Position numbers and translations under genes: made by a program. From a virus, in the IMG/VR virus record IMGVR_UViG_3300031787_000153, positions 1 to 55,396 of that record: a DNA stretch of 55,396 bases; one strand, given 5' to 3'. This document shows positions 1 through 55,396 of the stretch, in pieces. The notes beneath the pieces are model-generated. The model was given only the letters and a program-made list of their open reading frames with translations, searched no databases and had not been told where the DNA came from. Each line of letters begins with the position of its first letter. Within the stretch, counting starts at the first letter, position 1.

Positions 1-1
1 A

Positions 2-352
2 AAAATTACTGTTCAAGGCGGTTACGATTTAAAAGTTGGTAAAGATACAAAGATTACTACCGTAGGAAATACTGACGTAAAGTCTGGTAAAAATTATACA
101 GAACAAGCGGCACGAATCGATATGAATGGTCCAAAAGCCAAAGAAGCTACAGAAGCTACAGTAGCCCAACCGTTGAATAAACGAGAGAATTTTATCAACG
201 ATACTAATCTTGGATGGGAAAAGAAATATCAAGATACGAAAACGTTGTCAAGCATTATGCGTAGAGTTCCCATGCACGAACCTTGGCTAGGACACGAAAA
301 TTTTGCTCCAACAATTTGGACCAAAGAAAACACCGATAGGGACTTTGATTAA
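2..352 (+). CDS. gp5: gp5-like baseplate central spike/tail lysozyme, C-terminal part (5' end outside window)
   Basis: The reading frame is open from the first bases of the window, so the gene starts upstream. The visible part begins with short alternating strands rich in Gly, Lys and Thr (K-V-G-K-D-T, V-G-N-T-D-V-K-S-G), the pattern of the triple-stranded beta-helix needle of T4 gp5 and VgrG proteins, ending in an N-G-P turn. A flexible Ala/Glu/Thr linker follows, then a C-terminal tail containing R-V-P-M-H-E-P-W, a conserved ending I recognise from marine T4-like gp5 proteins. In that family the spike punctures the outer membrane and its lysozyme domain digests peptidoglycan; the lysozyme domain is not in this window. 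gp25 follows after two bases, as expected in a baseplate operon. Confidence 0.8.
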   Translation, partial: KITVQGGYDLKVGKDTKITTVGNTDVKSGKNYTEQAARIDMNGPKAKEATEATVAQPLNKRENFINDTNLGWEKKYQDTKTLSSIMRRVPMHEPWLGHENFAPTIWTKENTDRDFD

Positions 353-354
353 CT

Positions 355-795
355 ATGGCTAGCAAATTATATAACCAAAAAACCGTTGCAATTAACAAAG
401 CTTCGACCGGAGATAACAATTCTAGTTTCTTTACCTATAAAGGATTTAGTAGTCAGCAAACTAAAAAGAAATTTAAATTATACGATATAGATCTTGTCAA
501 GCAAGATTTAATAAATCACTTTCATATTAGAAAAGGTGAAAAACTAGAAAAACCTGATTTTGGTACAATTATATGGGATATGATTTTTGAACCAATGACT
601 GAAGAAAATAAAAGATTAATAACTAAAGACGTTGAAGACATTGTAAATTATGATCCAAGGATTACAATTACTAAAGTTACTATAGACACTACAGATCAAG
701 GAATGAGAATAGAAGTAGACTGTGTTTATATGCCTTTTAATGTTAACGAACGCATGACTTTTAATTTTGATAAAGAAAATAATATTATTAGATAA
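355..795 (+). CDS. gp25: Baseplate wedge protein gp25
   Basis: This 146-residue protein matches the gp25/GPW family (T4 gp25 is about 132 residues). After a flexible N-terminus comes F-K-L-Y-D-I-D-L-V-K-Q-D-L, then the family signature around G-E-K-L-E-K-P-D-F-G-T-I-I-W-D (roughly residues 62-76), where a start-type loop is followed by an acidic helix and an I-x-Y-D-P-R-I strand. In T4-like phages gp25 clamps gp6 to the sheath in each wedge and helps trigger contraction. It begins two bases after the gp5 stop and is followed by gp6. Tandem TAA TAA stops end the gene. Confidence 0.88.
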   Translation: MASKLYNQKTVAINKASTGDNNSSFFTYKGFSSQQTKKKFKLYDIDLVKQDLINHFHIRKGEKLEKPDFGTIIWDMIFEPMTEENKRLITKDVEDIVNYDPRITITKVTIDTTDQGMRIEVDCVYMPFNVNERMTFNFDKENNIIR

Positions 796-842
796 TAATA
801 GCACTTAATTTTATTGGGTAAATATGTGATAGGGACAGTAAA

Positions 843-3800
843 ATGACTACAACTGCAAGACAAAATAATTTAATTTTAGCTGAAGATTGGACAAAAATTT
901 ATCAGACATTTAAGAATGCTGATTTCAAATCCTACGACTTTGAAAATCTTCGCAGAGTAATGATCACCTATCTGCGTGAAAACTATCCAGAAGACTTTAA
1001 TGATTATATTGAAAGCAGTGAATATCTTGCACTTATTGATGTTATTGCATTTTTAGGTCAAAGTCTAGCATTCCGTATTGATCTTGCATCTAGAGAAAAT
1101 TTCATTGATCTTGCAGATAGAAAAGAGAGTGTATTAAGATTAGCAAAAATGCTTTCTTATAATGCCAAAAGAAATATAGCAGCTTCAGGGTTATTAAAGT
1201 TTGATACTATAACCACAACAGAACCCATAATAGACAGTAATGGAAAGAATCTAGCACAACAAACTATTGTATGGAACGATCCTACAAACTCTAATTGGTA
1301 TGAGCAATTTATTTTAATATTAAATTCTGCAATGACTCCAAACACTGAATTTGGAAAAAGCCAAGGCGAAGCAACTATTGATGGAATTAAGACTCAGCAA
1401 TATGTGTTCAATACATTTTCTTTAGATGTTCCAATTTTTTCTTTTACTAAAACAGCCGCTGCAAGAACTACAGTTTTTGAATTAGTAAGTACACTAATTG
1501 ATTCAGAAAAAAATATCATTAAAGAAGAAGCGCCGACACCCGGATCCCAACTAGGATTTATTTTTAAAACAGACGGTAAAGGAGCATCAAGCTCTAATAC
1601 AGGATTTTATCTGTTGTTTAAACAAGGCAGTATGGAGTTAGCAGATTTTGCAATTCCTCAACCAACTACAAATGAAAAAGTGTCTGTAGAAAATGCAAAC
1701 ATTAATAATGACGATGTTTGGTTGTTTTCTTTAGGTGCAAACGGCACACAAGGAGAACAATGGACTCAGGTGTCAAATTTATCTGGAAACAATATTCTTT
1801 ATAATAGTGTTAGTAAAAATATTAGAAATATCTATAGTGTAATAACTAAGGCAGATGATAAAATTGATTTGCAGTTTAGTGATGGTATTTACGGAAATTT
1901 GCCGCAGGGAAGTTTTAGAGTTTATTACAGAGTTTCTAACGGTTTAAATTATTCTATAAGCCCAAGCGAAATGAGAGGAATTAGTATTGAAATCCCTTAT
2001 GTTAATAAGAGGGGTGTTTCTAATACATTGTCTCTATCATTAGGATTAAAATATACGGTATCAAATTCTTCCTCATCGGAAGATATCGAAAGTATTAGAT
2101 CAAAAGCACCTGCAGTTTATTATACACAAAATCGAATGATTACTGCGGAAGATTATAATCTAGCTCCATTAGATGCTTCCCAAGAAATTTTAAAAGTCAA
2201 AGCAGTTAACAGAACTACTAGCGGTATTAGTCGTAATTTTGATATTATTGATGCTACTGGAAAATATTCTACTGTAAATGTTTTTGCAGATGATGGTTTA
2301 ATTTATAAAAACGAAATAGAAAAAGCATTATCTTTTAAATTTTCTAATCGTCCGCAGATTGTTAATTTTTTAAGAAACACAATCGAAAAAGAAATTTCTT
2401 CAACAAGTGTTTATAATTTTTATCTAACAAGATTTGATAGAGTGGTGTTTACAGATAATAATATACACTGGCTACAAGTAACCAAAGATAGAGACTTATC
2501 TACCGGATATTTTCGTAATGTCAACGATCAAACAAAAATTAAAGTGGGAAATTATACTTCCACTAACATGAGATTTTTTGAAGCAGGTTCTTTGGTAAAA
2601 TTTGTAGCTCCAATCGGTAAAGCATTTAAAAATGGAGTCTTAGTTACAGCAAATGTTAATGATCCGTTTCAAACAGACAGACTATGGGTTAAAGTAGTTA
2701 ATACAGTAGGCGACGGAACAAATGCCGATCGAGGTGTACTAGCGAACGGGTTAGGACCAATTACTTTTAGTGAAGTTGTTCCTACTGATGCTGTAATATC
2801 AAGAATTGTACCAAAGTTTATTACAGATTTTGATGCAGCACTGGAAACCGAAATAACCAATCTAATGTTTAATCTTCAAAATTTTGGTTTAAGATATAGT
2901 ATTGAAGATAGAAAATGGAGAATCATTACTTCTTCAAATCTTAATATTAACAGTACATTTTTTAGTTCTGCACAAAGTGGTGATACTTCTGGGACCAATC
3001 TTGATGGATCTTGGATAGTTGCGTTTGTTTATACAGGAGTTCAGTATTCAATTCATATTAGAGAGCTTGATTATATTTTTGAAAGTTTAGAACAAAATAG
3101 ATTTTATTTTGATAATCAAGAAAAAATTTATGATTCAAAAAATGCAGCAGTAATTAAAGATCAAATTAAAATACTTGGAATTAATTCTAATTATACGAAA
3201 ATTACACCTTTAAAACAGGATATATCTTTTGAAATCAGAGACAGCGTAAGATTTAATGATGGATATCAAAGTACTAGTTCTATAAAATTGGGATTTTTTG
3301 ATTCTGATGATGACGGGATCATTGATAATCCAGATGCATTTGAAATAGTTGCTGGCGAGGATAAAGATTTAAAATATCTATTTTTTCAAAGAACCATCGA
3401 CGAATATGGTGCAGAAATTTACAAATACATAGAAAGTAGCGACGATGGAAATATTTTAGTTAAGGACAAAACAGCTAATGAGATAGGAAATATTAATGCC
3501 TATGATGTTGGACAACTAATATATTTTTATGATCAGTCTGAAGAAGTAGTCAAACGAGTTATTCAAACCAGCACTGGCAGTAAAACTTTTGAACTTGATA
3601 GTTCTTATAGAGCAAACATTGGAAGAAACTCAGTAAAGTTTCAATACATCCATAATGCAGGAGTAGACAGAAGAATTGATCCTAGTGTAAGTAATATTAT
3701 CGATGTTTATCTATTAACAAAAAACTATGAAATTGCCTATGTAAATTGGTTAAGAAATGACGGGACCAAACCAGTAGCACCAAACAGTAATGAATTAAGA

Positions 3801-4271
3801 ACACAGTTTGGATCTAAACTAAGCTCTATTAAATCAGTCAGTGATGAAATAATCTATCATCCCGTACAATTCAAACCATTGTTTGGAGCAAAAGCAGATT
3901 CTCAGTTTAGAGCTCAGTTTAAGGTTGTAAAAAATCCTAATAAAACTATTAGCGATAATGATTTAAAGGTTAGAATTATTGGCGCTATTAATGAATTTTT
4001 TAATGTTGACGGTTGGGATTTTGGAGATAAGTTTTATTTTAGTGAATTAGCAACTTATGTTATTAACTCAGTATCTCCTGATATTAGTAATTTTGTTATT
4101 GTTCCAAGACAAATAAGTCAAGAGTTTGGAAGCTTGTTTGAAATACAATCTCGCCAAGATGAAATTTTTACCAATGCAGCAACAGTGGATGATATAGAAA
4201 TTGTAACAGGCATTACCGCAGCAGAATTAAATTTAGCTGCTACCTCAGTTATTAGTAATACGAGCCAATAA
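843..4271 (+). CDS. gp6: Baseplate wedge protein gp6 (long marine form)
   Basis: The N-terminal 170 residues carry the gp6 pattern: a W-T-K-I-Y-Q-x-F-K-N-A-D-F-K-S-Y-D-F motif, then the acidic helix N-Y-P-E-D-F-N-D-Y-I-E-S-S-E and a R-I-D-L-A-S-R-E-N-F segment. gp6 forms the wedge ring that connects gp25 and gp53 to the rest of the baseplate. At 1142 residues it is much longer than T4 gp6 (about 660), with large middle insertions rich in beta structure, a difference also seen in marine relatives. The C-terminal 150 residues (K-x-L-F-G-A-K-A-D-S-Q-F-R through P-D-I-S-N-F-V-I-V-P) look like the conserved gp6 dimerisation region. The start is supported by an AGGGA element nine bases upstream. 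The giant gene follows one base after the stop. Confidence 0.85.
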   Translation: MTTTARQNNLILAEDWTKIYQTFKNADFKSYDFENLRRVMITYLRENYPEDFNDYIESSEYLALIDVIAFLGQSLAFRIDLASRENFIDLADRKESVLRLAKMLSYNAKRNIAASGLLKFDTITTTEPIIDSNGKNLAQQTIVWNDPTNSNWYEQFILILNSAMTPNTEFGKSQGEATIDGIKTQQYVFNTFSLDVPIFSFTKTAAARTTVFELVSTLIDSEKNIIKEEAPTPGSQLGFIFKTDGKGASSSNTGFYLLFKQGSMELADFAIPQPTTNEKVSVENANINNDDVWLFSLGANGTQGEQWTQVSNLSGNNILYNSVSKNIRNIYSVITKADDKIDLQFSDGIYGNLPQGSFRVYYRVSNGLNYSISPSEMRGISIEIPYVNKRGVSNTLSLSLGLKYTVSNSSSSEDIESIRSKAPAVYYTQNRMITAEDYNLAPLDASQEILKVKAVNRTTSGISRNFDIIDATGKYSTVNVFADDGLIYKNEIEKALSFKFSNRPQIVNFLRNTIEKEISSTSVYNFYLTRFDRVVFTDNNIHWLQVTKDRDLSTGYFRNVNDQTKIKVGNYTSTNMRFFEAGSLVKFVAPIGKAFKNGVLVTANVNDPFQTDRLWVKVVNTVGDGTNADRGVLANGLGPITFSEVVPTDAVISRIVPKFITDFDAALETEITNLMFNLQNFGLRYSIEDRKWRIITSSNLNINSTFFSSAQSGDTSGTNLDGSWIVAFVYTGVQYSIHIRELDYIFESLEQNRFYFDNQEKIYDSKNAAVIKDQIKILGINSNYTKITPLKQDISFEIRDSVRFNDGYQSTSSIKLGFFDSDDDGIIDNPDAFEIVAGEDKDLKYLFFQRTIDEYGAEIYKYIESSDDGNILVKDKTANEIGNINAYDVGQLIYFYDQSEEVVKRVIQTSTGSKTFELDSSYRANIGRNSVKFQYIHNAGVDRRIDPSVSNIIDVYLLTKNYEIAYVNWLRNDGTKPVAPNSNELRTQFGSKLSSIKSVSDEIIYHPVQFKPLFGAKADSQFRAQFKVVKNPNKTISDNDLKVRIIGAINEFFNVDGWDFGDKFYFSELATYVINSVSPDISNFVIVPRQISQEFGSLFEIQSRQDEIFTNAATVDDIEIVTGITAAELNLAATSVISNTSQ

Positions 4272-4272
4272 A

Positions 4273-7200
4273 ATGACAGATAAAGTTTTTGATCAAAGTG
4301 GATTACCAATAAGAAGATCAACGGATTTTCTTCCTTCTGTTTTTAAGACAGATGCCAACAGTAAATTTTTAGGTGGTGTTTTTGACCCACTAATACAGCC
4401 CGGAGTTTTAGAAAAAATTTCTGGATTTATTGGGAGAAGATACGGTAAAAGTTATAACGGCAATGACATTTATATTGATACTGATAATACTTTAAGAAGT
4501 AGATATCAGTTAGAACCAGGAGTGGTTGTTACTGACGGCAACGGATCAGTAAACAATTTTTACGATTATTTAGATTTTAAAAATCAATTAAACTTCTTTT
4601 TTAATAAATTAGAAAGAGATGATTTAATTACGCAAAGCCAGTGTTACTCGTGGGATCCTCCCATTGACTGGGATAAATTTGTTAATTTTAGAGAATATTA
4701 CTGGCAGGTTAATGGACCGCCCTTAGTAGCTGTTGCAGGTCAAGCACAACAGATAGAATCGACTTATAGAGTTAGATCTGATGACACAGGCGATGTCCCG
4801 TCATGGATGTTTTATCCAGATGGACTGACATTTAATCCCAAATTAGTTTTGTATAGAGGCCAAACTTATAAGTTTGAGGTTAACTCTCCAAGAAATAAAT
4901 TTTCAATTAGAACAACAAATTCAGTAGATCTTGTAATGGGAGAATTTAACCCATTAATGAATTACCAACCGGGCGACGTTGTTGAATTTAATAATAAACT
5001 ATGGAAAGCAAAAGTCGATGTTTACGGTGACGGCAGTACTATTGATGAATTTTCACAAGATTGGGAATTAACTGAATTAATAGATGTTAACTATTATAAT
5101 AAAGGTGTAATTAATAACGGTATTGAAGTTGGCACTGTTACATTCACAGTACCTGTAGATTCTCCTGATATGCTATATTATGTCAGCGATCAAGAGCCTT
5201 TGCGAACAGGCCAATTTATTATCAAGGATATTACAGAAAATACATTTATAGATGTTGAAAAAGAAATCTTACAAAAGTTAGCCTACACTAGTAGTAATAA
5301 TGTAAAATTTACTAATGGTTTAATGATTTCCTTTTTAGGTAAAACATATCCTGAAAAATATAATTCTGGACGTTGGATAATTGAAGGTGTTGGTAAAGGT
5401 ATTAATCTAATAAATTTTGACGATTTGACCCCGCCAATTACTTCTAATAATCAACCTGAAATAATTTTTGATAACGAGGGATTTGATACCGTTCCTTTTG
5501 ATGAAGCAGCTTTTTACCCTGGCGTAAAAGATTATATTATTTCAAATCGTGCTAGTAATGATAATAATCCTTGGTCTAGGTCAAATAGATGGTTTCATAA
5601 AAGTGTTATAGAATATGCTCATCAACTTAACAATTCGTCTCCAGATGCAGACGAATCATCAAGAGCAAAAAGACCAATTATCGAATATCATCCTAATATT
5701 CAATTGTTTAATCACGGCTCTACCTCTAAAAAGTCAGTTGATTTTATAGATAATTACACATCTGATATTTTCAGTGTTATCGAAGGAACTAGTGGTTATA
5801 ATATTGACGGAGAGGCACTATTCAATGGTGCAAGATTATTAGTTACTGCCGATACAGATACTCTAGTTAACAATAAAATTTATATTGTTAATTTTATATC
5901 AACACAATATAGTGGCAATACTGGTAGACAAATTAGTTTAGTTGAAGCCAGTGATGCAGTTAGTCAATCTGGCGAATGTGTTCTTATAAACAAAGGTAAA
6001 AAGTATAGAGGAAAGATGTTTCATTATGACGGAACTGCTTGGTCAAAGAGTCAAGAAAAAACAGCAGTAAATCAAAGTCCGTTATTTGATGTGTTTGATT
6101 CTGACAAAGTTTCTTTTGGAAATTCTACCAAATATCCTGTTACAAATTTTAAGGGAACAACAATTTTAAGTTATAAACTCGGCAACGGTATTGTGGATTC
6201 TGAAATAGGAATTTCATTAAGTTATCTTAATATTGATAATATTGGCGACGTTTTATTTGAAATAAATTGGGATGTTGATTCTTTTACCTATCAAAATCAG
6301 TTAGTTAAAACTTTAAAAATTTCTAGCGGATTTTTAAAGTTTAATACTTTAAACGGCGAAGTCTATTCTAATACTTGGATTAAAACGGATAAAGAATTCT
6401 TACAACCAATAATTGATAGTCAAGTAATAACATCGGTAACTAAATCAATTACATTTAACAGTGTCAACTGGAACGAGTCGACTACTGAAAGAATTATTTT
6501 TTACAAAAACGGTTCCTTATTTAAAGATCAGTTTACAAGAACTGGAAATAGAAATCAAACTTTTGTATTTGCGAATAATTTTGCAGTTAATGATGTTATA
6601 ACAATTAAAGTATATACCGATGCAACTCCAGATCAGGGATATTATGAAATTCCTGTTGGATTAGAAAAAAACCCTTTAAATCAAGATTTAACATCTTTTA
6701 CCTACGGTCAAGTTTTAGATCATTTAGGAACTATGCTTGAACTCGATACAAGATTTACTGGATTATATCCGGGCAATAGTAATATTAGAGATATTTCAGG
6801 ATTTCAAAAATACGGCAGAAGATTATTAAAGCACGAAGGAATTTCTGCATTATCACTAATGTTGCTCTGCGACAAAGAAATCAATGTTATTAAATCTATT
6901 GATTATGCTGCTAAAAGTTATAATCAGTTTAGAAATAATTTTTTAAATCTAGCAGTTACATTAGCATATGACTTAAACCCAATTAATTTTGTAGATCAAA
7001 TTATTACAGAAATGAGCAGAATTAAAACTGCAAGTAATTCGTTTGCAGATTCTGACATGATTGGATCTGGCTCATATAAAAAAGTAATTTGTAAAATTGA
7101 AGATCAAATTAAAACATTTGCATTAAATGAAAAATTTAGTCTTGACACCTTATCAAGAAAAGCTGTCTATGTTTACAAAAATAATGTTCAATTATTGCAC

Positions 7201-10200
7201 GGAGCAGATTATACATTTAATCAAACCTTTGGTTACATAAACTTTTCTGGTAATTTAAATGAAGGTGATGTATTAGAAGTGCGGGAATATAATACCACTT
7301 CGTTTAATTTTATACCCTCAACTCCTACTAAGTTGGGACTTTATAAAAAGTATGTTCCAAGAATTTTTATTGACGACACATACATAACACCAACTAAAGT
7401 TATACAAGGACATGATGGAAGTATCACAGTTGCCTTTAATGACTTTAGAGATGATTTGTTATTAGAATTAGAAAGAAGAATTTATAACAATATTAAAGTT
7501 CAATACGAAAGTACTGTTTTTGATATTGATGCAACATTGGGCGGTTATTATAATACGGGTATTTTTACTAAAGAACAAGTTGATTCAATTTTAGAACCAT
7601 ATTTTTTAACGTGGATTACTAGCGGTAATGTAGATTATGTAAACAATACATACTTTGATTCTGAAAATACATTTACCTATACTTACAATTTAATGACTGA
7701 TTTTACTCAGCAAAAAAATCTTGTAGGTTGGTGGAGAGGTGTTTATCAGTGGGTTTATGATACTGATAGACCACATACATGTCCTTGGGAAATGTTAGGG
7801 TTTAGTGAAAAACCAATTTGGTGGGACGAAGAATATGGACCTGCTCCTTATACTAGAAATAATTTAATTCTTTGGGAGGATATTCGTGATGGCAGAATTC
7901 GTCGAGGATCTCGTGCAGGCACTCATCAAAGATATCGACGATCTACTATTTTATCTCATATACCCGTAAATGATCAAGGACAGTTGCTATCTCCGTTGCA
8001 GGCAAATTTAGCACAAGATTTTGTATTAATTAATTCAAAAGGTAATTTTAAGTTTGGAGATATTAGTCCTGCAGAAGCCGCATGGAGAAAGAGTCCACAG
8101 TATCCATTTGCCTTAATGTCTGCGCTATCATTGTTAAGACCGTTTGAATTTATTTCTAAGTCTCTTGATTCATTTAGAGTTAAAACAAATATAATTGGAC
8201 AAACAGTTTATTCTGAAACAAATAAATTTATTGATATTAATTCAATACTAATTCCATCGGTAAATGGTTTACAAACAACAGGTTTATTAAATTATATTAT
8301 TGATTATATTAAAGGACAAGATAAAGATACTGAGTTATTAACTAAAAAAATTAAAAATTTAGATATTAAATTATCAAATAAACTGGGGGGATTCGTCGAT
8401 GCTACTCAGCAAAAATATCTTTTAGATAGTAAAAATCCTAAATCAAAATCGAGCAGTATTTTTATTCCTCAAGAAAATTATAATATAATTTTTAACATTG
8501 GAACACCGTTCTTAACTATTAACTATAGTGGCGTAATAATTGAAAAAGTTAATACTGGATGGAGATTATCTGGGTATGACAACAAAAATCCTTACTTTAA
8601 TTATTATGAAGCGGTAGAATCTAAAACAGATCCGTTTATTACAGTTGGTGGAGTAACTGACAGTTTCTTGGTATGGGAACCTAACAAAAATTATCAAATT
8701 GGTCAAACAGTTCAGTATCAGGGCAAATATTTTAAAGTTTTATCATCACATCAAAGTATCACATCCTTTGATGAAAAGTTGTTTAAACAAATATCAAAAC
8801 TTGAGCAGGTTGGTGCAGTCGAAGTTTTAAAAAGACAGAATTTTAATTTTAATACTTTGAAAAAATTATCCTACGGAACAGTATTACCAACTTTACAATC
8901 TGTTGCTAATTTTATTTTTGGATATGATCAATACCTATTAACTTTAGGAATGATATTTGATCAATACAATTATGAAACTCAAACGGTTAATAATTGGACC
9001 ACCTCAGTTAAAGAATTTATGTTTTGGAGTAAGCATAATTGGGCAGAGGGACAATTAATAACTCTAAGTCCGGCAGCATACAAGTTTCATATTAAATTTG
9101 GGTTAGGTTCAGTTGATAACTTATTAGATAGTTTTTATGATTATGCCATTTATAAGCGTGATGGCACAGTTTTGTCAAGTTCGTTTATTAACGTTAACAG
9201 AGATTATCAAGAATTTTCTATTACTGTAACAGATACTCTAGATGGAATCTATTTTGCAAATATTAACTTTGTATTAAAAGAACATGTAGTATTATTTGAT
9301 GATAAAACTGTTTTTAATGATGTGTTATACGATAAAACTTCTGGATATAGACAGGATAGAGTTAAAGTAATCGGTTTTAGAACCACAGACTGGGACGGAG
9401 ATTACACAAGTCCTGGATTTATATTTGACAATGTTAATGTACAGTCGTGGCAACAATATACAGATTATAATTTGGGTGATATTGTACGCTATAGAGAATT
9501 TTTCTGGACTAGTAAGAAAAAACAAGAAGGTACAATAGAGTTTAATGAAACTAACTGGACTAAATTAGATAACATTCCTAGCAAAGGTTTGGTAGCAAAC
9601 TTTGATTATCGCATTAATCAGTTTGAAGATTATTATGATCTTGATTCAGACGGCCTTGGATCAAGCCAACGAGATCTAGCACGTCATTCTATTGGTTATC
9701 AATCGAGAGAATATCTTAATAATCTAAGTGAAGATTCAGTTTCTCAATTTAAAATCTATCAAGGATTTATTAGAGAAAAAGGTACAAAAAATGCTATTAC
9801 TAAAATCTTTGACAAATTAAGTAGAAATAATACTGATAGTGTAATTCTCAAAGAAGAATGGGCATTTAGAGTAGGTGACTTTGGCGGAACAGATCAATAT
9901 AAAGAATACGAAATTGCACTAAACAAAGGTCAGTTTAAACTAACTCCTCAGCCTCTTTTAATTAATAACTCTATTGAATATTCTGAAACCAATGACTTAT
10001 ATTATCGAATTCCAATTAATGATTTTGTAATTAAACCTTACGGTGCAGATAAAAATATAATTCCAGTTGCTTATCAAAATGTTCCAAATAGAACCGCTGG
10101 ATATGTAAGAGAAGATCAAGTAGATTTTAAAACTGCAAAGTTAGAAAACGTTCTCAGTTTATCTGCAGATACTATTAATTACGGTGATCATATTTGGACT

Positions 10201-13200
10201 ACATTTGTAGAACCAGATCAATGGTCAGTTTTTAGATACACACGATCTAATATTTTAATTGATAGTTTAGAAGTTAATAACTCAGATAAAATAGTTACAT
10301 TAACCTGTAATGTAAGACATAATTTTACAGTCGATCAAATTATAGGAATTGAGGGAATAGCTAGATTATCCGGTTATCATAAGATTATTTCAGTTGAACC
10401 TTTTACTTTTAATGTTGCATTACCTACAGGCGGCGATCCAGAAATAGATAACAGTTCATTATTAGCAGTTGGTATATTTGTTGATTCACGACTAACAACA
10501 GCTAAAGAATTATCAGATCCTCAAATTGCAAAATTAAAAGTAGGCGATAAACTATGGATCGATAATGACGAAAACAATAGATGGGAAGTAATAGAAAAAA
10601 TAAGTTCAATTTACACCAGGAATGAAATTAGTGATTATGGTTATTCAATTCCCCGAGGTGCAGGAACAGCAGTAATTCATTTAACATTTAGAAATCAAAC
10701 TATTGCGTCACTCCCAGGATCAAATGGAGTAGCAGTTTACAAAGACAATTTTGACGGAACATTAAGAAATGTTCAAACTCTAATAGCTCCAGATTCTTTT
10801 ACAACAAACTTACTAGGAAAGTTTGGATATTCGTTACATGCTACATCTGACGAACAATGGTTATTTGTTGGTTCACCGTTAGTTAGTGGCATAGGATCTC
10901 GTTTTCAAGGAATTTTTTCTGAAACAGAAGATTACGAACAAAATGATATAGTATTGTTTGCAGGCAAACTTTGGAGAGCAACACGTAATCTTAATGGTGA
11001 TGGAAGTACTATCACTTTAGAATCTGCAGATTGGGAATATGTTTATAATATTCCGGCAGATACATATCAAGATTCTTATGATCCAAGCAGATTTTATAGA
11101 AAAGGTTCTATAGTTAAATTTGGTATTTTTTCATATATTGCTTTACAAAATACTACAAACAATTTACCAATCAATCAAACTTATTGGGCGTTAACTACCG
11201 CTGGAAATTCTGGTTATATCGAACAAGGTATGGTTTCAATATACAGATGGTATGAAGAACAATGGAATTATGAAGGATCGTTTGTAAGTCCTCGTCCTCA
11301 ACCAAACGAATTATTTGGATTTAGTATAACTTCCGGAATTTCAAACGGAAAATATTATCTAGCTATTTCTGCTCCTGGAGCAGTTAATGCCACAGGAGCA
11401 GTATATCTTTATACATTAAATGATACAGACAATGATAATCCAATTTGGGAATTAATAGAAGACGAATCGTATCAGGGAGTGTATGATCCATCAAGACAAT
11501 ACATTGCAGGTTCGATAGTTTATTACGCTAATAAGTTATGGAAAGCAAAATCTAATCAGCAAGCCGATGGTAGCACAATTACTGTAAATTCTGCAGATTG
11601 GATCGAGATGGAAGATACAATTACACAAAGTTCTCTTCCGACTAGTGCTGCAATGGTATCTGACGGTACAATTTCAGAAGTAGGGTTACTTCCGGATTCG
11701 TCAATATTTAGATTACCAGAAATTGTCAAACAAGGCGATCAGTTTGGTACCTCAATTGCATTTAATAGTGATGCATCTACATTAATAGTAGGGTCGCCAT
11801 ACGGGGATGATAGATCATTTACTAATTACAAGGGTGTGTGGAAATCTTATACACTTTATGGGGGCGGCGATGTTGTTAGATACGAGTCTAACTATTATCG
11901 TGTAAATGGTTCTACATCTATTAACGATATTCCAACAACAGGAATTAATTGGACACTAATTGATATTGGTACTTTCGATAGTTCAAATAAAAAATTTGGT
12001 AAAGTATTTGTTTATAAACGTAATGATCTCGGAGTTTATAGATTATTTCAAACAATTAACAATCAGAATCTATCGTTATTAAGTGATATCGGACTTCAAA
12101 TAATTGAAACCGGAGATCGTTTAGGATCGTCGGTTGACATTGACGCTACTGGTGACACTTTGGTTGTATCGGCCCCGTATGGTGATTATGGTTATGTTGA
12201 CAACGGATATGTTTATGTTTTTAAATATTCTCGAACAAATGAAAAATACGTTATAACAAATAAAATTAGTGGATCCGATGCATCAAACTTTGAGTTATAC
12301 GGTACACAGGTAAAAATTTCTAATGATGCTAATTCATTAGTAGTTTCAGGTCAAAATTCAATTACAAAATTTAATATTAAGTACGATTTAAGTAAAACTA
12401 GATTTGATCAGAATACCACTACATTTTTTGATAAACGAGGAAACACCGGTCGAGTTTATGTATATGAAAAACAAGATACAGAGTACTACCTTGCCGAAGA
12501 ATTAGATCCGCCAAATTTAATACCTAATGAAAGTTTTGGGTTCTCATTAGATCTTAATGACAATGTAATAGTTGTTGGTTCTCCAACACTTAAAACAGCT
12601 CAGGGAGTTATTGGTCAAGTTAGAAAATTTAAACGTTCTGCCACAGCTAAAACTTGGTCAACAATCGGTCAACAGGAACCGCAGACAAGAATAGATTTAA
12701 TTAAGAGTCTTGCGTTATACGACGTTGAAAATAATAAAAAAATTACAGATGTTGATATTGTTGATCATTACAAATATAAGTTTTTAGGAATTGTAGAACA
12801 AGAAATTTCTTTTAAAAATCCCTACGATCCTGCAATTTATTCTAAAGGAAATGATTCGGTTATTGTTGATTCTTCAAGAACTTGGTATGAAACTAATGTA
12901 GGAAAGATTTGGGTTAATTTTAAAACAGTTAAATGGACTAACTACGAACAGGGAGAGTTATCCTATAAAATTGGTCATTGGAATGAATTAGCAGATTCGT
13001 CGTCAGTGGATGTGTACGAGTGGGTAGAAACAAAAATTTTACCGTCTCAATGGTCGTTAATTGCCGATACTACTGAAGGTTTGGCATTAAACATTTCTGG
13101 ACAACCGTTATATGCCAACGATACTGTTTATAATATTAAAGAAGTATATGATGAAAAAACAGGAACAGTACTCACTAGTTATTATTATTACTGGGTAAAA

Positions 13201-16200
13201 AATTCTGTAGTTGTTCCGGATAGCAGTAATAGAAAAATATCAGCAGCAGAAGTTGCCTTGTATATTACAAGTCCAATTAGTTCTGGAATTCCTTTTGTTG
13301 GGTTTATATCTCAAGATAGATTATTGGCATATAATTTTGAAAAATATCTTCCTAGTACAAGTGCCGCATTGAATATTAAATTCAATAACTCTAATAAAAA
13401 TATTAATTTAATACATCATGAATATGAACTGTTAACGGAGGGACAGGGCGATAGTGTACCTACTTTACAATTAGAACAAAAATGGATTGATAGTTTAATT
13501 GGCTATGATCAGGCTGGTAACAAAGTTCCCGATCCAAATCTAGCCCCTAAACAAAAATATGGAATTTTATTTAGACCAAGACAGAGTATGTTTGTTAACA
13601 AATCAACTGCTCTTAAAATTTTTGTTGATGATGTAAATGCAGTATTAAGAGAAAAACCATTTGCTGAAACATTAGATTTTACAAATTTAAATGCAATAGA
13701 TGAAGTTCCAACCGAAACATTAAAATTATATGATGTCTCTGTCGAAACATATGCAGAGTTAATCACAATTAATGCTGCAAGAGTTAGACCAGCATTATTA
13801 AGAGCTAATTTAATTGATGGACAAATTGAATCGATTGATATTGTTGATTCTGGATTTGGTTACAGAGTAGCTCCCCCTGTATCAATAGTTGGGACAGGAT
13901 CTGGTGCTAGAGTTACATTAACAATTGATAATTCTGGTAAAGTAACAGGTTACGTTATTAATAATCCAGGCAAAAAATATGACAATGTAATTTTAAATGT
14001 AAGAGGTTTTTCTGTGTTAGTTAAAACAGACGAGACCTACAGAAATTACTGGTCAATTTATCAATTTAATGAAAGAAACAAAACATTCTACAGATCCTTA
14101 ACTCAAGACTTTGATACTACAAAGTATTGGTCTTATATTGACTGGTGGGCTCAAGGTTATAATTCTTCAAATAAAATTATTGACGAAATTCCAGGAACTT
14201 ATTACGAACCACAATTAGCTAAATTAATAGATTTAAAAGTTAATGATTTAATAAAAGTTTCCGAATATGGAAGTGGCGGATGGGCTGTTTTAAAATTAAT
14301 AAATCTTTCTGCTACTACTATAAATGAAAAATACGAATTAGTTGGAAGATACCGAGGAACTATTGAAATTTCTTCTTTAATCTACGATGATGCACAAAAT
14401 CAAGTAGGATACGATAATGTTGGAACATATGATTTAATATCATACGATAATCAGCCAGTTAGCGAAACAAGAAATATTATTAAAGCAATTAAAGAAAATA
14501 TATTAATTGATGAATTTAAATTTTATTGGAATAAACTATTTTTTAATAGTATTCATTTTATTTTTTCTGAACAATTATATGTTGATTGGGCCTTTAAAAC
14601 AAGCTTTTTAAATGCAATACATACTATTGGGGATCTTGAACAAAAGTCTCATTATAAGAATGACAATCTTGAAAGTTATGAACAGTATCTAAAAGAAGTT
14701 AAACCTTATAGAACAAAAATTAGAGAATTTACTAGTACATATAATTCTTTAGAAAATACACAATCATTACTGACTGATTTTGACCTTCCTCCTTATTACG
14801 AAGATACAGAAGGTAAATTAATCCCAGTAAAAACAAATAATGAAATTTTAAACACATATCCTTGGAAACTTTGGAAAGATAATAATACCTACAAAGTTAT
14901 TGAGATAACGGTATATGATTCTGGTTCTGGATACATTAATCCTCCTACTGTTGTAATTAACGGCGGCGGTGGCAGCGGTGCCGAAGCATTGGCATATGTT
15001 TCTAACGGTAGTGTAACCGGAGTTGTTATTACTAAAGAGGGTATAGGATATACATCTGCACCTACAGTTACATTAGTTGGCGGATTTTCTGATACCGGAA
15101 CTCAAGCCAAAGCTAGTGCTATAATTGGAAAAGGAACAATTAGATCTTTTGATATTACTATGAAATTTGATAGAATATCAAAAAATGGAACTTATTCTTC
15201 TTTTGTACAAGACGAAACAATTGTAGCCAGCGGAGTTACTTCTGTTTTTAATTTAAAATATCCTCCATCAAGAGATAGATCAAAGATAACTGTTTATCTA
15301 AACAACGGATTGATTTTGTCAAATGAGTATGAATTATCTTTATTTGAACAAATGATTGATGGGTTTACTTTCATTCAAGGAAGAATTAAATTTTTATTAG
15401 TTCCGGCTACAGGGACTGTAATTAGAATCATATATTCAAAGAACGATGAAATTTTAGATAGTGTAGATAGGATTAAAAAATATTATAATCCGTTAGATGG
15501 AATGACTGGAAAAGATGCATCTCAGTTAATGACCGGCATTGACTTTGGCGGTGTAATTATTCAGGGAAGTTCTTTCAATTCAACCGGAGGTTGGGATGCA
15601 TTGCCTTGGTTTAGCGATAGTTGGGATAGTGTTACACCAAACTCGGATTACTATGTTATAGCCGATGGTAGTACTACTAGTATTCAGTTACCGTACACTC
15701 CGTCAATTGGGCAAGCAATTAATGTTTATATCAAACGAGGTGATTTTTCTACCTTGCCAGATAAAACTGGAAGATTTACTCGCATCGATGATCCTTACTA
15801 TAACGTATATGATGGTTCAACAGTTCAACCAAATGGTAAAAGATCAGCACCTGCCGGGGTATTAATGAATACATTTATTGGTAATGGAGTGATTAAAGAT
15901 ATTGACTTGCCTATATTATTAGCAACACAAGCCGGGGATATATTAATCTTCCGTCCAAGCACAAGTGACGGTTCGGTCAATATTACTGATACAAATGTTC
16001 AAGACACTCTTTTAAGTGGTGGTTCGTTACTTAATACCAACAATATATATTCTACTGCTAACGGTTTAACCGCAGAAGAAATAGTTGTATCTGGGGATAA
16101 ATTTATTTCCCCAGATCAAGTTCCTTCTCCGGAGGAAAATGTACCAGGACAGGTATTAGATACAGTATCGATTAAAACTTTTCATAGAACATATGTCGGA

Positions 16201-17352
16201 GCTGCACAAGTTAAGAGTAATGTTTATTTTACTGATGGAATTGCAAAAAGATTTAAATTTACAAATAAAATTTTAGAATCAAAATCTGTTTCTGTGTATC
16301 TTGATAAAGTTAAACAGGGTCAGAGCTTAGATCTTTATAATATTTCTTATGATTATTACTTAGATTTTAAAAATAGTGAAATAGAATTTTTTGTAACTCC
16401 TCCTGCTGGTAAAATTGTTGAAATAGTTTCAATTGGGCCAGGCGGGTATGCTATTCTTGATTTTTCTGAATTTGTAGGAGATGGTGCAACAAGATATTTT
16501 TTAACAAAAGCTCAACATGTAGAAACATCTTATATAATAGTTACAGTAAATGGATTAGAGGTTCCTGTATCGTTTGTAACATCAAAAGGGTTATTAAACG
16601 ATAAAGATGAAACAGTAATTGAATTCTCAGTTCCGCCTAGTTTTAATCAAGTTGTTAAAATTTTAGTTCTTGGGACATCTATAGAAGCAGACAGTTCCGG
16701 TCAGAGTGCAATTAGAATCAATGAACAAATAATTATACATGATGGTAGCACCAGACTCTATGACCTAGACAAATTTGTTAATTTAGAAAGAAGCTCGGCA
16801 GCTGGAAATATGTTAGTTGAAGTTAACAATAGATTAATACCATCTGGCGATACACAAGTTATTGTTTATAATGGTTCTAACAATTCAAATATCATTGGAC
16901 AAGATCCGTATTTTGGTCCAGGCAGTATTGATGTAAGAAATATATCTGTATATATTAATGAAATAAAAACTGAATTTATTTCAGATTGGATTTTAGAAGG
17001 ATCGACTAATCTTTTAACAATTACTAAATCATTAATAATTGGAGACGAAATCAGAATTGAAATTGCGCAAAACAATTCTTATAAAATTGAAAACAATGAA
17101 ATTAGATTATTACCAGTATTGTCTCTGAACCCGGGTGATCTTATTAAAGTTATTTGGTTTAGCGAATATCCAACAATGTCTTTAATAAAAGACAGATTTC
17201 CTGGAAATTACGGAGTAATGAAATTAAGAAGAAAAGTAACTGATATTTCAACAGTGTGGGTTTATAAAAATGGTTTTAGATTAGCTCCTGAAGTTGAATA
17301 CGAAGTTAATTTAACAGATAACTTTGTAAAATTAACCAATTTAGCGTTATAA
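4273..17352 (+). CDS. Giant multi-modular virion/baseplate protein (gp7 position), interrupted by a stop near its C-terminus
   Basis: At 4359 residues this is by far the largest gene here. The N-terminus (R-R-S-T-D-F-L-P-S-V-F-K-T-D, then a W-D-K-F-V-N-F-R-E-Y-Y-W region near residue 140) matches large structural proteins I know from marine T4-like phages, placed where T4 has gp7. Seven copies of a carbohydrate-binding (type 5/12, chitin-binding-like) pattern, Y-x-x-G-D-x-V-x-Y-x-x-x-x-W/Y-x-A/V ending in W, lie near residues 229, 1467, 1723, 2215, 2267, 2402 and 2521. Six FG-GAP-like blades (F-G-x-S then V-G/S-S/A-P) lie near 2177, 2345, 2486, 2612, 2672 and 2750 and imply a beta-propeller. 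Two G-x-G-Y beta-roll repeats lie near 3185 and 3542. The last 700 residues repeat a D-G-x-x-x-x-F-x-L...V-Y-x-N-G module. A baseplate-anchored adhesin or wedge component is inferred. There is no Shine-Dalgarno, so translation is probably coupled to gp6. Confidence 0.75.
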   Translation: MTDKVFDQSGLPIRRSTDFLPSVFKTDANSKFLGGVFDPLIQPGVLEKISGFIGRRYGKSYNGNDIYIDTDNTLRSRYQLEPGVVVTDGNGSVNNFYDYLDFKNQLNFFFNKLERDDLITQSQCYSWDPPIDWDKFVNFREYYWQVNGPPLVAVAGQAQQIESTYRVRSDDTGDVPSWMFYPDGLTFNPKLVLYRGQTYKFEVNSPRNKFSIRTTNSVDLVMGEFNPLMNYQPGDVVEFNNKLWKAKVDVYGDGSTIDEFSQDWELTELIDVNYYNKGVINNGIEVGTVTFTVPVDSPDMLYYVSDQEPLRTGQFIIKDITENTFIDVEKEILQKLAYTSSNNVKFTNGLMISFLGKTYPEKYNSGRWIIEGVGKGINLINFDDLTPPITSNNQPEIIFDNEGFDTVPFDEAAFYPGVKDYIISNRASNDNNPWSRSNRWFHKSVIEYAHQLNNSSPDADESSRAKRPIIEYHPNIQLFNHGSTSKKSVDFIDNYTSDIFSVIEGTSGYNIDGEALFNGARLLVTADTDTLVNNKIYIVNFISTQYSGNTGRQISLVEASDAVSQSGECVLINKGKKYRGKMFHYDGTAWSKSQEKTAVNQSPLFDVFDSDKVSFGNSTKYPVTNFKGTTILSYKLGNGIVDSEIGISLSYLNIDNIGDVLFEINWDVDSFTYQNQLVKTLKISSGFLKFNTLNGEVYSNTWIKTDKEFLQPIIDSQVITSVTKSITFNSVNWNESTTERIIFYKNGSLFKDQFTRTGNRNQTFVFANNFAVNDVITIKVYTDATPDQGYYEIPVGLEKNPLNQDLTSFTYGQVLDHLGTMLELDTRFTGLYPGNSNIRDISGFQKYGRRLLKHEGISALSLMLLCDKEINVIKSIDYAAKSYNQFRNNFLNLAVTLAYDLNPINFVDQIITEMSRIKTASNSFADSDMIGSGSYKKVICKIEDQIKTFALNEKFSLDTLSRKAVYVYKNNVQLLHGADYTFNQTFGYINFSGNLNEGDVLEVREYNTTSFNFIPSTPTKLGLYKKYVPRIFIDDTYITPTKVIQGHDGSITVAFNDFRDDLLLELERRIYNNIKVQYESTVFDIDATLGGYYNTGIFTKEQVDSILEPYFLTWITSGNVDYVNNTYFDSENTFTYTYNLMTDFTQQKNLVGWWRGVYQWVYDTDRPHTCPWEMLGFSEKPIWWDEEYGPAPYTRNNLILWEDIRDGRIRRGSRAGTHQRYRRSTILSHIPVNDQGQLLSPLQANLAQDFVLINSKGNFKFGDISPAEAAWRKSPQYPFALMSALSLLRPFEFISKSLDSFRVKTNIIGQTVYSETNKFIDINSILIPSVNGLQTTGLLNYIIDYIKGQDKDTELLTKKIKNLDIKLSNKLGGFVDATQQKYLLDSKNPKSKSSSIFIPQENYNIIFNIGTPFLTINYSGVIIEKVNTGWRLSGYDNKNPYFNYYEAVESKTDPFITVGGVTDSFLVWEPNKNYQIGQTVQYQGKYFKVLSSHQSITSFDEKLFKQISKLEQVGAVEVLKRQNFNFNTLKKLSYGTVLPTLQSVANFIFGYDQYLLTLGMIFDQYNYETQTVNNWTTSVKEFMFWSKHNWAEGQLITLSPAAYKFHIKFGLGSVDNLLDSFYDYAIYKRDGTVLSSSFINVNRDYQEFSITVTDTLDGIYFANINFVLKEHVVLFDDKTVFNDVLYDKTSGYRQDRVKVIGFRTTDWDGDYTSPGFIFDNVNVQSWQQYTDYNLGDIVRYREFFWTSKKKQEGTIEFNETNWTKLDNIPSKGLVANFDYRINQFEDYYDLDSDGLGSSQRDLARHSIGYQSREYLNNLSEDSVSQFKIYQGFIREKGTKNAITKIFDKLSRNNTDSVILKEEWAFRVGDFGGTDQYKEYEIALNKGQFKLTPQPLLINNSIEYSETNDLYYRIPINDFVIKPYGADKNIIPVAYQNVPNRTAGYVREDQVDFKTAKLENVLSLSADTINYGDHIWTTFVEPDQWSVFRYTRSNILIDSLEVNNSDKIVTLTCNVRHNFTVDQIIGIEGIARLSGYHKIISVEPFTFNVALPTGGDPEIDNSSLLAVGIFVDSRLTTAKELSDPQIAKLKVGDKLWIDNDENNRWEVIEKISSIYTRNEISDYGYSIPRGAGTAVIHLTFRNQTIASLPGSNGVAVYKDNFDGTLRNVQTLIAPDSFTTNLLGKFGYSLHATSDEQWLFVGSPLVSGIGSRFQGIFSETEDYEQNDIVLFAGKLWRATRNLNGDGSTITLESADWEYVYNIPADTYQDSYDPSRFYRKGSIVKFGIFSYIALQNTTNNLPINQTYWALTTAGNSGYIEQGMVSIYRWYEEQWNYEGSFVSPRPQPNELFGFSITSGISNGKYYLAISAPGAVNATGAVYLYTLNDTDNDNPIWELIEDESYQGVYDPSRQYIAGSIVYYANKLWKAKSNQQADGSTITVNSADWIEMEDTITQSSLPTSAAMVSDGTISEVGLLPDSSIFRLPEIVKQGDQFGTSIAFNSDASTLIVGSPYGDDRSFTNYKGVWKSYTLYGGGDVVRYESNYYRVNGSTSINDIPTTGINWTLIDIGTFDSSNKKFGKVFVYKRNDLGVYRLFQTINNQNLSLLSDIGLQIIETGDRLGSSVDIDATGDTLVVSAPYGDYGYVDNGYVYVFKYSRTNEKYVITNKISGSDASNFELYGTQVKISNDANSLVVSGQNSITKFNIKYDLSKTRFDQNTTTFFDKRGNTGRVYVYEKQDTEYYLAEELDPPNLIPNESFGFSLDLNDNVIVVGSPTLKTAQGVIGQVRKFKRSATAKTWSTIGQQEPQTRIDLIKSLALYDVENNKKITDVDIVDHYKYKFLGIVEQEISFKNPYDPAIYSKGNDSVIVDSSRTWYETNVGKIWVNFKTVKWTNYEQGELSYKIGHWNELADSSSVDVYEWVETKILPSQWSLIADTTEGLALNISGQPLYANDTVYNIKEVYDEKTGTVLTSYYYYWVKNSVVVPDSSNRKISAAEVALYITSPISSGIPFVGFISQDRLLAYNFEKYLPSTSAALNIKFNNSNKNINLIHHEYELLTEGQGDSVPTLQLEQKWIDSLIGYDQAGNKVPDPNLAPKQKYGILFRPRQSMFVNKSTALKIFVDDVNAVLREKPFAETLDFTNLNAIDEVPTETLKLYDVSVETYAELITINAARVRPALLRANLIDGQIESIDIVDSGFGYRVAPPVSIVGTGSGARVTLTIDNSGKVTGYVINNPGKKYDNVILNVRGFSVLVKTDETYRNYWSIYQFNERNKTFYRSLTQDFDTTKYWSYIDWWAQGYNSSNKIIDEIPGTYYEPQLAKLIDLKVNDLIKVSEYGSGGWAVLKLINLSATTINEKYELVGRYRGTIEISSLIYDDAQNQVGYDNVGTYDLISYDNQPVSETRNIIKAIKENILIDEFKFYWNKLFFNSIHFIFSEQLYVDWAFKTSFLNAIHTIGDLEQKSHYKNDNLESYEQYLKEVKPYRTKIREFTSTYNSLENTQSLLTDFDLPPYYEDTEGKLIPVKTNNEILNTYPWKLWKDNNTYKVIEITVYDSGSGYINPPTVVINGGGGSGAEALAYVSNGSVTGVVITKEGIGYTSAPTVTLVGGFSDTGTQAKASAIIGKGTIRSFDITMKFDRISKNGTYSSFVQDETIVASGVTSVFNLKYPPSRDRSKITVYLNNGLILSNEYELSLFEQMIDGFTFIQGRIKFLLVPATGTVIRIIYSKNDEILDSVDRIKKYYNPLDGMTGKDASQLMTGIDFGGVIIQGSSFNSTGGWDALPWFSDSWDSVTPNSDYYVIADGSTTSIQLPYTPSIGQAINVYIKRGDFSTLPDKTGRFTRIDDPYYNVYDGSTVQPNGKRSAPAGVLMNTFIGNGVIKDIDLPILLATQAGDILIFRPSTSDGSVNITDTNVQDTLLSGGSLLNTNNIYSTANGLTAEEIVVSGDKFISPDQVPSPEENVPGQVLDTVSIKTFHRTYVGAAQVKSNVYFTDGIAKRFKFTNKILESKSVSVYLDKVKQGQSLDLYNISYDYYLDFKNSEIEFFVTPPAGKIVEIVSIGPGGYAILDFSEFVGDGATRYFLTKAQHVETSYIIVTVNGLEVPVSFVTSKGLLNDKDETVIEFSVPPSFNQVVKILVLGTSIEADSSGQSAIRINEQIIIHDGSTRLYDLDKFVNLERSSAAGNMLVEVNNRLIPSGDTQVIVYNGSNNSNIIGQDPYFGPGSIDVRNISVYINEIKTEFISDWILEGSTNLLTITKSLIIGDEIRIEIAQNNSYKIENNEIRLLPVLSLNPGDLIKVIWFSEYPTMSLIKDRFPGNYGVMKLRRKVTDISTVWVYKNGFRLAPEVEYEVNLTDNFVKLTNLAL
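17350..17352 (+). other. In-frame TAA splitting the giant virion gene
   Basis: The TAA lies in the same frame as the giant gene and the next open reading frame. Read through, the protein continues as L-A-L-(stop)-T-D-D-I-T-L-V-I-F-G, which completes a repeat module. An earlier module reads L-S-L-N-P-G-D-L-I-K-V-I-W-F. Only five codons separate the stop from the first usable (TTG) codon downstream, which has no Shine-Dalgarno element. It could be a real mutation or fission, recoding, or an assembly error. Confidence 0.7.
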
Positions 17353-17367
17353 ACAGATGACATAACG

Positions 17368-18168
17368 TTGGTTATTTTTGGACAAGAAAATTACAATCCA
17401 GTCTTTGCATATGAGATTTTTAAAGACATGTTAAATTTAACTCATTATAAGAGATATATAATAGGGCAAGTAAAACTAACACAAGAATTAAATTATTATG
17501 ATACACAAATTACCGTTGATAACGGTGATTATCTCTTTGTTCCAGATATAATTAATAAAATTCCCGGAACTGTTACAATTAACAGTGAAAGAATTAATTA
17601 TTATCAAAAAAATGGCAACATTTTATCTCAGTTAACTAGAGGAATTTTGGGAACATCGATTCCGGAAAAACACAATATTAATTCTGATGTAGTTGATGTG
17701 GGAATTGGAGAATCTCTTCCTTATAGAGAATATCAAAATAAAGAAGAATTTATCAGTGACGGAACCTCGTTATTGATTGGTCCTTTACTGACTACTCCTA
17801 TTAAGTCTACAAGAAATACAGTATGGTACAGATCTACAATACCTGCAACTCACGGACCGAACGATCAATATGAAGTATTTGTTAACGGAAAACGACTTAG
17901 AAAAAATCCTTATAAACGTTATCAAGAAACTAATGGACTAGCAAGCCCATTGGCTGATATCGATGTTGAGGCAGAATTTTCAGTAGACGGCACTACTCCA
18001 TATATCAGACTAACAACTGCAATATCTGCAGGTAGCAGAATTGTAATTATTAGTAAAACCGGTAATATTTTCTACGATACTGGATTATCAACAGCGGCCA
18101 GCGGAATTACTTTAATTAACAATGATTCTGTTGTAGCACAGTTTTTAAGAAATAAGAGTACAAAATAG
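17368..18168 (+). CDS. C-terminal continuation of the giant virion protein, split off by an in-frame stop
   Basis: This 266-residue frame lies in the same phase as the giant gene. The first candidate start is a TTG with no ribosome-binding site; an ATG lies 60 bases further in, also with a poor site. The sequence F-A-Y-E-I-F-K-D-M-L-N-L-T-H-Y-K-R and the later I-P-G-T-V-T-I-N-S-E-R-I-N-Y-Y and L-T-R-G-I-L-G-T-S segments match the usual C-terminal region of large marine phage virion proteins, as I recall them. A final module (V-F-V-N-G-K-R-L-R-K-N) repeats the V-Y-x-N-G-x-x-L unit of the upstream gene. I infer one ancestral polypeptide of about 4630 residues. Whether this piece is made alone, by readthrough, or not at all cannot be told from sequence. 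Confidence 0.65.
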   Translation: MVIFGQENYNPVFAYEIFKDMLNLTHYKRYIIGQVKLTQELNYYDTQITVDNGDYLFVPDIINKIPGTVTINSERINYYQKNGNILSQLTRGILGTSIPEKHNINSDVVDVGIGESLPYREYQNKEEFISDGTSLLIGPLLTTPIKSTRNTVWYRSTIPATHGPNDQYEVFVNGKRLRKNPYKRYQETNGLASPLADIDVEAEFSVDGTTPYIRLTTAISAGSRIVIISKTGNIFYDTGLSTAASGITLINNDSVVAQFLRNKSTK

Positions 18169-18172
18169 AAGA

Positions 18173-18180
18173 AATAAATA
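18173..18180 (+). promoter_or_regulatory. Candidate T4-type late promoter (AATAAATA)
   Basis: An AATAAATA octamer lies in the short gap before the small structural gene, one base different from the T4 late consensus TATAAATA. AT-rich DNA produces such octamers by chance, so support is weak. If it is used, the transcript would begin about where the first ATG of the next gene lies, favouring a downstream start at 18197 or 18224. Confidence 0.3.
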
Positions 18181-18184
18181 CAAA

Positions 18185-18835
18185 ATGAGAAATATCATGT
18201 TAACAGATAAAGATAAAACAACTATGACAAAACCAAACGAAACCATGGGTTTTCACATCGAGGGACATATTAAAATTTGGGATCCAAAAACTGGAGAAGT
18301 TTTTCGAGACAAAAGAAATGCAATTCATTATGAAAATATGAGTGTTGCTTTAGCCCAAAGTTTATCCTCTCAAGGCAAAGGAACAGTTTATCAAATGGTT
18401 TTTGGTACAGGGGGCACAACAGTTGACCCCACTGGTTTAATTACGTATCTAACTCCGAACACGACCGGTACTAACTCAAGTCTGTATAATCAAACATACG
18501 CTAAAGTAATTGATCAAACAGCTAAAGAAAATTTAGATCCTATTAGAAATAAAATGGAAATTCGTCATATTAGCGGTGCAACATACTCAGATATTGTAAT
18601 TACATGTTTTTTAGATTACGGAGAACCTGCAGGTCAAGAGGCATTTGATAACAGCCAAACAATGGATGGAAATTTTATTTTTGACGAGCTTGGATTAAAA
18701 GGATACGATCCTTCGGGCAACGGAAAATTATTAACTCATGTAGTTTTTCATCCTGTACAAAAATCATTGAATAGATTAATGCAAATAGATTACACAGTTC
18801 GTATCCAGAGTTTAACTGGTTTTAATGAGGTTTAA
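18185..18835 (+). CDS. Conserved virion structural protein of marine T4-like phages
   Basis: The 216-residue product has a recognisable conserved core: G-F-H-I-E-G-H-I-K-I-W-D-P near the N-terminus, N-A-I-H-Y-E-N-M-S, F-G-x-G-G-T-T-V-D-P-T-G, D-Y-G-E-P-A-G-Q-E-A-F-D-N, and H-V-V-F-H-P-V-Q-K-S-L-N-R-L near the end. I recognise this as a protein always found beside fibre genes in marine T4-like phages, usually annotated only as structural; its role is not known to me. The first ATG lacks a Shine-Dalgarno, and ATGs at 18197 and 18224 (the latter starting M-T-K-P-N-E) are credible alternatives. The stop is two bases before the first fibre gene. It may link fibres to the baseplate, but that is only inferred from position. 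Confidence 0.7.
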   Translation: MRNIMLTDKDKTTMTKPNETMGFHIEGHIKIWDPKTGEVFRDKRNAIHYENMSVALAQSLSSQGKGTVYQMVFGTGGTTVDPTGLITYLTPNTTGTNSSLYNQTYAKVIDQTAKENLDPIRNKMEIRHISGATYSDIVITCFLDYGEPAGQEAFDNSQTMDGNFIFDELGLKGYDPSGNGKLLTHVVFHPVQKSLNRLMQIDYTVRIQSLTGFNEV

Positions 18836-18837
18836 AG

Positions 18838-20979
18838 ATGCCATATATTGTAACGTTTACTGAAAAAGATCAAAAAGTACCTATTACAGTATATGACAAT
18901 ACGTCAAATACTGACACTAGTCTTACATTACCAGGTCGTAATGTGACGGGATACGGCCAAATTATTGCAGAAAATTTTGTTAGACTTTTAGAAAATTTTG
19001 CAGGTCCTGGTAGACCTGTAAATCCTGTTGAAGGTCAACTATGGTACGATACTACAAATGAACAATTAAAAATATGGGACAGTGTTGATTGGAAAGCAGC
19101 TTCTAATATACAAACTAGTGTTGCAGAACCTGCGGTTGGTGCAAGTAGAAAAGGCGATTTATGGGTTAATACTAGTAAACAACAATTATCTATTTTTTCT
19201 GGAAGTAAGTGGATATTGGTTGGTCCGTATATTAGTACTATTGATGGAAAACGAACTGGTCCAATTGTTGAAACTATCATTGATCAAGATAACACAGAAA
19301 AAACTGTAGTTACATTTTATGTAGATGACAGCCCATTGGTTATTATTAGCAAAGACAGATTCTTTCCTAAATCGGATATTTTTGGATTTACTGTAGATGG
19401 AATTAAACCGGGTATTAATATTACTACAGAAACTTTTTTAACAGGATTTCCGACTAGACTATTAGGAATAGCATCATCGGCTGAAAATTTAAGAATTAAC
19501 GATGCTAATGTAGCATCTTCTAAATTTTTAAGATCGGACACAATTAATACAACTGATTTTCAGTTCAATGTTAGAAATAATTTAGGTATTACTGTTGGCG
19601 CTGATAGTACATTAAACATTTTAAACGGCACAAATGGTGCAAAAATTTATAATTCGTTACCCGGTGCTGTTGTTGATATTCAAACTTCAAAATTGGATCT
19701 TCCTTCTACTGTACTAAGAGTTAAAAACGATAGAGTTGGTATTAATTCTTTAGATCCTCAAGAATCGTTAGATGTAACAGGTAATGCATTATTAACAGGA
19801 ACATTTTATATAAAATCTGAATCTGATGCGGTTAATGTTAACAGCGGAGCATTACAGGTTACGGGCGGTGCATCTATTAAGAAAAAACTAGTTGTGGGAG
19901 GAAATATAGATTCCCAAGGAATAATGACCACAAGAAATATTGTTCCTCCAGCAACGGATACTTATTCAATTGGTGGATCTATAACAAATAGATATAAAGA
20001 GATTTATGCCAAAACAATTACTGCTCAAGAATTTAATGGATCGTTTACTGGTAACATAAATGGAAATGCCGACACCGCTAATGCACTTAAAAATCCAACA
20101 ACTTTTAGATTTAAAGGTGCAGTAACTTTAAGAAATGATGTTTCATTTGACGGATCAGGAACCTCAACAGTTAAAGAATTTGATACAGTGTTATCTGTTG
20201 ATCTAATTCAAAGTCAGGATTTAATTACACGTTCTACATATGATACAAATATTTTAATATATCTTCCAAGATCATCAGCATCTAATAAATTAGGAAGAAT
20301 TACTAGAGATAATTTTGTAGGAGAACTTGCAGTACCGGTAGGAACAATTTTGCCGTTTGCCGGCACAACGGTTCCTGCAGGATATCTTCTATGTGATGGC
20401 AGCGAAATTTTAAAAAATAGATATGCTGATTTATTTGATATTATTGCTAACAATTATGTCCCTATTGGATATACTTGGAGATCCGGATCAGACTTTAATT
20501 TGTATTTTAAATTACCTGATTTTAGAGGTAGATTTCCGTTAGGTGCTGATAATATGGCAAATGGTTTACAGATATCTTCGAACAGTCAATCGGCCGGCGG
20601 AGGTACTGCTAACGTGGTAACAGGTGCTGCTGCTGCAACTGTTGGGGGAACATCCGGTTCACAATCATATACTTTAGCAATTACCAATTTACCTCAGCAT
20701 GAGCATAATATGCAAGGAACGAGGGCGGACGGTGTTACACCGGGGGATCAATATTATGCTGTAAATGCAACTAATGCTAGTCCAACTGATGTTGGATCTA
20801 GTTCAAGACCTGGAGGTTTACCAGTTGCCGGTCAGTTAGCAAGTTTACCAAGTTCTGGTAAAATTAAAGATCAATCGTCTGCAACCTTAAGTCAACCGTT
20901 CTCGATTATGAATCCATATCAAACTATTAATTATATTATTAGATACGGTAGAGATTTCTTTGATCCAATCAATTCTTAA
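18838..20979 (+). CDS. Tail fibre 1 with collar domain
   Basis: The 713-residue protein starts with the shared fibre N-terminus of this locus (L-P-G-R-N-V-T-G-Y-G, E-N-F-V-R-L-L-E-N-F-A, G-Q-L-W-Y-D-T near residues 30-70, then G-D-L-W-V-N-T near 105), presumably the attachment part. Residues about 497-575 form a phage tail-collar domain (V-G-T-I-L-P-F-A-G, A-G-Y-L-L-C-D-G-S, L-P-D-F-R-G-R-F-P-L-G). After a Gly/Ala-rich stretch come L-P-Q-H-E-H-N, a His-x-His metal-site motif seen in T4 gp12/gp37-type tips, and the ending M-N-P-Y-Q-T-I-N-Y-I-I-R-Y-G. The fibre probably binds the host surface as a trimer. GAGG lies ahead of the ATG. It is the only one of the four paralogues with a collar domain. 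Confidence 0.85.
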   Translation: MPYIVTFTEKDQKVPITVYDNTSNTDTSLTLPGRNVTGYGQIIAENFVRLLENFAGPGRPVNPVEGQLWYDTTNEQLKIWDSVDWKAASNIQTSVAEPAVGASRKGDLWVNTSKQQLSIFSGSKWILVGPYISTIDGKRTGPIVETIIDQDNTEKTVVTFYVDDSPLVIISKDRFFPKSDIFGFTVDGIKPGINITTETFLTGFPTRLLGIASSAENLRINDANVASSKFLRSDTINTTDFQFNVRNNLGITVGADSTLNILNGTNGAKIYNSLPGAVVDIQTSKLDLPSTVLRVKNDRVGINSLDPQESLDVTGNALLTGTFYIKSESDAVNVNSGALQVTGGASIKKKLVVGGNIDSQGIMTTRNIVPPATDTYSIGGSITNRYKEIYAKTITAQEFNGSFTGNINGNADTANALKNPTTFRFKGAVTLRNDVSFDGSGTSTVKEFDTVLSVDLIQSQDLITRSTYDTNILIYLPRSSASNKLGRITRDNFVGELAVPVGTILPFAGTTVPAGYLLCDGSEILKNRYADLFDIIANNYVPIGYTWRSGSDFNLYFKLPDFRGRFPLGADNMANGLQISSNSQSAGGGTANVVTGAAAATVGGTSGSQSYTLAITNLPQHEHNMQGTRADGVTPGDQYYAVNATNASPTDVGSSSRPGGLPVAGQLASLPSSGKIKDQSSATLSQPFSIMNPYQTINYIIRYGRDFFDPINS

Positions 20980-20992
20980 TAGGATATAAAAG

Positions 20993-22891
20993 ATGGCATA
21001 TATTGTTAACAAAACCGATACTAATATACTAGCAACTGTACCCGACGGACAGGTAGATCAATTAAGTTCGTCGCTAACTCTTATTGGAAAAAATTACAGC
21101 GGTTTTGGAGAATTTTTAAACGAAAATTTTGTAAAATTATTAGAAAATTTTGCAAATAACAGCGCACCTCTAAGATCTATAAGAGGACAGTTGTGGTACG
21201 ACACTGCCGAACAACGAATTAAGGTTTATACAGGTAACGAGTTTAAGTCTGTTGGTTCGGCTGCATTAACTTCAGTTCAGCCAGTTGGCCTAGGTGCCGG
21301 AGATTTTTGGTACAATACATCTAAAGAACAATTGTATTTTTATGACGGAACAACACCGTTATTGGTATCTCCAGCCTATAGTAAACCACAGGCAAAAAGC
21401 GGATTTGTCGTTGAGACGGTTAAAGATAGTCTTGGATCGGATCAGACAGTTGTTTTATTATATGCAGGAGGATCGTTACTTGGAATTTTTAGTAAATCTA
21501 AATTTAGACCAGTAAATCAAATTGTTGGATATCCTTTAAACACTGATATTAATATTGGTTTTAATTCTGGAAAGTTTCCTGGATTTGAAACTAATCCGGC
21601 GTTTGATGTAAAATTTGATACCACCGCAGCAAATTCAGAAAAATTAGCAGGACAATCAATTTCGTCGTTCATGAGAACAGATGTTCCTGCGGTCACAATG
21701 GTTGGTTCAATTACTAGTTCTTCTAATGCAGGTTATACATTTGGTTCTCAAAATCAAATTAATTTAAGTGTAAACGGCATTGGGACATTTCTCATAGCTA
21801 ATCGTGAACAAGGAAAAAATATTGATATTATTGTAAACAAGGATAATATTACCTTTCCTACAGTTATAGGTGTTCAAACTTCCCAAGACATTATTGATTT
21901 TTATAATGGTGTTCCAACAAGCGAAGCTAGATTTGGGGGCAATGTACAAATTGCTGGAAATTTAACGGTACTTGGTGATACATTTACATTGAATACTGTA
22001 AATGTTACAGTTGAAGACAAATTAATAGAATTAGGAAAGATTGTTACTCCTACAGATGAAACTGCCGACGGCGGCGGAATTATTTTAAAAGGCACAACTG
22101 ATAAATTAATTATTTGGTCTACTACTGCAAAAGCACCAACAGATCAATTACCAGCACTATCTTCTCAGGCTTGGAATCTTAATGGCGATATTAACTTAAC
22201 TAGTCCAACTGCTGCTATTAGAATTAATGGTGTAAAAATACTCGATGCTGCATCGCTTGGTGCAACAGTTCAGACTGCTTCTGGATTAACTAATTTTGGA
22301 GCATTTGATACTTTTACTGTTGATGATTTGTTTTTTAATGATAATGAAATATCAACTAGATTTACCAACACAGATTTAATATTAAACCCGTCCGGTACAG
22401 GTGCAATTAGAGTTAGCAGCACAGAAATTAAAGATGTCAAATATGTTTATAATAGTTTTACCAATTCTGTAGAAAGTCCAAGTCTACCGAACGATGCTGC
22501 ACCAAAAGCCTATGTTGATTATGCAGTTTCTAAAGCACCGTTAGCATTTGCTATGGATATTTCTGATCCAAGTAATCCGGGAAATCCAATAACAGATAAT
22601 GCAATTTCTGGATTTTTAATACAATTATTTCCAGCGGTAGAACATCAGGAAAATACAACGTTACGAGTTCTATGCTCATACTTTACAAATACAACAGAAA
22701 CTCTTACAGTCACAGGCCAGTTGATTAAATCATATGAAACATATGTAACATCGGTAAGTCCGACGTCATTTGGTACGGCATTACAAGATATAACATTGAA
22801 TCCAATAACTTTACCAACTAGCGATATTGTAATTACAAGAGTAGTAAAAACATTTAGATTGATATCGTCTGTATGGACAATACAGCCATAA
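20993..22891 (+). CDS. Tail fibre 2 (paralogue)
   Basis: This 632-residue protein repeats the N-terminal pattern of its neighbours (L-I-G-K-N-Y-S-G-F-G, E-N-F-V-K-L-L-E-N-F-A, G-Q-L-W-Y-D-T). Around residues 340-390 it carries the fibre motif V-E-D-K-L-I-E-L-G followed by T-A-D-G-G-G-I-I-L-K-G and a Trp, a repeat common in T4-like long-tail-fibre and marine fibre proteins. A P-K-A-Y-V-D-Y-A-V-S segment near residue 500 precedes a beta-rich C-terminal domain I do not recognise, presumably the receptor-binding tip. There is no collar domain. The AGGA element before the start is clear. Position and shared N-terminus argue that it attaches to the same baseplate partner as fibre 1. Confidence 0.8.
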   Translation: MAYIVNKTDTNILATVPDGQVDQLSSSLTLIGKNYSGFGEFLNENFVKLLENFANNSAPLRSIRGQLWYDTAEQRIKVYTGNEFKSVGSAALTSVQPVGLGAGDFWYNTSKEQLYFYDGTTPLLVSPAYSKPQAKSGFVVETVKDSLGSDQTVVLLYAGGSLLGIFSKSKFRPVNQIVGYPLNTDINIGFNSGKFPGFETNPAFDVKFDTTAANSEKLAGQSISSFMRTDVPAVTMVGSITSSSNAGYTFGSQNQINLSVNGIGTFLIANREQGKNIDIIVNKDNITFPTVIGVQTSQDIIDFYNGVPTSEARFGGNVQIAGNLTVLGDTFTLNTVNVTVEDKLIELGKIVTPTDETADGGGIILKGTTDKLIIWSTTAKAPTDQLPALSSQAWNLNGDINLTSPTAAIRINGVKILDAASLGATVQTASGLTNFGAFDTFTVDDLFFNDNEISTRFTNTDLILNPSGTGAIRVSSTEIKDVKYVYNSFTNSVESPSLPNDAAPKAYVDYAVSKAPLAFAMDISDPSNPGNPITDNAISGFLIQLFPAVEHQENTTLRVLCSYFTNTTETLTVTGQLIKSYETYVTSVSPTSFGTALQDITLNPITLPTSDIVITRVVKTFRLISSVWTIQP

Positions 22892-22905
22892 AAGGAATTT
22901 AAAAA

Positions 22906-24861
22906 ATGCCATATCGTATTAATAAATGGAACGGTAACGAACTTACTGTTTTAGAAGATGGAAGAATTAATGCTACTACTAGTGTTAAACTAGTTGGTAG
23001 AAATTATGCTGGATATGGCGAAGTTCAAAACGAAAATTTTCTTTGGTTATTAGAAAACTTTGCAGCAGATAGTGCGCCACCAACACCTCTTACTGGACAG
23101 ATATATTATAATACAGCAACAAAAATTTTAAATGTCTACGATGGTACAGACTGGAATCCTGTGTCGGCGGCACTGGTGGCTGACAATCCCCCTACAACAC
23201 CTGCTAGAGGTGATCTTTGGGTTAAACAATCTTCCAAACAATTATTTTTCTATGATGGAACATCGCCATATACCGCTAATGGTTGGCAACTAGTAGGGCC
23301 CGAATCAGCTGATATACCATTTGGTGTTACTAGATTAGTAAGTACCAAAGTTAGGGATCTGTCGGGAAATTATCATGCAATAATTAAAATGACAGTTAAC
23401 GGTGATGTGTTAGCAATTCTGTCTAGTGATATTTTTACTATCAATGCATTAGATGCAATTCTGGGATTTACTTCACTTACAAAAGGTTTTAATCTATCAT
23501 CTACAGCAAATTTTAATGCCAGTATTGGCGGCAATGCAGCATCAGCAACCAAACTTCAAATTTCACGTAAAATTAACGGTGTTGATTTTGACGGAACTGC
23601 AAATATTACTGTTACAGCAGCTTTAGCAAAATCATTGTCTCGCGGAACATACTTAATTGGAACAGCAACATCATTCGATGGTACTAGCGATGTCACTTTT
23701 AGTGTAGATGCTACAAATGCTAATACTGGGGGTAAAATTGTAGCACGTGATATTTCCGGTAATTTTAGTGCAGGTCAAATTACCGCAACATCTTTTATTG
23801 GTAGTTTAACAGGAGATTTGACCGGCGATATAAAATCATCAAACGGAACAGTTGTTTTAGATAGTGGAACAACTGGAGCGAATGCTACATTTACCGGTAA
23901 TGTAACCGGTAATGTAACCGGTAACGCTAGTACATCATCAAGATTATTACAGTCTAGAACTATAAATGGTGTTTCATTTGATGGCACTCAAAATATTACT
24001 ATAACCTCAGGAGCCACCGGTGGACTAACAGCAGGATCATACATTGATGTGATTACATATGGTGATTCAACTTCAGTATATGACGGAACCGCATCGGCTA
24101 CATGGAACGTTAAGGGAGAAATCAACAGCCTTCCAAATACCTTAGTTGCTAGAAATGCTCAGAGTGATATTTTCGCCAGAGAAATTACAGCCAGTCAAGG
24201 CTTTAAAGGTAATGCAGATACTGCAACAAAATTACAAACAGCCAGGGCTATTAATGGTATTAATTTTGATGGTACCGCTAATATAACTGTTTTTGACAAT
24301 ACAAAACTTCCCACAAGTGGCGGAGCATTAACCGGGTTTCTTACACTGCATTCAGATCCTGATAATAATTATCACGCAGCAACAAAGTTATATGTTGATT
24401 CGTTGTATGTAGCCAAATCAGGTTCAACTATGACTGGATTATTAATTTTAGCTGGACCTCCTACAGTAGATAATGGTGCTGCAACTAAAAAATATGTAGA
24501 TGACTCAGATTCTGCAATACAAATTGCTGTAAACAATACAATAAGTGGATTTTTATCTTCTACAAATAATACTACATTTACCTATGGAACAACAGCCGCT
24601 GTTGGATATTCGAACAGTGTTGGTAATTTTAGTGATGCATCAAATTATTTTGATGTATTTCCTCCAACAGGAAAAACCATGGCAAAGTTAATTGCTTTTA
24701 TACCATCGATTGCGTATATATATTTTGCTGGAGATGTAAACAGTGATGATAACATGAGATGTATATATGAAGAACGAGTTGATAGAATAAGAGTTTGGGT
24801 TCAAAATACCGAACAAAGATCGACACCGTCAGCCAACTGGCTAGCAATTTGGGGAATATAA
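22906..24861 (+). CDS. Tail fibre 3 (paralogue) with repeated fibre motifs
   Basis: The 651-residue product has the common N-terminus (L-V-G-R-N-Y-A-G-Y-G-E-V-Q-N-E-N-F) and then three copies of a typical fibre repeat, N-A-x-x-A-T-K-L-x-x-x-R-x-I-N-G-V-x-F-D-G-T-x-N-I, in the middle third. Later come a T-K-L-Y-V-D-S segment and, after A-A-T-K-K-Y-V-D-D, a short C-terminal domain with alternating strands. Such repeats form extended trimeric shafts in known fibres. An AAGGA site precedes the ATG. The stop codon overlaps the start of the next small gene by one base (TAATG), matching a fibre-plus-chaperone arrangement. The tip domain is unlike those of the other three fibres, suggesting different receptor specificity. 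Confidence 0.8.
   Translation: MPYRINKWNGNELTVLEDGRINATTSVKLVGRNYAGYGEVQNENFLWLLENFAADSAPPTPLTGQIYYNTATKILNVYDGTDWNPVSAALVADNPPTTPARGDLWVKQSSKQLFFYDGTSPYTANGWQLVGPESADIPFGVTRLVSTKVRDLSGNYHAIIKMTVNGDVLAILSSDIFTINALDAILGFTSLTKGFNLSSTANFNASIGGNAASATKLQISRKINGVDFDGTANITVTAALAKSLSRGTYLIGTATSFDGTSDVTFSVDATNANTGGKIVARDISGNFSAGQITATSFIGSLTGDLTGDIKSSNGTVVLDSGTTGANATFTGNVTGNVTGNASTSSRLLQSRTINGVSFDGTQNITITSGATGGLTAGSYIDVITYGDSTSVYDGTASATWNVKGEINSLPNTLVARNAQSDIFAREITASQGFKGNADTATKLQTARAINGINFDGTANITVFDNTKLPTSGGALTGFLTLHSDPDNNYHAATKLYVDSLYVAKSGSTMTGLLILAGPPTVDNGAATKKYVDDSDSAIQIAVNNTISGFLSSTNNTTFTYGTTAAVGYSNSVGNFSDASNYFDVFPPTGKTMAKLIAFIPSIAYIYFAGDVNSDDNMRCIYEERVDRIRVWVQNTEQRSTPSANWLAIWGI
23893..23928 (+). 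repeat. 12-bp tandem repeat inside tail fibre 3
   Basis: Two perfect copies of ACCGGTAATGTA are followed by a third, partial copy (ACCGGTAACGCT). They encode T-G-N-V-T-G-N-V-T-G-N in the shaft. Being a multiple of three, changes in copy number would keep the frame, so this is a possible site for changing fibre length. Confidence 0.8.
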
Positions 24862-25211
24862 TGTATTATATTTGTATAGAAAACGATAATGTTATATCTG
24901 TATTAAACTACAGACCAGAAGTTCCATCTACAGTATTAATTCATGAGATTTCTGATGCTGATTTTTGGCAATTACAAAAGAATACACATTATTTTGATAC
25001 ATCTTTAAAAATTATTAAAGAAAAAACTTCGGAGATGACACCTAGTTATCTAAAGGCCGCTCAAAATAGAGAATTCTTAAATAGCACAGATTGGAAAATT
25101 TTAAGACATATTAGAGAACAAGCTTTGAGTAAATCTACAACATTAAGTCAGGCAGAATACTTAGAGCTAGAAAGACAGCGAGATCTGGCTGCACAAGGAC
25201 AATTACTTTAA
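24861..25211 (+). CDS. Small tail-fibre assembly-like protein (DUF4376-like C-terminus)
   Basis: The frame is open further upstream, but the ATG overlapping the fibre-3 stop (TAATG) with GGGGA just ahead is the best start, giving 116 residues. The C-terminal half (R-E-F-L-N-S-T-D-W-K-I-L-R-H, then T-T-L-S-Q-A-E-Y-L-E-L-E-R-Q-R) is typical of the small proteins encoded after phage fibre genes, including DUF4376 and fibre-assembly chaperones, where an L-x-x-T-D-W motif and an A-E-Y-x-x-L-R-x-x-R tail recur. It probably helps fold or trimerise the fibre encoded just upstream. It is found only after the third of the four fibres. Confidence 0.65.
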   Translation: MYYICIENDNVISVLNYRPEVPSTVLIHEISDADFWQLQKNTHYFDTSLKIIKEKTSEMTPSYLKAAQNREFLNSTDWKILRHIREQALSKSTTLSQAEYLELERQRDLAAQGQLL

Positions 25212-25219
25212 AATAAATA
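25212..25219 (+). promoter_or_regulatory. Candidate T4-type late promoter (AATAAATA) before fibre 4
   Basis: An AATAAATA octamer lies in the 25-base gap before fibre 4, ending 17 bases from its ATG, with a CGGAG ribosome site between. It is one base off the T4 late consensus. No -35 element is expected for T4 late promoters, so only this octamer can be judged. Confidence 0.35.
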
Positions 25220-25236
25220 GATAAACGGAGCTAAGA

Positions 25237-27096
25237 ATGCCATATCAAGTTGACAAATTTAACGGAACTTTTTTAACAAATGTACCAGACGGTACAATTG
25301 ACAATACTACAGATTTACGTTTTGTAGGTAAAAACTATGCCGGTTACGGCGAAGTTCAAAATGAAAATTTTTTACATTTACTAGAAAACTTTGCAAATAC
25401 CACACCTCCACCTAAAAGAATTACTGGACAGATTTGGTACGATAGCGGTAAAAAACGTTTAAGATATTTTGACGGTACTATTTTTAAAGCTGCCGGTGGC
25501 GCCGAAATTAGTGATACTCCGCCCACAGGTCTACAAACCGGAGATCTTTGGTTCAATACCAGTACTAATCAATTAAATTGTTGGTCTGGTAGTGCGTTTG
25601 TTTTAGTTGGTCCTCAAACCGCTCCTGGATTTGGTACTTCAACATTTACCGCAAGTATTGTTAAAGCAGTCGGCGGTACTAATTATGCTATTGTAAAATT
25701 ATCAGTAGCTGACGAAGTAATTGCAATATTAAGTAAAGAAGAATTTACTATTGATTCAACTATTAATCCGATACCTGGATTTAGTGTTGTTAAGAAAGGA
25801 TTTACATTACCAGAAGCCAATAGCACTACAGGTGTTACTGCATTAAATTGGAAATTTTGGGGGACAGCAGCAGATGCAGATAGATTGGGTGGATTCCCTG
25901 CCGGTGATTACATTAAGTCAAGTCAAGCAAGTTTTACAAATCCGGTGACATTTCCTTATGACGGTTATGAAGTTGGTTTTCCTGGCAGTAAACCGTTGCG
26001 TATTTATATTGAAGGTGGAGAATTTCCAATTATTCAAAATCAAGCTGGTGCAGTTCCCGGCGGAGATCCAGGAACAATAACATTAAGAATTAAAACTAAT
26101 ACAACAGATAGGGATTCGATAGTTGTTACCAAAGATGGTTTCTACCCGATCTTACCTTCTGGTGCTGTATCTCCAGTATTTGATATTGGTAGATCTGATA
26201 GTAAGTACAGAAATATATATGCAGTAAAAGTATTTTCAAATTTACAAGGTGATTTAATTGATCAATCTGGAATCAAGACAATTGTAGATTCCACAAACAG
26301 CAGATTTTATGGTTCTGTCTGGGCCGACGATAATACTATTGCATACAATTCTCAAACAAACACATTCAGTGGATTCTTTACTGGTTCTGTTGGTGCACAG
26401 GGCACCCCTGTTGAAGTTGTAGGATCATTGACTGGTTCATGTACCGGTTCTTCGGGATCGTTAATTGTCGATGCAGGTTCTGCAAGATTTGCTACTACAA
26501 CAGTTCCGACCGGTGTTGCATCGATTGCAGCTAGAGATTCTCTTGGTGATTTGACCGCTAGAATTTTTAAAGGAACTGCCGAAAAATCCGATACATTAAA
26601 AGTTGGTGCTTCGTCTTATTATTCTGCTTCAATTACTTTGCCAGCTGGCGGGGATAAAACTTCTGTAGTAAGTAGGGATAATAACGGTGATATATACGCT
26701 AATATTATGAATGGTACTGCAACAGCAGCTCGATACGCTGACTTAGCAGAAAAATATCTAGCAGATAAAGAATATGAGCCAGGGACTGTAGTTTCTATTT
26801 GTGAACACGAAGAGCATGAAGTTGAAGCATGTCAATGGGGCCAGCGTGCCATTGGTGTGGTTTCTACAAATCCTGCATTTATGATGAATAAAGATTTAGA
26901 AGGCGGTACTTATATTGCACTAAAAGGTCGAGTTCCTTGTAAAGTAACTGGAGCTGTTCGTAAAGGACAAAGATTGATCGCAGGAAATGACGGAACCGCA
27001 GTAGCAGCAGTTCCACATTCTGGAGATGTGTTTGCTATTGCTTTAGAATCTAACAACAACATAGATATTAAAGTTATTGAAGTATTAGTATTATAA
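25237..27096 (+). CDS. Tail fibre 4 (paralogue) with Peptidase_G2-like C-terminal domain
   Basis: The 619-residue protein has the shared N-terminus (V-G-K-N-Y-A-G-Y-G-E-V-Q-N-E-N-F, G-Q-I-W-Y-D-S, G-D-L-W-F-N-T). The last 120 residues, from about 500, begin R-Y-A-D-L-A-E-K-Y-L-A-D and E-Y-E-P-G-T-V-V and end in a beta-rich domain. I recognise this as the Peptidase_G2-like C-terminal domain common in marine phage fibres, related to intramolecular chaperones that may cut themselves off after trimerisation. Whether the catalytic residues are kept cannot be settled by eye. The A-D-L-A-E-K-Y block follows a short N-G-T-A-T-A-A-R linker like those before intramolecular chaperones. Confidence 0.8.
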   Translation: MPYQVDKFNGTFLTNVPDGTIDNTTDLRFVGKNYAGYGEVQNENFLHLLENFANTTPPPKRITGQIWYDSGKKRLRYFDGTIFKAAGGAEISDTPPTGLQTGDLWFNTSTNQLNCWSGSAFVLVGPQTAPGFGTSTFTASIVKAVGGTNYAIVKLSVADEVIAILSKEEFTIDSTINPIPGFSVVKKGFTLPEANSTTGVTALNWKFWGTAADADRLGGFPAGDYIKSSQASFTNPVTFPYDGYEVGFPGSKPLRIYIEGGEFPIIQNQAGAVPGGDPGTITLRIKTNTTDRDSIVVTKDGFYPILPSGAVSPVFDIGRSDSKYRNIYAVKVFSNLQGDLIDQSGIKTIVDSTNSRFYGSVWADDNTIAYNSQTNTFSGFFTGSVGAQGTPVEVVGSLTGSCTGSSGSLIVDAGSARFATTTVPTGVASIAARDSLGDLTARIFKGTAEKSDTLKVGASSYYSASITLPAGGDKTSVVSRDNNGDIYANIMNGTATAARYADLAEKYLADKEYEPGTVVSICEHEEHEVEACQWGQRAIGVVSTNPAFMMNKDLEGGTYIALKGRVPCKVTGAVRKGQRLIAGNDGTAVAAVPHSGDVFAIALESNNNIDIKVIEVLVL

Positions 27097-27108
27097 AAAG
27101 GATTAACC

Positions 27109-28035
27109 GTGGATATTAGTGCAAGTTCATTTAATACAGATCTTAGAGACCCTATAAAAAAAATAATGGAGTCGGATCCAACTGATCTACAAACTGGATA
27201 TGGCTATTCTATGCTATCTTCGGCAATTGTTAGAGATCCTATTACAAATTTATATCCCTTAGTTGATGATGCACATTGGGATAATTTAAGATTAGATATT
27301 ATTCGTGCAAGAACTCATCAATCAGGTATCCCTACTCTTACAGATGTTGCTCAAGGAGACCTAATTTCAACAGCAATTTATGGGGAGTATTTAACATTAG
27401 TTCAATTAACGGTAGCAAATAAAGATAGTGTAGCAGTTGGTCAATATTCCGATGTTGTTCCTCCCACATTAGTAAATCCCATATTGCAGTTAAGTTTTAG
27501 TAATTTTGCATATCATAGGACCACAGTAGCTTGGAATAATCCAGCAGAAGCTAATCAATTTTTTAATGCAGGCGGCGGATTTTTAATTTCTTTTTCTTTT
27601 AACAATTCTATTCCTGGCCCTGCTGGAAATCAAGGTCAAAATTTTGGTGTACTTTCTTCACAGTTAGGGTCAAGATTTTTTGGAATAGACGATTGGAGAC
27701 AATCAACTTCAAATTTTAGAAATCTTGGAACAGTGATATCCTCAGCAGGGAATTATGCAGGGAATAGATTAGAATATTCAACAAGGGTTGATTCAGGATC
27801 CCATCTAAATTCTGCTCAGTTAACATTCGAAGTTAGATTAACGTCTGATTACGATCAAGGAGCACCAGTGGGATCAGGTGCGGGTGCAACAGGATACGGA
27901 GATCAAATTACCGGTAGTTCAGCAATATCATTTTTACAACGCCAGTCAGTTAACTCAGTTATAAGTCCAAAACCTGTTGCCTGGGCATATGATGCACAAT
28001 GGACTGTGGGCGCAGGACCAGTTACATATCCTTAA
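27109..28035 (+). CDS. Virion structural protein, first of a paralogous pair
   Basis: The 308-residue product starts at a GTG with AAGGA six bases upstream. It shares several blocks with the next gene: W-D-N-L-R-L-D-I-I-R-A-R-T-H-Q in the N-terminal third, N-Q-F-F-N-A-G-G-G in the middle, and G-S-G-A-G-A-T-G-Y-G-D near the end. F-F-N-A-G-G blocks recur in phage structural proteins of unknown role, so this is probably a minor virion component of the fibre/baseplate region. I cannot name a T4 counterpart. An N-terminal helical region precedes a beta-rich C-terminal domain. Confidence 0.65.
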   Translation: MDISASSFNTDLRDPIKKIMESDPTDLQTGYGYSMLSSAIVRDPITNLYPLVDDAHWDNLRLDIIRARTHQSGIPTLTDVAQGDLISTAIYGEYLTLVQLTVANKDSVAVGQYSDVVPPTLVNPILQLSFSNFAYHRTTVAWNNPAEANQFFNAGGGFLISFSFNNSIPGPAGNQGQNFGVLSSQLGSRFFGIDDWRQSTSNFRNLGTVISSAGNYAGNRLEYSTRVDSGSHLNSAQLTFEVRLTSDYDQGAPVGSGAGATGYGDQITGSSAISFLQRQSVNSVISPKPVAWAYDAQWTVGAGPVTYP

Positions 28036-28080
28036 TCCAATAAAATAGATATATATTAAAACTAATTTAGAGGAAATAAC

Positions 28081-29076
28081 GTGTCAAAGATTACTAGAGA
28101 TTCGTATAATGTTGATATTCGTACTAAAGTGGGCGCTGTATTAGACGATGGTCCGACTTATCTTTCTAACGTAGCAGATGACTATACATACGGATATGGT
28201 ATTGCTTTATCTTTAACATCGAATGTAGGTCAACAAAAAATAGATGATTCTGAATGGGATAGTATTCGTCTTGATATGATTAAGGCGAGAACACATCAAA
28301 AAGGAACTACGTGGGTTGCAACTAATTTAGGGTTACAAAATGATATCCCTGGAGGTGCAAATAATTCTTTTGATGTAACCGCCGGTGATGATATTACTAC
28401 AGTGATTTATAACAAATATAAATCAGTTGCCGATGATATAATCGCGGACAAATGGGCCGTAGTGGTTCCTGAACAAGCTTCTGATTCAACACCTTCGGCA
28501 GTATCGTCAAGACAAACATCTCTTACATTTGGCGGTTCTGCAGTATGGGAACTATCGGTAGCATTCAGCAGTCCGGCCGCTGCTAATCGCTTTTTTAATG
28601 CAGGCGGCGGCGTTAATATTAATTTTTCAGTTGTTCATACTGGATCTTTGTCTGGAGAATTTAGAAAACAAAGTGAAGATATGTTAGCCAATATACAAAG
28701 TATGCAGGGTGGGGCTAATAGTTATAGATTTTTTGGTGCCCAACAGTGGTATACTAGAAATAATACAACATATGGTACTAATGCTGCTGAATGGTATAGC
28801 GATGGCGGCGGCGGCGCTTATTCCTCAAACTTGGCACTTCTAGAAACTAGAAAAGATAATGCACAGGCCGGTGATGCGTCTATTTTATATATTCAGTTAA
28901 CATTGGAATCTCAGTATACAGGCGGAGTAGCGAGCGGCTCCGGAGCCGGAGCAATTGGATACGGTGATAGTATATCTCTTAGAATTACTCCAAACGTAAC
29001 AATTAGACAAAGTAGAAACGTTGTAGTTACACCCGGTCCTTCAAGTTACAATTACGGTAATTGGTCTTCAAGTTAA
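28081..29076 (+). CDS. Virion structural protein, second of a paralogous pair
   Basis: This 331-residue paralogue of the preceding gene also uses a GTG start, with AGAGGAAA just ahead. It carries the matching blocks W-D-S-I-R-L-D-M-I-K-A-R-T-H-Q, N-R-F-F-N-A-G-G-G and G-S-G-A-G-A-I-G-Y-G-D. The middle differs, with a Gly-rich insert (S-D-G-G-G-G-A-Y). The gap before it is 45 bases and AT-rich. This is the last recognisable virion gene before the glycan-type genes. A duplicated structural gene at the end of a fibre operon may serve different fibres, but that is inference. Confidence 0.65.
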   Translation: MSKITRDSYNVDIRTKVGAVLDDGPTYLSNVADDYTYGYGIALSLTSNVGQQKIDDSEWDSIRLDMIKARTHQKGTTWVATNLGLQNDIPGGANNSFDVTAGDDITTVIYNKYKSVADDIIADKWAVVVPEQASDSTPSAVSSRQTSLTFGGSAVWELSVAFSSPAAANRFFNAGGGVNINFSVVHTGSLSGEFRKQSEDMLANIQSMQGGANSYRFFGAQQWYTRNNTTYGTNAAEWYSDGGGGAYSSNLALLETRKDNAQAGDASILYIQLTLESQYTGGVASGSGAGAIGYGDSISLRITPNVTIRQSRNVVVTPGPSSYNYGNWSSS

Positions 29077-29112
29077 TATTTTTCATAAATTTTAAATTTT
29101 TAAAAACGCTCT

Positions 29113-29120
29113 CATAAATA
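29113..29120 (+). promoter_or_regulatory. Candidate T4-type late promoter (CATAAATA)
   Basis: A CATAAATA octamer lies in the 70-base gap between the virion genes and the next operon, 26 bases before the ATG at 29147. It differs from the T4 late consensus at the first base only. The gap is the longest in the plus-strand half and marks a functional boundary, which supports a transcription start for the downstream block. Confidence 0.45.
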
Positions 29121-29146
29121 TTTTCACATTAAACAACGAGAATTTT

Positions 29147-29497
29147 ATGGAAGACGCACTTCAAAAAGCTTTAGGTTTTTCTACTTTTAGAAAAAATATA
29201 GAAGTTCAAAAAAAAACAATTAAAGATAAACTTCATGCTAACTTAACAATTGGCTATGATGGTGGAATATTTTATGTTGATAGACCATTAATAGTCTTTG
29301 TTGATTTTCTTATTAAAAATTCTAGAGTTGAAAATATTCCAATTTTAGATATTAACAATAATCCTATTAACATTAAAAATGTAAATGATTTTCAAAATAA
29401 AATTTTAGATGTTTATTTTGATAGTACAAATGAATACTTAATTGAATTTGATAAAATTAAATCAAAACGATCTCCGGATGATTTGTTAAAATTATGA
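29147..29497 (+). CDS. Conserved hypothetical phage protein
   Basis: The 116-residue product starts M-E-D-A-L-Q-K-A-L and has a helical N-terminus (Q-K-K-T-I-K-D-K-L) followed by G-G-I-F-Y-V-D-R-P-L-I-V-F-V-D-F-L and an N-x-P-I-x-I-x-x-V motif. I have seen this pattern in marine T4-like phages between fibre and later genes, without a known function. It overlaps the next gene by four bases (ATGA), so the two are co-translated. It has neither a membrane segment nor a signal peptide. Confidence 0.6.
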   Translation: MEDALQKALGFSTFRKNIEVQKKTIKDKLHANLTIGYDGGIFYVDRPLIVFVDFLIKNSRVENIPILDINNNPINIKNVNDFQNKILDVYFDSTNEYLIEFDKIKSKRSPDDLLKL

Positions 29498-30303
29498 ATC
29501 GCGGAATACTGATTTATGCACATAATAACGAAATTATAAATTATGTGGAACTTGCTAAAGTATCGGCAAAGTTAGCTAAAGAACAATTAAATTATCCTGT
29601 TAGTTTAATTTCTGATAGCGAATCTTTAAGTTCTGTAACTGATGTTACTATTTTTGATAAAATAATAACAATAGAAAAACCAGAGTTGTCTAATAAAAGA
29701 TCGTCTAATGGAAAAATTTCATCTTTTTTAAATTCTAATAGAAACACTGCATGGGATTTAACACCATACGATCATACATTAATTATTGATGCTGATTATT
29801 TTGTTTTTACTAATAAACTTAATGAATATTGGGATATTGATCAAAGTTTTTTAATTTCTCCTGGATCAAATTTTTTCTTAGAAAGCAATTCTGGATACCT
29901 TGACAAGTATGTTTCTTATCAAGGTATTCCAATGAAATGGGCAACTACTATAATGTTTAAAAAAAATAATGAATCAAAGTTATATTTTGATCTCGTTAAT
30001 ATTATTAGACAAGAATACCTTTATTTTAATTTATTATATAATTTCAATCCTCGTCTTTATAGAAATGATATAGCATTTAGTATTGCTGATCATATTCTTA
30101 ATGGACATTTAAGTGCATCGATATATTATCTGCCAACAATAAATTCAGTAGCAGTTAATTCAAAAATTTTACACATAGATAAAAATTTTGGTGTAAAGAT
30201 TTTATTTGATGTTGATAAAGACCCATATGTAATAGACATTAAAAATTCTGATGTTCATTTTATGAATAAAGAAGATTTAATAAAACACATTACCGTATTA
30301 TGA
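29494..30303 (+). CDS. GT-A-like glycosyltransferase-related protein (DxD motif)
   Basis: The 269-residue protein follows the layout of nucleotide-sugar-dependent GT-A enzymes: an N-terminal strand-loop (G-I-L-I-Y-A-H-N-N), an L-A-K-V-S-A helix, a second strand ending in I-S-D, and a hydrophobic strand with L-I-I-D-A-D-Y-F-V near residue 95, a typical Asp-x-Asp metal/sugar-nucleotide motif. A downstream I-P-M-K-W-A-T-T-I-M-F-K segment resembles acceptor-side strands. The next gene is a relative with the same layout. It overlaps its neighbours by four bases on both sides. Sugar and acceptor are unknown, and a non-catalytic role cannot be excluded. Confidence 0.6.
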   Translation: MNRGILIYAHNNEIINYVELAKVSAKLAKEQLNYPVSLISDSESLSSVTDVTIFDKIITIEKPELSNKRSSNGKISSFLNSNRNTAWDLTPYDHTLIIDADYFVFTNKLNEYWDIDQSFLISPGSNFFLESNSGYLDKYVSYQGIPMKWATTIMFKKNNESKLYFDLVNIIRQEYLYFNLLYNFNPRLYRNDIAFSIADHILNGHLSASIYYLPTINSVAVNSKILHIDKNFGVKILFDVDKDPYVIDIKNSDVHFMNKEDLIKHITVL

Positions 30304-31160
30304 AAACTTTTGGTTATTTAATTGTAGTATCAGAAAGCAATACTGCTAATTATCATCAATTAGCACATGCCTTAGCACTGTCTATTAAAAAAACTCAACC
30401 GCTTGGTTACGATAATATTGCTATAGCTACAGATAATAAAAATTGGATACCTATATTAAAAAATATTTGGGCATTTGATAAAGTAATTTTTTGGGATAAA
30501 GAAACTCACTGGGATGGAAGATCGTTTATGGACGAAATTACTCCCTGGGATCAAACTGTTTGTTTAGATGCAGATATGTTGTTTTTTTCCGACTATAGTC
30601 ATTGGATTGATAAAATTAGAGAAATTTCTTCTTTGTATATTCCAAATAAAGTATTAACTTTTAAGGGTGAATTTGCAACTGGTGATCATTATAGAAAATT
30701 ACAAAAAATTAATGATATTCCAATATTATATTCTGCATTCACTTATTTTGATAAAGATATTGAAATTAGTAAGGAATTTTTTAAACTGGTAAAAATTATA
30801 ACTAAATATCCTGTAGAGTTTAGAAATGTTCTTCTAGATAATGACAACGGAGCTATTTTAGGAACAGATGAAATTTTTGGGCTAGCAGCCAAACTGCTCG
30901 GTATAGCGGATAAAATTTCAATAGATTTACCTTTTCCTAGAATAGTGCATATGAAGTCTAGAATTCAAAATTGTATTAATTTAAGTGATGTTTGGACTAA
31001 AGAATTAAAATTTTCTTTTGATAGAAATGCAGAACTTAAAATTGGAAACTATGAACAGACTGATATAGTTCATTATGTTCAAAAAGAATTAATAACAATA
31101 GATGAAATTAACACGTATAAAAGAATAATTCGTAAGAGGATAAAAGATGGCAAACTTTAA
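30300..31160 (+). CDS. GT-A-like glycosyltransferase-related protein (DxD motif), paralogue
   Basis: The 286-residue product parallels the gene before it: an N-terminal strand (G-Y-L-I-V-V-S-E), Q-L-A-H-A-L-A-L-S-I-K-K, I-A-T-D-N, then W-D-G-R-S and T-P-W-D-Q-T-V-C-L-D-A-D-M-L-F-F near residue 93, giving a clear D-x-D motif. The later segment with G-T-D-E-I-F-G-L-A-A-K and a His in I-V-H-M-K-S could provide the second metal or acceptor site, as in GT8-type folds. The start overlaps the previous stop (ATGA). The two genes look like an old duplication. Specific substrate unknown. Confidence 0.65.
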   Translation: MKTFGYLIVVSESNTANYHQLAHALALSIKKTQPLGYDNIAIATDNKNWIPILKNIWAFDKVIFWDKETHWDGRSFMDEITPWDQTVCLDADMLFFSDYSHWIDKIREISSLYIPNKVLTFKGEFATGDHYRKLQKINDIPILYSAFTYFDKDIEISKEFFKLVKIITKYPVEFRNVLLDNDNGAILGTDEIFGLAAKLLGIADKISIDLPFPRIVHMKSRIQNCINLSDVWTKELKFSFDRNAELKIGNYEQTDIVHYVQKELITIDEINTYKRIIRKRIKDGKL

Positions 31161-31779
31161 AGAAAAATTTGAAAATTTTATAGAAAGTGCAAAACCAATT
31201 TGGCATGTTGCTTATTACCAGGCAAACTTTAAACTTTGTGGCTTATGGCCTAAAGATCCAAGGATAGAATATCCAGAAGATTTAATTCCAGCTTCAAAAG
31301 TAATTCCGGTTTCTGAAGATCAATTAAATTTAATAGAGGAGCTTTTTGCTCAAGGAATATACAATTATAGAATTAATAAAACTACATTTAAGATAGAACC
31401 AATTCCACTAGATACCGAAAATGATGGGTTTGGAGATTTTGTAAGAATAGAATTTGATAACGATATAAATGAATCATTCTTAGATGCAAGAATATCTATT
31501 TTATTAGAGAAAAAAGTTTTCAAAGTTGCATTAATTACTGATGGTGCTAAAAATTATGTTAAATCATTAATTTCTAATCCAGATGATGAAGTTCGAATTC
31601 GTTTTTACATTACAAAATATAATAATCCTAATGAATTAATAAGTCCAATAGTAGTTTCGGCCAATACGTTAGTTAATAACAATGAGGTTGAAGTAGAATT
31701 TGATGGTTCAACTTTACCAGAAGATATTAGCATTTATTATATTAAAATTTTTGATAAAGTAAACTTTGAAGTAAAATAA
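31147..31779 (+). CDS. Hypothetical protein
   Basis: I do not recognise this 210-residue protein. It starts M-A-N-F-K-E-K-F-E-N-F-I with AGAGGA before it and overlaps the end of the upstream GT-like gene by 14 bases. The N-terminal part has I-W-H-V-A-Y-Y-Q-A-N-F-K and a Trp-Pro motif; the rest is mixed alpha/beta and acidic, with D-E-V-R-I-R-F-Y-I-T-K strands near the end that suggest a beta-sandwich. It has no membrane segment. Its place in the island suggests a shared role with the transferases, but nothing in the sequence shows an enzyme. Confidence 0.55.
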   Translation: MANFKEKFENFIESAKPIWHVAYYQANFKLCGLWPKDPRIEYPEDLIPASKVIPVSEDQLNLIEELFAQGIYNYRINKTTFKIEPIPLDTENDGFGDFVRIEFDNDINESFLDARISILLEKKVFKVALITDGAKNYVKSLISNPDDEVRIRFYITKYNNPNELISPIVVSANTLVNNNEVEVEFDGSTLPEDISIYYIKIFDKVNFEVK

Positions 31780-31789
31780 GGATTTAATT

Positions 31790-32308
31790 ATGAGTGACAA
31801 TAAAGAACAAATCAAAGAGCGCACTGGTTGGATAATAACAGTATTAGCAGCACTATTAGCTATAACATCTTTATTAGACGGTGATAATTCTTCTCAAATT
31901 TTAAATAATACAATCGAATCAAATAACATTTGGTCTTTTTATCAAGCAAAATCTGTAAAACAATCGTTAGCTGAAATTGCATATGATGATGCTGTGTTTA
32001 GAAAAGAAACTAAAAAAGCAGAAAAATTAAAAGAAAAAATTGAAAGATATGAATCTGATCCTAAAACGGGGGAAGGTAAAAAAGAATTAATGACTAAAGC
32101 AAGAGCCATTGAAGCAGAAAGAGCAGTGGCAGAAAAAAGAAGCCCCTGGTATACATATGCTAACGCATTCTATCAAATTGCTATTGTTATTTTAGCAGCT
32201 TCTATGCTAACATTTAGTATACGTATGTATTGGATTGGAATATCTTTAGGGGGGTTTGCTACACTTTTAGCAACTCAAGGATTCCTTCTTTGGATTCCTT
32301 TACTCTAA
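31790..32308 (+). CDS. DUF4337-family membrane protein
   Basis: The 172-residue product fits DUF4337: a hydrophobic N-terminal helix (W-I-I-T-V-L-A-A-L-L-A-I near residues 14-30), the family motif N-N-I-W-S-F-Y-Q-A-K-S-V-K-Q, a charged coiled-coil of about 70 residues rich in Lys/Glu, and two C-terminal membrane helices (near 125-145 and 150-170). The function of the family is unknown; it occurs in bacteria and phages as a small inner-membrane protein. AAGGA precedes the ATG. Its presence among sugar genes would fit a membrane anchor for the machinery, though an unrelated role is equally possible. Confidence 0.75.
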   Translation: MSDNKEQIKERTGWIITVLAALLAITSLLDGDNSSQILNNTIESNNIWSFYQAKSVKQSLAEIAYDDAVFRKETKKAEKLKEKIERYESDPKTGEGKKELMTKARAIEAERAVAEKRSPWYTYANAFYQIAIVILAASMLTFSIRMYWIGISLGGFATLLATQGFLLWIPLL

Positions 32309-32324
32309 TTAAGATTGGGGTAAA

Positions 32325-33218
32325 ATGAAAGTAATTGAGTTTGATACCGTTTTTATCAGTTATGATGAACCAAATGCTGAAAAAAATTATGCAGATTTAT
32401 TAACAAAAGTACCTTGGGCTAAACGTGTACACGGAGTTAAAGGCAGCGATGCTGCGCATAAAGTTGCTGCAGATCAATCAGAAACAGACTGGTTAATCAC
32501 AGTCGACGCAGATAATATAGTAGATTCAACTTTTTTTGACATGGATTTAGATATGTCGAATGAAAAAATAAGAGTCTATGGTTGGTGTGGTGTAAATTCT
32601 GTTAACGGACTACGGTATGGTAACGGTGGTCTTAAAATCTGGCACAAAGATTTTATTCTTAATATGAAAACTCACGAAGCTGCGGACACACCACAAGCAC
32701 AGGTAGATTTTTGTTGGGAGGATGGATATAAAAATCATCCTCGTTCTTTTAGTCAAAGTGTTATTAATTGCACCCCATTTCAGGCATGGAGAGCAGGATT
32801 CCGCGAAGGAGTTAAAATGACTCTTAAAGATGGTGTTAAGGTTAAACCTACCGAAATCAAACAACAAATATGGTGGCATAATATACACCGTCTTAAGATA
32901 TGGAGTACAGTCGGAACTCATATTGAAAACGGAAAGTATGCTATTCTGGGTGCTCGTATGGGAACCTGGATGACTAATTGTACAAACTGGAACTATGTTG
33001 ATGTAAGAGATTTTGAAATCTTAAAAAATATCTATGAAGAAAATGTTAATCATGATAGTGTAGAACAAGATGCTCAAGATCTTGGAACAAAAATACATAG
33101 AGAGTTGGGTTTTGAATGGCCTTGGTTAAACGAAAAACAAAGTAAATTTACTGCTGATCTTTACAGAGAAACTTTTGATCTCTGTGCTACTTACTATTTC
33201 CCAACTAAAAATGTATGA
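32325..33218 (+). CDS. Phage glycosyltransferase-like protein with VDAD motif
   Basis: The 297-residue protein opens with V-F-I-S-Y-D-E-P-N-A-E-K-N-Y, then A-K-R-V-H-G-V-K-G and, near residue 61, I-T-V-D-A-D-N, a DxD motif in a GT-A-like Rossmann context. A later R-Y-G-N-G-G-L-K-I-W-H block and a Trp-rich C-terminal half are shared with the next gene. GGGG precedes the ATG. Codons in this gene and the next two look less AT-biased than those of the flanking genes, judged by eye. Similar proteins occur in marine myoviruses as unnamed or glycosyltransferase genes. No substrate can be assigned. Confidence 0.6.
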   Translation: MKVIEFDTVFISYDEPNAEKNYADLLTKVPWAKRVHGVKGSDAAHKVAADQSETDWLITVDADNIVDSTFFDMDLDMSNEKIRVYGWCGVNSVNGLRYGNGGLKIWHKDFILNMKTHEAADTPQAQVDFCWEDGYKNHPRSFSQSVINCTPFQAWRAGFREGVKMTLKDGVKVKPTEIKQQIWWHNIHRLKIWSTVGTHIENGKYAILGARMGTWMTNCTNWNYVDVRDFEILKNIYEENVNHDSVEQDAQDLGTKIHRELGFEWPWLNEKQSKFTADLYRETFDLCATYYFPTKNV

Positions 33219-34254
33219 TTTATTTTTTATAGATCAAAGAACTCCCTCCTCTGATCAAAGATGGCAGCAATTAAAAAATAAATTTCCCCACGCACAAAAA
33301 CGTGCAACTGTACAAGAAGCATTATCACATACCTTTACAAAATTTGCATGGATAGTTGATGACGATTGTGTCATTGATTACGATTTCAGTTATGTAGTTC
33401 CAGAGTGGGATAAAGAATACATACACAGATTTTTACAAGATAACAAAACATATCTAGGTGTTTATCTCATTCCTAGAGGGACTCAAATAACCAATAGGGA
33501 ATGGCAATATCAATTTTTTACAGGAAAAATTAAAGACATTGACATTAATCTAACATATTCGATTCCGTCTGATGTTGTGTTTATAAGTTACAACGAATCA
33601 TTTGCAGACAAAAATTATAATAGTCTTTTACAATTATACCCTAATGCTAAAAGAATACACGGAATTAAAGGTATACACCAAGCACACATAGCAGCAGCAA
33701 AGATATCTACAACTCCTATGTTTTGGGTAGTCGATGCAGATGCAGAGTTAATTGAAGATTTTAAACTAAACTACTATGTTCCTAAGCATGATAGAGATGT
33801 TGTACATGTATGGCGTAGTCGTAATCCAATTAACGATTTAGAGTACGGGTATGGTGGTGTTAAATTATTACCTACCAAATTAACCTTAGAAGTTGATGTT
33901 AACAGTCCAGATATGACAACTAGTATTAGCAAGAAGTTTAAAGCTATGGATCAGGTCAGTAACATTACCGCCTTTAACACAGATTCATATAGCACATGGC
34001 GTTCAGCATTTAGAGAATGTGTCAAGTTGGCCAGTAAAAAGCTTCATGGACAGATAAGTAAAGAATCAGAAGAACGTTTAGACATATGGTGTACTAAAGG
34101 CGAGGATAAACCTTTTGGAGAATATGCCTTAGATGGTGCAACTATTGGAAAATGGTTTGGTTTAAAATGGCAAAATGCACCCAGCGAGTTAGCAAAGATA
34201 AACGACTATGATTGGTTAAAGGAACATTTTAATGCAAGATATAACAAGGATTAA
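33211..34254 (+). CDS. Glycosyltransferase-like protein with two tandem half-domains
   Basis: The ATG overlapping the previous stop (ATGTATGA) is chosen over an upstream TTG, giving 347 residues. The N-terminal third (F-F-I-D-Q-R, H-A-Q-K-R, A-W-I-V-D-D-D-C) and the middle (V-F-I-S-Y-N-E-S, N-A-K-R-I-H-G-I-K-G, W-V-V-D-A-D-A-E) follow the same plan, so the protein appears to hold an internal duplication of the VFISY...DxD unit. The second copy and the following E-Y-G-Y-G-G-V-K-L-L-P block match the preceding gene. The first copy is more diverged and may be regulatory. An A-F-N-T-D-S-Y-S-T-W-R-S-A-F-R-E-C segment is typical of this family in marine phages. Confidence 0.6.
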   Translation: MYDLFFIDQRTPSSDQRWQQLKNKFPHAQKRATVQEALSHTFTKFAWIVDDDCVIDYDFSYVVPEWDKEYIHRFLQDNKTYLGVYLIPRGTQITNREWQYQFFTGKIKDIDINLTYSIPSDVVFISYNESFADKNYNSLLQLYPNAKRIHGIKGIHQAHIAAAKISTTPMFWVVDADAELIEDFKLNYYVPKHDRDVVHVWRSRNPINDLEYGYGGVKLLPTKLTLEVDVNSPDMTTSISKKFKAMDQVSNITAFNTDSYSTWRSAFRECVKLASKKLHGQISKESEERLDIWCTKGEDKPFGEYALDGATIGKWFGLKWQNAPSELAKINDYDWLKEHFNARYNKD

Positions 34255-35593
34255 AAAATTCATTCCTATAATGAATGAAATCAGTCCTACTTTTTGTCTT
34301 GCAAAATGGCATCATACTACAATATATCTACAAACAGGTGAAACACACAGTTGTTATCATCCTCCACCACATACAATACCTTTAAAAGAAATAGCGTTAA
34401 ATCCAAACGCATTACATAACACTCAACAAAAATTATCAGAACGTGCTGCCATGATAGATGGTGAAAAACCCAGTGGCTGTAATTATTGTTGGAATATCGA
34501 AACATTGGGCGAAGATTATATAAGTGATAGAAAAGAACGTAATGCCAGCATCTATACAGATGAAAGATTTGCGGCAATCAAATCTAATCCTTTAAAACCA
34601 GTTAATCCGCAATATATAGAAATTTCATTTGGAAATGAATGCAATTTTAAATGCGGATACTGCCATCCTAAACATAGCAGCAGTTATTATAAAGAAATTA
34701 AGGACTACGGTCCTTATACTACTGTAAAGAATCATCGCAATGATATCGATTGGTTTAGAATACACGAAGAAGAAACTAATCCTTATGTTGCTGCTTGGTG
34801 GGAATGGTGGCCGGAGGTGCGTAAGACATTAACAATACTTCGGATAACTGGCGGCGAACCATTACTACAACAGAGCACATGGAAATTATTAGAAGATTTA
34901 GAACAAAATCCACTGCCTAATTTAGAGTTAAACATTAATAGCAACTTTGGTGTTAAACCTATTTTAATTGATAGATTAGTTGAAAAGGTTAATAACCTAG
35001 TCAGCAACGGTAAAATTAAAGACTTTAAGATTTTTACCAGTGTCGACACCTGGGGTCCGCAGGCAGAATACATTCGCACCGGTCTAGATCTGTCTATTTG
35101 GGAGCGTAACTTAGACACATATCTAACTAAAACAAGTTTGCCTGTTACGTTTATGATAACATTTAATATCTTAACAGTAACTAATTTTCAAAGTTTGTTA
35201 AAAAAGATTTTAGAATGGCGTACAAAATATAATGGATACCAACAAAATAAATGGCAGCGTATTCGTTTTGATACCCCGTTCTTGAAAGAACCTTTGCAAT
35301 ATGATATGAATATATTACCAAAGGATCAATTCATGCCATTTATGCATAACCATTTAAATTTTATAAAAAATAATTTGGATGACAAAGATCGAACTAAATT
35401 TTCAGAATTGGAGTTTGAAAAGTTTAAGCGTGTTGTTCACTATATGGAAACAACAAATTATACTGAAGACAGAATTAAAGAAGGAAGAAAAGATTTTTTT
35501 AACTGGTTTAATGAATATGATAAACGTAGAGGAACAGATTTGATAGCTACCTTTCCTTTATTAGAAGAGTTTTATAATGAATGCAAGCAATAA
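34232..35593 (+). CDS. Twitch-type radical SAM protein
   Basis: The 453-residue protein has the radical SAM cluster motif C-x3-C-x2-C at residues 137, 141 and 144 (N-E-C-N-F-K-C-G-Y-C) and the G-G-E-P motif at 207-210, so it should bind a 4Fe-4S cluster and split S-adenosylmethionine. Upstream lie Cys41 (S-C-Y-H-P-P-P) and the pair Cys83/Cys86 (G-C-N-Y-C-W), which in twitch/SPASM relatives may bind an auxiliary cluster. This layout is that of the twitch-domain radical SAM family known from marine phages and bacteria. The substrate is unknown; sugar or peptide modification is inferred from neighbours. AAAGGA supports the start, though an ATG at 34271 (M-N-E-I-S-P-T-F-C) is an alternative. Confidence 0.8.
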   Translation: MQDITRIKKFIPIMNEISPTFCLAKWHHTTIYLQTGETHSCYHPPPHTIPLKEIALNPNALHNTQQKLSERAAMIDGEKPSGCNYCWNIETLGEDYISDRKERNASIYTDERFAAIKSNPLKPVNPQYIEISFGNECNFKCGYCHPKHSSSYYKEIKDYGPYTTVKNHRNDIDWFRIHEEETNPYVAAWWEWWPEVRKTLTILRITGGEPLLQQSTWKLLEDLEQNPLPNLELNINSNFGVKPILIDRLVEKVNNLVSNGKIKDFKIFTSVDTWGPQAEYIRTGLDLSIWERNLDTYLTKTSLPVTFMITFNILTVTNFQSLLKKILEWRTKYNGYQQNKWQRIRFDTPFLKEPLQYDMNILPKDQFMPFMHNHLNFIKNNLDDKDRTKFSELEFEKFKRVVHYMETTNYTEDRIKEGRKDFFNWFNEYDKRRGTDLIATFPLLEEFYNECKQ

Positions 35594-36887
35594 TAGAAAA
35601 ATTAATTTTGTGTACGAATGGATTGGTCCGGACGGACCCCTTACAAATAATAGAGTTCCAACATTGATGGATTTCATGACATCATCATTTATTAATGTTG
35701 ATTATGCTATGTACGGTTATAAAGAAGATTTAAGACAGCGGCCTCATTTCTATAATAAATTTGGAAAAAATTTAAGAATTTGTTCTCCATCAAATATTCC
35801 AGATGAACCATTTTTTTATGAATTAAATTTTACTAATTATCACTATCGAGACATCTTAGGAGCTTTTCATCATTCAAACGGATTACTTGATAATAATAGA
35901 ATCAGTGATACCGTGGCTCAAAAAATTCTAAAAAAAGAAGGTTATATTCTTATAACATTATTACATGAAGGATATATGTATGACGAATTTTTAAAAGCAA
36001 TGACAGATTATTTTAAAGGTAAGGGAGCTCCATTATCTCAAATTGTATATGTAAGCAATTGTCAAAACGGAAAAGAAATTTATAAAGATTTTTGTAAACA
36101 ATATAACATACCCGAAGAAATTAAGATTGAATATTTTCCGACTTTTAGATTTGATCGGTGTGACGTTGGAGATGCACTAGCATCTACAGATCCATATGTT
36201 CCTGGCCCAAGAAAGAAAAAATTTTTATGCTTTAATCGTAGATATAATGAACATAGATTGTTGGTATATCTAGATTTTTTTAAAAGAAATTTGCTAGAAG
36301 TTACCTATATGAGTATGGCGAAAGATCAACCAGAATCGGGCCGCCCTTTTATAGAAAACGCTTCCCATGTTATTAATTTACATAAGAATCTAGGCTTAGG
36401 AATGGATACTGTCTATGATTCTTCGGTGCTTCTGCCTTTAACATTAGATACTCCGGATTTTTCTAAATATCCCATGGAGAAGAAAATATCCGAAGTGAAT
36501 GATTTTTACAAAAATAGTTATATCAATATTGTTACCGAAACTTATTTTTTTAATAATATAAGACATATAACTGAAAAAACTTATAAACCAATTGCATTTA
36601 TGCAACCGTTTATTATTTTTGCTGCTCCGGGAACATTGGGTCATTTAAAAGAATCGGGATTTAAAACATTTTCGGAATTTTGGGATGAGTCATATGATGA
36701 TATTCTTGATCACGAAAAAAGATTTTCATTTATTATGAATCTAATAGAAAACATATCAAAATGGCCAGAATCAAAATTAATTGATTTAACATATAAATTA
36801 AAAGATACTCTTGAATTTAATCGAAATCATTTATTAACAATGGGAAATCCTGAAGTAGAGTATCTTTTAAATACATACGGAATTTAG
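35577..36887 (+). CDS. GT10-like (fucosyltransferase-like) family protein, copy 1
   Basis: The 436-residue protein is the longest of four related proteins here. The shared signature lies in the C-terminal third: V-T-E-T-Y-F-F at 319-325, then I-T-E-K-T-Y-K-P-I-A at 331-340 followed by P-F-I-I-F-A-A-P-G and G-F-K-T-F...S-Y-D. The order of an acidic Glu strand, an Ile-Thr-Glu-Lys loop and a Pro-Ile strand resembles the donor-binding core of GT10 alpha-1,3-fucosyltransferases, where the Glu and Lys contact the nucleotide sugar. The N-terminal half (F-V-Y-E-W-I-G-P-D-G-P) is unlike the other copies and may bind the acceptor. It overlaps the radical SAM gene by 17 bases. The GT10 link is inferred from motif layout only. 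Confidence 0.6.
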   Translation: MNASNNRKINFVYEWIGPDGPLTNNRVPTLMDFMTSSFINVDYAMYGYKEDLRQRPHFYNKFGKNLRICSPSNIPDEPFFYELNFTNYHYRDILGAFHHSNGLLDNNRISDTVAQKILKKEGYILITLLHEGYMYDEFLKAMTDYFKGKGAPLSQIVYVSNCQNGKEIYKDFCKQYNIPEEIKIEYFPTFRFDRCDVGDALASTDPYVPGPRKKKFLCFNRRYNEHRLLVYLDFFKRNLLEVTYMSMAKDQPESGRPFIENASHVINLHKNLGLGMDTVYDSSVLLPLTLDTPDFSKYPMEKKISEVNDFYKNSYINIVTETYFFNNIRHITEKTYKPIAFMQPFIIFAAPGTLGHLKESGFKTFSEFWDESYDDILDHEKRFSFIMNLIENISKWPESKLIDLTYKLKDTLEFNRNHLLTMGNPEVEYLLNTYGI

Positions 36888-36897
36888 AGGACTTAAA

Positions 36898-37863
36898 ATG
36901 AAAAGAATTTTAGTTTGCGGCGCCGGGGGATTTATTGGCGGCCATTTAGTATCTGCTCTTAAAAAACAAGGCCATTATGTAATTGGTGTAGATTTAAAAT
37001 ATCATCAATTTAGAGAAACAGAAGCAGATGAGTTTTATATTAGAGATTTGCGAGATACAAGAAATGTAGAAAATTTAATTACTGAAAATCTCGATGAAAT
37101 TTATCAACTGGCTGCAGATATGGGAGGAACAGGCTATATTGCAATTGGTGAGCACGACTCTGATATAATGCACAACTCTGCAATGATTAATCTTAATATT
37201 ATTCATGAAGCTTCTAAAAAAGGTATCAAAAAAATACTTTATACAAGTAGTGCATGTGTTTATCCAGAATTTAATCAAGAGGATCCCGATAATCCTATAT
37301 GTGAAGAGCATACTGCATATCCGGCCCAACCAGATACAGAATATGGTTGGGAAAAACTGTTCAGTGAAAGACTTTATTTGGCACATAGAAAAAATTACAA
37401 CATTGATGCAAAAGTAGTTAGGTTACATAATGTTTATGGACCATACGGTGCGTGGAATGATGGAAGAGAAAAAGCCCCTGCAGCATTGTCTCGTAAAGTT
37501 GCAATGTCAACCAACGGCATAGTTGATATTTGGGGTCCTGGAAATCAAACAAGGACATTTTTATATATTGACGAATGCATTACGGGATTATTGAAAATAA
37601 TGGAAAGCAATATTAATATTCCAATTAATTTAGGAAGCGAAAGAATGATTTCTATTAATGATCTTGCACTATTAATTGCCAAGATTGCTAAAAAAGAAAT
37701 TGTAATTAACAATATTGAAGGTCCAATAGGTGTTATGGGACGATCAAGCCATAACGATTTAATTGAAAAATTTTTAGAATGGAGACCGAGCGAGGATCTC
37801 GAATATGGGTTGATCCATACATATAAATGGATTGAGGAACAAGTAAATGCCAATATACAGTAA
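36898..37863 (+). CDS. NAD-dependent sugar epimerase, GDP-mannose 3,5-epimerase-like
   Basis: The 321-residue protein is an extended short-chain dehydrogenase. It has the NAD-binding G-A-G-G-F-I-G-G at residues 8-15, the A-A-D-M-G-G-T-G-Y-I loop characteristic of GDP-mannose 3,5-epimerases, S-S-A-C-V-Y-P near 117-123 with the active-site Ser/Cys pair, and the catalytic Y-G-W-E-K with Tyr149 and Lys153. In plants and some bacteria this enzyme turns GDP-D-mannose into GDP-L-galactose/GDP-L-gulose. The R-T-F-L-Y-I-D-E segment near 220 is typical of the family. It sits between GT10-like genes, which in the known family use GDP-sugars, so donor supply is plausible. AGAGGA precedes the start; the 3' end overlaps the next gene by 17 bases. 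Confidence 0.82.
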   Translation: MKRILVCGAGGFIGGHLVSALKKQGHYVIGVDLKYHQFRETEADEFYIRDLRDTRNVENLITENLDEIYQLAADMGGTGYIAIGEHDSDIMHNSAMINLNIIHEASKKGIKKILYTSSACVYPEFNQEDPDNPICEEHTAYPAQPDTEYGWEKLFSERLYLAHRKNYNIDAKVVRLHNVYGPYGAWNDGREKAPAALSRKVAMSTNGIVDIWGPGNQTRTFLYIDECITGLLKIMESNINIPINLGSERMISINDLALLIAKIAKKEIVINNIEGPIGVMGRSSHNDLIEKFLEWRPSEDLEYGLIHTYKWIEEQVNANIQ

Positions 37864-38992
37864 AACTGAAAAATTTCATCATATTAAATTTGATCATAAA
37901 AAATTTAATAATTTAAAAACATGGGTTCCTTCATCAGATGATGTATTTTATCATCACTTTTATGATGATCAACAACATGGTGTGAAATTTAAAGATTGCA
38001 TTGATGAAATACATTGGGAACATTTAAGAACGACACCGTCTGCAAAATTATTTCATGAAAATTGCGGAGAAACGTTTAATTATAATTTTTTAAACGAAGT
38101 AATCGAATTAATTAAAACAAGAAATATTAATCCAACACAAATTTATATTGCGCTAGCAGATGATGTTCATAAACAATTTTTAGAAAAAAAATTAATTGAA
38201 CAAAATATATCTGGGATCAATTTTACAACATTTAATTTTTTACTGAGTAAGGTAAATCTTGATACCTTAAATCTTGAATCAAAATCAAAATTTAGTGTTC
38301 TTAGTAGAAATTATAGAAATTGGCGTCTTTGGTTATATTGTGAATTAATAGAACGGGATTTAATAAAAGATTTTACATATTCTTTTTATAATATACATCC
38401 TTATGAAAAGACAGTTTTTACTATTTCTGATATGATGGAAGATTTAAAAAAATTAAAAATTCCTATTACTGATAAAATTTTAGAATGGTTATTTAAAGTA
38501 CCCCATAGAATTGATTCTACCGATAACGTTTATAATAAATGGGCAGATATTACCTATTCTACAGTTGCTTCTTCTGATTTTCACATTGCAATAGAAACAT
38601 TTTTTGATCCTTTTTTGAGCCATATGAATGGAAAATATATAAAAGGCGCTGCTCCTAGTTTTATAACTGAAAAAATTTATAAACCGATAGCATGTAAAAA
38701 ACCTTTTATTATATTTGGAACTCCGTACATTTTAGAAGATCTGAGATCCATGGGCTATGAAACTTTTGGTAAGTTTATTAATGAAGATTATGATAAAGAA
38801 GAAGATAATCAAACAAGATTAAAAATGATCGTTGATGAAGTAGAAAGAATAGTACATCTTCCAACATCTGAATATTATAATCTATTAAATAGTATTAAAG
38901 AAATATGTGAAAGAAATTATCAAAGATTAGAGCAACAAAAAGCAACTTCTTTTACTAATGCATCTTTTGATTTTATATATGAATATCTCTAA
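37847..38992 (+). CDS. GT10-like family protein, copy 2
   Basis: The 381-residue protein carries the same C-terminal core as its relatives: I-E-T-F-F at 249-253, then F-I-T-E-K-I-Y-K-P-I-A at 272-282, P-F-I-I-F-G-T-P, and G-Y-E-T-F-G-K-F...Y-D. A 17-residue insert between the two motifs is unique to this copy. The N-terminal half has no close match to copy 1. It overlaps the epimerase by 17 bases and touches the oxygenase start (TAATG), so all three are translationally linked. A transferase role is inferred, and the sugar is unknown. Confidence 0.58.
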   Translation: MPIYSKTEKFHHIKFDHKKFNNLKTWVPSSDDVFYHHFYDDQQHGVKFKDCIDEIHWEHLRTTPSAKLFHENCGETFNYNFLNEVIELIKTRNINPTQIYIALADDVHKQFLEKKLIEQNISGINFTTFNFLLSKVNLDTLNLESKSKFSVLSRNYRNWRLWLYCELIERDLIKDFTYSFYNIHPYEKTVFTISDMMEDLKKLKIPITDKILEWLFKVPHRIDSTDNVYNKWADITYSTVASSDFHIAIETFFDPFLSHMNGKYIKGAAPSFITEKIYKPIACKKPFIIFGTPYILEDLRSMGYETFGKFINEDYDKEEDNQTRLKMIVDEVERIVHLPTSEYYNLLNSIKEICERNYQRLEQQKATSFTNASFDFIYEYL

Positions 38993-39693
38993 TGGAAATT
39001 AACAGTTTTTTTAACAATTTAGAAAAATATTATGCTACTGAATCTTTATCAAATCAGTATAAGGTGTCCTCACCTATCAAACATATAATTGTTGATAATT
39101 TTTTTCCCGAAGAAATATACAAAAATCTATGTAATGATATAAGAAACTATCCTGCTGATAAATGGATTCATAAGAATCTTGGCAATACTTCCGGTCCGAG
39201 AAAAGAAACTCGAGATTTTACCGGTTCAGATATATTGCAGAATATAATGTTAAATTTAACAGGACATAATTTTATTTCATGGATGACAAAAATTACAGGA
39301 GTTGAAGGAATAATACCCGATCCTCATTATTTAGGAGCAGGCATAACATCAACTCCTCGCAATTCTCAATTGGGGTTGCATATTGATTTTAATTGGAATA
39401 ATTCATTAAAATTAAATCGAGCGTTCAATTTAATAATTTATTCAAATCCAGAATGGAAATCTGAATGGAACGGACAGTTAGAATTTTGGAATCGTTCTAA
39501 AACTGAAAAATTATTAACAGTTGAGCCAACACCCAATAGATTAATTTTTTGGGAATATGAGCAAGAGTTTTTTCATGGTTTTACAGAGCCGATACTTTGC
39601 CCCGAGGATATCGAAAGACAAAATTTAATGTCGATCTATTATCTGAGCAATTCAACACCTTTAGAGTCTCCCCACAAATCAGTATTTTATTAA
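38992..39693 (+). CDS. 2-oxoglutarate/Fe(II) oxygenase (prolyl-4-hydroxylase type)
   Basis: The 233-residue protein fits the Fe(II)/2-oxoglutarate oxygenase fold. The metal-binding triad is visible as H-x-D at residues 130 and 132 (L-H-I-D-F-N-W) and His195 (F-F-H-G-F-T-E-P), with Arg209 (E-R-Q-N-L-M) placed to bind 2-oxoglutarate. The N-terminus includes I-V-D-N-F-F-P-E-E-I-Y, typical of phage members. These enzymes hydroxylate proteins, nucleic acids or small molecules; here the surrounding sugar genes suggest a glycan or glycosylated protein target, but this is inference. The start overlaps the previous stop by one base, and seven bases separate it from the dehydrogenase gene. Confidence 0.8.
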   Translation: MEINSFFNNLEKYYATESLSNQYKVSSPIKHIIVDNFFPEEIYKNLCNDIRNYPADKWIHKNLGNTSGPRKETRDFTGSDILQNIMLNLTGHNFISWMTKITGVEGIIPDPHYLGAGITSTPRNSQLGLHIDFNWNNSLKLNRAFNLIIYSNPEWKSEWNGQLEFWNRSKTEKLLTVEPTPNRLIFWEYEQEFFHGFTEPILCPEDIERQNLMSIYYLSNSTPLESPHKSVFY

Positions 39694-39700
39694 AACTTTT

Positions 39701-40831
39701 ATGAATGTTGGTATCATCGGTGCAGGAAAATTAGGATTATCAATGGCTCTCGTTATCGAAAGAGCTGGTTTTAATGTTATTGTTTCTGACATAAATCAGT
39801 CCTATGTCGATAGTCTAAACGATAAAAAATTTTATTCAAATGAACCATTTGTAAATCAATACCTCATCGAATCAAAAAAATTATCAGCAACATCAGATAA
39901 CAAAGAATTAATTGATAAATCAGATATAATCTTTATTATTGTTTCGACACCTTCTTTAGATAACGGAAAATACGACGTAACATCTATTTTTAATATATTT
40001 TCTGAATTTAAAAAAGTAAATTTATTCAATAAGATTATTGTTATTACATCGACGGTTAATCCGGGTGATTGCGAAATTTTTAATAATATTTTAAAAGATA
40101 CTGGAGCATCATTGTTATACAATCCAGAATTTATTGCCCAAGGGTCGATCATACAAGATTTAAAAAAAGCTGATTTAGTATTAATCGGCGGAGAAGATAT
40201 TGATTCGATTAATAAATTAATAAAGGTATATAAATCTTTTCAAGAAGTTAATTCTGAAGTAAAAACAATGTCTTTCAGATCAGCAGAAATTACAAAGATT
40301 GCTATTAATTCGTTTTTAACTTTAAAAATAAGTTTTGCTAATTTGGTTGGTCAATATTTAATAAAAAACAAATTATTCTCTGAAATAGATATCGTGTTAT
40401 CAACAATTGGCACTGATCGACGCATAGGAAATGATTTTTTAAATTACGGATTTGGATTCGGAGGTCCATGTTTACCTAGAGATAATAGAGCATTTGGAAA
40501 TGCGTTAATGGATTCTGGAAATAGTTTTAATTTTGGAAAAATGATAGACGATTTTAATCTTGATCATTTAGAATTCTTAAAGCAGTATTATATAGAACAA
40601 AATATAAAACGTCTTCCTTTTTATTTTGAATATGTTTCATATAAAAAGGGAATTGATATTTTTGAAGAAAGTCATCAATTAAAATTGTGCGAAAAATTTT
40701 TAAAAGAAAATTATACAGTTTATGTCAAAGACACTGTATACCTCACTCCTGATATAAAATTATATTTGTCAAAATATAATAATTTAAAATTTATTAACAA
40801 TTTAATCGAACCAGTATTTAATATAACATGA
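39701..40831 (+). CDS. UDP-glucose/GDP-mannose dehydrogenase family protein
   Basis: The 376-residue protein has the full family plan: the N-terminal Rossmann G-I-I-G-A-G-K-L-G (residues 4-12), I-V-S-T-P-S then S-T-V-N-P-G-D, Y-N-P-E-F-I-A-Q-G-S, Lys199 and Asn203 in E-I-T-K-I-A-I-N-S-F, and the catalytic Cys257 in F-G-G-P-C-L-P-R-D. Such enzymes oxidise C6 of UDP-glucose, UDP-sugar amines or GDP-mannose to the uronic acid in two NAD-dependent steps. The C-terminal domain is short compared with the 400-450 residues usual in bacteria. Which nucleotide sugar it uses is not decided by these motifs; the epimerase upstream would favour a GDP-sugar. Confidence 0.85.
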   Translation: MNVGIIGAGKLGLSMALVIERAGFNVIVSDINQSYVDSLNDKKFYSNEPFVNQYLIESKKLSATSDNKELIDKSDIIFIIVSTPSLDNGKYDVTSIFNIFSEFKKVNLFNKIIVITSTVNPGDCEIFNNILKDTGASLLYNPEFIAQGSIIQDLKKADLVLIGGEDIDSINKLIKVYKSFQEVNSEVKTMSFRSAEITKIAINSFLTLKISFANLVGQYLIKNKLFSEIDIVLSTIGTDRRIGNDFLNYGFGFGGPCLPRDNRAFGNALMDSGNSFNFGKMIDDFNLDHLEFLKQYYIEQNIKRLPFYFEYVSYKKGIDIFEESHQLKLCEKFLKENYTVYVKDTVYLTPDIKLYLSKYNNLKFINNLIEPVFNIT

Positions 40832-41913
40832 TAAAAGCATATATTATTCAAAATTGTCATTCATTATTTCCTAGTACAGATGACGAATGGTTATTTTTAT
40901 CTAAATCAATTGAAGAAATAAACCCCGATAAAATTATTGTTCATAGCGTAACAGAAGTGGCGATAGAGGAATTATATGGAAATGCTTTTATACATTTGAA
41001 AGATTGGTGTATCAAAAATAATAAAATTATAAATGTTGTAACACCACATTTAGATAAATGGTTGCACCCTCATGTAAAATGTGAAACATCTTATGGTAAT
41101 ATTATTACTGCATTTCCATCATTTATTAACAACATGTCTTTTCCTGAAAAATACGATCAGGGAGTAGCGATTGTTCCTTATATGCGAGGTCCTAGAAATT
41201 TTAGATATTATTATAGTTGTTATAATGTGCGTGTTGCAGAACATAGAATTAAAATGGTTGATGCATTAGCTAAAGAGGGATGGATTGACAAGGGTATGGT
41301 AACTTTTACCAGAGCGAACGAAGTATTAAGAGATCATCATTGTAGATGGAGATATTATGATGGTAGAATACGAATGGATGAAGATCTATATTCAAAAGAT
41401 TCTACAGAACATTTTAGAAAACCCAAAAGTATAGAAAACTGTTTTGTTGATATTATTAACGAAACTTGGTTTGAAGAAGGTAGATTTCATTTAACTGAAA
41501 AGACATTAAGAAGTATTGCTTGGTTTAAACCTTTTTTAGTTCTTAGCTGCAAACATTTTTATAAAGATTATTTTTGTAAAAAATTTAATTTGAAATTATA
41601 TGATGAAATATTTGATTATAGTTTTGACGATTGCGATTTATTAGAAGATAGAATTTCCGGAATCATTGAAAATATTAGATCGATTATAAATTTATCAGAG
41701 CCAGAATTACAGAATTTGTATTTTAAACTTCTTCCTAAATTGATTCATAATAAATCTAAAATTATAGAAATTATGTATGATAAACAAAGAATAGTTCCAG
41801 AGGCATTAAAATTTATGTTAGAAGATAGACCTTTTAAATTATACGGAATGACCGACGATTATTTTTTCTTTTTTTTAAAAGATATGAAATGGACCCCAGC
41901 AAGGATTTACTAA
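40828..41913 (+). CDS. GT10-like family protein, copy 3
   Basis: The 361-residue protein shares the core E-T-W-F at 212-215 and H-L-T-E-K-T-L-R-S-I-A at 221-231 followed by P-F-L-V-L-S-C, with Leu and Arg-Ser replacing the Ile and Lys/Arg-Pro of the other copies. An N-terminal A-Y-I-I-Q-N-C-H-S and a middle R-G-P-R-N-F-R-Y-Y-Y-S-C-Y block are peculiar to it. It is the most diverged of the four. Its ATG overlaps the dehydrogenase stop (ATGA) and its stop abuts the methyltransferase ATG. The C-terminal third is strongly basic and AT-rich. Confidence 0.52.
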   Translation: MIKAYIIQNCHSLFPSTDDEWLFLSKSIEEINPDKIIVHSVTEVAIEELYGNAFIHLKDWCIKNNKIINVVTPHLDKWLHPHVKCETSYGNIITAFPSFINNMSFPEKYDQGVAIVPYMRGPRNFRYYYSCYNVRVAEHRIKMVDALAKEGWIDKGMVTFTRANEVLRDHHCRWRYYDGRIRMDEDLYSKDSTEHFRKPKSIENCFVDIINETWFEEGRFHLTEKTLRSIAWFKPFLVLSCKHFYKDYFCKKFNLKLYDEIFDYSFDDCDLLEDRISGIIENIRSIINLSEPELQNLYFKLLPKLIHNKSKIIEIMYDKQRIVPEALKFMLEDRPFKLYGMTDDYFFFFLKDMKWTPARIY

Positions 41914-42522
41914 ATGGCAAACTTTCATAAAAACTCGATTCCCTTCATTCTATATGCTGAATACGATCAGCATAAAGACATTATATTAGAAATCGGTAGC
42001 GAGAGGGGAGAAGGTTCTACTGAATTTTTTAATTTGCATTCGAAGAAATTTAACGTTCCTTTTTATAGTGTTGATATATCAGAATCTGCTAGAAATAATT
42101 TATCTCATTTAACAAATACTACCTTTGTGGTCAGCGACGGATCAAAATGGACCAAGGAAGTTTTACCAACTCTTAACAAAAAAATAAAAATTTTATATCT
42201 AGATAATTATGATTGGAATCATCGTCCAATGAAACCAGATGAAACTGGATTAAAAAATTTATATCGAGAAAAATTTAATTTAGAATGGACTAATCTTAAT
42301 TGTGTAGCAGAACATTTAAATCAAATGATAAATTGTTATCCTTATATGTCTGATAAGTCTATTATTATTTGCGATGATACACCGTTGCAAGAACATAGCG
42401 GAATTTATATAGGAAAATGCTCTGCTGTTGTGCCGTTCCTGGTCAGTCGTAATTACAGAATTGTTTATTCTCAAAATAATGGTGTGATACTAGCGAGGGG
42501 ATATGATACAGTGTTATTTTGA
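41914..42522 (+). CDS. Class I SAM-dependent methyltransferase-like protein
   Basis: The 202-residue product contains I-L-E-I-G-S-E-R-G-E-G-S near residues 24-35, the glycine-rich SAM loop, followed by F-Y-S-V-D-I-S (motif II acidic residue), V-V-S-D-G-S and I-L-Y-L-D-N-Y-D, then I-I-I-C-D-D-T-P near 150. This layout resembles the cephalosporin-hydroxylase/Methyltransf_24 group, which often methylates sugar hydroxyls in polysaccharide loci. No signal or membrane segment is seen. It starts right after the preceding stop, and its last 20 bases overlap the fourth GT10-like gene. A capping methylation of the glycan is plausible. Confidence 0.68.
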   Translation: MANFHKNSIPFILYAEYDQHKDIILEIGSERGEGSTEFFNLHSKKFNVPFYSVDISESARNNLSHLTNTTFVVSDGSKWTKEVLPTLNKKIKILYLDNYDWNHRPMKPDETGLKNLYREKFNLEWTNLNCVAEHLNQMINCYPYMSDKSIIICDDTPLQEHSGIYIGKCSAVVPFLVSRNYRIVYSQNNGVILARGYDTVLF

Positions 42523-43708
42523 TAATCAGAATGAAATAAATCTTTCTCATATAGATCAGGTAAAAAATGTCAGACCTTATGAATATTTTGTTAAAAGAAA
42601 TACACATCCTGAATTAGAATTTGTTTGTAGTAAAAATTATGATTATCCCGGAATATATTTTATTGAAGTTAGTAGACATTCTTATGATTGGTGTACAGAC
42701 GAACATCAAGATAGTTTTAAAATTTTAGATAATATTCCGATTCATGTGATAGAGGCTACAAAACAAAAAAAATTAAGAATCGTAATAATTTCTGTAGTTG
42801 AAGGAGATAGTTTTACATCAAAATATGATTGTTATAGATACCTGACAGAATCTTTTGATAAATTAGAATTACCTTCTAAGAGTGTACTAATCGTATCTGG
42901 AAATTTAAAAGCAAAAGAACAATACAATAAGTGGTGTCGGCAAAATAATCTAAAACCAACTTTAGAATTTATTGAAGGTATAGAATGGGTTGGAGAGGCT
43001 TGGAAAAAACAATATGATCCTATTTTTTATAAATCAATAAAGAATCGTGCTAAACTTTTTAATAGCTTAAACAGGGCGCACAGAAGTCATAGAACAGATC
43101 ATTTATATTTTTTAGCAAAAAATAATTTACTATCTCGAGGAATCGTTTCTGGTGGATCTTTTTTTGATACTAATTTAGAATCATTAAATCCTACATTTTT
43201 AGATGAATCATCGGAAACTTATAGTAAAACTTTAAAAACACAATATCCAATAGAAGCTGATGTTTCGACAGAAGAATTAAGAACAGCACATCTTGCTGGA
43301 AAAAGTAATTTATGTATTTTTGAAAATACATTCTTAACCGTTTCAACAGAAACTTTTTTTGAGGATCCGGGAATGTTTATAACAGAAAAAACATTTCGCC
43401 CAATTGCTATGGGACATCCATTTATTATACTTGGACAAGTTGGAATATTAAAAAAATTACAAAATTATGGATTTAGAACTGATTTCATAGATACAAGTTA
43501 TGACGATATTGCGGATCATAAAAAAAGATTCGCTAAATTTCACGAATCTTTTTTATCTTGGATAAATGATGATAAAGAAAAATATTATAACAAATGGTTG
43601 TCAATCGTTGAACATAATTTATACATTTATAAACAATTAGACTTTAGAAAACAATACCTTGATGAAATTGTATCTAGTACTAAAAAGTATTTTAAAGAAT
43701 TTTCTTAA
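42503..43708 (+). CDS. GT10-like family protein, copy 4
   Basis: The 401-residue protein has the family core S-T-E-T-F-F at 281-286 and F-I-T-E-K-T-F-R-P-I-A at 292-302, then P-F-I-I-L-G-Q-V-G and G-F-R-T-D-F...S-Y-D-D-I-x-D-H-x-K-R-F, closest to copy 1. The middle (K-S-V-L-I-V-S-G-N, R-A-K-L-F-N-S-L-N-R-A-H-R) resembles the C-F-N-R-R-Y-N-E-H-R strand of copy 1. It is the last gene on the plus strand; its final 17 bases overlap the end of a minus-strand gene. A glycosyltransferase role is inferred from the motif and context. Confidence 0.58.
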   Translation: MIQCYFDNQNEINLSHIDQVKNVRPYEYFVKRNTHPELEFVCSKNYDYPGIYFIEVSRHSYDWCTDEHQDSFKILDNIPIHVIEATKQKKLRIVIISVVEGDSFTSKYDCYRYLTESFDKLELPSKSVLIVSGNLKAKEQYNKWCRQNNLKPTLEFIEGIEWVGEAWKKQYDPIFYKSIKNRAKLFNSLNRAHRSHRTDHLYFLAKNNLLSRGIVSGGSFFDTNLESLNPTFLDESSETYSKTLKTQYPIEADVSTEELRTAHLAGKSNLCIFENTFLTVSTETFFEDPGMFITEKTFRPIAMGHPFIILGQVGILKKLQNYGFRTDFIDTSYDDIADHKKRFAKFHESFLSWINDDKEKYYNKWLSIVEHNLYIYKQLDFRKQYLDEIVSSTKKYFKEFS

Positions 43709-43997
43709 TTGATTTTTTAATATCTTTTTTTAATTTATCGATATCAATTTCAAAATCTACACCGGTGATGTCTTGTTGATATTCTTTAAATGTTTCTAAT
43801 AGTTTAGTAGATAATTCATCACTACCATGTTCAACTACTAACTCTTGTATATTGAGCTGCCATATCCTCCCATTATCAAATTTAATCTGCATAGATTTTG
43901 TATAATAGAGAGGCATGGTGCTCATATACATGTCCTCAAAAATTTCCGGCCATTCATTAACAACTTTTTCTGGCGGTCGAAAAAATTTTTTAGGCAT
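43692..43997 (-). CDS. Conserved hypothetical phage protein
   Basis: The 101-residue protein begins M-P-K-K-F-F-R-P-P-E-K-V-V-N-E-W-P-E-I-F-E-D-M-Y, a pattern I recognise from marine T4-like phages without known function. It has a short beta core (M-Q-I-K-F-D-N-G-R-I-W-Q-L-N-I) and a Lys-rich C-terminal helix. It overlaps the next upstream gene by eight bases and is the last gene of the minus-strand operon, ending inside the plus-strand GT10-like gene. Confidence 0.65.
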   Translation of the reverse strand: MPKKFFRPPEKVVNEWPEIFEDMYMSTMPLYYTKSMQIKFDNGRIWQLNIQELVVEHGSDELSTKLLETFKEYQQDITGVDFEIDIDKLKKDIKKSIKKIL

Positions 43998-44652
43998 CAG
44001 ATGTTTCTTTAGCCTTTGTAGTTTTTTTCTGTGGTGGATCTAATTCGTCTGCCTGTTTACGCAACTTAGCAGCTTCTTTATACATAGAATCTGCTTGGCT
44101 ACGATAGGAGCGAGCCAAATCTTTATCAGTTAACAGTGCATTATCTGTTTGATTCACACTAGCAGAAGTAGTTTTTGATGTGTCATTGCCCGTTGGCAAA
44201 GTTGCTGTTTCTGAAGGAATTTCATTCACTCTTGCAACTTCTTCAATTGAGGATCCGGCAGTGTGACCAATAAAATTCACTAACTCATCAATAGCTACAC
44301 CCCGTTGTTCGGCTATTAGAGCATTTAATTCTGATAACGGGACCATATTACTAGTATCAGGTGTCATTAATACATCTGATGTTGGAACTTTAACTAATTT
44401 TCCATCTACGTGCATGGCTTCTAACATTAATCTTCCATCTGGAAAATGTCTAATTCCAAGGATTTCTCCTAGTTCATTAGCATCTTGTGCTTGTTGGCTT
44501 TCAACTAGTGTAATGATTGCATTGTGGTATGAATCACTTAAACTAGCTGTACCAACTACTAATGCAAAATACGGATCTCCGGGCAATGTACGAAAAGCAA
44601 CAAGAACTTTTGCTCCGTTGTTTTTCATTTTGCCTACGTGCTTAATTGCCAT
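43990..44652 (-). CDS. Conserved hypothetical phage protein with Lys/Ala-rich coiled tail
   Basis: The 220-residue product starts M-A-I-K-H-V-G-K-M-K-N-N-G, with strands V-L-V-A-F-R-T-L-P-G-D-P and A-L-V-V-G-T-A-S-L, then L-P-D-G-R-type F-P-D-G-R-L-M-L-E-A-M-H. A middle V-P-L-S-E-L-N-A-L-I-A-E-Q block and a Ser/Thr-rich linker lead to a C-terminal helix (Y-R-S-Q-A-D-S-M-Y-K-E-A-A-K-L-R-K-Q-A) that looks like a coiled coil. Relatives occur in marine myoviruses, where I know them only as hypothetical or structural proteins. AAAGGA lies before the ATG. Confidence 0.65.
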   Translation of the reverse strand: MAIKHVGKMKNNGAKVLVAFRTLPGDPYFALVVGTASLSDSYHNAIITLVESQQAQDANELGEILGIRHFPDGRLMLEAMHVDGKLVKVPTSDVLMTPDTSNMVPLSELNALIAEQRGVAIDELVNFIGHTAGSSIEEVARVNEIPSETATLPTGNDTSKTTSASVNQTDNALLTDKDLARSYRSQADSMYKEAAKLRKQADELDPPQKKTTKAKETSDA

Positions 44653-44654
44653 AA

Positions 44655-44885
44655 TTATTGTCCTTTAGCTACTTCTTCTAAAAACTTGTTTAAACGATTA
44701 TACGTTTTTCCAACAGCTTCTAGTTCAGTTGCTTTAAATGCTCCGCGTTGACTTGCAATATCAATAATTGCTTTTAATGATTGAAGGTCGCCAATATTTA
44801 ATTCTGTTCCTTCTTTTTCTGGTGCAGCTTGTGTAGGTGCTGCTGCTGCTTCTGGTGCAGTCTGTGTCATTTGTTCTTCGTTCAT
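44655..44885 (-). CDS. Small conserved hypothetical phage protein
   Basis: The 76-residue product has an Ala/Pro/Gln-rich N-terminus and a conserved C-terminal helix pair containing L-K-A-I-I-D-I-A-S-Q-R-G-A-F-K-A-T-E-L and Y-N-R-L-N-K-F-L. The R-G-A-F-K-A-x-E-L block is typical of a small protein widely found in marine T4-like phages, function unknown. It starts inside the stop of the upstream gene (TGATG). Confidence 0.65.
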   Translation of the reverse strand: MNEEQMTQTAPEAAAAPTQAAPEKEGTELNIGDLQSLKAIIDIASQRGAFKATELEAVGKTYNRLNKFLEEVAKGQ

Positions 44886-45157
44886 CAGTTTCTCCTTAAA
44901 TTTGGGTAAGCTAACATAAAATATGTTAATTCTTTTGAATCCTCAAAGGCTACAAAAGTTTTAGTAGTTGTTTTGCTATTTTCTATTACATAAGGTAATG
45001 TTACAATAGCATATCTTCCGTTGAGTTTGTTTTCAATCCAATCTACCAAACCGTTATCAAAAAATAAGCTCTCGTCATTGACGGCTATTTTAGAAAAATG
45101 TACTGGTAAAAAATTTACTTTTCTTTTCTTACAAATACTCAATGGGTTAAGTTTCAT
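44885..45157 (-). CDS. Small conserved hypothetical phage protein
   Basis: The 90-residue product starts M-K-L-N-P-L-S-I and carries V-D-W-I-E-N-K-L-N-G-R-Y-A-I-V-T-L-P-Y and T-F-V-A-F-E-D-S-K-E-L-T-Y-F-M-L. Its compact alpha/beta make-up suggests a small globular protein of unknown role. No clear Shine-Dalgarno precedes the ATG, and an AT-rich gap of 24 bases lies upstream. The stop overlaps the next gene by one base. Confidence 0.6.
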   Translation of the reverse strand: MKLNPLSICKKRKVNFLPVHFSKIAVNDESLFFDNGLVDWIENKLNGRYAIVTLPYVIENSKTTTKTFVAFEDSKELTYFMLAYPNLRRN

Positions 45158-45181
45158 GATAATATTTAAATCAGACAGGAT

Positions 45182-45601
45182 TTAATTGTTTAAATCTTGA
45201 GCAAATCTCTTGGCCATAGCTTTGTTTGAGCCAAGTTTTTGAACATCTCCGGAAAATAAGTATAACTCAAATGCAGCTATTTCGGACAGCACAGTTATTC
45301 CTTTTTTTCCTATATGATATGGGGATTTAATAAAGTTGTCGAGCCAGACTAAAATTTGAGGTGTAATTTTTAAATCTTCTGGAAATTCTATAAAATATGT
45401 TTTTATGTCTGCATATTTTTGAACGAACTCAATTCCTTGATCTGATAATCGTAGTCCGCCGTCGTCTTTATGTCTAAAGTTTAGCCACCAAGCATTTTTA
45501 TAATCTTTAAATTTTGTATCAGTTATTTCAATACTTGCTGCTTTTAAAAAAACAGTTGTAAATTGATCTTTTTGTTCAATTTTAATTTTTGATTTCTTCA
45601 C
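45182..45601 (-). CDS. Conserved hypothetical phage protein
   Basis: The 139-residue product starts at a GTG (GTGAAGAAA) that overlaps the end of the upstream gene by 20 bases, with no strong ribosome site, so the start is uncertain. Conserved-looking blocks are N-A-W-W-L-N-F-R-H-K and G-G-L-R-L-S-D-Q-G, then Y-F-I-E-F-P-E-D-L-K-I-T and F-E-L-Y-L-F-S-G-D-V-Q-K-L-G near the C-terminus. I have seen this arrangement in marine T4-like phages but do not know its function. Confidence 0.6.
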   Translation of the reverse strand: MKKSKIKIEQKDQFTTVFLKAASIEITDTKFKDYKNAWWLNFRHKDDGGLRLSDQGIEFVQKYADIKTYFIEFPEDLKITPQILVWLDNFIKSPYHIGKKGITVLSEIAAFELYLFSGDVQKLGSNKAMAKRFAQDLNN

Positions 45602-45869
45602 CGGTAGTCAACTTATAAACTGAGAAGTCAGAAGTCTTAAACATTTTATTTAATTTTTTAGCAAGGTTGTGCGCATGGCCTGGATTACTAAATGAAACTT
45701 TTTTATATTTTGGTCCAGGATAGCTTGCAACCATACTTCCGCTTTTTAGATTAAAGGGCTGGCCCTTATAGAATACGGCCCAAATTGCTTCCGCTTCTAA
45801 AATCTGTTCTAATTTATAATTGTCCTTACTTCCGTATTCTAAAAGAACTTTTGGTTTAGGTCTACTCAT
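45582..45869 (-). CDS. Conserved hypothetical phage protein
   Basis: The 95-residue product (M-S-R-P-K-P-K-V-L-L-E) contains A-E-A-I-W-A-V-F-Y-K-G-Q-P-F-N-L-K and Y-P-G-P-K-Y-K-K-V-S-F-S-N-P-G-H-A, a pattern typical of small proteins in marine T4-like phages; role unknown. A late-promoter-like octamer and an inverted repeat lie directly upstream, so this may be the first gene of a separately transcribed late group that continues down to 43692. Confidence 0.65.
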   Translation of the reverse strand: MSRPKPKVLLEYGSKDNYKLEQILEAEAIWAVFYKGQPFNLKSGSMVASYPGPKYKKVSFSNPGHAHNLAKKLNKMFKTSDFSVYKLTTGEEIKN

Positions 45870-45870
45870 A

Positions 45871-45895
45871 ATGCGTATCCAAATTATATACGCAT
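45871..45895 (-). repeat. 8-bp inverted repeat in the promoter gap
   Basis: ATGCGTAT at 45871-45878 is repeated inverted as ATACGCAT at 45888-45895, with a nine-base AT-rich centre. It lies between a candidate late promoter and the gene starting at 45869, in the transcribed leader if that promoter is used. It may be an operator or a leader hairpin. Confidence 0.55.
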
Positions 45896-45896
45896 A

Positions 45897-45904
45897 TATT
45901 TATC
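45897..45904 (-). promoter_or_regulatory. Candidate T4-type late promoter (GATAAATA) on the minus strand
   Basis: Read on the minus strand, a GATAAATA octamer ends 27 bases before the ATG at 45869, one base off the T4 late consensus. The same spacing (26 bases) is seen for the plus-strand octamer at 29113-29120. It lies in one of the larger gaps of this half. Confidence 0.45.
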
Positions 45905-45908
45905 TTTT

Positions 45909-46157
45909 TTAGAAAGACCCGCCATCCATCTTAACTTCGACTACACCCTGGTTAGTTTCTAATTTTTTAAGTCTTTCGTTGATTTCTTGAATATGATTAG
46001 CCATTTTAGAGGTTAAGATGGATAAATCAGTTATAATCTCTCTGGCTTCTTGAGTAGTAATACGTATTTCTTTTTGATTGCTTAATTCTGCACTTTTAAG
46101 TCTTTGAACCAATTTTTCTACGCTGGTTAAACGATTTGGTAAATTATCTACTGACAT
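45909..46157 (-). CDS. Small coiled-coil hypothetical protein
   Basis: The 82-residue product is mostly one long helix with heptad-like spacing (L-T-S-V-E-K-L-V-Q-R-L, I-T-D-L-S-I-L-T-S-K-M, I-Q-E-I-N-E-R-L-K-K-L), so it probably dimerises as a coiled coil. The ending V-E-V-K-M-D-G-G-S-F suggests a short strand. Unknown function. It overlaps the upstream gene by 14 bases. Confidence 0.6.
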   Translation of the reverse strand: MSVDNLPNRLTSVEKLVQRLKSAELSNQKEIRITTQEAREIITDLSILTSKMANHIQEINERLKKLETNQGVVEVKMDGGSF

Positions 46158-46623
46158 TGTTTATGGCCTGTTTTAAATCACACTCACTTTTATAAGGTCC
46201 TCGGTAATCATATCTTTGCAAAGTAATCAACTTTGGACAAAAACTTTTTACCCAACCTTTTTCAAATTTAATTATATAGTGTCCTGCGCAATAAAGACTT
46301 TTGCTGTCCTCACTTTTTGTAAACAGAGGCAGTTTTCTTTTAATATCATATAAGGGATTATGCGGAACAACACTCGTAGCATAACCATGTACTTCTAATT
46401 CTTGAGCATTGTGACTTTCTTTAATAATTTTAGCAATAAAAAAATCGTTGCCAAATTGTTTTGTTAAACTTTCTTTATTTTTAAAAATTTTAATTCCTGT
46501 GGAATTACTCATCACGAATCGATCTTCTTCATCTTTTCGAAGTGTTGCATATCGATTGCCATCTTTTTCTATCACCCAAAATTTATTTTCAATGATTGGT
46601 TTTGCATGTAACTCTGTCATCAT
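46144..46623 (-). CDS. Hypothetical protein
   Basis: I do not recognise this 159-residue protein. It begins M-M-T-E-L-H-A-K-P-I with two adjacent ATGs, the first overlapping the upstream stop. Alternating strands such as F-W-V-I-E-K-D-G-N-R-Y-A-T-L-R suggest a small beta-barrel N-terminus; a C-x-G-H-Y-I-I-K-F motif and a second Cys (S-F-C-P-K-L) lie in the C-terminal half. Translational coupling to the FEN gene suggests co-expression but says little about function. Confidence 0.55.
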   Translation of the reverse strand: MMTELHAKPIIENKFWVIEKDGNRYATLRKDEEDRFVMSNSTGIKIFKNKESLTKQFGNDFFIAKIIKESHNAQELEVHGYATSVVPHNPLYDIKRKLPLFTKSEDSKSLYCAGHYIIKFEKGWVKSFCPKLITLQRYDYRGPYKSECDLKQAINNVSR

Positions 46624-47630
46624 ACTTCCCTTGTCATTAGTTCTGTTGCTTTATATCTTGCATTTAACGGTTCTGCATAAGTCTGCGCCTGTTCAGAAAT
46701 CTTTTTTAGGTCATACAGATTGCAAAACTTTAATAATTTAATACCAACTTGTCCAACATCTTTGTTTGCTGATATGGATTCGTTAATTGTATTTTTAATT
46801 ATTTCTCTAATCTCAATTGGTTGCTTTCTTAAATCGATTAACAGACAATTTCTTTGATAATCATCAAGTACACGATGTTCTTGGCCTTCATGATCAATCC
46901 ATCGTTGCAACATTAAATTGTTCCAACTAAACCCTTTACTATTTCTATCAGCAAATGCTTCTGTAAGACCAACTTTATTTTTTGTACCTTTCACACGAAC
47001 ACCCGGATATGCACTAAAGATATTATCACTAGTGTCTCCTCGCATACATTTTTCAAATAATAACCATTCGGGGTCAGGAGCAGCTTTTGCTTCTTTGGTT
47101 TTTTTATCAATAACTGATTTTCCCTTGTCGTCAAAATAACCTTCGTGTGTAATAGTTGTTTCAGTTATTCCGTTATATTGTTTAACATTGGAAGCAATTA
47201 ATTGTACAAAATCAGTATCGGTTGAAATAATAACATGATCGTCATTAGGATGACTCTGAATCCAACCAGCAATTAAATCGTCAGCTTCCAATTGCGGATG
47301 TTGCATCACAGTACAGTTAGTTTTATCTGTAATAAACTCTTTAAATGTATCAAATGCTTCCCAAAATAGTTTATCTTCTTCCTGTTGAGAGGGGGTAAGA
47401 GCAGCCCTAGTTTCTGCACGATTGCGTTTGTAAGGAGCGTAGTGATCCTTACGCCAACTGCGTCCTTCGAGACAAAATACTACATGAGATCCATTAAAAT
47501 CTTTCCATGCTTTTTTAATAGAATTTAAAGTAATATGAAAAGCCATACCGAGCTTCATATCAGTATCGCCATTAATTACATGACGAGCACGAAAAAATGT
47601 ATTAGCCGTATCGACTAGAATATATGTCAT
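46620..47630 (-). CDS. rnh: FEN-family 5'-3' exonuclease (T4 RNase H-like)
   Basis: The 336-residue protein belongs to the FEN/PIN 5' nuclease group, like T4 RNase H (about 305 residues). It starts Y-I-L-V-D-T-A-N-T-F-F-R-A-R with Asp7, followed by the clustered acidic metal ligands E-A-D-D near 115-118 and D-T-D at 138-140 in I-S-T-D-T-D-F-V-Q-L, and R-G-D-T-S-D-N-I-F, where the helix-hairpin-helix-like DNA-binding segment begins. In T4 the enzyme removes RNA primers and flaps from lagging-strand fragments. It overlaps its upstream neighbour by four bases (ATGA). Confidence 0.85.
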   Translation of the reverse strand: MTYILVDTANTFFRARHVINGDTDMKLGMAFHITLNSIKKAWKDFNGSHVVFCLEGRSWRKDHYAPYKRNRAETRAALTPSQQEEDKLFWEAFDTFKEFITDKTNCTVMQHPQLEADDLIAGWIQSHPNDDHVIISTDTDFVQLIASNVKQYNGITETTITHEGYFDDKGKSVIDKKTKEAKAAPDPEWLLFEKCMRGDTSDNIFSAYPGVRVKGTKNKVGLTEAFADRNSKGFSWNNLMLQRWIDHEGQEHRVLDDYQRNCLLIDLRKQPIEIREIIKNTINESISANKDVGQVGIKLLKFCNLYDLKKISEQAQTYAEPLNARYKATELMTREV

Positions 47631-48079
47631 GAAACCTCAGATTTTCCTGAACCAATTTGTTGAACATTTATATAACCTGCACCGCGACGATCCATATTAA
47701 TACCTTCATCTCCCGCAATATCATTACATAATGCACGGAACCAGCGATCTACAATTTCTTCGTCTGGGTCACCGTCAAGACCATAGCCTTGTTGTTTTAA
47801 TTGTACAACAAAGTATTCATTCCAGTCAAGTTCAAAAAAACCGTTTCTTAAATTTTCTTTATTAACATGTGTTTGTAAAACTGCAACCCAAGGTTCTTTT
47901 TTTCTAGTAGCACGTTCTTTTGGAGTTATTTTAGCAAGTTCTTCTTCTTCTTGTGCTTTTACAGTTTCTGCAACTGCTTTATCTCTTGCAGCTTGTAATG
48001 CTTCTTTCTCAGTTTCTAATTTTGCTTTGGCTTCTTCAATTTTATCAATACCAAATATTTTTTTAATATATTTTTTCAT
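47627..48079 (-). CDS. Conserved hypothetical phage protein
   Basis: An ATG overlapping the queE stop (TAATG) is preferred over an upstream GTG, giving 150 residues. The N-terminal half is a charged helix (K-A-K-L-E-T-E-K-E-A-L-Q-A-A); the C-terminal half has E-P-W-V-A-V-L, G-F-F-E-L-D-W-N-E-Y-F-V, G-D-P-D-E-E-I-V-D-R-W-F-R and I-N-M-D-R-R-G-A-G-Y-I-N. This second half is highly conserved in marine T4-like phages, as far as I recall, but has no assigned function. Confidence 0.65.
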   Translation of the reverse strand: MKKYIKKIFGIDKIEEAKAKLETEKEALQAARDKAVAETVKAQEEEELAKITPKERATRKKEPWVAVLQTHVNKENLRNGFFELDWNEYFVVQLKQQGYGLDGDPDEEIVDRWFRALCNDIAGDEGINMDRRGAGYINVQQIGSGKSEVS

Positions 48080-48939
48080 TAAGTTCCCCACTCATTTTTA
48101 AATAATGGTACCTGTAAACGATCTGAATAACGTAATCCGTTCTTCATTGCTAATTCAGCGACCCTACGATTATTAAGACTATAAACAGACTCCACCCCGC
48201 CAACTGGCATAAGATATACGGGTCCCGCAAACCCTTCGGCTCTGTAAATGTCGATTGTTTCAATTGCTTCTTCTGCATCTTCTTCTGTCGCTACTACAAA
48301 TTTAAGATATGTGTAGCCTACCTCCTCATATTCGCGTATAACATCTGGACGAATTGCTTCATGCCGTTCCTCCCCAGAACAACTTAGTTTGGCACTAACT
48401 GAAAACGTAAGTTTATTGTATCCTCTTTCTTTTAAACCCCATTTAATCAAATAATCTTTAAATTTAGGATCAAGTTTTTGAGTACCATTTGTTTCAAAAG
48501 TAATTTCTTTCAAAGATTTCATTTTAGGATGTTCTAGCAACTCAGGATAAGCACGTTGCCACCCTAGTAACGGCTCACCGCCTGTAATGACTAGATGCTC
48601 ATCACGCCATTCATTAAACGGAATAATTTCCATAATGCGATCTACAATAGCTTCACTAGTAAGCATTGGACTAAGATCTTTAAAAGCAGGATGCCAGCTA
48701 GCATAACTATCACATCCTGTAGACACTAGAGGAAGTTCTTCGTATTTTTGAAACGATTCAATATTTGCATGAGTGTATGCAATGTCATCTGCTTCAATGC
48801 TAATCTTACCGTGTGGCATACCAAAGCCTGCACATTTAAAGTTGCATCCAAATGTACGTAAGAAAACAGAAGGCACACCCATATAGCGTCCTTCACCTTG
48901 TATGCTGTAAAACAGCTCTGCAATTTTAATTTTACTCAT
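48079..48939 (-). CDS. queE: 7-carboxy-7-deazaguanine synthase QueE (radical SAM)
   Basis: The 286-residue protein opens Y-S-I-Q-G-E-G-R-Y-M-G-V-P-S-V-F-L-R and G-C-N-F-K-C-A-G-F, hallmarks of QueE, which turns 6-carboxy-tetrahydropterin into 7-carboxy-7-deazaguanine using a 4Fe-4S cluster and SAM. G-G-E-P sits at 120-123. The cluster cysteines are unusual: Cys32 and Cys36, with the next conserved Cys only at 76 (S-T-G-C-D-S-Y-A-S-W) instead of the compact C-x3-C-x2-C, a variant I recall from marine phage QueE. E-T-N-G-T and Y-L-M-P-V-G-G-V complete the barrel. FolE and a QueD-like gene lie nearby on the same strand. Confidence 0.88.
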   Translation of the reverse strand: MSKIKIAELFYSIQGEGRYMGVPSVFLRTFGCNFKCAGFGMPHGKISIEADDIAYTHANIESFQKYEELPLVSTGCDSYASWHPAFKDLSPMLTSEAIVDRIMEIIPFNEWRDEHLVITGGEPLLGWQRAYPELLEHPKMKSLKEITFETNGTQKLDPKFKDYLIKWGLKERGYNKLTFSVSAKLSCSGEERHEAIRPDVIREYEEVGYTYLKFVVATEEDAEEAIETIDIYRAEGFAGPVYLMPVGGVESVYSLNNRRVAELAMKNGLRYSDRLQVPLFKNEWGT

Positions 48940-48945
48940 AATTTA

Positions 48946-49110
48946 TTATACATTCTTTTTTAACAATTGCCAAGTACCATCACCTTGATCAATCCATTCT
49001 AATGTATCACCTTCTTTCCATCCTGCTTGTTCTAGCAGATCCGGAGGAAAGGTCAACATGCAATCTCCAGTTTTGGGATCCTCTTCTACTTCAAGTGTCC
49101 AGCTTTTCAA
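48946..49110 (-). CDS. Small AbrB/SpoVT-like protein
   Basis: A 54-residue frame starting at TTG with AGGAG six bases ahead fills the gap between queE and the deaminase. It reads M-K-S-W-T-L-E-V-E-E-D-P then G-D-C-M-L-T-F-P-P-D-L-L and G-W-K-E-G-D-T-L-E-W-I, ending in G-T-W-Q-L. The strand-turn-strand F-P-P-x-L-L, G-W-x-E-G-D-x-L pattern matches AbrB/MazE-type swapped-hairpin DNA-binding domains that marine T4-like phages encode as tiny genes. It overlaps the deaminase 3' end by 20 bases and may be a transcription regulator. Confidence 0.8.
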   Translation of the reverse strand: MKSWTLEVEEDPKTGDCMLTFPPDLLEQAGWKEGDTLEWIDQGDGTWQLLKKNV

Positions 49111-49627
49111 TTTCAACTCCTGATTTTTTTAAAAATTCAATACCCGAATCGTCTCTGTATCCTTGCCCATAAAATACTCTGCGTATTCCAGATTGATAGA
49201 TTAATTTAGCACATTCGATGCATGGACTGTGAGTAATGAATATGTCTGCTCCATCTCCGCTGTCATTTGATTTTGCTAATTTAGCAATAGCATTTGATTC
49301 TGCATGAAGAACTTCTGGACGAGTTTTATAATTATATCTTGATGTTTTTTTATATACAGTATCGTCGCTGAATTGTTCCAACGTTTCTTCTGTATACGGC
49401 CACCGTTCTTCTATTTCGTCTGGATTTAGCCAGCCCCCGGCATCTTGATCCATGTATTGTTTTGTTTCGCAATCGTTATCCCACCCGGCGGGCATACCGT
49501 TATAACCAATTGAAATAATTCTATCATTCTTAACTACAATAGCACCAACATGTAATCTACGTGCATAACTAAGTTCTGCAAAAATTTTTGCAGTTTCCAT
49601 ATATGTTTTTTTAAATTTTTCTTTCAT
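49091..49627 (-). CDS. Deoxycytidylate (dCMP) deaminase
   Basis: Zinc-binding motifs H-A-E at residues 108-110 and P-C-x-x-C at 135-139 (S-P-C-I-E-C) place it in the cytidine/deoxycytidylate deaminase family; Y-N-G-M-P-A-G near 42-48 and the overall 178-residue length match dCMP deaminases, which supply dUMP for thymidylate synthesis. The ATG overlapping the upstream stop (ATGA) is preferred to an upstream GTG. A 50-residue insert between the N-G-M-P and H-A-E motifs is also seen in T4-type enzymes. Confidence 0.85.
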   Translation of the reverse strand: MKEKFKKTYMETAKIFAELSYARRLHVGAIVVKNDRIISIGYNGMPAGWDNDCETKQYMDQDAGGWLNPDEIEERWPYTEETLEQFSDDTVYKKTSRYNYKTRPEVLHAESNAIAKLAKSNDSGDGADIFITHSPCIECAKLIYQSGIRRVFYGQGYRDDSGIEFLKKSGVEIEKLDT

Positions 49628-49821
49628 ACATATTCGCTTACCAATAGTCTGCACATTAACGCATCTTTTTCGTCACGGAAACAAAATTTCATTGCATTTT
49701 CGCTCACTTCTGTAGTGTATTTGTTTCCCGGTAGACCAAAGTGTTCTACTACGTCAGCGCAAACATTATTCCACCAAATATTACTTTGATAACCGGTCCA
49801 CGGTATTTGTATAATATTCAT
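49624..49821 (-). CDS. Small conserved hypothetical phage protein
   Basis: The 65-residue product begins M-N-I-I-Q-I-P-W-T-G-Y and includes I-W-W-N-N-V-C-A-D-V-V-E-H-F-G-L-P-G and M-K-F-C-F-R-D-E-K-D-A-L-M-C-R. It has three cysteines and no known domain. The gene overlaps both neighbours by four bases. Similar small proteins are common in marine T4-like phages, usually near the deaminase. Confidence 0.6.
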   Translation of the reverse strand: MNIIQIPWTGYQSNIWWNNVCADVVEHFGLPGNKYTTEVSENAMKFCFRDEKDALMCRLLVSEYV

Positions 49822-50003
49822 TCTGGTAGGGGAGTAAATCTTTGTAAAAAGCTTTCAATGTAACAACTATATTCTTTAATTTCTTCGTTAATTACTTTAA
49901 TATCTCGATAGTAAACCCAGGTATGTTCATCAACTTCAATAACATTTATTACCTGAAATATTTTACCATTTCCTGTTCCCCATTTAGATCCTTGTTTTAC
50001 CAT
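49818..50003 (-). CDS. Small conserved hypothetical phage protein
   Basis: The 61-residue product starts M-V-K-Q-G-S-K-W-G-T-G-N-G-K-I-F-Q-V-I-N-V and ends E-Y-S-C-Y-I-E-S-F-L-Q-R-F-T-P-L-P, a small all-beta pattern with a SH3-like feel. The C-terminal block is typical of a recurring small protein of marine T4-like phages. Function unknown. It overlaps the HIT gene by seven bases. Confidence 0.6.
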   Translation of the reverse strand: MVKQGSKWGTGNGKIFQVINVIEVDEHTWVYYRDIKVINEEIKEYSCYIESFLQRFTPLPE

Positions 50004-50383
50004 TTTTTATAATTTCCTTTCTCTGGTATAACGTGACGAACTCCGCCTGTTGGGTCTTCCATATCGCCCTTGCGTCTTGGAATTAAATGAACGTGTGGCC
50101 AACCTACTGTTTGCCCAGCTGCATTGCCGTAATTAAAACCAACGTTAAACCCGTCACATGTACCTTCGTCTACCATACGCATACCATCACGAACAGCACT
50201 TTCAAATGCATCCATTAAGACTGCGACAGTATTATATTTAGGCACAAATAAAAGATGCCCTTCTGTAACAGGATACTTGTCGTAGAAAACTTTTACATGA
50301 AAGTCTTCTTCTAGTAAGTTATCCCATGGTGCCTTACTATCTTCAATAAAAGGAGGTTGATCCTCCATTATAGATTGTTTCAT
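49997..50383 (-). CDS. HIT-family protein (nucleotide hydrolase-like)
   Basis: The 128-residue product (starting at the ATG overlapping the upstream stop) has G-H-L-L-F-V-P-K near residue 42, G-F-N-V-G-F-N-Y-G-N-A-A-G-Q-T-V near 78-93, then W-P-H-V-H-L-I-P-R-R, the histidine-triad signature with His97 and His99. HIT enzymes cleave or transfer nucleotides from substrates such as Ap4A or adenylated nucleotides. The middle position of the triad is normal, while the third His of the usual H-x-H-x-H is Ile here, so activity cannot be assumed. Its neighbours are nucleotide-related genes. Confidence 0.78.
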   Translation of the reverse strand: MKQSIMEDQPPFIEDSKAPWDNLLEEDFHVKVFYDKYPVTEGHLLFVPKYNTVAVLMDAFESAVRDGMRMVDEGTCDGFNVGFNYGNAAGQTVGWPHVHLIPRRKGDMEDPTGGVRHVIPEKGNYKKW

Positions 50384-50877
50384 TTTGCCCACCATTCCTC
50401 CCACGGAAAATCAACCCAAACATTGTTTTCTGCTTTATTAATTTCCATTCCTACATAATCCATTCTATATTGAAAATCACTAGATAGATTATCAACTAAT
50501 ACTGCAAATTTAACATTTTGATTCCATACATTATTCCAATTAGGATTGTCAGGAAAACAACTAGATTTCCAATCATTAACGATCCAGTTAAATGTTGCTC
50601 CTGTATCGTTAATATCGTCAACAACTAAAATATTTTTATAATCTAGTGCATCTTCAGCCATCCATAGATTACTTTCTCCGCCTAACTGATCTCTTAGGCT
50701 TACACCCAGGGTATGCATGGGTATTGAAAAATAGTGACTTAACATTACAGCAGGAATTAGTCCGCCTCTAGTTAAACCTACAACATAATCTGGTTTCCAA
50801 TCGCTAACAGTAATATCTCTAGCAATTTTAGAAACTAGATTAGACATTTTATATTGATCTAGTATGAGCTTGTTCAT
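50380..50877 (-). CDS. Phosphoribosyltransferase-family protein
   Basis: The 165-residue protein has the type I PRTase fold signs: V-G-L-T-R-G-G-L-I-P-A near 33-43 (the PPi loop) and the PRPP-binding loop I-L-V-V-D-D-I-N-D-T-G-A-T-F at 83-96. It is closest in style to xanthine/guanine PRTases, which salvage purine bases, but the base pocket (W-V-D-F-P-W-E near the end, a typical hood ending) does not tell which base. It overlaps the cupin-like gene by 29 bases and the HIT gene by four. Confidence 0.82.
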   Translation of the reverse strand: MNKLILDQYKMSNLVSKIARDITVSDWKPDYVVGLTRGGLIPAVMLSHYFSIPMHTLGVSLRDQLGGESNLWMAEDALDYKNILVVDDINDTGATFNWIVNDWKSSCFPDNPNWNNVWNQNVKFAVLVDNLSSDFQYRMDYVGMEINKAENNVWVDFPWEEWWAK

Positions 50878-51292
50878 AACGTTCTTTTAAATATTGTTCA
50901 TGTTGTATCCACCTACCGTTAACATCAAACCCCCATTCTCTTTTATGGGGTCCTGGCATAAACAGTGTCCAGCAATCTACACCCGGTTCCAATTCAATTC
51001 GATGGTAACTTTCTGCACTACAAGTTCTAAAATGGCCGGCTCCTCTCCAAAATTTTCCCCTTGGAGTAGTTTCCCAGTAGCCGCCTTTAAGAATTAATGT
51101 AGCATATGGCCAAGGATGATCGTGAAGATCATCCGGATCACCTTTTAAAAATTTATGTAAAAAAATATTAAAAGGAAATTTATTTCTTTCTTTAAGAAAA
51201 AGATAGTATCTTTCTAAATACGGTTCGTTACTCATACGATCCATAATAATTCTTTTACGGCCTAATTTTTCCAAAAGTTTGAGAACTATCAA
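50849..51292 (-). CDS. Cupin-like conserved phage protein
   Basis: The product of about 147 residues, starting at a TTG that overlaps the upstream stop, contains D-L-H-D-H-P-W-P-Y-A-T-L-I-L-K-G-G-Y-W-E and later R-T-C-S-A-E-S-Y-H-R-I-E-L and M-P-G-P-H-K-R-E-W-G-F, two blocks that resemble the histidine-bearing strands of a cupin barrel. ATGs at 51244 or 51235 are alternative starts. The family recurs in marine phages and is not functionally assigned; a metal-binding oxygenase, isomerase or binding protein is possible. Confidence 0.65.
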   Translation of the reverse strand: MIVLKLLEKLGRKRIIMDRMSNEPYLERYYLFLKERNKFPFNIFLHKFLKGDPDDLHDHPWPYATLILKGGYWETTPRGKFWRGAGHFRTCSAESYHRIELEPGVDCWTLFMPGPHKREWGFDVNGRWIQHEQYLKERYEQAHTRSI

Positions 51293-51510
51293 TCATCCTC
51301 TCCTTGTAACCAGCGGTCAACCATTTGTTCTGCTTCTTGTTGAGATAACGCTACAACTTTAAACCATGCACATTCCTGATTTGCTTTAATATCAAATGGA
51401 ATGCGGCCACCTCTAAATTCTATGGGACCGTCTAACATACGCTTAACTTCAAACGTTTGTAAATTTTTTACACGATTAATTAAGTTATTTGCTACTTCAA
51501 CGGAATTCAT
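51289..51510 (-). CDS. Small conserved hypothetical phage protein
   Basis: The 73-residue product starts M-N-S-V-E-V-A-N-N-L-I-N-R-V and has F-E-V-K-R-M-L-D-G-P, I-P-F-D-I-K-A-N-Q and A-W-F-K-V-V-A-L-S-Q-Q-E-A-E-Q-M-V-D-R-W-L. The last part forms an amphipathic helix. No domain is recognised. It overlaps folE and the cupin-like gene by four bases each, so it is part of the operon. Similar small proteins are found beside folE in marine phages. Confidence 0.62.
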   Translation of the reverse strand: MNSVEVANNLINRVKNLQTFEVKRMLDGPIEFRGGRIPFDIKANQECAWFKVVALSQQEAEQMVDRWLQGEDD

Positions 51511-52247
51511 GAATGTCCTTTCATGCTTAGGCAGATATCATAAAACTCTTGTTTAAGTGCCGGATCAGTTCCAAATGCACCTAACATAATTGCAGTAGTC
51601 ATATCGCTTTCATGCTCACGAACACCTCGCATAGTCATACAATGATGTTCTGCTTTAACTACTACTGCAATATTTTCAGTCTTGGCATATTTTTTTAGTG
51701 CGTCTGCAATTTGCGTAGTCATTTCTTCTTGAATCTGGGGTCGTTCGCAAATGTGATGTACCAATCTGTTGAACTTACTGAGTCCGATAACTTCCCCCTC
51801 AGGTATGATGCCAACCCAACATCTACCGACGATATTTTGGAAGTGGTGAGCGCAAGTTGAACGGATACTAATAGGACCAGTAGTGTAAAGACTCTTATAG
51901 CCCATGTTAGGGAAAGCCGTAACCTTTGGAACATTTTTGTAACGTCCTCCAAAAGTTTCTCTGACGAACATCTTTGCCACTCGTCTAGCTGTGTCTTGAG
52001 TATTATGATCATTTTCTGTATCTATAATTAATGAATTTAAAACGCCTTGAAATTGACCTGCTACTTCGTCAACTAATTGATCTACTTCATCTTCATTTTC
52101 AATAAAGTCCGCAATATTATCATTTGCATGGAAACGAGCATTTGCTGCTTTAATTCGTGAACGAATTACTTCGCTGATATTTTTTTCTCTTGGGACAATG
52201 ATATCTAAATCTTCATCATTGCTTTTGTACATATTTTCATAAACCAT
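51507..52247 (-). CDS. folE: GTP cyclohydrolase I (FolE)
   Basis: The 246-residue protein has the catalytic core of FolE: the zinc ligands Cys132 and His135 in T-C-A-H-H-F, V-G-R-C-W-V-G-I-I-P, I-G-L-S-K-F-N-R-L-V near 154-163, and E-H-H-C-M-T-M-R-G-V with Cys203. It converts GTP to dihydroneopterin triphosphate, the first step of both folate and 7-deazaguanine synthesis. An N-terminal extension of about 40 residues precedes the usual dimer helices. CGGAG lies ahead of the ATG. With the QueE and QueD-like genes nearby, queuosine/deazaguanine is the likely use. Confidence 0.92.
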   Translation of the reverse strand: MVYENMYKSNDEDLDIIVPREKNISEVIRSRIKAANARFHANDNIADFIENEDEVDQLVDEVAGQFQGVLNSLIIDTENDHNTQDTARRVAKMFVRETFGGRYKNVPKVTAFPNMGYKSLYTTGPISIRSTCAHHFQNIVGRCWVGIIPEGEVIGLSKFNRLVHHICERPQIQEEMTTQIADALKKYAKTENIAVVVKAEHHCMTMRGVREHESDMTTAIMLGAFGTDPALKQEFYDICLSMKGHS

Positions 52248-52283
52248 TTTTTATTCTCCGAGTTATAGTCGTGGATGACATTA

Positions 52284-53378
52284 TTATTTTAACATCTCCA
52301 ATAGTTTATTACAACTAAAATAATTTTTAGTTAAGTAATCTACCTGTTTATTTAGGCGTGGTAGAAAAGATTGATAATTTTCCATGTAGTAAACAATCCT
52401 ATCTACAACTTCTTTTCTGTGCATTTTATATTTTTCAAAAGATTCTGTCCACTCTGAAGGATATGTAAACTCTTCTAGTGCCATTTCTTTGTAACTTAGA
52501 CGTCCGGGCACCATTGGAATAGAATTAACAACAGCACCCTCGTACCAACTGATACCTAAAGTTTCTTGTAAATTAGCTGAGAATACTAATTTACTTTCTC
52601 CTAACAAATTATGATATTCGTTTTTTGTCAGTTGTCTTTCTTGACAAACAATAAATTCATACTGAGGTAATTGATCTTTTAAGTCTAAAAAGATATCTAA
52701 TTGTTTTTCTGGAGCCAATCTGTGCGGAAAAAGAATAACATCTTTCTTTTCCATACCTTTATACATACTCAAAGTATCTTCCATATACTCCATTGGCCAA
52801 CCTGAACGAACAATTTTGCCACTGTCGTAGCGTTCGTCCCAGTCTTGTTTCCACCACGGATTTTCACTAGTGTATCCGTCATTAAGTAATTGTTTCATAA
52901 ACAGATGTACATGAAACTCTGTGGCAAAATAGTTGTGGTCAAATGCGTGATAGAAACTCTTCTCAGCATTTCTAACCCAAGGTTTGTTACCAACTAATCG
53001 CCCTAAAAAGTCTTGGGGATCATAACTACCAGCATGCCATAAGCCGTGTGTAGTCACTGGAATACTCAGTAACTCGCTCATGTATTTTAAGTTTATGATG
53101 CCTGGATGCCAAGCATCAGTAAAAATAAAGTGGTCGCCGGGATGAACGGATCCGCTACAAAATAAACGGCCCATCTGCTCCACTTGACTAGCTTTATATA
53201 TATTAGTGCCGCCAAAGTTGAGAAATGCTCCAGGAGTGGTAGCACTAGGAATGTCCGTAGGACCTGATATAATGTTGACATTGTGTCCTGCCTTTCGTAG
53301 CAACACAGGCAAGTGTTTTTTCCACTCGCCTGTGTACCTAGTTTCGACTGCTTCTAAATCAACTAGGAATATTGTCAT
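52284..53378 (-). CDS. GT-B fold glycosyltransferase (GT4-like)
   Basis: The 364-residue protein shows a two-domain GT-B layout. The C-terminal half has I-L-F-P-H-R-L-A-P-E-K-Q-L near residue 220, typical of the GT4 donor domain, and the signature E-T-L-G-I-S-W-Y-E-G-A-V-V-N-S-I-P-M-V-P, containing the acid-glycine-Glu stretch that binds the nucleotide diphosphate. The N-terminal half has F-T-D-A-W-H-P-G and H-G-L-W-H-A-G-S-Y, where acceptors usually bind. It could modify DNA bases (as T4 glucosyltransferases do) or a cell-surface glycan. The start overlaps the previous stop by one base (TGATG), in a block of replication-type genes, which slightly favours DNA. Confidence 0.72.
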   Translation of the reverse strand: MTIFLVDLEAVETRYTGEWKKHLPVLLRKAGHNVNIISGPTDIPSATTPGAFLNFGGTNIYKASQVEQMGRLFCSGSVHPGDHFIFTDAWHPGIINLKYMSELLSIPVTTHGLWHAGSYDPQDFLGRLVGNKPWVRNAEKSFYHAFDHNYFATEFHVHLFMKQLLNDGYTSENPWWKQDWDERYDSGKIVRSGWPMEYMEDTLSMYKGMEKKDVILFPHRLAPEKQLDIFLDLKDQLPQYEFIVCQERQLTKNEYHNLLGESKLVFSANLQETLGISWYEGAVVNSIPMVPGRLSYKEMALEEFTYPSEWTESFEKYKMHRKEVVDRIVYYMENYQSFLPRLNKQVDYLTKNYFSCNKLLEMLK

Positions 53379-53608
53379 CAGTGTCTAGACCGATAATTTT
53401 GAGTGCCTCGTGGCTTCCACTCCTTTCGATCTCCATTGCGATCATTGCGATCGAAATGTCGACGAGGGCGTTTAGATGCCTCGTAAGCTTGCCAAACTTT
53501 ACTTTGGCGATTATACAAATCTGCTGGATTGTACGGCAGAAGTTCAAATCTGCAGAAGTCCAACAGGGCGTCGAGATCATTAAAAATCTTCTCAACTTCA
53601 GTTTTCAT
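53378..53608 (-). CDS. Small basic conserved hypothetical phage protein
   Basis: The 76-residue product begins M-K-T-E-V-E-K-I-F-N-D-L-D-A-L-L-D-F-C and ends in an Arg/Asn/Asp-rich tail (R-R-H-F-D-R-N-D-R-N, R-G-T-Q-N-Y-R-S-R). The N-terminal part is acidic and the tail basic, as in RNA- or DNA-binding low-complexity proteins. AAAGGA precedes the ATG. I recognise the pattern from marine T4-like phages, function unknown. It overlaps the glycosyltransferase start by one base. Confidence 0.62.
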   Translation of the reverse strand: MKTEVEKIFNDLDALLDFCRFELLPYNPADLYNRQSKVWQAYEASKRPRRHFDRNDRNGDRKEWKPRGTQNYRSRH

Positions 53609-53623
53609 CGGTATTTCCTTTAG

Positions 53624-54019
53624 TTAGTATTTGATGAATGAACCATTTTCTCCATCCTCGGAGACCTCAATCCAAACCTCGCGGCCTGGATACTTCTTGC
53701 TGATAATGTCATGTAAATCATCTGACATCATTTCACAACTTTTATAGTCAAGGCTTAGAACGGCACCTTGACCATTATACAACGACTCGAGCCATCGTTT
53801 GAATTGGATGAACTCGATGTCCCTGTCATTATGGAGCACATTGATCCACACCCTGAAATGAAAGATGTGGCGATGAGGGTGACCCAAAAACGATACGTCA
53901 TATTCATCTCCTGTAGCTAGATTGGGATCTGTAAGAGCCGCAGGATATTTATGAATACCTTCCTTACGGAAAGTCACCCAAATCATTTTGTTAGGTCTAA
54001 TGTCTTGTTTAACAATCAC
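53624..54019 (-). CDS. PTPS/QueD-like T-fold protein (candidate 6-carboxy-tetrahydropterin synthase)
   Basis: The 131-residue protein resembles 6-pyruvoyl-tetrahydropterin synthase/QueD in order: a G-H-P-H-R-H-I-F-H-F-R-V strand (compare the L-H-G-H-S motif of QueD), D-I-E-F-I-Q-F-K-R-W-L-E (compare W-I-I-D-F-x-x-L-K), S-C-E-M-M-S-D-D-L in the place of the T-S-E-x-L-A helix, and V-W-I-E-V-S-E-D-G-E-N-G-S-F where QueD has V-K-E-T-x-x-x-G-C. The catalytic Cys and one zinc His are not obvious, so it may be a diverged or non-classical version. GTG start overlaps the upstream stop. With FolE and QueE it would fill the missing middle step. Confidence 0.55.
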   Translation of the reverse strand: MIVKQDIRPNKMIWVTFRKEGIHKYPAALTDPNLATGDEYDVSFLGHPHRHIFHFRVWINVLHNDRDIEFIQFKRWLESLYNGQGAVLSLDYKSCEMMSDDLHDIISKKYPGREVWIEVSEDGENGSFIKY

Positions 54020-54225
54020 TTAAGCATTCCTTCGCACAAAGTTTTAATTTCATCATCAGTCATGAAAAAATTGTATGTAGATAAATGAGTTATTTCGCCA
54101 TCATCGTTATAGGACTCGTTAATAAACTCAATGCTATTTAGATCTGCTGGACTAAGACATTTCCAACTCTTGACTTTAAGTGCAAATCCTGTACTTTGTT
54201 TAACTGTAAATTCTTTAATGTTCAT
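54016..54225 (-). CDS. Small conserved hypothetical phage protein
   Basis: The 69-residue product begins M-N-I-K-E-F-T-V-K-Q-S-T-G-F-A-L-K-V-K-S-W and contains a helix at the end (M-T-D-D-E-I-K-T-L-C-E-G-M-L). A D-D-G-E-I-T turn joins two strands. No known domain. It overlaps both neighbours by four bases. It is a typical small member of this operon. Confidence 0.6.
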   Translation of the reverse strand: MNIKEFTVKQSTGFALKVKSWKCLSPADLNSIEFINESYNDDGEITHLSTYNFFMTDDEIKTLCEGMLK

Positions 54226-54575
54226 CGCTTCAGTGCCTCCATCATAACAATTTTACCTAGTGAGTCACCTAGATCCTGATCTTCGGTAATTACGTGCATA
54301 GTTGTAAAATTGCGATCTTTATGACTATCGTAACTGCGAGTTTCTATAACGTACCCACCGCTGGCTTTATAAATTTGTAATCGCATACCCTCAGTAGAAA
54401 ATCTGTCTGCTTCTACTGTTTGAGGAATGTCTTGTTCGTAATCGTCATTATTCAACCAATTACGAATACGTTGTCTAAATGTAAGTTTCACTTTTTGTTT
54501 CCTTATTTTGCGGGCAGGTCTAATTGCAGACATTTTTGCCTGACTAGCATACCCTACAATCTTTCCAGTTGCCAT
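54222..54575 (-). CDS. Conserved hypothetical phage protein
   Basis: The 117-residue product has a basic N-terminal half (A-R-K-I-R-K-Q-K-V-K-L-T-F-R-Q-R-I-R-N-W) followed by a conserved C-terminal block: M-R-L-Q-I-Y-K-A-S-G-G-Y-V-I-E-T-R-S-Y-D, then T-T-M-H-V-I-T-E-D-Q-D-L-G-D-S-L-G-K-I. The second half is a pattern I recall from marine T4-like phages. The basic front may bind nucleic acid. Function is unknown. Confidence 0.63.
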   Translation of the reverse strand: MATGKIVGYASQAKMSAIRPARKIRKQKVKLTFRQRIRNWLNNDDYEQDIPQTVEADRFSTEGMRLQIYKASGGYVIETRSYDSHKDRNFTTMHVITEDQDLGDSLGKIVMMEALKR

Positions 54576-55108
54576 TATTTGAGTATCTCATCCTTGCCAT
54601 ATTGGTCCCAATCTGTAAAGCGATCTCTTCTCAGAAGGTCCTGTAGGTTATGGCACCATACCCCAGGATTGGTTGCACTAAAATCTTTATCATCAATCTT
54701 TAACGTAGCATTATAGCCTAGTTGATTAATATAAGGTAATTTTACACTAATCTGCGGAATAAATCTACGTTTTTCTGTAAGTCCACTCTCCAAAAGACCT
54801 TCAGTTTCGGATACATCAAAGTCTAGTGTACACCAAAAACCATCTTCTGCATCTAGACAGACATAGATCATATCTTCCCAAGGGCGCCATGTTTCTGCAT
54901 CATTAACGCCTTTAGTTTTAAAACTTTGATTAGCACCAAAGTAAATGTGTTTGCAATTATTATTGCGAGCAAGTTCCATAATAATATATGGATCGTGGAC
55001 ACTAACTACAAATAGAGTCTTCATTCCATACGCAGGAGTACGTTCAATTTCTACGCCTGTGAAGAACGTGATGCTGTCTGCAACACCTGAGTTGTAATCA
55101 CGTTTCAT
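54575..55108 (-). CDS. Conserved hypothetical phage protein (near queuosine genes)
   Basis: The 177-residue product starts M-K-R-D-Y-N-S-G-V-A-D-S-I-T-F-F-T-G-V-E-I-E-R-T-P and later has H-I-Y-F-G-A-N-Q-S-F, Y-V-C-L-D-A-E-D-G-F-W-C-T-L-D-F-D-V, Q-I-S-V-K-L-P-Y-I and N-P-G-V-W-C-H-N-L-Q-D-L-L. These blocks match a conserved protein that I recall from marine T4-like phages, usually near QueC/QueD-type genes; no activity is known to me. The alternating strand pattern suggests an alpha/beta fold. It overlaps the next gene by four bases at its start. Confidence 0.65.
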   Translation of the reverse strand: MKRDYNSGVADSITFFTGVEIERTPAYGMKTLFVVSVHDPYIIMELARNNNCKHIYFGANQSFKTKGVNDAETWRPWEDMIYVCLDAEDGFWCTLDFDVSETEGLLESGLTEKRRFIPQISVKLPYINQLGYNATLKIDDKDFSATNPGVWCHNLQDLLRRDRFTDWDQYGKDEILK

Positions 55109-55396
55109 TCTTCTTCCTTAAAATCTACAACATTACCATTTTCGTCTGCTGCAATGATACGAACTTGATTGCCATTTTCATCCTCAATCAAGATTGGTCC
55201 CCAAATCCATGCTTGGCACTCGTTTTGACTCCAGCCTTCATTACCTTCAAGAACTTCGTAGATACCTTTTTCATCAATCTGTTCCATTAGACGTTCTTTT
55301 TCATCTTCATCAAAGTCCTCGGGAAAATCAATATCTTCCCAGCAGCCGTCCCACATTGAATCTAATTCAACATTTTCAATATTGTTACCTACGCAG
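55105..55396 (-). CDS. Conserved hypothetical phage protein (probably 5' truncated by the window edge)
   Basis: From the ATG at 55356 the product has 83 residues (M-W-D-G-C-W-E-D-I-D-F-P-E-D-F) with E-V-L-E-G-N-E-G-W and A-W-I-W-G-P-I-L-I-E-D in the middle and a Lys/Glu-rich end. Upstream of that ATG the frame stays open to the window edge (V-G-N-N-I-E-N-V-E-L-D-S), and no ribosome site is visible before the ATG, so the true start is probably outside. It is very acidic. Function unknown. Confidence 0.55.
   Translation of the reverse strand, partial: CVGNNIENVELDSMWDGCWEDIDFPEDFDEDEKERLMEQIDEKGIYEVLEGNEGWSQNECQAWIWGPILIEDENGNQVRIIAADENGNVVDFKEEE

Follow-up and report, generated by a model that had tools for sequence, protein, structure and literature searches.

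What does a dense row of sugar-related genes contribute to a T4-like phage when it lies directly beside the tail fibre genes? The window analysed here, the whole 55,396-nt stretch of IMG/VR record IMGVR_UViG_3300031787_000153, raises this question at positions 29494–43708, where its ORF list has 15 plus-strand ORFs in a row that overlap or are separated by gaps of at most 16 bases. The island is flanked on the left by fibre-like genes (25237–29076) and on the right by convergent minus-strand genes starting at 43692. A first-pass annotation had described about 15 overlapping genes adjoining fibre genes, and both statements hold; its list of enzyme classes is likewise borne out, except for the GT10 label that it gave to four proteins. 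Two further genes of the row, for a DUF4337 membrane protein (31790–32308) and a small protein (31147–31779), were absent from that annotation, as was the probable beginning of the transcription unit with its late-promoter motif.

Related loci were retrieved with the radical SAM and VDAD2 proteins of the window as queries, giving 156 loci from the best 80 of 336 and the best 80 of 562 relatives; because they served as queries, these two genes are over-represented in the sample. The 98 loci without both borders were left out, and removal of 23 near-copies from the 58 complete islands left 35. ORFs were called mechanically, with a minimum of 70 aa; for bacterial contigs the limit was 60 aa. The transcription unit of the window likely starts at 29147, with the late-promoter motif at 29113, and the features are as follows.

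29113..29120 (+): late-promoter motif CATAAATA, T4/cyanophage type, 34 bp upstream of the ATG at 29147
29147..29497 (+): 116-aa conserved protein, first gene of the unit; median pairwise identity 61%
29494..30303 (+): GTA1, GT8/glycogenin-like glycosyltransferase by joint GTA profile, core; 35/35 islands
30300..31160 (+): GTA2, GT8/glycogenin-like glycosyltransferase by joint GTA profile, core; 35/35 islands
31147..31779 (+): small protein in the c9 position, in a form present in 3/35 islands
31790..32308 (+): DUF4337 membrane protein (PF14235, 8.2e-31), accessory; two predicted membrane segments; 1/35 islands
32325..33218 (+): VDAD1, VDAD2 homologue, GT-A-like transferase with invariant D-x-D, core; 35/35 islands
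33175..34254 (+): VDAD2, transferase modelled with a GT-A fold (pLDDT 91.2), core; 34/35 islands by script
34232..35593 (+): twitch-domain radical SAM protein (NF033640, 320 bits), first gene of the variable part
35577..36887 (+): TEK1, glycosyltransferase-like protein modelled with a GT-B fold (pLDDT 92.5), cassette
36898..37863 (+): GDP-mannose 3,5-epimerase (PDB 2c59, E 1.8e-88), cassette
37847..38992 (+): TEK2, TEK1 relative by sequence comparison
38992..39693 (+): 2OG-Fe(II) oxygenase (PF13640, 2.3e-12), cassette
39701..40831 (+): nucleotide-sugar 6-dehydrogenase (TIGR03026, above cut-off), optional
40828..41913 (+): TEK3, TEK1 relative by sequence comparison
41914..42522 (+): methyltransferase-like protein (PF13578 below cut-off; phrog_24975, 1.7e-7), cassette
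42503..43708 (+): TEK4, TEK1 relative by sequence comparison
43692..43997 (-): convergent conserved gene, chosen as right border and by that choice in 35/35 islands

The first genes of the row include two pairs of predicted transferases. GTA1 and GTA2, previously called GT-A-like, have no Pfam match when taken singly; their joint profile (alignment A3) matches glycogenin (GT8) in the PDB over residues 9–109 with an E-value of 9.1e-8, in keeping with that description, and D92 is invariant in the alignment. VDAD1 and VDAD2, previously described as VDAD-motif transferase-like proteins, are 34% identical. VDAD1 has no Pfam hit, PF00535 on VDAD2 reaches 22.6, just under the cut-off of 23.3, and the VDAD profile has no match at E ≤ 1 among PDB sequences. 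Residues 128–334 of the VDAD2 model match GT-A enzyme folds with Z of about 9–11, and both aspartates of the D-x-D in the VDAD alignment (A2), D187 and D189, are invariant in 43 sequences. VDAD2 is read as a GT-A fold protein with a D-x-D, and VDAD1 is placed beside it by homology. Judged from homologues, the true start of VDAD2 is probably the ATG at 33211.

The 116-aa gene lies upstream of VDAD2 in 72 of 75 loci, a count to which the border choice was not applied and whose loci were not dereplicated; its presence, with that of the convergent right-border gene, in 35/35 islands follows from the use of both as borders. The c9 position is occupied by the c9 form in 32 of the 35 islands and by the form encoded at 31147 in the other three. 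When aligned, the latter is 12–24% identical to c9, so that the kinship suggested by the sequences is uncertain, and a c9/31147 profile has a single match among PDB sequences, at E 0.41.

The part of the row that follows VDAD2 holds most of the enzymes recognised in the first-pass annotation. The radical SAM assignment stands clearly, with 320 bits to the twitch family NF033640 against a curated cut-off of 170; a close homologue occurs in 21/35 islands, and among 86 loci, counted without dereplication, 83 have VDAD2 within 3 kb upstream of the radical SAM gene. The epimerase matches the plant enzyme of PDB entry 2c59 over residues 3–317 of 321, far ahead of the best PDB chain of another family (E 2.1e-24), and the two aligned proteins are identical in the stretches SSAC and GREKAPAA, which we take to carry the active-site cysteine and lysine of GDP-mannose 3,5-epimerase. 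In a 209-kb sister record, PF16363 (GDP-mannose dehydratase) matches only the epimerase and, partially, another SDR. The oxygenase is of the 2OG-Fe(II) type by its PF13640 match, and the UDP/GDP-sugar dehydrogenase of the earlier description is a nucleotide-sugar dehydrogenase by TIGR03026 (213.7 against a cut-off of 189.8 bits). The methyltransferase can be retained only as methyltransferase-like, since its PF13578 match is weak and below the cut-off and phrog_24975 is a family of unknown function.

The four proteins once labelled GT10-like are indeed related to one another (TEK2–4 resemble TEK1 with E-values of 4e-19, 3e-16 and 6e-12), as had been claimed. The GT10 label itself rested on a motif. 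A GT10 enzyme would be expected to combine a GT-B fold with a C-terminal E-K pair; E333 and K334 are invariant in 49 TEK sequences. A search of 11 related records with PF00852 (GT10) found nothing at E ≤ 10, its control being weak in that no control genome passed the cut-off. The four window proteins have no Pfam hit at E ≤ 0.01, and the TEK profile has two hits at E ≤ 1 among PDB sequences (best 0.016), neither of them a glycosyltransferase. GT10 membership was rejected on these sequence grounds, the PF00852 result being subject to its weak control. The TEK1 model has a GT-B fold and matches a glycosyltransferase of phage HY126 (Z 11.4), the H. pylori FucT (Z 11.1) and the T4 beta-glucosyltransferase (Z 10.4); FucT is tied with TarM, the HY126 enzyme and the T4 enzyme as a fold match.

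The T4 enzyme among these matches brings up the glycosylation of hypermodified phage DNA as a function, which we regard as highly improbable: PF00303, the thymidylate-synthase/hydroxymethylase family, is missing from nine of ten related records, possible fragments that include the 209-kb sister, and the island adjoins fibres and varies by cassette.

Comparison of the 35 islands shows the locus to be built in two layers: a core that stays the same and a cassette that is exchanged. The core consists of the 116-aa protein, the two GT8-like proteins, the small protein and the two VDAD proteins, and its transferases are found in 34–35 of the islands; the one VDAD2 gene not counted (in L283, a locus itself retrieved through a VDAD2 match) was missed because ORFs were called mechanically. 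The cassette type of the window, with GT-B-type transferases, GDP-mannose 3,5-epimerase, 2OG oxygenase and methyltransferase, occurs in 6/35 islands. The methyltransferase is present in all six islands with the epimerase and in none of the 29 without it (Fisher 6e-7), and the 2OG oxygenase likewise accompanies the epimerase in 6/6 (Fisher 1.7e-5), both tests ignoring phylogeny. As a guard, the island labels, assigned by a fixed rule order, were placed on a core tree built by a quick method: the epimerase islands require three changes, all forced by starred branches, which could reflect a single gain with two losses. One of the five labels on the tree, T_SGNH23, is clustered no more than expected by chance. 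The first-pass annotation had proposed co-occurrence across phage genomes as a check, and the genes are not scattered; the core, and the set of epimerase, oxygenase, methyltransferase and transferases, each occur together. The notion of one compact, indivisible operon has to be given up, as 15 of the 35 islands have the core without TEK, epimerase, other SDR, 2OG, dehydrogenase or methyltransferase genes (nine of these, the minimal islands, also being devoid of any radical SAM gene) and the dehydrogenase, absent from 4/6 epimerase islands, does not follow the epimerase. TEK genes are found in a further 14 islands without epimerase.

Six islands carry radical SAM genes and unknowns without TEK or the other sugar-enzyme families of the window, and relatives carry in their cassettes a member of the tryptophan-halogenase family (PF04820, 6.5e-84), radical SAM proteins of the B12-binding kind and a protein that matches GDSL weakly. 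Such cassettes would fit a peptide-modifying machinery in which the core and the radical SAM, oxygenase or halogenase enzymes act mainly on amino-acid side chains of a fibre protein, the sugar genes being one optional branch. The peptide S-glycosyltransferases SunS and ThuS are among the VDAD2 fold matches, and VDAD1–VDAD2 accompany a radical SAM gene in at least three Bdellovibrionia contigs (among the matches listed, 45 of 80 bacterial loci), contigs that have no blastp match to the sugar genes of the window. We nevertheless judge this reading unlikely, given four glycosyltransferase-like core proteins in every island and the dominance of sugar enzymes in the window cassette.

The time of expression bears on the likely target. 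A scan of the 120 bp before the 116-aa gene found NATAAATA, a late-promoter motif of the T4/cyanophage type named in PMC2984593, in 18 of 34 islands, without exception at -33 to -38, as against 65 of 7000 background windows; the motif also precedes 23 of 36 fibre genes. It was found upstream of none of the GTA1, GTA2 and VDAD1 genes (0/35 each) or VDAD2 genes (0/34), and the nine minimal islands are without it. Its occurrence before 5/40 TEK and 3/9 dehydrogenase genes indicates that cassettes may be equipped with separate promoters. On this pattern the island genes are probably switched on late, apparently as the first-pass annotation had held. Other signals in the window were close to expectation in shuffles (sigma-70, 111 against 102.6; terminators, 9 against 6.2) or, for TATAAATA alone, uninformative (one match against about 13 expected); it was the looser NATAAATA, judged by its distance from gene starts, that gave a signal.

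Our tentative first choice, to which we give a little less than an even chance, is a late, cytoplasmic, two-layer glycan machine acting on virion proteins; we infer fibre or capsid proteins as its target. A fibre- or adhesin-type protein encoded by the neighbouring late genes would receive a short priming glycan from the core transferases, and host GDP-mannose would be converted by the epimerase to GDP-L-galactose or GDP-L-gulose. To this primer the GT-B-type proteins, for which co-occurrence makes GDP-L-sugar transferases the preferred reading, would add further sugars, and the glycan would be tailored by the oxygenase, the methyltransferase and the radical SAM enzyme. The sugar in use is probably an L-sugar derived from GDP-mannose, and the earlier proposal of a modified sugar being built and attached agrees with the presence of predicted enzymes for both steps. 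Swapping of cassettes would alter the outer sugars among related phages, which could shift receptor choice, shield fibres or defeat blocking molecules.

A cytoplasmic site of action is consistent with the scarcity of membrane proteins: hydropathy predicts a membrane segment in six of the 408 ORFs of the 35 islands, only DUF4337 having two, and apart from that protein the island has no membrane export or lipid-carrier machinery. Membrane steps could come from host enzymes or other phage loci. Nucleotide-sugar enzymes are typical of O-antigen work, and the cassettes might instead follow host sugars, altering the LPS or capsule late in infection, for instance against re-adsorption to debris or co-infection. 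Another sugar cluster (L421) is present in the sister record, its SDR and transferase-like genes named by eye, and actinomycete relatives of VDAD adjoin genes whose Pfam matches are GT2-like or, below the cut-off, GT4-like. Pelagimyophage and jumbo-cyanophage clusters are interpreted as changers of outer polysaccharides in PMC7029224 and PMC7824862, the former also giving GT8 as typical of O-antigen work. Against a host-surface role, flippase-, polymerase- and acyltransferase-like membrane proteins are absent from the 35 islands (the islands being the scope of this count), the late-promoter motif is common to island and fibre genes, and a fibre gene is near 32 of the 35 loci with enough flank (not dereplicated). 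We consider such a role a serious rival, though less probable than action on the virion.

Cassette type was compared with nearby proteins by label permutations in which the tree was handled through core identity. Against a virion target, it does not clearly follow the adhesin-like protein next to it beyond core relatedness (partial r 0.08, p 0.08), tracks c9 weakly (0.10, p 0.047) and tracks VDAD2 (0.26, p 0.002); VDAD2 adjoins the cassette, and the tracking may reflect carriage in the same recombination. A more speculative extension, rather doubtful in our estimation, is a modular "glycan-writer" of phage tails, in which the late core primes the fibre or adhesin glycan and a single slot takes interchangeable cassettes (L-galactose/2OG/methyl; GDSL-type; radical SAM and B12-radical SAM; halogenase), diversifying tail chemistry without change of the fibre gene, much as bacteria swap O-antigen genes. 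If true, a group of uncultured T4-like phages would vary the sugar chemistry of its particles by exchange at one slot. Alongside mutation of the fibres, this would be a second way to use new receptors or gain protection, and the unexplained radical SAM and sugar genes beside the fibres of aquatic T4-like phages would have a testable reason. The Bdellovibrionia contigs suggest that a VDAD/radical SAM reaction may matter beyond phages.

Among known systems, mycobacteriophages Che8, Corndog and Myrna glycosylate their virions, with phage transferases acting on capsid and tail proteins (Freeman et al. 2023, as cited in PMC12363180), and Che8 gp110 is named there as a transferase for capsid glycosylation. 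The likeness lies in phage-encoded transferases and in a Che8 glycosyltransferase that is a fold match of VDAD2 (E 3.8e-4; we do not equate this entry with gp110); single transferases are described there, whereas the present locus, a candidate system, has a multi-gene exchangeable cassette. Cyanophage S-SCSM1 (PMC9602691) also has a GDP-mannose 3,5-epimerase among glycosyltransferases, to which that of the window is 53.8% identical (169 phage records match), but adds GDP-mannose 4,6-dehydratase and GDP-L-fucose synthase. For the window, an origin from a cyanophage was weighed and rejected, with no psbA-family gene in 10 related records and a baseplate gp6-like protein whose closest counterparts (33–36%) belong to jumbo phages (Phosso, SCTP-2, Atu_ph07 and 121Q, for example). 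Unlike the sugar clusters of the S-SCSM1 type, the window has TEK1, VDAD1 and VDAD2; a tblastn search of 50,697 phage records (from which records very near the window may be left out) gave no match to these or to the radical SAM protein, GTA1 or GTA2. By score the radical SAM protein belongs to the twitch family NF033640, here paired with VDAD transferases. The closest parallel is the host recognition cluster of pelagimyophages and cyanomyophages, in T4-like phages a hypervariable island beside the tail fibres with several glycosyltransferases, GT8 being the commonest, and radical SAM cassettes that vary among closely related phages (PMC7029224), its pelagimyophage form being characterised by a position between VrlC and the neck gene gp14 and by a SAR11 host. 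The general kind of system, proposed as undescribed in the first-pass annotation, is in print. The island is a variant within a known type, the variable island beside fibres that carries glycosyltransferase and radical SAM genes, and is distinguished from the cluster as described there by four core transferases that stay constant, with a late-promoter motif, and behind them a cassette slot with defined borders.

Judged from its sequence and that of its relatives, the glycan island is a real, well delimited entity, most likely late, linked to fibre genes and built in two layers. It comprises 15 plus-strand genes, from 29494 to 43708, in a 55,396-base virus record of IMG/VR, and convergent minus-strand genes lie beyond it. 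The plus strand of the window also encodes four mutually related fibre-like proteins and the following features:

Window, plus strand: gp25- and gp6-like baseplate genes, named by eye, the gp6-like one backed by sequence comparison
4273-17352, plus strand: a single ORF of 4,359 aa, between the gp6-like gene and the fibres
27109 and 28081, plus strand: two related adhesin-like proteins (the name is our reading), between the fibre-like genes and the island

The proteins nearest to the gp6-like one are those of jumbo phages such as 121Q and Atu_ph07, at 33-36%. The window has a longer sister record, a contig of 209,836 bases that each of six island proteins used as queries matches with 99-100% identity. 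This contig also carries what looks by eye like another sugar gene cluster (L421, G001:C1:163000-173000), with a cytidylyltransferase-like gene, several genes of transferase-like appearance, and SDR proteins similar to a sugar-nucleotide dehydratase and to an RmlD-like reductase.

The enzyme list of the first-pass annotation is borne out by library scans, PDB searches and structural models, except for the label "GT10" given to the four related TEK proteins, which have no GT10 match by sequence. Library scans place in the island a nucleotide-sugar dehydrogenase, a twitch radical SAM enzyme, a 2OG-Fe(II) oxygenase (2OG; PDB matches weak), a DUF4337 membrane protein and, by a weak match, a methyltransferase; the scans and PDB searches together identify a GDP-mannose 3,5-epimerase (E 1.8e-88). 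For the DUF4337 protein (31790-32308), the first 340 loci give near-identical copies only (14 ORFs, each with at least 90% identity). A joint profile of the two small GT-A-like proteins, GTA1 and GTA2, matches glycogenin. AlphaFold models of TEK1 and of VDAD2, one of two VDAD-motif proteins, were built from alignments of fetched relatives (pLDDT 92.5 and 91.2, respectively). The TEK1 model has a GT-B fold, with four matches lying within one Z unit (phage HY126 transferase, 11.4; TarM, 11.3; H. pylori fucosyltransferase, 11.1; T4 beta-glucosyltransferase, 10.4), and R227, E321, E333, K334, P344 and R382 are invariant in 49 TEK sequences. The VDAD2 model has a GT-A fold (B4GALNT1, Z 11.2; ThuS, 10.4; WrtF fucosyltransferase, 10.4), shared at 20% identity by two deposited uncultured-phage proteins. 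Across 43 aligned VDAD sequences, D187, D189 and E281 do not vary. Since nucleotidyltransferases such as IspD match this model about as well (Z 10.4), the fold alone is no proof of sugar transfer.

The radical SAM and VDAD2 queries (best 80 of 336 and best 80 of 562 relatives, respectively) yielded 156 loci, of which 58 hold both island borders and 35 remain after removal of near-copies. The core is fixed: GTA1, GTA2 and VDAD1 are each present in 35/35 islands and VDAD2 in 34/35, the sole island without a called VDAD2 (L283) nevertheless having a VDAD2 match in the locus search, while the small core protein c9 or the form encoded at 31147 occurs in all 35 (32 + 3). When the border requirement is dropped, VDAD1, GTA2, GTA1 and the 116-aa gene lie upstream of VDAD2 in 72/75 loci with enough flank, and a fibre gene is present in 32/35 such loci, neither set being dereplicated. 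The slot after VDAD2 varies in content among the 35 islands, with a radical SAM protein that is close to that of the window in 21 and distant in 9, TEK in 20, dehydrogenase in 9, 2OG in 8, other SDR in 7, epimerase and methyltransferase in 6 each, and DUF4337 in 1. None of TEK, epimerase, SDR, 2OG, dehydrogenase and methyltransferase occurs in 15/35, and in nine of these the slot is a minus-strand ThyX gene, alone (eight) or with one unknown gene (L289). By Fisher tests, which ignore phylogeny, the six epimerase islands all carry methyltransferase (6e-7) and 2OG (1.7e-5); TEK genes are always present too. The dehydrogenase is not tied to the epimerase in the 35 islands (2/6 with it vs 7/29 without, p 0.64).

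For the 26 islands that do not belong to the ThyX clade, pairwise identity has a median of 74% for VDAD1, 67% for GTA2, 56% for GTA1, 48% for VDAD2, 40% for c9, 39% for the adhesin and 46% for the fibre, the last resting on 89 pairs with a BLAST hit in which paralogues are possibly mixed; three of the four core transferases are thus better kept than the adjoining structural proteins. The median of 79% for the close radical SAM protein belongs to a class for which 50% identity to the window was itself the lower limit of membership.

Five cassette labels, placed on a tree built from the joined core proteins, require 11 changes, as against a minimum of 4 and 21.1 for shuffled labels. The ThyX-only islands are all separated from the others by one branch, the epimerase label needs three changes, all forced by starred branches (possibly one gain and two losses), and the T_SGNH23 label scatters like chance. 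The epimerase of the window is more similar to its counterpart in locus L050 (78%) than to the one in L009 (71%), but the core proteins are nearer L009 (GTA2, 72 vs 53%; VDAD2, 73 vs 46%), which fits module transfer and, as far as these sequences go, a movement of cassettes between related islands. Given core relatedness, VDAD2 co-varies with cassette type (partial r 0.26, p 0.002), which suggests that it is either matched to the cassette or transferred along with it. Cassettes elsewhere hold B12-binding and further radical SAM proteins, a GDSL hydrolase (weak match) and a tryptophan-halogenase family protein, the gene for which, in one island (L027:8512-10011), is flanked by VDAD2 and radical SAM.

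A search with the VDAD alignment against one genome each of 84,980 species gave 110 relatives, of which 80 were taken. Among the 45 of 80 loci listed, three Bdellovibrionia contigs (L344, 9980-13144; L345; L347) have VDAD1, VDAD2 and a radical SAM gene as consecutive genes, and the sugar genes of the window have no match in these contigs by blastp. Photorhabdus and actinomycetes have a lone VDAD gene amid glycosyltransferase-looking genes (by eye, partly Pfam). These bacterial contigs may contain prophage or contaminant DNA. In two Photorhabdus loci (L351 and L352, about 8700-16500), the VDAD gene, amid transferase-like genes named by eye, lies upstream of a HlyD-family export protein, a neighbourhood possibly concerned with a glycosylated secreted product.

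The motif NATAAATA, a reported late promoter of cyanomyovirus S-PM2 that is similar to TATAAATA of T4 (PMC2984593), is found in the 120 bp preceding the 116-aa gene in 18/34 islands, without exception at -33 to -38, and upstream of 23/36 fibre genes, against a background of 65/7000 random windows. It is absent upstream of the core genes (GTA1 0/35, GTA2 0/35, c9 0/32, VDAD1 0/35, VDAD2 0/34) and of radical SAM (0/42), epimerase and SDR (0/11), 2OG (0/9) and methyltransferase (0/6) genes; it precedes 5/40 TEK, 3/9 dehydrogenase and 4/41 adhesin genes and 43/282 unclassified ORFs. With upstream stretches read by eye, a looser TAAATA stands at the same place in 25/26 islands outside the ThyX clade and 0/9 inside. 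In the window the motif lies at 29113 and again, before fibre-like genes, at 25212 and 18173. Its placement before the 116-aa gene indicates that the island is most likely a late unit beginning at 29147, rather than at 29494 as annotated at first. The 116-aa protein, encoded by the leading gene of this unit (29147-29497), has the same length in each of the nine loci listed. The whole window holds a single TATAAATA, vs about 13 in shuffles, as if the sequence were avoided outside promoters.

The late motif and the fibre linkage would point to the virion as the target, and glycosylation of the virion is the most likely role of the island, a reading we hold tentatively. The main rival, less likely in our estimation, is that the island changes the host surface; a membrane segment is predicted from hydropathy in 6/408 ORFs of the 35 islands, and lipid-carrier and export steps are thus seemingly not encoded there. 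In 9/10 related records no gene of the thymidylate-synthase family was found, which speaks against glucosylation of DNA. Taken together, the few membrane ORFs and the missing thymidylate-synthase family suggest a cytoplasmic protein acceptor. Given core relatedness, cassette type shows almost no association with the neighbouring adhesin (partial r 0.08, p 0.08).

In a tblastn search of 50,697 phage records, from which those very near the window were possibly excluded, the radical SAM protein, VDAD1, VDAD2, GTA1, GTA2, TEK1 and the adhesin at 28081 had zero matches. No description of a constant set of core transferases followed by a slot for exchangeable cassettes was found in the literature searched, in which coverage of subscription papers is limited. 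Published material for comparison comprises the pelagimyophage HRC (host recognition cluster; PMC7029224), an environmental genome of T4-like type that has 12 radical SAM genes (PMC5332604), the sugar clusters of jumbo cyanophages (PMC7824862) and a cyanophage GDP-mannose 3,5-epimerase (PMC9602691).
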